From an uncultured Prevotella sp. (GTDB lineage Bacteria; Bacteroidota; Bacteroidia; Bacteroidales; Bacteroidaceae), in the NCBI GenBank assembly GCA_945787895.1, contig CALZJQ010000013.1:1-34637 (forward strand): DNA of 34,637 nt, in the 5' to 3' direction. A program made the position numbers and the translations under genes. Within the stretch, counting starts at the first letter, position 1; every line of letters begins with the position of its first letter. Of this stretch, positions 1-34,637 are shown piece by piece. The notes under the pieces were generated by a model, which was not told the DNA's origin, made no database searches, and saw nothing but the letters and a program-made list of their open reading frames with translations.

Positions 1-2642
1 ATGGAACTTGGGTTCCATGCCTTGATGATATAGTGATAGTTGAAGAGGTTGTTGACATTACCGCTGAGAGTAGCGTTGAGATCACCTATCTTAAACTTAT
101 ACGAAGCATTCATATCGAAATGACTTGCTGCCGGTATCTCCCATGGATCGAGCACAGATACCGCCTTGCCGATGGAGAGGTTGCTTCCAGAGAAAGAGTA
201 GTAAGCGAAGGCACGTCCGAGATATGTCCAGTCCATACCTACCTTGAGATACTTTGAGAACTTCACCTGTGCGCCGAGAGCAGCCGTAGTCTGTGCAGAG
301 CCACCCACCTTGATGCCGTCGAGGTTGATGGTAGCCCAGGCGTGGTCATCAGCCATTATGCCGCTTGCCACCGTGCCGTCCTTGGCGAGAGGCTGACCGG
401 CATCGTTGTAAGCATAGCCCGTAGCGTTGCTGTCCCACTCCCAGTTGCCGAGCGACAGCATACCGTTGAGGGCGAGCCATGGCAGAGGTTCTGACTTGAG
501 TTCAAGCTCCACACCCATGTGGCGTGCGCCGACACCAGTCATGTTCATAAAGTACTCCTGCTGATTGCCGAGAGTTCCCGTCTTTGTCATTGCCTTGTCA
601 CGCCAGAGAGTGTAGTAGGCGTTGAGGTTGGCAGTGAGCCATGTGCTCTTGAAACCATAGCCTACCTCGGCAGAATATATCTTCTCGTTCTTGGCATTAG
701 GGTTGGTGACGTTGGAAGTAGTGCTGGTCATGAATGCACCATAAGCGAACTTAGGCGCACGGCTGATGACACCTACATTGAGGAACACGTTATGATAAGC
801 GTTGATATTATAGTTTGCACCGCCCTTTACCGTGAAGCCGAGATAGTTGACGGTCTTTGAACGTGCGTGTTCCTTATCATAATAGAGACGTCCGTAACGC
901 CAGTAAGAAGTGTTGCTGAGCGAACCTGATACGAAAGCGGCTATCTTGTCCCTGTTGTACTCTGCCTGGAAGAAAGCACCTTCCTGTATCACGTGAGAGT
1001 CATAGTCACGATACATCACGTCGCCCACGCCGAGTTTCTGATATACCCAAGCCGAGTTGGAAGCGTTGATGTTGTTCAGGGGAGACACTTCACGACGGTC
1101 GGGGTCGAGGATATAGTCGCCTCCCATGAGGTCAACAATCTCATTCTTGTGGGTTCCCTTGTAGGCACGGAAGTCGATACCGCCGTAGAAGTCAATGTCA
1201 CGAGTGAGTTTCGTCGTGTAAGTAGAGAGAAGTCCGTACCATGTATGATAGTTGAGGGACTTTGTCATCGCTATCTTTGAGCCGTATTCGCCAGCCGCAT
1301 TGTTCGCCTTGATGGTGGCATAGTCGAAAGTACCGTCGTCATTGCGGTAGGTGTTGAGCAACGCACCATAGTTGGCACCAGCGAGCGACTTGTAGCTCAC
1401 GTCGGAATAGTCACCGTCGTTGGCCTCGCCGGCATAGCCATAACCACGTCCTATGGACATATAGGCTGCGGTGGAGAGGTTTGACTTGCTGTTGATAATC
1501 CACTGATGGTTGAGCGAAAGCTGCGGCTTGTGATAGACATTGTAGTCCTGAGAATAACGCTTGCCGTTGGCATCGAAGCCGTATGTGGCGTTGTAACGAT
1601 AGTTCTTCACACCGTATTTCTTCTCTACGAGAGACCAGTTGGCAAGGGTAAGAGCCGAACTGGAAGAACGCTGGAAGTGCTTCTGAGGAGCACCAAAGGC
1701 TGTGAAGCTAATCTGATGCGCGTCGTTGATACGCTTTCCTATGTTGACAAAGTAGTTATAGCCCTCATAGTCCAGTCCCTGGGCATTACCGTCACCCTGC
1801 GTCTTGGCGCCGAGAAGAGTGAAAGCCCAGCCTTTCTTGCTCATGCCTGAGGAGACGGTGAAGAGGATTTTGCTTGAGTTGTTGGAGCCCATCTGATAGC
1901 TTGCGTGTCCTCCACGCTTGGCTTCAAGACTGTTTGTGATGATGTTTATCGTGCCGCCGACGGACGGAGCAGACACCTTGGAAGCGCCGAGACCGCGCTG
2001 CGTCTGCATGATACGTGTCACGTCAGAGAGTCCAGCCCAGTTGCTCCAATAGAGGTTGCCGTTCTCCATGTCGTTCATAGGCACGCCGTTGATCATCGTA
2101 GCCACGTTGGTATTGTCGAAACCACGCATGTAAATCTCCGAGTCACCATAGCCGCCACCCTGCTTGTTGGCATGAACACCGGGGGTGGATTTCAGGATTT
2201 CGGGGAACTCCTGCGTGCCGAGCCTGTCCTCAATGACAGATATTCCTATCTGAGAAACCGCTACCGGCGTCTTGCGTGCAATGGCCATGGATGATGTCAC
2301 CACAACGTCCTTGAGGCTTACGCTGTTTGACTTCATCGCAATCTGTCCGAGATTGACGTTTCCGCCATTTGCGTTCACCTTGACATTATGGTCTTCGTAG
2401 CCAATGTACTTCAGCTGAACGGACTTACCTGTGGAAACCTTCAGAGAGAATTTTCCATCCATGTCAGTTACTGTGCCTGCCTGCGAACCTTCTTCGATGA
2501 CTGTGGCACCGATGAGAGGCTCCTGCGTCTCAGCGTCGATAATCTGTCCGCGGACTGTCGTCTGCGCCAGCAGATTACACGGCAAGATAAGCATTACCGC
2601 TGCAAGCAACGAGAGAATCAGATGCTTTTTCATACGATTCAT
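1..2642 (-). CDS. TonB-dependent outer-membrane receptor, C-terminus cut by window edge
   Basis: An open minus-strand frame runs off the left edge with about 880 codons visible. It begins with a signal peptide (MKKHLILSLLAAVMLILP..., cleavage likely after LLAQ). A carboxypeptidase-regulatory-like beta-sandwich follows (VRGQIIDAETQEPLIGATV), then a plug domain (IARKTPVAVSQIGISVIED, then TPGVHANKQGGGYGDSEIYM, MINGVPMNDMENG) and a long beta-barrel. The last visible residues (NNLFNYHYIIKAWNP) are typical of the final strands, so only a short tail is missing. Such receptors import bound substrates across the outer membrane using TonB energy; the substrate cannot be told here, and no SusD partner is visible. 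Two in-frame ATGs exist, at 2642 and 2633. The first follows an A-rich stretch typical of Bacteroidetes start sites. Expression may depend on the inverted-repeat-bounded segment just upstream. Confidence 0.93.
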   Translation of the reverse strand, partial: MNRMKKHLILSLLAAVMLILPCNLLAQTTVRGQIIDAETQEPLIGATVIEEGSQAGTVTDMDGKFSLKVSTGKSVQLKYIGYEDHNVKVNANGGNVNLGQIAMKSNSVSLKDVVVTSSMAIARKTPVAVSQIGISVIEDRLGTQEFPEILKSTPGVHANKQGGGYGDSEIYMRGFDNTNVATMINGVPMNDMENGNLYWSNWAGLSDVTRIMQTQRGLGASKVSAPSVGGTINIITNSLEAKRGGHASYQMGSNNSSKILFTVSSGMSKKGWAFTLLGAKTQGDGNAQGLDYEGYNYFVNIGKRINDAHQISFTAFGAPQKHFQRSSSSALTLANWSLVEKKYGVKNYRYNATYGFDANGKRYSQDYNVYHKPQLSLNHQWIINSKSNLSTAAYMSIGRGYGYAGEANDGDYSDVSYKSLAGANYGALLNTYRNDDGTFDYATIKANNAAGEYGSKIAMTKSLNYHTWYGLLSTYTTKLTRDIDFYGGIDFRAYKGTHKNEIVDLMGGDYILDPDRREVSPLNNINASNSAWVYQKLGVGDVMYRDYDSHVIQEGAFFQAEYNRDKIAAFVSGSLSNTSYWRYGRLYYDKEHARSKTVNYLGFTVKGGANYNINAYHNVFLNVGVISRAPKFAYGAFMTSTTSNVTNPNAKNEKIYSAEVGYGFKSTWLTANLNAYYTLWRDKAMTKTGTLGNQQEYFMNMTGVGARHMGVELELKSEPLPWLALNGMLSLGNWEWDSNATGYAYNDAGQPLAKDGTVASGIMADDHAWATINLDGIKVGGSAQTTAALGAQVKFSKYLKVGMDWTYLGRAFAYYSFSGSNLSIGKAVSVLDPWEIPAASHFDMNASYKFKIGDLNATLSGNVNNLFNYHYIIKAWNPSS

Positions 2643-2674
2643 TGTTTTTTAAGTTTGAAAAAAATGTATTTGTT

Positions 2675-2695
2675 ATAGGTGGGTTCTATTAATTC
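2675..2695 (+). repeat. Left copy of a perfect 21-bp inverted repeat
   Basis: It starts ATAGGTGGG and ends TTAATTC. Its exact reverse complement lies at 2976-2996. The match stops abruptly on both sides of each copy, and no target-site duplication flanks the pair. It sits 33 bp upstream of the TonB receptor's start codon. Confidence 0.9.
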
Positions 2696-2896
2696 GCTTT
2701 GTTATATTTTGGATTTATTTTCGAGGACAAATTGTAAGTTGAAGAGGGTTTCTGTCCCCCGATAACGGGGGAACCGAAGGGGGTGTAAAGACCATTGACC
2801 GTAGCGGGCTACGTGACCGATGAACCGACGCTCGAAGCAAGAGCAGAACCAAGCTTGCTTGAGTTATGCCTTGCAAGGAGGAGGAAGACCGCAGGT

Positions 2897-2929
2897 CAAA
2901 CTTACTATTTGTACCGAAAAGAAACCAAA
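2897..2929 (-). promoter_or_regulatory. Predicted promoter inside the inverted-repeat segment, reading toward the TonB receptor
   Basis: On the minus strand a TTTG element (2926-2929) is followed after 21 nt by TAAGTTTG (2897-2904), matching the Bacteroidetes -33/-7 pattern. A transcript from here would have a leader of about 245 nt containing all the hairpins of the segment. Confidence 0.5.
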
Positions 2930-2975
2930 AGATGACAAAACGTCAAACCTACATAATTAACATTTTTGGCGGTGG

Positions 2976-2996
2976 GAATTAATAGAACCCACCTAT
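2976..2996 (-). repeat. Right copy of the perfect 21-bp inverted repeat
   Basis: It is the reverse complement of 2675-2695. The bases just inside it add a local 6-bp hairpin (GGTGGG at 2971-2976 with CCCACC at 2988-2993) that the left copy lacks. Confidence 0.9.
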
Positions 2997-3061
2997 ACCT
3001 TATGATTTCCAATTACGAAAGTTCAGAAGCAGAGAAAATCACCACATTCATGACTCCCAAT

Positions 3062-3089
3062 ATGATTATCACGATGCAAATGTAATCAT
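3062..3089. repeat. 7-bp inverted repeat upstream of the nuclease-fold gene, possible operator
   Basis: ATGATTA (3062-3068) and TAATCAT (3083-3089) are perfect inverted copies separated by 14 nt, about 50 bp upstream of the predicted -7 box of the 3195 gene. An operator role is only inferred from the position. Confidence 0.25.
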
Positions 3090-3139
3090 TTTATTTGAAA
3101 TAAAAGTTAAGAAAATATGAATATTTCATTATTTTTTTC

Positions 3140-3147
3140 TACATTTG
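3140..3147 (+). promoter_or_regulatory. Predicted -7 box for the nuclease-fold gene
   Basis: TACATTTG matches the Bacteroidetes -7 consensus TAnnTTTG and lies 47 bp before the start codon. No clear TTTG is present at the -33 position. Confidence 0.4.
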
Positions 3148-3194
3148 CAAAGAATTGACAAAAAAATAGCCACAAAACTCAAAAAGATACATAA

Positions 3195-4298
3195 ATGCAC
3201 CATCTTTTATCCTACCTGTCAGCTCTTGCGATAATCATGCAATCAGCACTCCTCCTCAATGCCCAGACAGCGCAAGGAGGACGCTTTGACGTCTATGGAG
3301 TAGCATTCTACAATCAGGAAAACCTCTTCGACACTATCCATGACGAGGGAAAGAACGACGCCGACTTCCTGCCCGACGGCTCCTACCACTGGGACAGCAA
3401 GAAATATACAAGCAAACTGCACAACATGGCATACGCCCTGTCACGCATCGGAATGCACGAGATACCGCAGGGATGTGCCGTCATCGGACTCGCAGAAGTG
3501 GAGAACTCACGTGTGCTCAACGACCTTGTCTCACAGCCGGAACTGGCTGAACGCAATTACAAGTATATTCATCTGGAAGGTCCCGACTCACGAGGAATAG
3601 ATTGCGCGCTGCTATATCAACCCTCTCTCTTCAAGGTAGAGTCCTTCCAACTCTACCCATACGTGCAGGAACTGGAGAAAGACTCCGCCTTTGCCACGCG
3701 GGGATTTCTCTGCGTCATCGGCGAGATGGCAGGAGAAAAAGTGGCTTTCATCGTCTGCCACTGGCCCAGTCGCGGTGCTGAAGCATTCTACAGACAGAGC
3801 GGAGGACGGCAGACACGAGCCGTAAAGGACAAAATAATAAAGGAAAACCCGGGAATCAAGGTCTTCGTCATGGGCGACATGAACGACGACCCGATGGACA
3901 TCTCAATGACAGAAAGCCTCGGAGCAAAGGGAGATAAATGGCAAGTGACTGAAAATGACATGTACAACCCATTCTACAACTACCTCGATCGGCTCAACAC
4001 AGGCACGCTTTTCTATCACGGAAAATGGAATCTCTTCGACCAGATTGTAGTCACTCCCAACCTCATACCGGAGACATTGCACTACGATGAAGCGACAAAA
4101 ACCATCAAAGTAACGACAGACTTCTCCTCTCTCAGACTCGCATCGGCACGGATAGGCTATCGTGATTATCTCATAACGCAGAAAGGCAGTTATAAAGGTG
4201 CGCCACATCGCACCACCGGCTCAGGCAGAAGATGGATAAACGGCTATTCCGACCACCTGCCCGTAGTGACCTTCCTTGTCAAGGAGAAAAAGGAATAG
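3195..4298 (+). CDS. Secreted endonuclease/exonuclease/phosphatase-family protein
   Basis: The 367-residue protein has an N-terminal signal peptide (residues 1-24, ending LLLNAQ) and the hallmark motifs of the EEP (DNase I-like) fold. These are NQENLFD (40-46), the metal-binding Glu in GLAEVEN (E101), CHWPSRG (188-194), MGDMNDDP (226-233) and the terminal SDHLP (352-356, with catalytic His354). Family members cut phosphodiester bonds in nucleic acids or in phospholipid or inositol head groups, and the sequence does not say which. Export suggests a periplasmic or surface role, such as scavenging phosphate or nucleotides. It is transcribed divergently from the TonB receptor, across the inverted-repeat segment. 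The stop codon is followed at once by hairpin element A. Confidence 0.9.
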   Translation: MHHLLSYLSALAIIMQSALLLNAQTAQGGRFDVYGVAFYNQENLFDTIHDEGKNDADFLPDGSYHWDSKKYTSKLHNMAYALSRIGMHEIPQGCAVIGLAEVENSRVLNDLVSQPELAERNYKYIHLEGPDSRGIDCALLYQPSLFKVESFQLYPYVQELEKDSAFATRGFLCVIGEMAGEKVAFIVCHWPSRGAEAFYRQSGGRQTRAVKDKIIKENPGIKVFVMGDMNDDPMDISMTESLGAKGDKWQVTENDMYNPFYNYLDRLNTGTLFYHGKWNLFDQIVVTPNLIPETLHYDEATKTIKVTTDFSSLRLASARIGYRDYLITQKGSYKGAPHRTTGSGRRWINGYSDHLPVVTFLVKEKKE

Positions 4299-4414
4299 CG
4301 GTTTGGTGGTTTAGTTGTTTGGTTGTTTGGTTGTTTGGTTGATAGTAATTGTCTCCATTGTGCCACAAACAACTAAACAACAAAACAACTAAACAACAAG
4401 ACAACAAAACAACA
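4299..4414 (+). repeat. Long intergenic hairpin element A (octamer-repeat arms)
   Basis: The G/T-rich left arm (4300-4340) is built of TTGTTTNG octamers. A 25-nt loop (4341-4365, GATAG...TGCCA) is followed by an A/C-rich right arm (4366-4414) of CAACAAAA/CAACTAAA-type octamers. The arms pair throughout, with mismatches mainly at the one variable octamer position. The right arm ends 7 nt before the dusB start codon and so forms its translation-initiation region. The loop is homologous, in reverse orientation, to the loop of element D. Confidence 0.75.
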
Positions 4415-4421
4415 ATGCAAA

Positions 4422-5453
4422 ATGAACATCGGCAACATAACACTCCCAGAACGCCCTCTCTTCCTCGCTCCCATGGAGGATGTGACGGATATAGGCTTCC
4501 GAATGCTGTGCAAACGCTTCGGAGCACAAATGGTATATACGGAATTTGTCAGCGCAGAAGCCTTGGTAAGGTCTATAAAAAGCACTGTCAGCAAACTGAC
4601 AGTATGCGATGAAGAAAGACCTGTAGGAATACAAATATACGGGCGTGATGCAGAAGCTATGGTCGAAGCCGCAAGAATAGTAGAGGATCAGGCGCACCCC
4701 GACATCATCGACATCAACTTCGGATGCCCCGTAAAGAAAGTGGCATCGAAAGGAGCAGGAGCCGGTATGCTGCAGGACATACCCAAACTGCTTGACATCA
4801 CGCGGCAGGTAGTGAACGCAGTGAAGACTCCCGTCACGGTAAAGACAAGGTTAGGATGGAGCAACGAGCGCATCGTCATGGGAAACAATCCCTCCGAACC
4901 CTACCTCATAAGCAACCCAGACCCCGACACCGGCATCATTACCGACCTTGCAGAACGACTGCAGGACTGCGGAATACAGGCCCTTACCATACACGGACGC
5001 ACCCGCTCACAGATGTACACAGGCAATGCCGACTGGTCATTAATAGGGGAAGTGAAAAGAAATCCGCGCATTCATATCCCAATAATAGGCAACGGAGACA
5101 TCACTTCGCTGCAACAAGCCGATGAAGCCTTCGACAAATATGGCGTAGATGCCGTCATGATAGGGCGTGCCACGTTCGGCTGCCCCTGGTTCTTCTCCTC
5201 ACGACAACTGTCACTCGACGAGAAAATCGACGTGCTCCTCGAACAACTGCGCATCAACGTAGAGCGATTAGACGAATACCGCGGCATTCTCCATACACGC
5301 CGTCACCTCGCCGCTACACCTGTATTCAAGGGAATCCCCGACTTCCGACAGACACGTATCGCCATGCTACGTGCCGACACCGTCAAGGAACTGACTTCGA
5401 TAATGGAGGAAGTGCGTGAGAGACTCAAAGGCATTCCATCGCAAAAAGGATGA
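4422..5453 (+). CDS. dusB: tRNA-dihydrouridine synthase, DusB type
   Basis: The 343-residue protein shows the Dus TIM-barrel signatures: FLAPMEDVTD (14-23) for FMN binding, INFGCPVKKV with the catalytic Cys102, GAGAGML, VKTRLGW, LTIHGRTRSQMYTG, and IGRATFGCPWFF near the phosphate-binding end. The enzyme reduces uridines in the tRNA D-loop using NADPH and FMN. Length and motifs fit the bacterial DusB (NifR3-like) group better than DusA or DusC. The chosen ATG gives the standard N-terminus for the family. It overlaps the following GH43 gene by 4 nt (ATGA), so the two are probably translationally coupled even though their functions seem unrelated. No own promoter is evident; the upstream space is hairpin element A. 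Confidence 0.93.
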   Translation: MNIGNITLPERPLFLAPMEDVTDIGFRMLCKRFGAQMVYTEFVSAEALVRSIKSTVSKLTVCDEERPVGIQIYGRDAEAMVEAARIVEDQAHPDIIDINFGCPVKKVASKGAGAGMLQDIPKLLDITRQVVNAVKTPVTVKTRLGWSNERIVMGNNPSEPYLISNPDPDTGIITDLAERLQDCGIQALTIHGRTRSQMYTGNADWSLIGEVKRNPRIHIPIIGNGDITSLQQADEAFDKYGVDAVMIGRATFGCPWFFSSRQLSLDEKIDVLLEQLRINVERLDEYRGILHTRRHLAATPVFKGIPDFRQTRIAMLRADTVKELTSIMEEVRERLKGIPSQKG

Positions 5454-6463
5454 AATCGCAAGATAATGCAATGAAAAAGAATGCTGAAGAATATCAGACA
5501 AGCATCATTTCAGGGAAACATCGTCTGATGATTGCCATGCTTTTTCCCGCCCTTATCCTCTTTTTCCTGCCCTCAAAAGCATGGGGAGAGGAGGAAGAAG
5601 TGTATCTATATACCTCCTTTCACGAACCCTCCACCGACGGACTGAGATACCTTTACAGCGAGGACGGACTGCATTGGGACAGCATTCCCGGCATCTGGCT
5701 CGTGCCAGAGCAGGGCAAAGTGCTGCGTGACCCGTCAATAATCATGGACCCTGACAGCACCTTTCACCTTGTATGGACTACACAATGGAAAGGAAACAAG
5801 TCGTTCGGATATGCCAAATCTCACGACCTAATACATTGGACTGACGTAAAAGAGATAGAAATAATGTCGGGAAAGGAGACTGACAACGTATGGGCTCCCG
5901 AACTCTTCTACGATGAAGACAACGGCAAGTTTCTCATAATATGGGCATCACGCATACCAGAACGAGAATATACAGCGGCTGATACTCTCGGTAAAAATGC
6001 CTGCCATCGGCTATGGTACACCACAACAAAGGACTTCCTCTCATTCTCTGAACCGCAAAGATACTACGACCCAGGCTTCAACAGCATAGACGGATACCTC
6101 ATCAAACGAGCTAATGCCAACTATGTCCTTATCCTCAAAGACAACAGAAAGCCCGGATACAGCCACCTTTTCTGCGCCTTTTCTTCCTCACCATACGGAC
6201 CTTTCCATTCTCCGAGCACTGCTTTCTCACCAACATCAAGCGAAGGTCCCTGCGCTATACCGGCGGATGACGGATGGATAATCTATTATGACCATTACGG
6301 CAATCATCGTTTTGGTGCTGTGTTCACCACCGATTTCCACTCCTTTTCACCTATTGACGAACACATTTCCTTACCCCGAAACCATAAGCATGGCAGCATA
6401 ATAAAGGTAAAAAGGAAAATTATCGACGAAATCCTTTCCTCAGCATCAAAGCATAATGCGTAA
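5450..6463 (+). CDS. Exported glycoside hydrolase, family 43-like beta-propeller
   Basis: The 337-residue protein has a hydrophobic export signal at about residues 27-46 (LFPALILFFLPSKAWG) behind an unusually long N-terminal region. The ATG at 5471 (M8) or 5528 (M27) may therefore be the true start. It has a GH43-type five-bladed propeller pattern: RDPSI with a likely catalytic Asp94, repeated blade motifs such as HLVWTTQW and HDLIHWTDV, and NVWAPELF with the likely acid Glu151. GH43 enzymes mostly release arabinose or xylose from plant polysaccharides. With the pectate lyase at 14685 in the same window, arabinan or pectin side chains are a plausible but unproven target. The start overlaps the dusB stop, so the two are co-transcribed. 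A remote GH43-like family without activity cannot be excluded. Confidence 0.75.
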   Translation: MKSQDNAMKKNAEEYQTSIISGKHRLMIAMLFPALILFFLPSKAWGEEEEVYLYTSFHEPSTDGLRYLYSEDGLHWDSIPGIWLVPEQGKVLRDPSIIMDPDSTFHLVWTTQWKGNKSFGYAKSHDLIHWTDVKEIEIMSGKETDNVWAPELFYDEDNGKFLIIWASRIPEREYTAADTLGKNACHRLWYTTTKDFLSFSEPQRYYDPGFNSIDGYLIKRANANYVLILKDNRKPGYSHLFCAFSSSPYGPFHSPSTAFSPTSSEGPCAIPADDGWIIYYDHYGNHRFGAVFTTDFHSFSPIDEHISLPRNHKHGSIIKVKRKIIDEILSSASKHNA

Positions 6464-6521
6464 TATTGCCATTATTCCGCATAAATTATCTATTGTATAT
6501 CCGCAAAACTTTTTCAAATAT

Positions 6522-6553
6522 TTTGGTTTTGTAACAACTTTGTATTATCTTTG
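6522..6553 (+). promoter_or_regulatory. Predicted promoter of the metallophosphoesterase operon
   Basis: TTTG (6522-6525), a 20-nt spacer, then TATCTTTG (6546-6553) match the Bacteroidetes -33/-7 consensus. The start codon lies 26 nt after the -7 box. Confidence 0.65.
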
Positions 6554-6579
6554 CAGTCTCAAAATAACAAAAAAAATAC

Positions 6580-7401
6580 ATGGATATGATGAGGAAAATG
6601 ACAGAACGAGTGCCGTTGTTCCTTCTCACGATGCTCATGATAGCCTGCGATACAGTCTTCGATGTGCATCCTTACGATACTCGAATAAAAGGCGAAACGG
6701 ATATAAATGCGAAGAACATAGCAAAAATAGAGAGCCTTTTCAAGGACAGAGATACTCTCATTATTGCTGTGATAAGCGACTCACATCAATGGTATAATGA
6801 CCTGGAAGATGAGATTGCAGACATCAATCGTCGCGATTCCATCGACTTTGTCATGCACCTCGGCGACATAACGGACTTCGGAGCGACGCAGGAATACGTA
6901 TGGGCAAGGGATAGATTACAACGACTCAACGTACCTTACGTAGTGATGCAGGGCAATCATGACTGCCTTGGCACGGGTAATCAGACATTCGACAAGATGT
7001 TTGGGAACAACGATTTCTCGTTTATAGCAGGAAGAATAAAGTTTTTGATGATAAATACCAATGCCATAGAATACGATTATTCCGAACCTGTCCCCGACTT
7101 TTCCTTCCTCGAAAAGGAAGCCGTCACTGACACATCACTGTTCGATCGCACCATCGTTTGTATGCACGCAAGACCTTATAGCGAGCAATTCAATAACAAT
7201 GTAGCGAAGCCTTTCAACTATTATCTCCATAATTTCCCTGACCTTCTCTTCTGCCTTTACGGTCACGGACACCATACTGAGGAGCATGATATCTTTGAGG
7301 ACGGGACGATATATTACGAAACGGCATCGGCAGAAAAACGTGAATACCGCATAATAACAATAACAAAGGAGGGCTATAACCATGAGATTATCACATTTTA
7401 A
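6580..7401 (+). CDS. Lipoprotein calcineurin-like metallophosphoesterase
   Basis: The 273-residue protein starts with a lipoprotein signal (TMLMIAC, lipidated Cys23), so it is probably anchored in a membrane facing the periplasm or surface. The metallophosphoesterase motifs are all present: SDSH (D67, H69), HLGDITD (G95, D96), GNHD (125-128), CMHARP and GHGHHTE near the C-terminus. Together they form the two-metal centre that hydrolyses phosphoesters. The substrate is unknown. It has its own promoter, and its last 20 nt overlap the start of the next gene, an unidentified envelope protein, so the two form an operon. Alternative in-frame starts at M3 or M4 would change only the first few residues. 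Confidence 0.88.
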   Translation: MDMMRKMTERVPLFLLTMLMIACDTVFDVHPYDTRIKGETDINAKNIAKIESLFKDRDTLIIAVISDSHQWYNDLEDEIADINRRDSIDFVMHLGDITDFGATQEYVWARDRLQRLNVPYVVMQGNHDCLGTGNQTFDKMFGNNDFSFIAGRIKFLMINTNAIEYDYSEPVPDFSFLEKEAVTDTSLFDRTIVCMHARPYSEQFNNNVAKPFNYYLHNFPDLLFCLYGHGHHTEEHDIFEDGTIYYETASAEKREYRIITITKEGYNHEIITF

Positions 7402-8062
7402 GCTAATGACAACAGCCCTTCTCATCATGGCTGCAAGCACTTTATGTGCCGAAACGAAAGGCGACAGCATTCTTGTCAGCGACACTACCAACCATTTCAA
7501 CCGCTATGACAAGCGTATTCACCGTTACAGAGCACAATGGGAGAACCTCATTCCTACGCAGCACATAATGCAATTTGCAGGCAATATGGGTCTTATGTCC
7601 GTAGGAATAGGTTGGGATTACGGCAGACATTGCCAGTGGGAAACGCATTTCCTCATAGGTTTGGTACCAAAGTATGACTCAGATCACGTAAAAATCACGT
7701 TCACACTAAAGCAGAATTTCATACCATGGTCAGTGACTCTGAATGACGGTTGGTCGTTTGAACCATTGGAATGTGGTTTATATTTCAATTCTGTTCTCGG
7801 CTCAGATTTCTGGTCTAAGCAACCGACAAAGTACAACAGCGGCTATTATCCCTTCTCTACACGCTTCCGTCCAAACGTCTTTCTTGGACAAAGAATTACA
7901 AAAGAGATACCACATAACACAAGAAGATACATCAAAAGCATCACTGCTTTCTATGAGTTAAGTACCTGCGACATATATTTCATGCCCTTTTTCCGCAATG
8001 GCAACGCTCGTTTCTGGGACGTTTTCGGGCTTTCTCTCGGTCTGAAGTTCCAGTTGTTGTAG
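7382..8062 (+). CDS. Unknown exported protein, probable outer-membrane beta-barrel
   Basis: I do not recognise this 226-residue protein. A signal peptide is clear (residues 1-23, LLIMAASTLCA). The mature part is rich in aromatic residues and in alternating polar/apolar strands (for example WETHFLIGLVP, HVKITFTLKQNFIPW, FGLSLGLKFQLL at the end). That pattern suits a small outer-membrane barrel. The gene starts inside the end of the lipoprotein metallophosphoesterase, so it is probably co-translated with it, and the two may work together at the envelope. It ends just before hairpin element B, which separates it from the convergent S46 peptidase gene. Confidence 0.7.
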   Translation: MRLSHFKLMTTALLIMAASTLCAETKGDSILVSDTTNHFNRYDKRIHRYRAQWENLIPTQHIMQFAGNMGLMSVGIGWDYGRHCQWETHFLIGLVPKYDSDHVKITFTLKQNFIPWSVTLNDGWSFEPLECGLYFNSVLGSDFWSKQPTKYNSGYYPFSTRFRPNVFLGQRITKEIPHNTRRYIKSITAFYELSTCDIYFMPFFRNGNARFWDVFGLSLGLKFQLL

Positions 8063-8071
8063 GGGATGTTC

Positions 8072-8192
8072 GTGGGTTGTAGGTTTTTGGTTGTAGGTTT
8101 TTGGTTGATAATGCGTGAACTGACGGAGTATTTTTCAGGAGCCAAGGCTAACCTAACCAAAAACCCACAACCCACAACCAAAAACCAAAACA
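8072..8192. repeat. Long intergenic hairpin element B (heptamer-repeat arms)
   Basis: The left arm (8072-8106) is made of GGTTGTA and GGTTTTT heptamers and the right arm (8152-8192) of CCCACAA and CCAAAAA heptamers, around a loop of about 45 nt. The arm-loop border TTGATA is shared with element A. It lies between convergent genes and ends 3 nt from the S46 peptidase stop codon, so it may also end transcription from both sides. Confidence 0.7.
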
Positions 8193-8195
8193 AAA

Positions 8196-10364
8196 TCACC
8201 TCACTCCCATCTCTCGGAGCAGACGCTCTTCTTTGCCCCATTTGTCCATCAAATAGATGACATAACGGATATCTACACCGATGCAGCGGGCGAGTTTCTT
8301 GTCGAAGAAGATGTCGGCAGAGAGGCTATCCCAGTTGCCGTCGAAGGCGAGACCTATGAGATTACCCTTTCCATCGAACATCGGGCTGCCTGAGTTTCCG
8401 CCCGTTATGTCGTTGTTTGTAAGGAAACAGAGGTGCATCTTGCCAGTATTACGGTCGGTATAAGGTCCGAAATCCTTAGCTGACATTAGTTCATGCATGA
8501 CAGGTTCGGCGAAATACTCAAAGTTATACTTTCCCTTTGGAGCCGTTTTCTCGTCGCCGAGCTTCATCTTATCCACGATACTCTCTGCTGAAGTATAGAA
8601 TCCCGAATCCTTTCCACCAAGGTCATATCCTCCCACTTGTCCGTAAGAGAGGCGTAATGTGAAGTTGGCATCAGAGTAATGTGGCAGATCTTGCTCCATG
8701 CGTATCTTGGCATCACACAGATAACGCTCCTGCAGGGCGATGCAATCACCGATGGAATCCATCTCGATACGCAGTTCGCTGAGTATGGCAGACAGGTCGT
8801 TGCTCATCTGAATGCCGAGGTCTTTGTCAGTCTTGTCTTTGAGGAAATATATCTTCGCCCCTTTCTTCATGAGTATGGAGTTGGCGAAAATCTCATTGAC
8901 GTATGCCTCATAGTCGCCACCAAACTTCGTGTCTATGGTGTTGTAGAAATCAGGAATCCATCTTTTCTCCACGCTTTCACGATAGTTTTTGAGTAATGCT
9001 ACGAGTATTTCCTTTTCCGTTGCTTCATCCCAAGTGTCGGTATTGTCGTCAAATTCGACGTATTGCCTGTTCTTTTTCTTCTGCAACCCCTTTACCTCCA
9101 TTCCGAGAGCGTAGCGCAAAGCCCTTGCCGTCACTTCCGACCCACGGTACATTGTCTCCGAAAAGAAGGTCATAGTGCGCTGCAAGTCATAGTTGGACTG
9201 GTAGAGATGGTACATGACGGGGAAGTTGAGTTTGCCCTTCAGGTAGCCTGTAGTGTCGATATAGTTGCGGACCATGTCCTCATGTCTCTGCTTCATCTCG
9301 ATGATGCCGATGGAGTCGATGCACTTGTTCATGCCGATGGCATTCTTCCAGTAGTTGGATGACTGCGCATATTTGGAGTCATACTTGATACGTACTGCTT
9401 CGTCGGCACGCATGTGGCGCAGCATTATCTCCTGACGGATGCCACGTACCTTGATGCGAGGCTCATGTACAGCGTCACGCATTTGCCTGATACCATAGCT
9501 GGAGAGGTATCTTTCAGTGCTTCCTGGGTAGCCCATGGTCATTGCGAAGTCCCCGTTCTTGTAGCCGTCAAGCGACACTTTCGCCCATTTCTTCGGATGA
9601 TAAGGCACGTTGTCCTTGCTATATTTTGCAGGTCTGCCCGACACGGGGTCACAATAGATGCGGAATACGGAGAAGTCGCAGGTCTGTCTGGGCCACATCC
9701 AGTTGTCTGTTTCACCCCCAAACTTACCCATTGACTTAGGAACAGTAAAGACAAGTCTGACGTCTGTGAAGTCCTGATATACGGTAAGGTAATATTTATT
9801 ACCCTCGTAGAAAGGCTTTACCTCGGCTCTTAGCGTAGAGTCAACAGCCTTTACACGTTTGTTTTCCTCATCTTCTACTGAGTCGATAAGTTCCTGTTGC
9901 TTGTCGAGAGTCATGGAGAAGATGCCGAGACTATCCATTCTGTGCGTGATATCCTCCTGCGAAACCATAAATCCTACAAAGAGATTTTCGTTTGGAAGCT
10001 CCTCTTCGAAGGACTGAGAGCAGAATCCATTGAGCATATAGTCATGCTCTACGGTGCTATGACTGCGTATTGCTTCAAAGCCACAGTGGTGGTTTGTGAA
10101 GACGAGACCGTCGGGAGAGACGACCACTCCTGAGCAGAAACCTCCGAAATTGACTACGGCCCGCCCTATTGCGTCGTCGTCAGCGAACAGTTTACTCTGT
10201 GGTAATGAGAAGCCCTCAGCCTGCATTTGGCGGAAGGCTGCGTCGGGAAGGTTGTAGAGAGTCCACATACCCTCGTCGGCACGAACCGATGATGTGAAGC
10301 ACATCATGGCGATAGCGGTGCATAATAATGCAAGATGCTTTACCTTATTCATATATATATACAA
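8196..10364 (-). CDS. S46 family dipeptidyl-peptidase, DPP7-like
   Basis: The 722-residue protein has a signal peptide (through SSVRA, about residue 29) and the chymotrypsin-like S46 signatures: TNHHCGF (His92/93), WPRQTCDFSVFR (Asp229) and TGGNSGSP (Ser658). S46 enzymes remove dipeptides from oligopeptide N-termini in the periplasm and feed amino acids to asaccharolytic or protein-using Bacteroidetes. In the DPP7/DPP11 pair a single residue after the serine decides specificity: Arg gives Asp/Glu preference (DPP11) and Gly gives hydrophobic preference (DPP7). Here the site reads LAFDGNWD with Gly676, which favours DPP7. The start may be M1 or M5; both fit the promoter found just upstream. It is transcribed in the same direction as pnp but separated from it by a terminator. 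Confidence 0.92.
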   Translation of the reverse strand: MYIYMNKVKHLALLCTAIAMMCFTSSVRADEGMWTLYNLPDAAFRQMQAEGFSLPQSKLFADDDAIGRAVVNFGGFCSGVVVSPDGLVFTNHHCGFEAIRSHSTVEHDYMLNGFCSQSFEEELPNENLFVGFMVSQEDITHRMDSLGIFSMTLDKQQELIDSVEDEENKRVKAVDSTLRAEVKPFYEGNKYYLTVYQDFTDVRLVFTVPKSMGKFGGETDNWMWPRQTCDFSVFRIYCDPVSGRPAKYSKDNVPYHPKKWAKVSLDGYKNGDFAMTMGYPGSTERYLSSYGIRQMRDAVHEPRIKVRGIRQEIMLRHMRADEAVRIKYDSKYAQSSNYWKNAIGMNKCIDSIGIIEMKQRHEDMVRNYIDTTGYLKGKLNFPVMYHLYQSNYDLQRTMTFFSETMYRGSEVTARALRYALGMEVKGLQKKKNRQYVEFDDNTDTWDEATEKEILVALLKNYRESVEKRWIPDFYNTIDTKFGGDYEAYVNEIFANSILMKKGAKIYFLKDKTDKDLGIQMSNDLSAILSELRIEMDSIGDCIALQERYLCDAKIRMEQDLPHYSDANFTLRLSYGQVGGYDLGGKDSGFYTSAESIVDKMKLGDEKTAPKGKYNFEYFAEPVMHELMSAKDFGPYTDRNTGKMHLCFLTNNDITGGNSGSPMFDGKGNLIGLAFDGNWDSLSADIFFDKKLARCIGVDIRYVIYLMDKWGKEERLLREMGVR

Positions 10365-10381
10365 TATTTTTATTTCAAGTG

Positions 10382-10413
10382 CAAAGTTAATTATTTTGGT
10401 TCATACTACCAAA
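10382..10413 (-). promoter_or_regulatory. Predicted promoter of the S46 peptidase gene
   Basis: On the minus strand TTTG (10410-10413), a 20-nt spacer and TAACTTTG (10382-10389) match the Bacteroidetes consensus, and the start codon follows 17 nt after the -7 box. Confidence 0.7.
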
Positions 10414-10430
10414 AATTAGCATTGTATTCA

Positions 10431-10490
10431 TTTCTTTCTGTTGCTTTGGCTATTTCTTTCCGTTGCTTTGGCTATTTCTTTCCGTTGCTA
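10431..10490. repeat. 22-bp tandem repeat, about 2.7 copies, upstream of the S46 promoter
   Basis: Units beginning TTTCTTTC and ending GTTGCTTTGGCTA occur at 10431-10452, 10453-10474 and, truncated, 10475-10490, with one T/C difference. The array starts 18 bp beyond the -33 element of the peptidase promoter, where an activator could bind. That role is inference. Confidence 0.75.
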
Positions 10491-10536
10491 TTTCCTTACA
10501 GAGATTTTGCCTTGTTCATTTCCTACCACGATTAAA

Positions 10537-10570
10537 AAGCGGACATACCAATGGTCTGGTATGTCCGCTT
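10537..10570 (-). terminator. Intrinsic terminator of pnp
   Basis: A perfect 14-bp stem (AAGCGGACATACCA with its complement) surrounds a 6-nt loop. On the minus strand the stem ends in CTTTTT, 34 bp beyond the pnp stop codon. Confidence 0.85.
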
Positions 10571-10603
10571 GATTATTTTGACATCAATATTGCGTTTCTA
10601 TGC

Positions 10604-12922
10604 TTAGAAATCATTGTCGTGGTCAAGACTGTCATTGAAGTCTTTTGGCTCATGATTGTCATGATAGTCGTTGCGACGTTCATGGCGTTCTGTACGCTCT
10701 GGACGAGGACGACGCTCTCCACGCTCTGGACGTGGACCACGACGCTCACCGCGCTCTGGACGAGGACGACGCTCACGCTCCACGTATCCCTCAGGCTTTT
10801 CGATGAGTACACGATGTGAGAGCTTGTATTTTCCAGTCTTAGGATCGATTTCAAGTAGCTTCACCTTAATCTTGTCACCTTCCTTGATGCCAGCTTCCTC
10901 TACGGTTTCAAGACGCTTCCAGTCAATTTCTGAGATATGGAGCAAGCCGTCTTTACCAGGAAGAATCTCTACGAAGCATCCGTAAGGCATGATGGAGCGC
11001 ACCGTTCCCTCGTATATCTCGCCTATTTCGGGGATTGCCACGATAGCCTTTATCTTTCCGAGAGCGGCGTCGATAGAGTCCTTGTTAGGAGCAGAAACCT
11101 GCACTTTGCCTACTCCGTCGATTTCGTCGATGGTGATGGTAGCGCCGGTATCTTCCTGCATCTGCTGTATAATCTTTCCTCCAGGACCGATGACAGCTCC
11201 GATAAACTCCTTAGGTATCTCTATCTGCACGATGCGTGGTACCTGTGGTTTCATCTCTGCACGAGGTTCTGCTATAGTATCAGTGATGCAGTTGAGGATA
11301 TGTTCGCGTCCTGCCTTAGCCTGAGCGAGGGCTTTTTCGAGGATTTCGTATGACAATCCGTCGCACTTGATGTCCATCTGTGTAGCAGTAAGTCCGTTCT
11401 TTGTGCCCGTTGTCTTGAAGTCCATGTCGCCGAGGTGGTCTTCATCTCCGAGGATATCGGAGAGTACGGCGTACTTATCTTCTCCAGGGTTCTTGATAAG
11501 TCCCATTGCTATGCCTGAAACAGGGTTCTTCATCGGTACGCCTGCATCCATGAGAGCGAGTGTTCCAGCGCATACAGTAGCCATAGAGGAAGAGCCGTTA
11601 GACTCAAGTATCTGGCTTACTACACGTACGGTGTAAGGGAAGTCCTCGGGAATCTGTCCCTTGAGTCCGCGCCATGCGAGGTGTCCGTGACCTATCTCGC
11701 GGCGACCTACGCCACGCTGAGCCTTTGCTTCGCCTGTGCAAAACGGAGGGAAGTTATAGTGCAGGAGGAATTTCATGTAGTATTTCTCCAGAGCTCCATC
11801 GACCATCTTCTCGTCGAGCTTGGTGCCGAGGGTACAAGTGGTGAGTGACTGCGTCTCTCCACGTGTGAAGATAGAAGATCCGTGTGGCATTGGCAGCGGA
11901 GAAACCTCGCACCAGATAGGACGTATCTCGTCGGTCTTTCTGCCATCGAGGCGTACACCCTCGTCGAGGATGCAGCGACGCATAGCGTCTTTCTCCACGT
12001 CATGGTAATATTTGTCGATGAGAGCATACTTCTCTTCCATCTCGTCCTCTGTGAGTTCGGTATGTGCAGCAGCGTAAGCCTCCTTGAATTCATCCTTTAT
12101 AGCCTCGAAAGCCTCGGCGCGAGCGTGCTTTTCGAGAGCTTGCTTTACTACGTCATAGCATTTCTGATAGCAGTCTTTGTTTACCTGCTCTTTGAGTTCT
12201 TCGTCGTTGACCTCATGGCAATATTCGCGCTTTGTGTCAGTGCCGAGCTCCTTCATGAGTTCGTTCTGCATAGCGCACATAGGCTTGATAGCTGCGTGTG
12301 CAGCCTTGAGAGCGTTGAGGAGGTCAGCTTCCTGCACTTCCTTCATCTCTCCTTCCACCATCATGATATTATCTTCGGTAGCTCCTACCATGAGATCCAT
12401 GTCAGCATCCTTCATCTGAGCGAATGTAGGGTTGATGACATATTCTCCATTTATCCTTGCTACCCTTACTTCAGAGATAGGGCATTCGAATGGGATGTCA
12501 GAGCAAGCGAGTGCGCAACTTGCTGCGAAACCAGCAAGAGCGTCTGGCTGATCTACTCCATCAGCGGAGAAAAGGATTACGTTAACATACACCTCAGCGT
12601 GGAAATCGCTTGGGAAGAGAGGTCTGAGAGCGCGGTCCACGAGACGGCATGTGAGGATTTCCTCATCGCTTGCCTTACCCTCGCGCTTGGTAAATCCGCC
12701 GGGGAAGCGTCCTGCAGCGGCGTACTGCTCACGATACTCTACCTGCAGTGGCATGAAATCTGTTCCAGGAACTGCGTCTTTTGCGGCACAAACAGTGGCG
12801 AGGAGCATGGTGTTGCCCATTCTCAGGGTACATGAACCGTCGGCTTGCTTTGCCAATTTTCCAGTCTCAATGGTGATTTCACGTCCATCAGGCAGTGAGA
12901 CAGTCTTTGTAATTACGTTCAT
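10604..12922 (-). CDS. pnp: Polyribonucleotide nucleotidyltransferase (PNPase)
   Basis: The 772-residue protein has both RNase PH-like cores (first: [20 protein letters not shown]; second: [12 protein letters not shown] and [15 protein letters not shown]), the KH domain ([12 protein letters not shown]) and the S1 domain ([28 protein letters not shown]). It degrades RNA 3'-to-5' using phosphate and can add tails. After the S1 domain comes an extra tail of 58 residues (715-772). This is first Arg/Pro/Glu-rich, with repeated RPERGERR units, and then acidic (DNSDL-like end). E. coli PNPase, about 711 residues, lacks it. The tail is encoded by a tandemly repeated DNA stretch. The gene has its own promoter and a 5' leader hairpin, and ends at a strong terminator. 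Confidence 0.96.
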
Positions 12923-12963
12923 CGAAAAAATAAATCTTTATTGTCTTAATATGTACATCATCT

Positions 12964-12981
12964 GCATGGTTGTCGCCATGC
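12964..12981 (-). promoter_or_regulatory. Hairpin in the pnp leader
   Basis: GCATGG and CCATGC form a 6-bp stem with a 6-nt loop in the predicted pnp 5' untranslated region, about 42 nt before the start codon. In E. coli pnp is autoregulated through an RNase III-cut leader stem; a similar role here is only an analogy. Confidence 0.4.
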
Positions 12982-12998
12982 TAAAATTAAAAATCGTG

Positions 12999-13006
12999 CA
13001 AATTTA
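12999..13006 (-). promoter_or_regulatory. Predicted -7 box of pnp
   Basis: TAAATTTG on the minus strand matches TAnnTTTG, giving a leader of roughly 70 nt. The -33 position is poorly matched. Confidence 0.45.
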
Positions 13007-13236
13007 ATAAAAAAACGTCTAACTTACAATAATTTATGCAATCTTTTATTGTTTTTTTGCAATTAGGCTGATTTGTTGCCTGGCCGTCTGGTTCACGATG
13101 GAGTCTGATGACATCAACAAAAGCGATAACTTTCCAGCCATTCAGGCTTTGGAAAGAACATGATGACCTTGCTTTTGCCAACCTTTGCCTTTCTGCTTGA
13201 TTATTGCCCACCTGTCTGTGCTTGCAGGCGGGGCTG
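13007..13236. other. Intergenic stretch between pnp promoter and the methyltransferase stop
   Basis: I see no convincing gene here. A short G/C-rich inverted repeat (CCTG with CAGG within about 13207-13234) lies just downstream of the methyltransferase stop, but it lacks a T-run on the minus strand and is a weak terminator candidate. Confidence 0.4.
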
Positions 13237-14511
13237 TCACGCCTTCTTGCAGAAAAGGAGGAGGTGGTCGTTGGCTGAGGTGGTGGTGGCGAAGATGTAG
13301 GTGTCTCCGCCGTCCTTGAGCTTCAGTTTCCTGCGGAGGGCATCGGTGGAGAGGGGGAAATTCCTCACTGCTATGTTGGCTGAACTTATCTGCTGCAGGG
13401 CTGCGCGGAGTTCTTTCTTGTTCATCGACGTGATGGTGAGCACCTTGAACGTGCGTCCCGGGAAACCTTCTATGGGCGCATGACTGAGGAAGAGGTGGGA
13501 GTTGGGACTTACCTGGGGTATGGAGAAGGCTGTCTCTATCTGGCTGAAGATGCCTGCCTTCATGATTGCCGCATTCGGTACGTGAAGGTAGAGGGCGAAA
13601 GTGAGGGAGGGCATGGGCGCAATGTCTATTCCCTGTGGCGGAACTGGGGGTGGGACAGTGTCGGAAAGTGCATCGGTGACGAATGTCTGACGGTCGTTGA
13701 CACAATGGCATGACACGATGGAATGGTATTTTTCCGAGAGGATTACGAGCAGTTCCTTACACTCATTGGCGGTTGCCACGACATGAACCTCACGCACTGC
13801 ATCCTTGGAAGCGGCGGCATCATTGAGAGCCTTCACCGTGCCGTGGATGTCGAGCATGGGAGATAGTTTCAGCATGACGACGGCGGAGTGCTGCAAGAGC
13901 GTGGGAAGGAGGGCGGTGACGTCGGGAGTGCAGTCGGTGATGGCGTATGTGCGCTGTCCGTTTGTGTCCCTACGGGCAGGGTCCATGAATACGGCAACGG
14001 GCTTTCCATGAGCGATGGAACCGATATTTTCCACTGCCTCTCGGGAGTCGGAGCAGAGAATCTCAGCCGACTGCAGCCCGAGCAAGGGAAGGTTGTGGCG
14101 GGCTATGTCGCAGAGATGCTGCTGTCTCTCTACATAAGTGGCAGAAGAGAAACGCTTTGCCAAGAATGAAAAATCTACCCCAAAACCTCCGGTAAGGTCG
14201 ATGAAATGGCAGTTTTTTAAGTCTTCTTCATCGGAAAAGACATTACGGAGGGCACGCTGCAGAGCCTCAACCTTGTAGTTTGCCGTCTGCTCCGAGGAGC
14301 ATTGTTCCATGGAGATGTGCGGCGGAAAGATGATGTCAGCTATGCCATGCCACGAGGGCAGCTTCGCCTTTGCCGTCTGCCTGCCAGCTATCTGGTCGAG
14401 GGCAAATGGCATATCTATTCCGTCACCCGGCTTTTTTGCCAGAGCGAGCCTTCTCACGTCGCCATCAGCGTGCCGCCTTATGTAGTCCTTTGTCTCTTGA
14501 TTGATTGTCAT
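13237..14511 (-). CDS. Class I SAM-dependent methyltransferase with THUMP-like C-terminal region
   Basis: The 424-residue protein has the SAM-binding loop FIDLTGGFGVDFSFLA (G-rich motif at 106-113), the following acidic position in TYVERQQHLC, and a DPARRD motif (D177-D182) in place of the catalytic DPPY/NPPY motif of many RNA and DNA methyltransferases. The C-terminal third (LSPNSHLFLSHA..., ALRRKLKLKDGGDTYIFATT) resembles the THUMP-like domain paired with such enzymes in Bacteroidetes. An RNA substrate is therefore plausible but not shown. No partner gene is adjacent; it stands alone between pnp and the divergent pectate lyase. A -7-like box lies almost at the start codon, so its mRNA may have a very short leader. 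Confidence 0.82.
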   Translation of the reverse strand: MTINQETKDYIRRHADGDVRRLALAKKPGDGIDMPFALDQIAGRQTAKAKLPSWHGIADIIFPPHISMEQCSSEQTANYKVEALQRALRNVFSDEEDLKNCHFIDLTGGFGVDFSFLAKRFSSATYVERQQHLCDIARHNLPLLGLQSAEILCSDSREAVENIGSIAHGKPVAVFMDPARRDTNGQRTYAITDCTPDVTALLPTLLQHSAVVMLKLSPMLDIHGTVKALNDAAASKDAVREVHVVATANECKELLVILSEKYHSIVSCHCVNDRQTFVTDALSDTVPPPVPPQGIDIAPMPSLTFALYLHVPNAAIMKAGIFSQIETAFSIPQVSPNSHLFLSHAPIEGFPGRTFKVLTITSMNKKELRAALQQISSANIAVRNFPLSTDALRRKLKLKDGGDTYIFATTTSANDHLLLFCKKA

Positions 14512-14518
14512 TGTTCGG

Positions 14519-14526
14519 CAAAATTA
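14519..14526 (-). promoter_or_regulatory. Possible -7 box of the methyltransferase gene, near-leaderless
   Basis: TAATTTTG on the minus strand matches TAnnTTTG and ends 7 nt before the ATG, which would leave almost no leader. No -33 element is at the right distance, so this is weak. Confidence 0.3.
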
Positions 14527-14610
14527 TCGCATTTCGTACAATTTATCATTACATATTGCATATAAAATAAGGTGAAATTGTCTGTTTTAACATAATTTAC
14601 GACGAATTGT

Positions 14611-14641
14611 TTTGTCGATATAGCAAAACGCAATACCTTTG
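14611..14641 (+). promoter_or_regulatory. Predicted promoter of the pectate lyase gene
   Basis: TTTG (14611-14614), a 19-nt spacer and TACCTTTG (14634-14641) match the Bacteroidetes consensus 43 bp before the start codon. Confidence 0.7.
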
Positions 14642-14684
14642 CGAAAACTTTCCAGAAGCCTAATTACTAACTACAAAAAAATAC

Positions 14685-16976
14685 ATGAAGAAAATCTTTA
14701 CCCTTGCAGTGACGTTGCTCATGACGCTCGCTGCCTCAGCATCCCTTGCGCTGAAAGGTGCAGGCGGATGGAACGAATCTGCGTGGATGGAGTTTACGGG
14801 GCTATCATCCGACTACTCTTACTACAACGCCTACGTCTCATCAGACGGCACGACGTGGCAGAAACTTGACGGACAACTGGTGCGTTCCTACGGCAGTTAC
14901 GGGCGTGTCGATGCCCTCGGACTGAAGGCAGGCTCGTACAAGCTGCGTGTCGTGCCCGTGAAAGGCGAGACAGAGGTCAGCGGTGATGCCGTGGATTCCG
15001 GCACTCTCGAAGTAAGAAGTTTCAGCAGAAGCGGTTATGCGCACTATAACGCCACCGCAGGAATAGGAGCCTACAACAACGACGGCACGCTGAAGTCCGG
15101 CGCAAGGGTGCTCTATGTCACCGCTGCCAACGCCAAGACTGTCAGCCTTGAGATGCAGACAGGCTCTTCAAAATATGAGACGCGCACTGGTATTCAGAAC
15201 ATTCTGCAGGCATACGAGAAGGGTGTCGAGCAGCGTCCTCTCGCCGTACGTATCATAGGTACTCTCACAGAGAATGACATGGACGACCTCGGCAGTTCCT
15301 CCATCGGACTGCAGGTTAAAGGCAAGTCGCAGAACATGAACCTCACCGTGGAAGGAGTAGGCGTCGATGCCACGCTCTACGGATTCGGAGTGCTTGCCCG
15401 CAGCTGCCGCTATGTGGAGTTCCGCAACTTCGCCGTCATGCTTCATCCCGAGGACGGAATGAGCTTCGACACCAACAATGAGCACATCTGGGGTCACCAC
15501 CTCGACATCTTCTACGGTCAGAACAAGGGTGGCGACAAGGAGAAAGGCGACGGTTCGTTCGACGTCAAGGGCACTCAGTATGCCACCGTGGACAACGTCC
15601 ACTATTGGGACACCGGCAAATGTAACCTCAATGCCAACGACGATGTGGTGGATTACGTGACATATCACCACAACTGGTTTGACCATTCCGACTCCCGCCA
15701 CCCCCGCGTTCGTGTGTCAAAGCACCTCCACGTCTATAACAACTACTACGACGGCAATGCCAAATACGGCATAGGCTCTACTACAGGCTCATGTATTTTC
15801 TCCGAGCGCAACTACTTCCGCAACTGCAAATACCCGATGCTCATCTCCAAGCAAGGCTCTGACATCAACAACGGCGTAGGCTCTTCCAGCGATACCAAAG
15901 GCACATTCTCCAGTGAGGACGGCGGTATCATCAAGTCATTCGGCAACTATATGACAGGTGAGAAACGCTACCAGCCGTACAACGCTTCGGATGCCGTCAA
16001 CTCCATCCATTTCGATGCCTACGAAGCAAGTTCACGTGACGAGAAAGTGCCGGAGACAGTGGTGACGCTAAAGGGCGGTACCGGGTACAATAACTTCGAC
16101 ACGGAGAGTTCTTTCTACAGCTATACTCCGACAGAGGTGCAGGATGTTCCATCTACAGTGACTGGCATATACGGTGCGGGACGATGCCAGAAAGGCGACT
16201 TCGGCTTCTCTTTCGACAATGCCGTCGATGATGCGTCCTACGACATCAACAGTGCCCTCGAGTCAAAACTCAAGGCATACAAGACCTCTCTTGTTGCTGT
16301 CATTGGTGATGAACAGACACAGGTCACTCCCGAACCAACGCCTGATCCCAACCCAGACCCCACGCCCGACCCCGACCCGGACCCAGATCCTGACCCGACA
16401 CCTGTCCCCACACCAGGCGAGGACAGCGGAATATGCCATTTCACCGACAAAAAGCCGTCACTCTCTTTCGTCACAGTATCGGGCAATTACTCAAATTCTA
16501 AGGGCAGCGTGGAGTACAACGGCGTGACATACTCCATAGCATTGAAGATAGAGACCAAGACCAACATTCAGATGAAGCCGACCGTAAACGGCAAGATAAC
16601 GCTCATCTTCGGCGGCAGTACCTCCGCAGCAGGCAAGGCTATCAAGATAGATGGCGTGAAGGTTACCCTCGATGCTAACGGCAGATACACCTTCGATGTC
16701 AAGGCAGGCACCACATATACCCTGACAAAGGGTGACTCCATCAACCTCTTCCTCATAGTGTTGGAGTCGGACAGCACTTCCGTTGACCCCGACCCAACTC
16801 CAGAGCCTGAGCCAGACCCGACTCCTGACGACCCATCCACAGCAATAGAGAATGTGGAAGCAGGCGCTGCGGATGCAAAGACGATAAACATCGTCGATGC
16901 TATGGGCCGCACGGTAAACACTCCTGTCAAGGGCAAGATTTACATCATCAACAGGAAGAAGTATCTGAAGAGGTAG
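14685..16976 (+). CDS. Secreted pectate lyase, polysaccharide lyase family 1, multidomain
   Basis: The 763-residue protein has a signal peptide (1-19), an N-terminal beta-sandwich-like segment (about 23-110), and a right-handed beta-helix lyase domain. The lyase domain carries the PL1 signature VTYHHNWFDHSDSRHPRVR (about 325-343, with the catalytic Arg region) and the upstream FDTNNEHIWGHHLDIFYG. It cuts polygalacturonate by beta-elimination. A Pro/Asp/Thr linker of DP repeats (about 546-580) leads to a further beta-rich domain (CHFTDKKPSLSFVTVSG..., about 583-700) of unknown role, possibly carbohydrate binding. A second DP-rich linker (700-727) and a short C-terminal sorting-like end follow (INIVDAMGRTV...GKIYIINRKKYLKR). 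The end suggests type IX secretion and surface display. The gene is monocistronic with its own promoter. Confidence 0.93.
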   Translation: MKKIFTLAVTLLMTLAASASLALKGAGGWNESAWMEFTGLSSDYSYYNAYVSSDGTTWQKLDGQLVRSYGSYGRVDALGLKAGSYKLRVVPVKGETEVSGDAVDSGTLEVRSFSRSGYAHYNATAGIGAYNNDGTLKSGARVLYVTAANAKTVSLEMQTGSSKYETRTGIQNILQAYEKGVEQRPLAVRIIGTLTENDMDDLGSSSIGLQVKGKSQNMNLTVEGVGVDATLYGFGVLARSCRYVEFRNFAVMLHPEDGMSFDTNNEHIWGHHLDIFYGQNKGGDKEKGDGSFDVKGTQYATVDNVHYWDTGKCNLNANDDVVDYVTYHHNWFDHSDSRHPRVRVSKHLHVYNNYYDGNAKYGIGSTTGSCIFSERNYFRNCKYPMLISKQGSDINNGVGSSSDTKGTFSSEDGGIIKSFGNYMTGEKRYQPYNASDAVNSIHFDAYEASSRDEKVPETVVTLKGGTGYNNFDTESSFYSYTPTEVQDVPSTVTGIYGAGRCQKGDFGFSFDNAVDDASYDINSALESKLKAYKTSLVAVIGDEQTQVTPEPTPDPNPDPTPDPDPDPDPDPTPVPTPGEDSGICHFTDKKPSLSFVTVSGNYSNSKGSVEYNGVTYSIALKIETKTNIQMKPTVNGKITLIFGGSTSAAGKAIKIDGVKVTLDANGRYTFDVKAGTTYTLTKGDSINLFLIVLESDSTSVDPDPTPEPEPDPTPDDPSTAIENVEAGAADAKTINIVDAMGRTVNTPVKGKIYIINRKKYLKR

Positions 16977-16988
16977 AGTTTTTTTTCC

Positions 16989-17162
16989 TTGCGGGATTTA
17001 TGGTCTTTGGGGTGTTGAGGTCGTTAAGGTTATTCGGAATCTTTCATATCGTACCAGAACGGTCATTACGTCAATGACGGTCATTACGTCAATGACTTTA
17101 ATTACGACATTAACGAAAAGAAAAAAGCCTTAAAAACCTCAAGACCCAAAGCCCCCGCCAAT
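16989..17162 (+). repeat. Long intergenic hairpin element C with a tandem repeat in its loop
   Basis: The left arm (16989-17030, G/T-rich) and right arm (17127-17162, A/C-rich) pair imperfectly over about 35 nt; for example, the stretch CTTTGGGGTGTTGAGG faces CCTCAAGACCCAAAG. The loop of about 95 nt holds two exact copies of an 18-bp unit. It starts about 12 nt after the pectate lyase stop codon and after a T-run. Confidence 0.6.
17059..17094. repeat. Exact 18-bp tandem duplication in the loop of element C
   Basis: ACGGTCATTACGTCAATG occurs twice head to tail (17059-17076, 17077-17094). Each unit, with the following AC, contains an inverted GTCATT/AATGAC pair, so each copy could form its own small hairpin. 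Confidence 0.85.
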
Positions 17163-17229
17163 CTCTCACAAAACAGGACAAAAACGGAATCAAAGATATT
17201 GCATCACAATATCAATGATATTACACGAT

Positions 17230-17288
17230 AAAAGCGTTGATATTACCGGGTAAAAGCCAAGCTTTTGCAGGGTAATATCAACGCTTTT
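17230..17288. terminator. Strong nested hairpin, probable bidirectional terminator
   Basis: A perfect 18-bp stem (17230-17247 with 17271-17288, AAAAGCGTTGATATTACC and its complement) encloses a second 6-bp stem (AAAAGC/GCTTTT, loop CAA, 17252-17266). The plus strand continues TTTTTG and the minus strand ends CGCTTTTATCG. It could end transcription of the 46-residue ORF from the right and of the pectate lyase from the left. The sequence just before it (about 17191-17225) repeats the words GATATT and AATATC in inverted fashion. Confidence 0.65.
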
Positions 17289-17385
17289 TGTATTATACTG
17301 ACTGACAGCCAGTTGCACGTAAGCAAGAGAGAGCAGGGCAATAGGACAAAAACGGACTGCAGACCGGAGAACGCCAGTGCGCTTC

Positions 17386-17526
17386 CTAATCATTTCCGGC
17401 AGGCAGGAAGCCGCCGTCCCACAGCTGTCTGAGGAAGTCGAGCACGTAGATGCACTCTACATCTCCGATACGACGGTTAAAGGTATCCTCCAACTCGCTG
17501 TCTAACTTTGATTTACGCTCTATCAT
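17386..17526 (-). CDS. Small hypothetical protein, 46 residues
   Basis: This short ORF has no family that I recognise. It reads MIERKSKLDSELED..., then RRIGDVECIYVLDFLRQLWD, and ends GGFLPAGND. The composition is protein-like: a charged N-terminal helix, an amphipathic middle with a single Cys, and a Gly/Pro-containing end. Support comes from context. On the minus strand an ACTTG element, a 20-nt spacer and TACCTTTG lie just upstream, followed by a 7-bp leader hairpin, and the strong hairpin at 17230-17288 lies downstream as a terminator. A small regulatory or structural protein is possible, but function cannot be inferred. It could also be the last part of a decayed larger gene. Confidence 0.6.
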   Translation of the reverse strand: MIERKSKLDSELEDTFNRRIGDVECIYVLDFLRQLWDGGFLPAGND

Positions 17527-17550
17527 TCTGGCAATCGTTTATTGTTTCTA

Positions 17551-17577
17551 CTGCGGATTTTCAATGAATTTCCGCAG
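17551..17577 (-). promoter_or_regulatory. Leader hairpin of the 46-residue ORF
   Basis: CTGCGGA and TCCGCAG form a perfect 7-bp stem around 13 nt, right after the predicted -7 box on the minus strand. It would sit at the very 5' end of the small transcript. Confidence 0.5.
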
Positions 17578-17608
17578 CAAAGGTACATGATTTTCCCTGT
17601 CCGTGCAA
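17578..17608 (-). promoter_or_regulatory. Predicted promoter of the 46-residue ORF
   Basis: On the minus strand a TTG element (17606-17608), a 20-nt spacer and TACCTTTG (17578-17585) match the Bacteroidetes pattern. Confidence 0.55.
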
Positions 17609-17714
17609 GTATTTTCAGTACTTTTTCCTGCATCATCGCCCCTGTTCTCATGACTTTGCCCGTCTGAAAGGGATAAAAGACAGGAATTGTTCCGGCTGCG
17701 CGGGGCGGCATAAT

Positions 17715-17732
17715 GTCAGCAGGCTTGCTGAC
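17715..17732. other. Short perfect hairpin between the small ORF and ruvB
   Basis: GTCAGCA and TGCTGAC pair perfectly over 7 bp around the tetraloop GGCT. It has no T-run and its role is unknown. The rest of 17609-17780 shows no gene that I can support. Confidence 0.45.
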
Positions 17733-17780
17733 GGATGGACTGTGGGGGCAGCATCCTGCAAAGTTTTTTTTACCATATTA

Positions 17781-17812
17781 TTTGCAAGTCTGCTCTTTTT
17801 TCCTTACTTTTG
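17781..17812 (+). promoter_or_regulatory. Predicted promoter of ruvB
   Basis: TTTG (17781-17784), a 20-nt spacer and TACTTTTG (17805-17812) match the Bacteroidetes consensus 71 bp before the ATG. Confidence 0.65.
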
Positions 17813-17883
17813 CAACTAATTATCCTGTGCGATACGTTCAGACAAATTGAGTCATTATCGCCGAACCTACCTTTTTCTATCCA

Positions 17884-18924
17884 ATGGCAGAAGAATACGA
17901 TATACACAGAGAGCGTGTGTCAAACTCGGAAAAGGAGTTTGAGAAGGCGTTGCGTCCGCTCGCATTCTCTGACTTCAGCGGTCAGAACAACGTGGTGGAG
18001 AACCTCCAGGTCTTCGTGGAAGCGGCAAAGTACCGCGACGAACCGCTCGACCATACGCTGCTGCACGGACCTCCGGGCCTCGGCAAGACGACGCTCAGCA
18101 ACATCATAGCCAACGAACTCGGGGTGGGATTCAAGCTCACCAGCGGTCCCGTGCTCGACAAGCCAGGCGACCTCGCCGGTATCCTTACTTCGCTTGAGAC
18201 CAACGACGTGCTGTTTATCGACGAGATACACCGCCTGTCGCCCGTGGTGGAGGAATACCTTTACTCCGCCATGGAAGACTACCGCATCGACATAATGATA
18301 GACAAGGGGCCGTCGGCACGCTCCATACAGATAGACCTCAACCCTTTCACGCTCATTGGTGCAACGACACGCAGCGGACTGCTCACAGCACCTCTCCGTG
18401 CCCGCTTCGGCATCAACATGCACCTTGAGTATTACGACCCTGAGACGCTGGCACGCATCATCCGCCGTTCCGCAAGCCTGCTCAAGGTAGAGATAAGCGA
18501 CGATGCGGCAGACGAAATATCACGCCGCTCCCGCGGCACACCGCGTATTGCCAACGGACTGCTCCGCCGCGTGCGTGACTTTGCGCAGGTAAGGGGCAAC
18601 GGCAGAATAGATACAGAGATAGCCAATGTCGCTCTCACCGCTCTCAACATTGACGGCTACGGGCTTGACGAGATAGACAACAAGATACTCACCACCATCA
18701 TCGACAAGTTCCAGGGCGGTCCGGTAGGCATAGGTACCATAGCTACAGCCATTGGTGAAGACCCGGGCACAGTAGAGGATGTCTATGAGCCGTATCTCAT
18801 CATGGAGGGTTTCATAAAGCGCACGCAGCGTGGACGCGTGGTCACCTCCCTTGCATACGAACATCTCGGACGAGATATGTACCGTAGCAAGAGCAACCTG
18901 CTCACACCAGATTTATTTGACTGA
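17884..18924 (+). CDS. ruvB: Holliday junction branch-migration helicase RuvB
   Basis: The 346-residue AAA+ ATPase has Walker A GPPGLGKT (62-69), Walker B FIDEIH (D113, E114), sensor-like IGATTR (158-163) with the arginine-finger region TAPLRARFG, and the C-terminal winged helix ending near [10 protein letters not shown]. Together with RuvA it drives branch migration of Holliday junctions during recombinational repair. Length and motif order match the family. No ruvA or ruvC is adjacent, as is common in Bacteroidetes. A good promoter lies upstream. Downstream, hairpin element D separates it from coaD on the same strand. Confidence 0.97.
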
Positions 18925-18926
18925 AT

Positions 18927-19029
18927 GTTGTTTTGTTGTTTGGTTGTTTAGTTGTTTGGTTGTTTGTGGCACAGACGAGTCGAATACTATCAACAAAACA
19001 ACAAAACAACAAAATAACAAAACAACAAT
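18927..19029 (+). repeat. Long intergenic hairpin element D (octamer-repeat arms)
   Basis: The left arm (18927-18966) has TTGTTTNG octamers. A 25-nt loop (18967-18991, TGGCACA...ACTATC) precedes a right arm (18992-19029) of CAACAAAA octamers. The loop aligns with the reverse complement of element A's loop at 19 of 25 positions with no gap. The right arm ends just before the coaD start codon. Confidence 0.75.
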
Positions 19030-19033
19030 ACCC

Positions 19034-19471
19034 ATGAACAAAGCAATCTTCACAGGGTCTTTCGACCCATTCACCATAGGGCATCTCGACATAGTACGCC
19101 GAGCCTTGCCGCTCTTCGACGAACTGACCATCTGCGTTGGCTGCAACGAGACAAAGACCTACCGTGAGACTGTGGAGCAACGCATAGAGAGAATACGGCA
19201 GGCACTTAGGGACGACCCAAGAATCAAAGTGACTTCCTGGAACGGACTCACCGTAGATTATTGTACAAAGCACTCCATACCTTATATAATAAAGGGCATA
19301 CGCAGCATGAAGGACTACGAATACGAGCGTGAGCAGGCTGAGATGAACCGCCACCTCTCAGGAGTAGAGACACTCTTCCTCTTCGCCGACCCACAGTATT
19401 CCGCCGTCAGTTCCTCTGTAATAAAACTATTGGAAAGCCACGGCAGGGACGTCAGCGAGTTCCTGCCATGA
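19034..19471 (+). CDS. coaD: Phosphopantetheine adenylyltransferase
   Basis: From the ATG at 19034 the protein has 145 residues and begins MNKAIFTGSFDPFTIGH, with the nucleotidyltransferase motif T/H-x-G-H at residues 14-17. KGIRSMKDYEYE follows for substrate binding, and the C-terminal VSSSVIK replaces the usual ISST(L/M)V(R/K). It transfers AMP from ATP to 4'-phosphopantetheine, the penultimate step of coenzyme A synthesis. The frame stays open further upstream, but that part is hairpin element D and encodes low-complexity sequence, so the internal ATG is the start. The A/C-rich arm of element D forms the whole leader. The gene supplies the CoA from which the phosphopantetheine arm of ACP (acpP in this window) is made. 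Confidence 0.95.
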   Translation: MNKAIFTGSFDPFTIGHLDIVRRALPLFDELTICVGCNETKTYRETVEQRIERIRQALRDDPRIKVTSWNGLTVDYCTKHSIPYIIKGIRSMKDYEYEREQAEMNRHLSGVETLFLFADPQYSAVSSSVIKLLESHGRDVSEFLP

Positions 19472-19481
19472 TATAACATTC

Positions 19482-19616
19482 GGCTTTAAGGTTTTAAGGT
19501 TATACGGTTTTAAGGTTATACGGAATATACCGGTAGCCCTTACAAACCTCCGCATAACCGTAAAACCATATAACCGCATAACCGTAAAACCATATAACCG
19601 CATAACCGTATAACCG
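19482..19616 (+). repeat. Long intergenic hairpin element E (octamers with 24-nt higher-order repeat)
   Basis: The left arm (about 19482-19523) alternates GGTTTTAA and GGTTATAC. The right arm (19550-19616) is a perfect octamer ladder: CCGCATAA, CCGTAAAA, CCATATAA, repeated, then CCGCATAA, CCGTATAA, CCG. The two arms are complementary in register, but the right arm is longer. The element lies between coaD and ybeY on the same strand, with the A/C arm next to the ybeY start. Confidence 0.75.
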
Positions 19617-19632
19617 CAACAAGACATAAGAC

Positions 19633-20046
19633 ATGATAACATATTCTGCAGAAAACGTCAAGATGCCAAAGATACGCCGACGTGACATCACAGCATGGAT
19701 AAAGGCTGTAGCCAGAAACTACGGCAAGAAAGTAGGTGAGATAGGCTATCTCTTCGTCAATGACGAGAAGATACTCGAAGTCAACAACGAATATCTCGGG
19801 CACGACTATTTTACCGACATCATCACCTTCGACTACGATGAAGGCGACACCATCAACGGTGACCTCATCATCAGTCTCGACACCGTGCGCTCCAATGCCC
19901 AACTCTTCGGCAAGACATACGAGGAGGAACTCCACCGTGTCATCATCCACGGCATACTCCATCTCTGCGGCATCAACGACAAGGGACCAGGCGAACGCGA
20001 GATAATGGAGAGTGAAGAGAACAAAGCCCTCGCAATGCTGGCATGA
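19633..20046 (+). CDS. ybeY: Endoribonuclease YbeY, rRNA maturation factor
   Basis: The 137-residue protein carries the UPF0054 pattern: FVNDEKILEVNNEYLGHDYFTDIITFDY and the metal motif HGILHLCGIND (H106, H110). The enzyme takes part in 16S rRNA 3'-end processing and ribosome quality control. In E. coli YbeY the third zinc ligand is a His (His124); the equivalent position here is Asp116. I believe this substitution is common in Bacteroidetes. The start is the only ATG that fits the family's N-terminus. It follows coaD across hairpin element E and ends before an orphan A/C arm. Confidence 0.93.
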   Translation: MITYSAENVKMPKIRRRDITAWIKAVARNYGKKVGEIGYLFVNDEKILEVNNEYLGHDYFTDIITFDYDEGDTINGDLIISLDTVRSNAQLFGKTYEEELHRVIIHGILHLCGINDKGPGEREIMESEENKALAMLA

Positions 20047-20118
20047 CCTGCGCTCCTGCAAACATCAATTCGTACGGTCATTGTGGCCCTCAGGGATTTA
20101 CGGAGTTTTATCCTTCAT

Positions 20119-20151
20119 CGCAAAACCTTGAACCTTGCAACCGCAAAACCG
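20119..20151 (+). repeat. Orphan A/C-rich arm, probable remnant of a hairpin element
   Basis: CGCAAAACC occurs at both ends of a C/A-rich stretch with 7-8-nt spacing (CGCAAAACC, TTGAACC, TTGCAACC). It is like the right arms of the other elements, but I find no matching G/T arm before it; only GGGATTTACGG at about 20094 is faintly similar to the left arm of element C. Confidence 0.4.
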
Positions 20152-20169
20152 AGATATTCCGAATAAATC

Positions 20170-20200
20170 TTTGGAAATAGGAAGATTTTTAGTAATTTTG
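20170..20200 (+). promoter_or_regulatory. Predicted promoter of the GNAT-like gene
   Basis: TTTG (20170-20173), a 19-nt spacer and TAATTTTG (20193-20200) match the Bacteroidetes consensus 49 bp before the ATG. Confidence 0.65.
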
Positions 20201-20249
20201 CACAGAAAAAATCAGAACAGACAGACCCTTGTCAGAAAAAACAACGACA

Positions 20250-21395
20250 ATGTCAAAGATAGAAATCAGAACTATATCCGCCAAGCAAGGCCTAAAACAA
20301 TTCATAGAATTTCATACATCTCTCTATAAGGACGACAAATATGCCGTACCCTACCTCTTCATGTCAGAGAGAGACACGCTCGACCCGAAGAAAAACCCTG
20401 CGTTCGACTTCTGTCAGGCAGAGTGTTACATGGCATACAGAGAGGGAAAACCAGTTGGACGCATAGCTGCCATCATCAACAACAGAGCCAACGAGAGATG
20501 GGACACTAAGGCTGTACGCTTCGGATTCTTCGATTTTATCGATGATAAAGAGGTCTCTAAAGCCCTTATCGACAAGGTAAAAGAATATGGAAAATCCCAT
20601 GGAATGGACAATATCATCGGACCAATGGGATTTACTGATATGGACAGAGAGGGAATGCTCGTCAGCGGCTTCGACTATCTCGCATCCATGCACGCCAACC
20701 ACAACTACGAATACTACCCGAGACACATGGAGGCTATGGGGGAATTTGAAAAGGACAACGACTGGGTAATGCTTTCCATGCCAGTACCTGATGCCATTCC
20801 TCCAAAGATGCTCAAGGTGGGTACAATGATAGAGAAACGCTATAACCTCCATGCACGCAAACTGACACGCCGCCAATTGCTAAAGGAAGGCTATGGAAAA
20901 CGACTCTTCGACATCCTCAACGAGTGCTATGGACACCTATATGGTTTCTCCAAACTCGACGAGAAGCAGGTCAATGACCTTGTTAATAACTATATCTCTT
21001 TAGCTGACCTCAACCTCGTCACTATCGTCACCGACGATAACAAAGGAGGCGAAATGGTAGGCTTCGGCATCAGTTTCCCAAGTTTCTCCGAGGCTTTACA
21101 AAAGACAAAAGACGGCAAACTCTTGCCATTTGGATGGTTTCACCTACTCAAAGCTCTTAAGTTTCACAAGACAAGCACCGTCGATCTCCTGCTCGTAGGA
21201 GTCCTTCCAGAGTACCGTACCAAAGGAGCTAACGCCCTTATCTTCTGCGACCTCATCAGATGGTATCAGAAATATGGCTTCAAGACCGCACTCGCACTGC
21301 CTATGATGGAAACCAACAATGGTGTACTTGACCAATGGTCATACTTTGACGCTCACGAGGTGAAGCGGCTGCGTAGCTATAAAGCATCGCTATAG
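20250..21395 (+). CDS. GNAT-like N-acetyltransferase family protein (YghO-like), function unknown
   Basis: Read from the ATG at 20250 the protein has 381 residues; a TTG 21 nt upstream is a less likely start. The N-terminal half contains AYREGKPVGRIAAIINNRANERW and GFFDFIDD, the strand pattern of a GNAT fold. The C-terminal half has VDLLLVGVLPEYRTKGANALIF, where YRTKGANA resembles the acetyl-CoA pyrophosphate loop, followed by ALALPMMETNNGV. It thus looks like a two-lobed acetyltransferase similar to E. coli YghO, whose substrate is not known to me. It is cytoplasmic, with no signal peptide. It has its own promoter; parE follows 113 bp downstream on the same strand, and I see no terminator between them. 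Confidence 0.72.
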   Translation: MSKIEIRTISAKQGLKQFIEFHTSLYKDDKYAVPYLFMSERDTLDPKKNPAFDFCQAECYMAYREGKPVGRIAAIINNRANERWDTKAVRFGFFDFIDDKEVSKALIDKVKEYGKSHGMDNIIGPMGFTDMDREGMLVSGFDYLASMHANHNYEYYPRHMEAMGEFEKDNDWVMLSMPVPDAIPPKMLKVGTMIEKRYNLHARKLTRRQLLKEGYGKRLFDILNECYGHLYGFSKLDEKQVNDLVNNYISLADLNLVTIVTDDNKGGEMVGFGISFPSFSEALQKTKDGKLLPFGWFHLLKALKFHKTSTVDLLLVGVLPEYRTKGANALIFCDLIRWYQKYGFKTALALPMMETNNGVLDQWSYFDAHEVKRLRSYKASL

Positions 21396-21508
21396 GCATC
21401 CTCATACATCTGAAAAATTTGCTCCATAAATAGCAATAAGCTGTCAATCATAAGGACTATACCTATGTCCTCACCTGATAATAGAACCACCCCACCACAA
21501 TATATCCT

Positions 21509-23461
21509 ATGCCAGAAGAAACTCTCACCACCATACCACAAACGGAATACACCGACGACAACATCACTCACCTCAGTGATGTGGACCATATACGCACACG
21601 TCCAGGAATGTATATAGGTCGTCTCGGCGACGGTTCGCATACGGAAGACGGCATATACGTCCTCCTGAAAGAAGCCATCGACAACTCCATCGACGAGTTC
21701 CGAATGAACGCAGGCAAGAGAATAGAAGTCGATATCAACGACAACCGCACCGTAAGCCTCCGCGACTATGGTAGAGGCATACCGCAAGGAAAGATGATAG
21801 AGGCAGTAAGCCAACTCAATACAGGCGGAAAATATGACTCCAAGGCATTCAAGAAGTCTGTGGGAATGAACGGTGTCGGCATCAAAGCCGTCAATTTCCT
21901 CAGCACTCATTTTGAGGTGCGCTCATACCGTGACGGACAAGTGCGCACGGCAAAGTTTGAAAAAGGTGTGCTCATAAGTGATACAACAGAGCCAACGGAG
22001 GACGAAACAGGTACATACATATATTTTGAACCCGACGACACCCTCTTCAAAAACTACTCCTTCCACAACGACATCGTGGAGACCATGCTGCGCAACTATA
22101 CCTACCTCAACACTGGTCTCGCAATAATGTACAACGGAAGGCGCATACTCTCACGCAACGGACTCGAAGATCTGCTGAAAGATAACATGACATCCGACGC
22201 CCTCTACCCCATCATTCACGTCAAAGGAGAGGACATAGAGATAGCTTTTACCCATACAAACCAATACGGAGAGGAATACCACTCGTTCGTCAACGGACAG
22301 CATACCACGCAGGGAGGCACGCACCAGTCCGCCTTCAAGGAGCATATCGCAAAGACAATAAAGGAGTTCTCGGGCAAGAACTTTGAGTACGGAGACATCA
22401 GAAGCGGTCTCGTAGCAGCCATCGCAGTCAATGTCGAAGAACCCATGTTCGAGTCACAGACGAAGATAAAGCTCGGTTCCCTCAATATGTCACCCGAAGG
22501 AGTCAGCGTCAATAAGTACGTAGGAGACTTCATAAAGCTCGAAGTAGATAACTACCTTCACAAACATGCCGACATCGCTGAAATCATAATACAAAAGATT
22601 ACCGAAAGCGAAAAAGAAAGAAAGGCAATGGCAGGCGTCACAAAACTCGCAAGAGAAAGAGCTAAAAAAGCCAACCTGCACAACAGGAAACTACGTGACT
22701 GCCGAATACATTTCTCTGATGTAAAGAATGATCGCAAGGAGGAATCCAGCATCTTCATCACCGAGGGCGACTCTGCCAGCGGCAGCATCACCAAAAGCCG
22801 TGACGTAAACACGCAGGCCGTCTTCTCTCTACGAGGTAAACCGCTCAATTCCTACGGACTAACAAAGAAAGTAGTATATGAAAACGAGGAGTTCAACCTC
22901 CTGCAGGCAGCCCTCGACATCGAGGACGGACTCGATGGACTGCGCTACAACAAAGTCATCGTGGCAACGGATGCCGACGTCGATGGCATGCACATACGTC
23001 TGCTTACCATCACTTTCTTCCTGCAATTCTTCCCCGAACTCATCAAGAAAGGACACGTCTATGTACTACAGACACCGCTCTTCCGCGTCAGAAACAAGCG
23101 CACCAAGATAAAAGACAAGAAAGTCATTGCGGCAGAAGACGACAAACTCGAAAAACGGGGAGAGAAAAAGAAAGACTACATCACCCGTTATTGCTACAGT
23201 GACGAAGAACGTCTGCAGGCAATACAGGAGCTCGGTCCCGACCCCGAGATAACACGATTCAAGGGACTCGGGGAGATTTCGCCCGACGAGTTCGCCGGTT
23301 TCATCGGACCTGACATACGACTTGAGCAGGTGACACTGCACAAAAGCGATGAGGTAGAGAAACTCCTCGCCTACTATATGGGCAAGAACACTATGGAACG
23401 ACAGAACTTTATCATCGACAACCTCGTCATAGAAGAAGACATTCCGGAGGAGGAAAGTTAG
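21509..23461 (+). CDS. parE: DNA topoisomerase IV subunit B
   Basis: The 650-residue type IIA subunit has the GHKL ATPase motifs [17 protein letters not shown] and GVGIKAVNF, and the QTK-like loop SQTKIKLGS. The TOPRIM domain has EGDSASGS (catalytic Glu419) and [10 protein letters not shown] (D488, D490, D492), and the C-terminus is RFKGLGEI...TMERQNFI. It supplies ATP-driven strand passage for decatenation together with ParC. The N-terminus ([33 protein letters not shown]) matches the Bacteroidetes ParE type rather than GyrB, which usually reads RKRPAMYIG. No parC is adjacent in this window. The gene ends right before hairpin element F. Confidence 0.9.
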
Positions 23462-23464
23462 TCG

Positions 23465-23607
23465 GTGGTCTGGTTGTTTAGTTGTTTAGTTGTTTAGTTG
23501 TTTGGTGGGGTGTACTCACCTCATCTGCAACAACCTGCCAACCAAACAACTAAACAACAAACCGACCAAACAACAAAACAACAAAACAACAAAACAACCA
23601 AACAACT
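23465..23607 (+). repeat. Long intergenic hairpin element F (octamer-repeat arms)
   Basis: The left arm (23465-23510) has GTTGTTTA octamers. The loop (23511-23537) is unlike those of A and D. The right arm (23538-23607) is longer and carries CAAACAAC/CAACAAAA units. It ends 3 nt before the start codon of the protease gene, so it provides the entire leader. Confidence 0.75.
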
Positions 23608-23610
23608 ATA

Positions 23611-25203
23611 ATGAAACGACACCCTTTACACCTTATTATAATAATACTGATTTCCCTGACATCACAGGCACAGTACCGCCTCAATATGGCGGAGGACTCA
23701 CCCATAAGGAAAATGATGATAGCACAAATGGCTATCGAAAACCTCTATGTAGATACCGTAGATACAAAGAAACTCGCTGAGGACGGCATCAGGGCAATGC
23801 TCGAAAAACTCGACCCTCACTCCACATACGCTACGCCAAAAGAGGTGAAAGCCATGAACGAACCGCTTCAGGGAAACTTCGACGGCATCGGAGTGCAATT
23901 CAATATGTATCAGGATACGCTCGTCATCATACAAACAATAGCCAACGGACCCTCAGAGAAAGTAGGCATTCTTGCAGGCGACCGTATCGTAACTGTCAAC
24001 GATACAGCCATAGCAGGTGTCAAGATGTCGAGAGAAGAGATAATGAAACGCCTGCGCGGACCGAAAGGAACGAAGGTAATTCTCGGCATAGACCGTGCCG
24101 GAATCAAAGACAGACTCTCCTTCACCGTCACGCGCGACAAGATACCTGTAAAGTCATTGGACGCCATCTACATGATACGTCCTAAAATAGGATATATCCG
24201 CATAGGCAACTTTGGAGCCACGACGCACGAGGAATTCCTTGCCGGCATCAGGCAATTGAAGAAAGAAGGCATGAAAGACCTCATCATTGACCTGCAAGAT
24301 AACGGGGGAGGCTACCTCCAGGCTGCGGTCAATATCGCCAACGAACTGCTGCCAAAGGACGACCTTATAGTATATACAGAAGGACGCGCACAGCAAAGAC
24401 AAGAGTTCAGAGCCAACGGAAAAGGAAGTCTGCTCGACTCACGCATCGTCGTTCTCGTCAACGAATTCAGCGCATCAGCCTCCGAAATAGTCAGCGGAGC
24501 CATACAAGACCAGGACAGAGGTACAGTAATAGGAAGACGTACATACGGAAAAGGACTCGTACAAAGACCTATTGACCTACCTGATGGTAGCCTCATACGA
24601 CTCACCGTAGCCCACTATTTCACTCCCTCCGGCAGGTGCATACAGAAACCTTTCACCAAAGGCGATGCCAAATCATACGCACAAGACCTTGACAACAGAT
24701 ACAAACACGGAGAGTTTACCAGTGCTGACAGCATACACTTTGCTGACTCACTCAAATACTACACGCTGCGAAACCACCGTACTGTATATGGAGGAGGAGG
24801 CATAATGCCCGACTTCTTCGTGCCCCTCGACACCACAGCCTACACCAACTACCACAGGCAACTGTCAGCAAAGTCGGTCATCATCAACGCAAACCTCAAG
24901 TACATAGACCATAATCGCAAACAGCTCAAAAAACTATACCGCAACTTCGATGCCTTCAATCTCAACTATGAAGTGCCACAAGAGTTTATTGATGACATAA
25001 TAGCTGAAGGCAAAAAGATTGATGTCAAGCCCAAAGACGAAGAAGAACTGCAGCGCACCCTGCTCCACCTGCGCCCGCAGCTCAAGGCTCTCGTGGCGAG
25101 AGACCTCTGGGATATGTCGGAATACTTCCACATCTGGAACGAAAAGAGCGACATAGTGCGCTGTGCGCTGGACTTTCTTGAAGGCAAAAACGCAAGACAA
25201 TAA
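23611..25203 (+). CDS. C-terminal processing protease, S41 family
   Basis: The 530-residue protein has a signal peptide (to about residue 21, LTSQAQ) and an N-terminal helical segment. A PDZ domain (about 95-175, VQFNMYQDTLVIIQTIANGPSEKVGILAGDRI) is followed by the S41 catalytic core with RIGNF, DLQDNGGGYLQAAVNIANELL, EFSASASEI (Ser289, aligned to Tsp Ser430) and RRTYGKGLVQ (Lys314, aligned to Lys455). The Ser/Lys dyad and its spacing of 25 residues match E. coli Tsp/Prc. Such periplasmic proteases trim or degrade exported proteins from their C-termini, often lipoproteins or cell-wall hydrolases. A C-terminal extension follows the core. The leader is hairpin element F; the next gene, acpP, has its own promoter. 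Confidence 0.92.
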   Translation: MKRHPLHLIIIILISLTSQAQYRLNMAEDSPIRKMMIAQMAIENLYVDTVDTKKLAEDGIRAMLEKLDPHSTYATPKEVKAMNEPLQGNFDGIGVQFNMYQDTLVIIQTIANGPSEKVGILAGDRIVTVNDTAIAGVKMSREEIMKRLRGPKGTKVILGIDRAGIKDRLSFTVTRDKIPVKSLDAIYMIRPKIGYIRIGNFGATTHEEFLAGIRQLKKEGMKDLIIDLQDNGGGYLQAAVNIANELLPKDDLIVYTEGRAQQRQEFRANGKGSLLDSRIVVLVNEFSASASEIVSGAIQDQDRGTVIGRRTYGKGLVQRPIDLPDGSLIRLTVAHYFTPSGRCIQKPFTKGDAKSYAQDLDNRYKHGEFTSADSIHFADSLKYYTLRNHRTVYGGGGIMPDFFVPLDTTAYTNYHRQLSAKSVIINANLKYIDHNRKQLKKLYRNFDAFNLNYEVPQEFIDDIIAEGKKIDVKPKDEEELQRTLLHLRPQLKALVARDLWDMSEYFHIWNEKSDIVRCALDFLEGKNARQ

Positions 25204-25249
25204 TCTGCAAGAATCCAAGATAAATAGAAGAAAACCGACGTAAAGTGTA

Positions 25250-25279
25250 ACAAATAGTGCACAATTTACACCTATTTGT
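25250..25279. promoter_or_regulatory. 8-bp inverted repeat upstream of acpP, possible operator or terminator
   Basis: ACAAATAG (25250-25257) and CTATTTGT (25272-25279) are perfect inverted copies with 14 nt between. The pair ends 31 bp before the predicted -33 element of acpP. A regulator site for fatty-acid genes or an end signal for the protease gene are both possible; nothing in the sequence decides. Confidence 0.3.
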
Positions 25280-25309
25280 GCATAGAAACGTACTTTTTTT
25301 TCAAAAATA

Positions 25310-25341
25310 TTTGCTTATTCAAAGAAAAGTTTGTTACTTTG
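25310..25341 (+). promoter_or_regulatory. Predicted promoter of acpP
   Basis: TTTG (25310-25313), a 20-nt spacer and TTACTTTG (25334-25341) fit the Bacteroidetes pattern with one mismatch in the -7 box. Confidence 0.5.
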
Positions 25342-25400
25342 CACTCGATTTTGAAAAATCCAATAAGTCAGAATATTAATTATTAATCATTATTACAATT

Positions 25401-25637
25401 ATGTCAGAAATTAAGGAAAAGGTTGTTGAAATCATCAGCGATAAGCTCGGTGTTGACGCAGCAGAGGTTAAGGACGAGGCTTCTTTCACAAATGATCTCG
25501 GTGCAGATTCTCTCGACACAGTAGAGCTCATCATGGAGCTTGAGAAGCAGTTCGATGTTACAATTCCAGACACAGACGCTGAGAAGATTCAGACCGTAGG
25601 TGACGCTATCGCTTACATCGAGAACGCTGGTAAGTAA
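25401..25637 (+). CDS. acpP: Acyl carrier protein
   Basis: The 78-residue acidic protein is a standard ACP, with the phosphopantetheine attachment motif DLGADSLDT (Ser37) and helical ends as expected. It carries the growing acyl chain during type II fatty-acid synthesis and also serves lipid A synthesis. Codon use looks biased toward a few codons (for example GAG, AAG, GTT, GCA), as in a highly expressed gene. It heads the acpP-fabF-rnc cluster, a conserved order. A terminator-like hairpin after the gene would make acpP transcripts more abundant than fabF ones. Confidence 0.97.
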
Positions 25638-25650
25638 AACAACGTTACAT

Positions 25651-25658
25651 TATCTTTG
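25651..25658 (+). promoter_or_regulatory. Possible internal -7 box before fabF
   Basis: TATCTTTG matches TAnnTTTG just after the acpP stop codon, but no clear -33 element precedes it. If used, it would start a transcript that passes through the downstream hairpin. Confidence 0.3.
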
Positions 25659-25686
25659 TATCACATAGATAAATAGAATAACGGGT

Positions 25687-25732
25687 GATGGTTGGTCGAT
25701 AACACATTTATCGCCCAATCATCATTTTTTTT
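25687..25732 (+). terminator. Terminator or attenuator between acpP and fabF
   Basis: A 16-bp stem (25687-25702 with 25708-25723, one mismatch and one G-U pair) with loop CACAT is followed by A and eight Ts. It looks like an intrinsic terminator placed inside the operon, 84 bp before fabF. Confidence 0.75.
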
Positions 25733-25815
25733 GTTTATTACAGGTCTTTTTCACGACTATCACCTTTTTTCTATGATGAAAAAGCCTGGATTCAAGAAAA
25801 TAAAAAACTAAGAAT

Positions 25816-27075
25816 ATGGAATTGAAAAGAGTCGTAGTAACTGGACTCGGTGCAGTTACACCCCTTGGACTTACTGCCGAAGAGACATGGAAAAACATGC
25901 TCGCAGGAGTCAGTGGCGCAGATACCATAAAGCAATTTGACGCTTCCCGCTACAAGACAACATTCGCCTGCGAGGTGAAGGATTTCGACGCCTCAAAGTG
26001 GATTGACCGTAAGGAAGCAAGAAAGATGGACAAGTTCTGTCAGTTCGCAATGGCTTCAGCCGCAATGGCTATCGAAGATTCTGCAATGAATCTTGAGACT
26101 GTCAACAAAGACCGCATCGGAGTAATCTTCGGTGTAGGTATCGGTGGACTACATACCATGCAGGAAGAGCTTGAATTCTTCTCTGCACACAAGGATGCAC
26201 CAAAGTTCGGTCCTTTCTTCATCCCAAAGATGATAGGAGATATAGCACCAGGTCAGATTTCTATCAAGTATGGTTTTCATGGACCTAACTACGCTACTAC
26301 AAGCGCATGTGCTTCCTCTACCAATGCCCTTGCTGACGCATTCAACCTCATTCGCCTCGGTAAAGCCAACGTAATACTTAGCGGTGGCGCAGAAGCTGTC
26401 ATTACTGACCCGGGTCTCGGAGGCTTCTGCTCTATGCATGCTCTTTCTACACGCAACGATGAGCCACAGAAAGCAAGCCGTCCTTTCTCCGCTTCACGTG
26501 ACGGATTCGTAATGGGAGAAGGCGCTGCCTGCCTCGTACTTGAGGAACTGGAGCACGCAAAGGCACGCGGAGCAAGAATCTACTGCGAGATGGTAGGAGC
26601 AGGAATGTCTGCCGACGCGCACCATATCACGGCATCACATCCAGAAGGTCTCGGCGCAAAAATAGTAATGTCAGAGGCTCTCGCCGATGCAGAAATGAAA
26701 CCAGAAGACATTGACTATATCAATGTTCACGGCACATCAACACCCGTAGGAGACATCTCAGAGGCAAAAGCTATCAAAGACCTCTTCGGAGAATGGGCTT
26801 ACAAGCTCAATATATCTTCTACAAAGTCCATGACAGGACACCTCCTCGGTGCTGCCGGAGCTATTGAAGCCATGGCTTGCGTGAAGTCTGTACAGGAAGA
26901 TATCATTCCTCCTACAATCAATCACGAGGACGGAGACGAGGATCCGGAAATCGATTATGCTATGAACTTTACATTCAACGAGCCTCAGAAACGAGAGGTA
27001 CGTGCCGCATTGAGCAATACCTTCGGATTCGGAGGACACAATGCCTGCGTAATCTTCAAGAAATATGCTGAATAA
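25816..27075 (+). CDS. fabF: Beta-ketoacyl-ACP synthase II
   Basis: The 419-residue condensing enzyme has the Cys-His-His triad: TTSACASSTNA (Cys165), NVHGTSTPVGD (His305) and TGHLLGAAGAIE (His342), with Lys337 in SSTKS. It condenses malonyl-ACP with acyl-ACP in fatty-acid elongation, on the carrier made by the upstream acpP. Size and motifs match FabF rather than FabB. The last 11 nt overlap the start of rnc, suggesting translational coupling. A terminator-like hairpin lies upstream, so its level may depend on readthrough from acpP. Confidence 0.96.
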   Translation: MELKRVVVTGLGAVTPLGLTAEETWKNMLAGVSGADTIKQFDASRYKTTFACEVKDFDASKWIDRKEARKMDKFCQFAMASAAMAIEDSAMNLETVNKDRIGVIFGVGIGGLHTMQEELEFFSAHKDAPKFGPFFIPKMIGDIAPGQISIKYGFHGPNYATTSACASSTNALADAFNLIRLGKANVILSGGAEAVITDPGLGGFCSMHALSTRNDEPQKASRPFSASRDGFVMGEGAACLVLEELEHAKARGARIYCEMVGAGMSADAHHITASHPEGLGAKIVMSEALADAEMKPEDIDYINVHGTSTPVGDISEAKAIKDLFGEWAYKLNISSTKSMTGHLLGAAGAIEAMACVKSVQEDIIPPTINHEDGDEDPEIDYAMNFTFNEPQKREVRAALSNTFGFGGHNACVIFKKYAE

Positions 27076-28204
27076 TATCATTGATAGGATAAAGCTCCCT
27101 TTCCGAAAGGATAAGGAGCTTTATCTTGCATTGCGTGACATTATCGGCTTTATCCCGCACGAAATAGCATACTATAAGTTAGCTCTTATGCATAAAAGTG
27201 TGGGACACCGCGGACCTATCAACCCGAAAGTCTCTGACACCAGCAGATACAACAAAGCTGAGGCAAAGGCTAACAAAAAGAAAGGGAAAAAAGGGAATGG
27301 CAATCACGCTACTATGCGGAAACTCAACAACGAACGTCTGGAATTTCTCGGAGACGCTATACTCGACGCTGTAGTAGGCGACATCGTCTATTGTCATTTC
27401 CCTGGAAAGCCGGAAGGATTTCTTACCAACACACGTTCGAAACTCGTACAGAGAGAAACTCTCGGAAAACTCGCACAGGAAGTAGGACTCAGCCGACTCA
27501 TTTTGTCATCAGGACGCTCTGCCAGTCACAACAGTTACATGGCTGGCAATGCGTTTGAAGCACTCGTAGGTGCTATCTATCTTGACCGCGGATACGATGC
27601 TTGCATGAAGTTTATGCAACAACGCATCCTCGGCAAGTATATCAATATCGACAAAGTAGCATACAAAGAGGTCAACTTCAAGTCGAAACTCATTGAGTGG
27701 ACGCAGAAGAACAAGGTGGAATTATCCTTTGCCCTCAAAGAGCAGACAAAGGACAACAGCGGCTCTCCAGTCTTCGTCTATTCCGTAATGCTGGAAAATG
27801 TCGAAGGGGCTACAGGTAAGGGATTTAGCAAAAAGGAGTCACAACAACTGGCTTGCAAGGATACTCTCAAGAGATTGCACAGTGACCCCGTTTTCGTGGA
27901 CAGCATCTTCAATGCCAAGACTGAGCGAACAAGGATGGAAGAACAACCCATAAACATCGCTCCGGACCCAGAGGCAAAAGCCCAGGACTTCATTCTTACG
28001 GCAAATGCAGATGACGATACCACTGACATTCAGACTGAAAAGCCACAGGAAGTGAAAGCCACTGAAGCCATCTCATCACTCGAAAAGGCTATCGACGCTG
28101 AAATGGACCTCTCGGATATCACGGCAAAACCAAGGGAGATGACAAAGGAGGAAATAGTTGCAGCGGCAGAAGATGCTGCCTTTGAGTCAGAGGAAAACCA
28201 GTAA
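27065..28204 (+). CDS. rnc: Ribonuclease III with insertion and acidic C-terminal extension
   Basis: The 379-residue protein is much longer than E. coli RNase III (226). The catalytic motif is NNERLEFLGDAILDAVVGD (E90, E93, D97) and a further Glu occurs in NAFEALVGAIYLDRG. The dsRNA-binding domain runs from about NFKSKLIEWTQ to QQLACKDTLKRL. Two additions stand out: a Lys-rich insert at about residues 48-88 (containing KANKKKGKKGNGN) between the first helix pair and the catalytic motif, and an acidic tail of about 100 residues after the dsRBD. The enzyme cuts double-stranded RNA, including rRNA precursors. It starts inside the end of fabF, as in other Bacteroidetes. The extensive hairpin elements in this window are possible substrates. 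Confidence 0.94.
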   Translation: MLNNIIDRIKLPFRKDKELYLALRDIIGFIPHEIAYYKLALMHKSVGHRGPINPKVSDTSRYNKAEAKANKKKGKKGNGNHATMRKLNNERLEFLGDAILDAVVGDIVYCHFPGKPEGFLTNTRSKLVQRETLGKLAQEVGLSRLILSSGRSASHNSYMAGNAFEALVGAIYLDRGYDACMKFMQQRILGKYINIDKVAYKEVNFKSKLIEWTQKNKVELSFALKEQTKDNSGSPVFVYSVMLENVEGATGKGFSKKESQQLACKDTLKRLHSDPVFVDSIFNAKTERTRMEEQPINIAPDPEAKAQDFILTANADDDTTDIQTEKPQEVKATEAISSLEKAIDAEMDLSDITAKPREMTKEEIVAAAEDAAFESEENQ

Positions 28205-28318
28205 CAGCGGCTCTATTGCTATTAGCGGAGCACCATTTCCGATGCCATCCGCATTGCCTGCACCCTACTCTATACCCGCAAAAGTGTCACTACATAGAAC
28301 CATTCAGAAAGAAATAAT

Positions 28319-29035
28319 ATGAAAATAGCATTGATAGGCTACGGAAAGATGGGCAAGATGATAGAACAGATAGCCCTCAGCCGCGGTCACGAGATAGTAA
28401 GTATCATAGACATCGACAATCAGGAGGACTTCGAAAGCCCCGCTTTTGCATCCGCAGACGTCGCCATCGAGTTTACAAGCCCGAAAGTGGCATACGGCAA
28501 TTACCTCAAGGCATGGAAGGCAGGAGTAAAGGTAGTCAGCGGTACTACGGCATGGCTGAAAGACCATGGCGACGATGTACGCAAGGCTTGCAGCGAAGAA
28601 GGCAAGACTCTCTTCTGGGCATCAAACTTCAGTGTCGGCGTGGCAATCTTCTCCGCCGTCAACAAATACTTGGCAAAGATAATGAACCAGTTTTCACAAT
28701 ACGACGTGAACATGGTGGAAACTCACCACGTACACAAGCTTGATGCGCCCAGCGGCACTGCTATTACCCTTGCAGAGCAGATAGTAGAGCGGCTCGACAG
28801 AAAGCAGAAGTGGGCTCTTCATGAGACAGGAGCAGACATACTGCGCATAGATGACGTGCGCAGAGGCGAGGTGCCCGGCATACATACCATCTCCTATGAC
28901 TCGCCGGAGGACATCATCACCATCACTCATGATGCACATTCACGTCAAGGGTTTGCCCTCGGAGCAGTCCTCGCAGCAGAATATACAGCACAGCATCAGG
29001 GACTTCTCACCATCGACGACATGTTCAAGTTCTAA
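28319..29035 (+). CDS. dapB: 4-hydroxy-tetrahydrodipicolinate reductase
   Basis: The 238-residue protein starts with the dinucleotide-binding MKIALIGYGKMGKM and contains SGTTAW and the DapB signature ETHHVHKLDAPSGTA (catalytic His136/137 and Lys140 region). It reduces hydroxy-tetrahydrodipicolinate with NAD(P)H on the route to diaminopimelate and lysine, a precursor for peptidoglycan. It is slightly shorter than the E. coli enzyme (273). It is followed after 13 bp by lepB, and lepB overlaps dacB, so the three form an operon concerned with the envelope. In the 114 bp before it I see neither a clear promoter nor a terminator. Confidence 0.95.
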   Translation: MKIALIGYGKMGKMIEQIALSRGHEIVSIIDIDNQEDFESPAFASADVAIEFTSPKVAYGNYLKAWKAGVKVVSGTTAWLKDHGDDVRKACSEEGKTLFWASNFSVGVAIFSAVNKYLAKIMNQFSQYDVNMVETHHVHKLDAPSGTAITLAEQIVERLDRKQKWALHETGADILRIDDVRRGEVPGIHTISYDSPEDIITITHDAHSRQGFALGAVLAAEYTAQHQGLLTIDDMFKF

Positions 29036-29048
29036 AAATTGAGGAACT

Positions 29049-30497
29049 ATGAAAAAGAAAACACCTAACATGAAGGTGCAGTGGACGAAATTCATCATCG
29101 TCCTCGTACTATATCTACTCTTCCTGCTATGGCTGAAGAGTTGGCTCGGACTTGTTGTCATACCTTTTATCTACGATGTCTATATCTCAAAGAAGATAAA
29201 CTGGCAATGGTGGAAAGATGCCGAAGGACCTGTAAAATTCATCATGTCATGGGTAGATGCGCTCGTCTTCGCCCTCGTGGCAGTATATTTCATCAATCTC
29301 TTTGTCTTTCAGAACTACGTCATTCCGTCCAGTTCCTTGGAGAAATCACTGCTTACGGGCGATTATCTCTTCGTTTCCAAAGTCAGTTACGGACCGAGAA
29401 TACCGCAGACACCGCTCACAATGCCGCTCACACAGCATACCATGCCGTTGCTCGGATGTAAGTCATACGTAGAGTGGCCACAGTGGGACTATCGGCGTGC
29501 GCCAGGTCTCGGAAAGGTAGAACTTAATGACATCGTCGTCTTCAACTATCCCGCAGGCGACACTTGCGTCAGCGAACCGCAGTGGCAACCGCAGGATTAC
29601 TACCAGATGGTATATGGATATGGACAGCAGATACTGCAGCAGAGCGGGCTTACACCGCAGTTGGACTCTCTTTCCGACATGGACTTGCGCCACTATTACG
29701 AGTTGGCATACACCGCCGGACGACAGTATATCCTGCAAAACCCTAACGAATACGGCAGTCTTCTCAGCCGTCCTGCCGACAGAAGAGAGAACTATGTCAA
29801 GCGTTGCGTAGGGCTTCCGGGACAGACACTGCAGATAAAGAACCGCATCGTATATCTCGATGGAAAGCCCAACAAAGAGCCTGATAACGTGCAATATACC
29901 TACTATGTCAAGCCTAACGCACCCATATTGCAGTGGTCTGACGAACTGCTCAAGGAACTTATGATAACCCAAGAGGACATCATATCCCTCAATCAGTTTG
30001 GCTATATGCCACTCACCCGTCATGCAGTAGAAGTGCTCAAGTCACGCAAAGACCTCGTAAAGGATATAAAAATCAACGAAGAGCAGTACGTTGGCGACCT
30101 TTACCCTCTCAATGCACGCACCGGTTGGACACGCGACAACTACGGCCCCGTGTGGATTCCGAAGAAAGGTGAGAGCATAAAGCTCACATTGAAGAACCTA
30201 CCCGTTTACGAACGACCAATCAGAGTATATGAAGGCAACGACCTTCAGGTCAACGAAAAGGGTGAGATACTTATCAATGGCATCGTAGCTACGTCATACA
30301 CATTCAAGATGGACTACTATTGGATGCAGGGAGACAACCGACACAACTCCGCTGACTCACGCTATTGGGGCTTCGTTCCCGAAGACCACATAGTAGGAAA
30401 GCCCATCTTTATCTGGTGGTCAAGCGACCCGGACCGCAGCGGCTTCGGAGGAATACGATGGCACAGGCTATTTAAGTTCGTAGAAAACTATAAATGA
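29049..30497 (+). CDS. lepB: Signal peptidase I, large Bacteroidetes type
   Basis: The 482-residue protein has membrane segments near residues 14-45 and 66-88. The catalytic serine motif is VIPSSSLEKSLLTGDYLFVSK (Ser96) and the lysine motif is NYVKRCVGLPGQTL (Lys251). Box E is MQGDNRHNSADSRYWGFV. It removes signal peptides from exported proteins at the inner membrane. About 155 residues separate Ser96 from Lys251, far more than in E. coli, and a further insert precedes box E. This size is usual for Bacteroidetes. Leu replaces the common Met after the catalytic Ser. It overlaps dacB by 4 nt. Confidence 0.95.
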   Translation: MKKKTPNMKVQWTKFIIVLVLYLLFLLWLKSWLGLVVIPFIYDVYISKKINWQWWKDAEGPVKFIMSWVDALVFALVAVYFINLFVFQNYVIPSSSLEKSLLTGDYLFVSKVSYGPRIPQTPLTMPLTQHTMPLLGCKSYVEWPQWDYRRAPGLGKVELNDIVVFNYPAGDTCVSEPQWQPQDYYQMVYGYGQQILQQSGLTPQLDSLSDMDLRHYYELAYTAGRQYILQNPNEYGSLLSRPADRRENYVKRCVGLPGQTLQIKNRIVYLDGKPNKEPDNVQYTYYVKPNAPILQWSDELLKELMITQEDIISLNQFGYMPLTRHAVEVLKSRKDLVKDIKINEEQYVGDLYPLNARTGWTRDNYGPVWIPKKGESIKLTLKNLPVYERPIRVYEGNDLQVNEKGEILINGIVATSYTFKMDYYWMQGDNRHNSADSRYWGFVPEDHIVGKPIFIWWSSDPDRSGFGGIRWHRLFKFVENYK

Positions 30498-31843
30498 AGA
30501 AACAGAAAAAAAGAAGAATAAGAAAAGGAAGGCTGGCAATATTGCTGGCCTTCCTCGTTGCAATAATCACAGGTATATGCTACGGAGTATATGCTCTCGT
30601 ATCACTCTTTTTACGGAATGACGCAGAAAATGCCGTGCAGCAGGAAACGGTGCTCATGCCCGAAGTGACCAAAGAGATGCTGGCGTGCGACTCCGTCATG
30701 GCGCACAAGTTAGACAGCCTCATGCACGTACCGCAGCGTTTGGACACGTCAAAGATTGCTATCTCCGTCTATGACGTGACCACACGCCGCAGCATCTTCA
30801 CCTTTCATGCCGACGAACGCCTCATCCCTGCCTCCTGCATGAAGATTTCCACCGCTATAGCGGCACTCAAAAGCCTCGGCATGGACCATCAGTATCGCAC
30901 GCATATCCTCGCCATGGGAGAGATGCATCGCGACACACTCGTGGGAAATCTCCTCCTTCAGGCAGACGATGACCCGCTGTTGGAAAACTTCGACTCGCTG
31001 ATAGGCATCATGAAGCGAAAGGGCGTAAGGCATGTACGGGGCAACGTCTATATCAACCTTGAGCGAGAAGACACGCTGCGCCCCCATCCCTCTGCCAAAG
31101 CATGGGACATTCCTTATCATAAAACACCGCTGTTGCTGCGCGGCAAACGCTATGTAGAGCGCAATTTCCATGCCTCCCTACGAATGAAAGGGGTCACCGT
31201 GCGACGTGATGCCACGGTCAAGGCAAGGCTGTCACAAGGCCCTCTCGGCGGAGGACGGTACCATTACCTTGCTACAGTGTCACATCCGCTCCGTGACGTC
31301 ATCACACCCATGCTCATACATAGCAGCAATATCAAGGCTGACGCCGTCTTCTATCACCTTGATAGGAAAAAAGGACTCATGCCAGAGAGACGGATGCAAT
31401 GGGACAGGAAGCACTATGCAGAGAACTTCTGGCAAAAGCAATCACTCTTTCCCGACTCTGTAATGTCGCTCTTCGCATTCCACGACGGCTCCGGACTGTC
31501 ACCCCTGAACCGCCTTTCAGCCAACTCCCTCGTGCAGATGCTCCTCTTCGCCTACGATGACAAGCCTCTTAGGGACTTCCTCATCGACGAAGCCCTTGCC
31601 TCTACAGCGACACCAAAGCGACGTGGCTCGCTCCTCACACGCATGATGCACTCCGATTATCAAGGCAGAATATTCTGCAAGACTGGCACCATGACAACGC
31701 AAGGCTCCTCTTCTCTCGCTGGTTATATCGTAGGAAATGACGGACACTGGTACATCTTCTCCATCATCAACAGCGACTCTCCCGTAGCAGAATCCCGCAT
31801 CTTCCAGGACCGTCTCTGCAAGATGATGATGAGGGGGGAGTAG
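30494..31843 (+). CDS. dacB: D-alanyl-D-alanine carboxypeptidase/endopeptidase, PBP4 (S13) family
   Basis: The 449-residue protein has one N-terminal membrane segment (about 13-40) after a very basic start (KKQKKRRIRKGR). The three penicillin-binding motifs are present: SCMK (Ser114, Lys117), SSN in IHSSNIKAD (near 277) and KTG in FCKTGTM (Lys396). It trims or cuts peptidoglycan cross-bridges in the periplasm. The SxxK motif is usually followed by the long S13 insert domain, which fits the spacing here. It appears membrane-anchored rather than freely periplasmic. It is translationally coupled to lepB by an ATGA overlap and closes the dapB-lepB-dacB operon; hairpin element G begins right after the stop. 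Confidence 0.92.
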   Translation: MKKQKKRRIRKGRLAILLAFLVAIITGICYGVYALVSLFLRNDAENAVQQETVLMPEVTKEMLACDSVMAHKLDSLMHVPQRLDTSKIAISVYDVTTRRSIFTFHADERLIPASCMKISTAIAALKSLGMDHQYRTHILAMGEMHRDTLVGNLLLQADDDPLLENFDSLIGIMKRKGVRHVRGNVYINLEREDTLRPHPSAKAWDIPYHKTPLLLRGKRYVERNFHASLRMKGVTVRRDATVKARLSQGPLGGGRYHYLATVSHPLRDVITPMLIHSSNIKADAVFYHLDRKKGLMPERRMQWDRKHYAENFWQKQSLFPDSVMSLFAFHDGSGLSPLNRLSANSLVQMLLFAYDDKPLRDFLIDEALASTATPKRRGSLLTRMMHSDYQGRIFCKTGTMTTQGSSSLAGYIVGNDGHWYIFSIINSDSPVAESRIFQDRLCKMMMRGE

Positions 31844-31847
31844 GGTT

Positions 31848-32024
31848 TTGTTGTTTTGTTGTTTGTTTTTGTTTTAGTTGTTTGTTTTTGTTTTAGTTGT
31901 TTGTTTTTGTTTTTGTTTTTGTTTTAGTTTTAGTTTTAGTTTTAGTTTTAGTTTTAGCAATAAGAAAAGCTATCAACAAGACAACTAAACAACAAAATAA
32001 CAAAAACAAAAACAAAAACACGAA
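31848..32024 (+). repeat. Long intergenic hairpin element G with expanded left arm
   Basis: The left arm (31848-31957) mixes TTGTTT, TTTTTG and TTTTAG units and ends in six exact TTTTAG hexamers (31922-31957). The loop ends in CTATCAAC (as in D). The right arm (about 31975-32024) of CAACAAAA and CAAAAA units is less than half as long, so much of the left arm has no partner. Confidence 0.7.
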
Positions 32025-32030
32025 AAAAAC

Positions 32031-32061
32031 TTGGCAGGTTGCGGATAATTCCGTAAGTTTG
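32031..32061 (+). promoter_or_regulatory. Predicted promoter of rnr
   Basis: A TTG element (32031-32033), a 20-nt spacer and TAAGTTTG (32054-32061) fit the Bacteroidetes pattern, directly after the right arm of element G. The leader to the ATG is about 95 nt. Confidence 0.55.
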
Positions 32062-32160
32062 CAGTCGATAGGGATTGCGATAAGTTTGACTGTCATTGAG
32101 GGCATATCCCTGTAGTGTGTGGAAAACAATAATACAAATAAGACCAAAAACTGATATACC

Positions 32161-34341
32161 ATGGGCAAGAAAGCTGGCAAGAGACTTAACAAGAAGCAGA
32201 TGGGAGCCATGATAGAGGATTTCTTCAGGTCTAACCCCGGCAAGAGTATTTCGTTCAAGGAGATATTCCGTAAGTTGCATTTCGATACGCATCCCATGAA
32301 GATGCTTGCGATAGAGATAATGGAGGAAATGACTTGGGATGACTTTCTGAAAAGCACAAGTGCCAATTCCTATCGACTGAATGAGAGTGGACAGGTGCTG
32401 GAAGGACGTTTCGTGAACAAGTCCAACGGCAAGAACTCGTTCATCCCGGACGGCTCCGACAAGCCGATTTTCGTAGCAGAGCGCAACTCCATGGGCGCAT
32501 TGACAGGCGATAGGGTGAGGGTTAGCCTTATGGCTCGTCGTGAGAAACACATCCGTGAGGCGCAGGTGATAGAGATAATAAAGCGTGCGAAAGACCAGTT
32601 CGTAGGCAGACTGAAGATAGAGAAGGACTTTGCTTTCGTCATTCCTAACGAACCTATGTCGCAGAACATCATCGTTCCAAAGCGTAAGATAAAGAATGCA
32701 AAGGATGGTGACCGTGTCGTAGTCAAGGTTGTTGCATGGCCTGATGCTGAGCATCGCTCGATAGTGGCACACATTGTCGATGACCTTGGCAAGCAGGGGG
32801 ATAATGATGCTGAGATGAATGCTATCCTTGCGCAGTATTGCCTGCCGTATAAATACCCAAAAGCAGTAGAGGAAGCAGCGGAAAAAATAAGTGACAGGAT
32901 TACCGAGGCTGACTATGCTGAGCGTGAAGACTTCCGTGACGTGTTCACCTGCACTATCGACCCTCATGATGCCAAGGATTTTGACGATGCCTTGAGCATA
33001 CGTCCTTTGGGCGAGGGATTGTGGGAAGTAGGCGTGCATATCGCCGATGTGAGTCACTACGTCACTGAGGGAAGCATCATCGACAAGGAAGCTCGCCAGC
33101 GTGCTACGAGCATATATCTCGTTGACCGCACTATCCCTATGCTGCCGGAACGCTTGTGCAACTATATCTGCTCTCTGCGTCCTGACGAGGAGAAACTGGC
33201 TTATTCGGTCATTTTCCATCTTGACAACGAGGCAAGAGTGAAGAAATACCGTATTGTCCACACCGTCATCAAGTCCAACCGCCGCTATGCCTACGAAGAG
33301 GTGCAGGAGATATTGGAAAAGAATGGTGTAGTGGATGGCACTGGTGAGGGGGCTCCCGTCAAGAAGACTTACGAAGGGGATAATGCGGAGAACCTCATTG
33401 TCCTCGACCGCCTCGCCAAAAAACTGCGTGCTCAGCGTTTCAAGGAAGGTGCGGTAAAGTTCGACCGCGAGGAGATGCGCTTTGACATTGACGAGACAGG
33501 CAAGCCCATACGCTGCTATTTCAAGCGTTCAAAGGATGCCAACAAGCTCATTGAGGAGTTTATGCTTCTTGCCAACCGGACCGTGGCGGAGAGCGTGGGA
33601 CGCGTAGCAAAGGGCAAGGTAGCGAAGACATTGCCTTACCGCATACATGATGAACCAGACCCGCAGAAACTGGAAACGCTAAAGAGTTTCGTCACAAAGT
33701 TTGGATACAAGATGAAATCTACAGGTACTAAGGGTGCCATGGCAAAGAGTCTTAACTCGCTGATGGATGAGGTAGAGGGCAAGAAAGAGGCGAATGTCAT
33801 CCAGTTGGTAGCTCTCCGTGCGATGATGAAGGCAAAATACTCTGTTCATAACATTGGGCATTTTGGTCTCGCTTTTGACTATTACACGCATTTCACGTCG
33901 CCTATCCGCCGTTATCCCGACACTCTCGTGCATCGTCTGCTGACGAAATACGAGGCGGGAGGAAAGTCTGCCAGTAAGGATAAATACGAAGAATTATGCG
34001 AGCATAGCAGCGAGATGGAGCAGATAGCTGCCAATGCGGAGCGCGATTCTATAAAGTATAAGATGGTAGAGTTTATGAGTCAGTTCCTCGGAGAGGAGTA
34101 TGAAGCTCATATCTCTGGCATTGCGAGCTATGGCATATACTGCGAGATAGACGAGAATCATTGTGAAGGATTGGTACGCATGGAGGATCTGGACGATGAT
34201 TACTATGAGTTTGACGAGAAGAACTACTGTCTCCGCGGCCGTCGTCGCCATAATGTATATAATCTTGGCGACCCAATACGTATCAAGGTGGCTCGTGCCA
34301 ATCTCGAACGCAAGCAACTCGACTTCCTGTTGGCAGACTGA
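32161..34341 (+). CDS. rnr: Ribonuclease R
   Basis: The 726-residue protein has an N-terminal basic helix-turn-helix-like region (1-80), cold-shock-like OB folds (for example GRLKIEKDFAFVIP), and the RNB catalytic domain. The latter has IDPHDAKDFDDALSI (D267, D273, D275, D276 in the metal site) and FTSPIRRYPDTLVHR. A C-terminal S1 domain follows (YEAHISGIASYGIYCEID). RNase R degrades structured RNA 3'-to-5' without help and works with PNPase in rRNA and mRNA turnover. Length fits the RNase R family rather than RNase II. It has its own promoter and a clear terminator. Confidence 0.95.
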   Translation: MGKKAGKRLNKKQMGAMIEDFFRSNPGKSISFKEIFRKLHFDTHPMKMLAIEIMEEMTWDDFLKSTSANSYRLNESGQVLEGRFVNKSNGKNSFIPDGSDKPIFVAERNSMGALTGDRVRVSLMARREKHIREAQVIEIIKRAKDQFVGRLKIEKDFAFVIPNEPMSQNIIVPKRKIKNAKDGDRVVVKVVAWPDAEHRSIVAHIVDDLGKQGDNDAEMNAILAQYCLPYKYPKAVEEAAEKISDRITEADYAEREDFRDVFTCTIDPHDAKDFDDALSIRPLGEGLWEVGVHIADVSHYVTEGSIIDKEARQRATSIYLVDRTIPMLPERLCNYICSLRPDEEKLAYSVIFHLDNEARVKKYRIVHTVIKSNRRYAYEEVQEILEKNGVVDGTGEGAPVKKTYEGDNAENLIVLDRLAKKLRAQRFKEGAVKFDREEMRFDIDETGKPIRCYFKRSKDANKLIEEFMLLANRTVAESVGRVAKGKVAKTLPYRIHDEPDPQKLETLKSFVTKFGYKMKSTGTKGAMAKSLNSLMDEVEGKKEANVIQLVALRAMMKAKYSVHNIGHFGLAFDYYTHFTSPIRRYPDTLVHRLLTKYEAGGKSASKDKYEELCEHSSEMEQIAANAERDSIKYKMVEFMSQFLGEEYEAHISGIASYGIYCEIDENHCEGLVRMEDLDDDYYEFDEKNYCLRGRRRHNVYNLGDPIRIKVARANLERKQLDFLLAD

Positions 34342-34386
34342 CAGTCCGGGTGGGCATTTCCCACGGCAAGAGCCTGCGAAAAGAAG

Positions 34387-34427
34387 AAAACGTCTCCATG
34401 CGGCGACTGCTGCATGGAGACGTTTTT
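34387..34427. terminator. Bidirectional intrinsic terminator after rnr
   Basis: CGTCTCCATGC and its complement form an 11-bp stem, extended by AAAA/TTTT pairs, around a 10-nt loop. The plus strand ends CGTTTTT and the minus strand CGTTTTCTTCTTTT, so it can serve both rnr and the convergent gene at the right edge. Confidence 0.85.
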
Positions 34428-34509
34428 CCGTTGTTTTAATGCCAGTCTTCAGGGGATTATCCCGACAAGTTACTTTCCCAGCTTCGGGAAGCAGGAGGGG
34501 CACTATGGG

Positions 34510-34637
34510 CTACATCCTGCTTACTATCCAGTAATCCACACTTGACGCCTCTCGCGCCCATTTGCCGAGTTGCGCCTCCAGTCCGTCGGCAATGGCTGCC
34601 GAGCAGATGTTCTCATAGTTGGTGACTATCTGGAATG
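34510..34637 (-). CDS. C-terminal fragment of an unidentified protein, cut by the window edge
   Basis: The last 41 codons of a minus-strand frame are visible and end in TAG at 34510-34512. They read FQIVTNYENICSAAIADGLE and then AQLGKWAREASSVDYWIVSR followed by Met. I do not recognise the family. The composition is protein-like, and the terminator at 34387-34427 is at the right place to end this transcript. The rest of the gene lies beyond the window. Confidence 0.6.
   Translation of the reverse strand, partial: FQIVTNYENICSAAIADGLEAQLGKWAREASSVDYWIVSRM

Follow-up and report, generated by a model that had tools for sequence, protein, structure and literature searches.

Intergenic hairpins with arms of degenerate tandem words in a Prevotella genome: candidate foldback-like repeats

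Cyanobacterial STRRs are intergenic tandem units, usually of 7 bp, which can fold into hairpins and in some cases lie near a gene's 3' end (PMC2670836). Eukaryotic foldback elements, e.g. Tm1 of nematodes and FB of Drosophila, carry unequal inverted ends made of a variable number of tandem units around a conserved inner part (PMC3169594). Within the Bacteroidales the BrickBuilt element of Porphyromonas gingivalis is intergenic, MITE-like and contains tandem units (PMC4596501). REP/REPIN sequences are high-copy intergenic palindromes often situated 3' of genes (PMC3733652), and TAACTGA heptamer arrays are intergenic 7-nt words of Beggiatoaceae, Cyanobacteria and five Bacteroidetes (PMC4679880). 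Among the matches listed from open-licence PMC papers there was none on the hairpin architecture reported here in Bacteroidales. We analysed it in a stretch of 34,637 nt from an uncultured Prevotella sp. (the window).

Hairpins of the window and their cores

The original prediction held that seven spaces of the window share one design (A to G, Table 1). Strong folding was confirmed for all seven with z-values of -3.4 to -6.9 against 100 dinucleotide shuffles per space, and the hairpins started, as claimed, straight after a stop codon at a distance of 1 to 13 nt. Arms of 6-8-nt units were present in six spaces. C was rejected as a member of the family, the detector which identified inverted arms of 22 to 46 nt at A, B, D, E, F and G having returned nothing for this different, irregular hairpin. 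The predicted ladder periods of 6, 7 and 8 nt were recovered by Tandem Repeats Finder. For G, described as a ladder of 6-mers, the program yielded periods of 6 and 18 nt, but by eye G appears to be of the 8a type with an overgrown, asymmetric left arm. The statement that a G/T-rich arm comes first is true of either strand by construction, the element being palindromic, and the order thus carries no direction. The window had no Rfam match at gathering thresholds and no tRNA gene, and its positions 1-20000 contained 13 terminator-like sites versus a mean of 17.4 in shuffles.

Table 1. Positions of the seven hairpins, their arms and their cores in the window
Hairpin	Space	Class	Arms	Core and other features
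A	4299..4414	8a	4306-4337 + 4366-4397	8a core 4338-4373, core model E 6.3e-7
B	8072..8192	7	8075-8106 + 8155-8186	arms 84% complementary; convergent genes on the sides
C	16989..17162	irregular long hairpin, outside the periodic family	none by the arm detector	z -5.6; internal 18-nt direct repeat
D	18927..19029	8a	18926-18962 + 18991-19027	core 18994-18959, minus strand, E 2.7e-7
E	19478..19616	8b	19478-19523 + 19558-19603	words GGTTTTAA/GGTTATAC
F	23465..23607	8a words	23465-23509 + 23562-23606	
G	31848..32024	8a-like right arm	31902-31923 + 31999-32020	left arm long, turned into 6-mers by decay or expansion

The loops were not random, and classes 8a, 7 and 8b each enclosed similar cores specific to the class. 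The 8a core model was built from 33 loops after four misaligned ones had been dropped; the core was found at 50 places with E<1e-3, and 51 of 57 hits were usable. Its orientation was random with 15 sense versus 17 antisense copies, the core of D being opposite to that of A, and the loop of F did not match the model. With crude block shuffles as the null, 6 of 21 class 7 loops exceeded the 99% level, indicating a weak homology to the 8a core, while none of 11 class 8b loops did so and 30 loops from other species showed no homology. Beyond the census set, 169 loci (2.43 Mb) contained a single significant hit of the model, at L138, which is the window itself. Class-specific cores common to different species were absent among those tested.

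Copy number, turnover and origin of the hairpins

The window hairpins are members of high-copy families. The genome-wide search suggested by the original prediction was run on 30% of the window's own genome (41 sequences, 831,238 bases) and detected 91 word-class hairpins. For 15 of these sequences such hairpins numbered 53 in the real DNA versus none in a Markov-1 control. Element A had at least 101 matches in the own genome, where 40 of 289 candidates were scored. Avoidance of coding DNA, also anticipated, was complete in the 30% sample: none of 153 called hairpins was located within a gene. The families are thus dispersed, high-copy, non-coding and intergenic like MITEs.

As the best explanation we favor, with about even confidence, a dispersed bacterial repeat of the foldback or MITE kind that is kept as a hairpin behind genes. 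Every hairpin would represent one copy of a small dispersed unit with a foldback-like layout, in which inverted arrays of one degenerate word flank a class-specific core of about 20-50 nt. Copies would spread by some MITE-like transposition or copying route, and insertions would survive mainly directly 3' of stop codons. Selection may then keep the hairpin or the word, perhaps as a gene-end boundary or stabiliser, and units would be duplicated or lost by slippage inside each arm.

Repeated insertion, one of the processes proposed beforehand, was supported by the comparison of sister species, in which the dispersed copies come and go. One insertion was clearly derived: in G111 an element occupies a 90-nt gap where the genes of G158, G210 and G233 overlap by 4 nt. 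No target duplication was visible there, and the ends of 90 elements displayed no excess of direct repeats (own 3.23 versus swapped 3.04 nt). The elements had no fixed outer end, and no transposase was linked to them among the Y1 transposases (PF01797) of the own genome. These negative results weigh against the foldback-like reading.

A possible, if rather unlikely, alternative is that the hairpins were formed in place and selected as 3'-end or boundary structures, with the similar words of one genome arising by recombination between loci or gene conversion instead of transposition. Constraint on the arms agrees with this alternative as well as with the foldback-like reading. In ten clean shared elements, hand-picked after inspection of the comparisons and represented by one genome pair each, substitutions numbered 14/661 in arms versus 29/390 in loops (Fisher 6.6e-5). 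Messy and different-class alignments were left out, as were the usable-looking elements L203:5415 (arms 4/72, loop 2/6) and L201:6601 (arms 4/100, loop 16/110); the total for E1-E3 excludes the G158 copy of E2 with one arm and two loop substitutions. Formation in place would also fit the position of 46 of 62 codirectional elements of the own-genome sample, which were closer to the upstream stop, and the finding that sister species can have hairpins of unlike classes in one and the same space, for example AAATGAA in three of the species and ATTGAAA in another two. An unrelated hairpin often occupied the same space in a sister species, an observation which weighs against the foldback-like reading and is compatible with selection for a hairpin as well as with insertion. 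Among 35 gap pairs, both gaps being at least 60 nt, in which one side had a periodic hairpin without a partner of the same class, 18 carried another long hairpin opposite, 6 of the 18 coming from one space and gap length being uncontrolled.

On the other hand, formation in place is at odds with the insertion at the former gene overlap, with cores that are common to loci in both orientations, and with the hairpins in 7 of 47 divergent gaps of the own-genome sample. The RNA-level analyses argue against it as well. None of 62 hairpins was followed by a U-tract with at least six T among the ten downstream nucleotides (mean 1.37), G-U pairs were not biased in the larger sample (53 versus 57), and the sense fold was lower in only 25 of 62. 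Missing U-tracts likewise spoke against the intrinsic terminator, the ordinary alternative named in advance. Selection on pairing at the RNA level was not seen in the G-U counts, which were also 14 versus 20 for the codirectional elements of a first sample of 37. The absence of RNA-strand bias also counts against the foldback-like reading. A separate observation with the same bearing was made on the L189/L190 element, where 0/28 loop positions and 3/38 of the left arm varied; not every loop varies.

It is improbable that the hairpins are plain slippage arrays of the cyanobacterial STRR type, functionless and hardly mobile. Identical units were indeed more frequent within an arm (0.222) than between the arms of one element (0.153) or between elements (0.134), and changes in unit number were confined to one arm. 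Yet slippage alone yields neither an inverted partner array nor a core common to many loci, and it leaves the stronger conservation of arms than loops unexplained.

We consider it still less probable that the hairpins are REP/REPIN-like palindromes mobilised by a RAYT, an HUH tyrosine transposase. They share high copy number, intergenic location and lineage-specific sequence with REP/REPIN, and one protein has a PDHIHMIV stretch, which we take to be a RAYT-like motif. However, this protein scored below the Pfam cut-off (22 versus 23 bits). Its gene begins close to the end of a contig, which leaves one side out of view, and no class hairpin was seen in the 6 kb around it. GTAG or CGTC end tags were not enriched either, occurring within 10 nt of the outer end in 12 of 90 elements versus 0.19 at random.

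The architecture recurred with other words in other Bacteroidales, at 18 of 80 sampled parE loci; words were 7-8 nt long in the window's genome and 7-11 nt in relatives. We tentatively extend the foldback-like reading to a widespread mobile DNA of Bacteroidales, a core with two inverted arrays of 7-11-nt words, where each lineage has a word of its own and spaces would retain a hairpin through replacements of its sequence family, the role being conserved but not the sequence. In this breadth the proposal is possible but not likely.

Agreement of the two arms

Both arms are built from one degenerate word. They are complementary because they represent the same word in inverted orientation, and their agreement needs no copying between arms. 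The claimed agreement between the arms at each locus was borne out for the class and failed for the individual locus. In 51 8a elements picked by their core, own arms scored 21.05 versus 21.29 for swapped arms (20000 permutations, p=0.70). Elements picked by the detector had favored own arms (8a 26.6 versus 22.4; class 7 22.8 versus 19.3; 8b 21.5 versus 18.3). Because these had been selected for pairing the advantage was set aside, and the core-picked test replaced the detector-picked one. Unit identity between arms (0.153) did not exceed that of shuffles (p=0.13), and left and right arms were uncorrelated in their number of units (r=0.10).

The arms were expected to change together in orthologous spaces. 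Sister species gained or lost units in one arm alone, and the ten clean shared elements had no mirrored substitution (0/14). The 70 listed shared comparisons, many of them repeated from both sides or via overlapping loci, contained one mirrored change, where the two aligned elements belonged to different word classes. Mismatches between the arms were themselves conserved between species. Independent arms in sister strains had been named as evidence against the original prediction, and this is what was observed in relatives with other words, a closely related genome for the window's species being absent from the genus sample. Copying between arms by template switching, a process known in other systems (PMC8794818, PMC8604942) and seemingly favored by the better pairing of own arms in detector-picked elements, is therefore highly improbable after four negative tests (arm swap, unit identity, one-arm changes and mirrored substitutions) and the mismatches kept between species, the arms not being homogenised against each other as in a quasipalindrome maintained in this way. 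The lesson is that the arms of inverted repeats can seem to agree through a shared word and biased ascertainment instead of template switching.

Relation to known repeat systems

If the foldback-like reading is correct, gut and rumen bacteria would commonly carry an architecture described elsewhere from foldback elements of eukaryotes. Such hairpins would reshape gene ends, two overlapping genes having been separated in one species, and would provide natural insertions for testing the effects of long hairpins behind bacterial genes.

Several known repeats differ from the hairpins in their layout. TAACTGA arrays are direct repeats, mostly just 5' of start codons; the main genome contains 169 sets of the direct kind and a single indirect repeat (PMC4679880). 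REP/REPIN sequences are 20-40 bp long and have GTAG or CGTC tags; tandem-unit arms are not described in the portion of PMC3733652 available to us. BrickBuilt has direct repeats of 23 nt enclosed by short repeats at its ends, and its arms are not tandem arrays in the corresponding portion of PMC4596501. MITEs have fixed terminal inverted repeats and target duplications, which were absent here.

The nearest described kinds are the cyanobacterial STRR hairpins and the eukaryotic foldback elements. Like STRRs the hairpins are intergenic and made of tandem units, of 6-8 nt, with only class 7 having the 7-bp unit. The likeness is one of description, and the STRR hosts are cyanobacteria, not Bacteroidales; a conserved core, a species-specific word family or a test of arm independence does not appear in the available part of PMC2670836. 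Foldback elements are eukaryotic, Tm1 units measure 13-15 bp, and outer motifs, 9-bp target duplications and, in some members, a transposase are described (PMC3169594). These features were not found here with Y1 transposases (PF01797) as the only ones covered; in particular target duplications and fixed outer ends were lacking in the 90 elements and the G111 insertion. Yet the Prevotella hairpins resemble foldback elements in their unequal arms of tandem units, whose number varies independently, and their class-specific cores, though not common to the species tested, correspond to the conserved inner domain.

Periodic hairpins of the source genome

The source genome (2.76 Mb on 198 contigs, 88.85% complete) includes the window as its contig 13. 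The relatives of the window's ParE are Prevotella-like; the top named match, with its best segment 94% identical in protein sequence, was a MAG labelled uncultured Bacteroidales, and the nearest congener parE had 79% DNA identity (398 congeners sampled out of a larger group). The long hairpins that the original prediction described in the seven intergenic spaces A to G were borne out by strong folding in 7/7 with z of -3.4 to -6.9. Arms of tandem units, predicted for most of these spaces, were found in six of them; the arms of C were not tandem.

A census of 41 own-genome sequences (831,238 bases, 30% of this fragmented genome) yielded 153 ungapped long hairpins, 91 of which fall into three classes defined by their arm words. 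For 15 sequences a Markov-1 control was run: the simulated versions contained no hairpin, the real ones 53. Loops, the cores between the arms, resemble one another inside each class. The 8a core has a consensus of about GTTGATAGCATTCGACTCCATTGCGAAGACAAACAAC and also exists in a shorter variant; its model matched 50 places of the census sample at E<1e-3. Core orientation with respect to transcription was random (15 sense, 17 antisense). Four words made up 325 of the 461 parsed arm units, the remainder being 70 rarer forms.

Repeats and repeat-associated features (L-numbers, sampled loci; G-numbers, genomes, G000 being the source genome)
Feature	Arm word or motif	Hairpins	Position	Source
Class 8a	GTTGTTTN	54		own-genome census
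Class 7	GGTTNTN	23		own-genome census
Class 8b	GGTTTTAC-like	14		own-genome census
Non-periodic hairpins	AAAAGCGTTGATATTACC...CGCTTTT		window 17230-17288; L021 5841-5901; L020; L023	also many other own-genome stretches
Inverted repeat	TTAAGGTGGGTTCTATTAATTC		window 2674-2997; L009 3691-3884; L020 14707-14906; L023 18523-18819	
22-nt tandem array			window 10430-10489	
27-nt tandem array			window 10694-10776	
RAYT-like gene			G000:C69 ~340-1200 (L199, L200)	
11-nt-unit coreless hairpins			L177 5507; L180 1659 and 11938; L185 3495	sister species
Extended loop			L183, L202 (ortholog of L184:567-663)	G071

Whether the hairpins avoid coding DNA was a point raised with the original prediction: 0/153 were called intragenic by a rough home-made gene caller, with 12 unplaceable. 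Among census gaps of at least 100 nt a word-class hairpin was present in 61/268 codirectional, 14/45 convergent and 7/47 divergent ones. By the same rough gene calls, 46 of 62 codirectional elements were closer to the upstream stop and 14 to the downstream start; with at least 100 nt of slack 15/23 were closer to the stop. This position is compatible with a tolerated insertion or with a 3'-end role alike. There was no U-tract behind the elements (0/62), no G-U asymmetry (53 vs 57) and no better folding of the sense than of the antisense strand (25 vs 37). These results speak against classical terminators and lend no support to selection for RNA pairing. The hairpins may have a role at the level of the DNA or of the word.

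Other repeats were also seen. The non-periodic AAAAGCGTTGATATTACC...CGCTTTT hairpins, often located between convergent genes and with T at the end, look like a bidirectional terminator or a REP-like repeat. Several copies of the inverted repeat TTAAGGTGGGTTCTATTAATTC, with 156-280 nt separating the arms, are probably another MITE or an insertion-sequence remnant. In the window, a 22-nt array (2.7 copies) is intergenic and a 27-nt array lies in the C-terminal end of a gene, the protein of which resembles polynucleotide phosphorylase. A RAYT-like (Y1 transposase) gene, with a Pfam match just under the cut-off, is located close to a contig end.

Arm maintenance and turnover in sister species

Arm-to-arm copying had been proposed to maintain the agreeing arms. 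Own arms outscored swapped arms when elements were chosen by the hairpin detector, an advantage due to ascertainment; in core-picked elements (n=51) own arms did not pair specially (21.05 vs 21.29 for swapped arms, p=0.70). In sister species, with words other than those of the window, 0/14 arm substitutions in ten clean shared elements were mirrored. Mismatches between the two arms were themselves conserved, so copying would not be the keeper of the arms. Unit likeness was 0.222 in the same arm, 0.153 in opposite arms of one element and 0.134 in different elements, and no correlation between the lengths of the two arms was found. Higher likeness within arms and uncorrelated lengths are the prediction of slippage inside each arm.

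The sister species (G071, G111, G158, G210 and G233) are 85-94% alike around parE. Periodic hairpins numbered 100 in 53 of their loci (741,151 bases), some of them counted twice since the loci partly overlap. Elements come and go, as had been considered: they were shared between species, missing or swapped for another class in the same space. In G111 one element occupies a 90-nt gap at a place where the flanking genes of G158, G210 and G233 overlap by 4 nt; by parsimony this element is an insertion. One element has identical arms in G111 and G071, and of the two arms of its G158 copy only the right one differs (+14 nt, one substitution). Another, common to G111 and G158, is 21 nt longer in the right arm in G158; in its left arm a 6-nt difference and three substitutions occur at unmatched places. 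A second design has arms of 11-nt units (ATACCATTATA-like, TCCATCGATNN), lacks a core and has a loop of 3-10 nt. Comparison of G158 with G210 for one such hairpin gave 0/130 substitutions in the arms, the flanks being 85 and 89% alike; its G233 copy is without one 11-nt unit on one side. The G071 ortholog of the element at L184:567-663 has about 104 extra nt in the loop, resembling another 7-mer hairpin, and looks like an element nested within an element.

In ten clean shared elements, hand-picked once the comparisons had been inspected, substitutions amounted to 14/661 sites in arms and 29/390 in loops (Fisher 6.6e-5); three AAATGAA-class elements alone had 0/232 and 9/69. The pattern was not general, as shown by the L189/L190 element with an identical loop (0/28) and a varying left arm (3/38). 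Constraint on the arms is thus likely rather than proven, since sites were few and elements were picked after inspection.

Other species and known kinds of repeat

With the same permissive detector, 18/80 parE loci of other species contained periodic hairpins, 35 in all, mostly with different words, e.g. AAATGAA, GGTAGAG and GGAGTTAAA. Element A of the window had matches in 19/100 genus-sample genomes including its own, many in G021 and G060 and few elsewhere. For G021 and G060, one inspected hairpin locus per genome combined the arm words of the source genome with different loops.

The hairpins have the architecture of a foldback element. Neither target duplications nor end tags were found, nor was a transposase linked to them (one transposase family searched), and they are therefore not assigned to foldback elements. 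Compared by description, STRR hairpins and foldback elements are the closest kinds.
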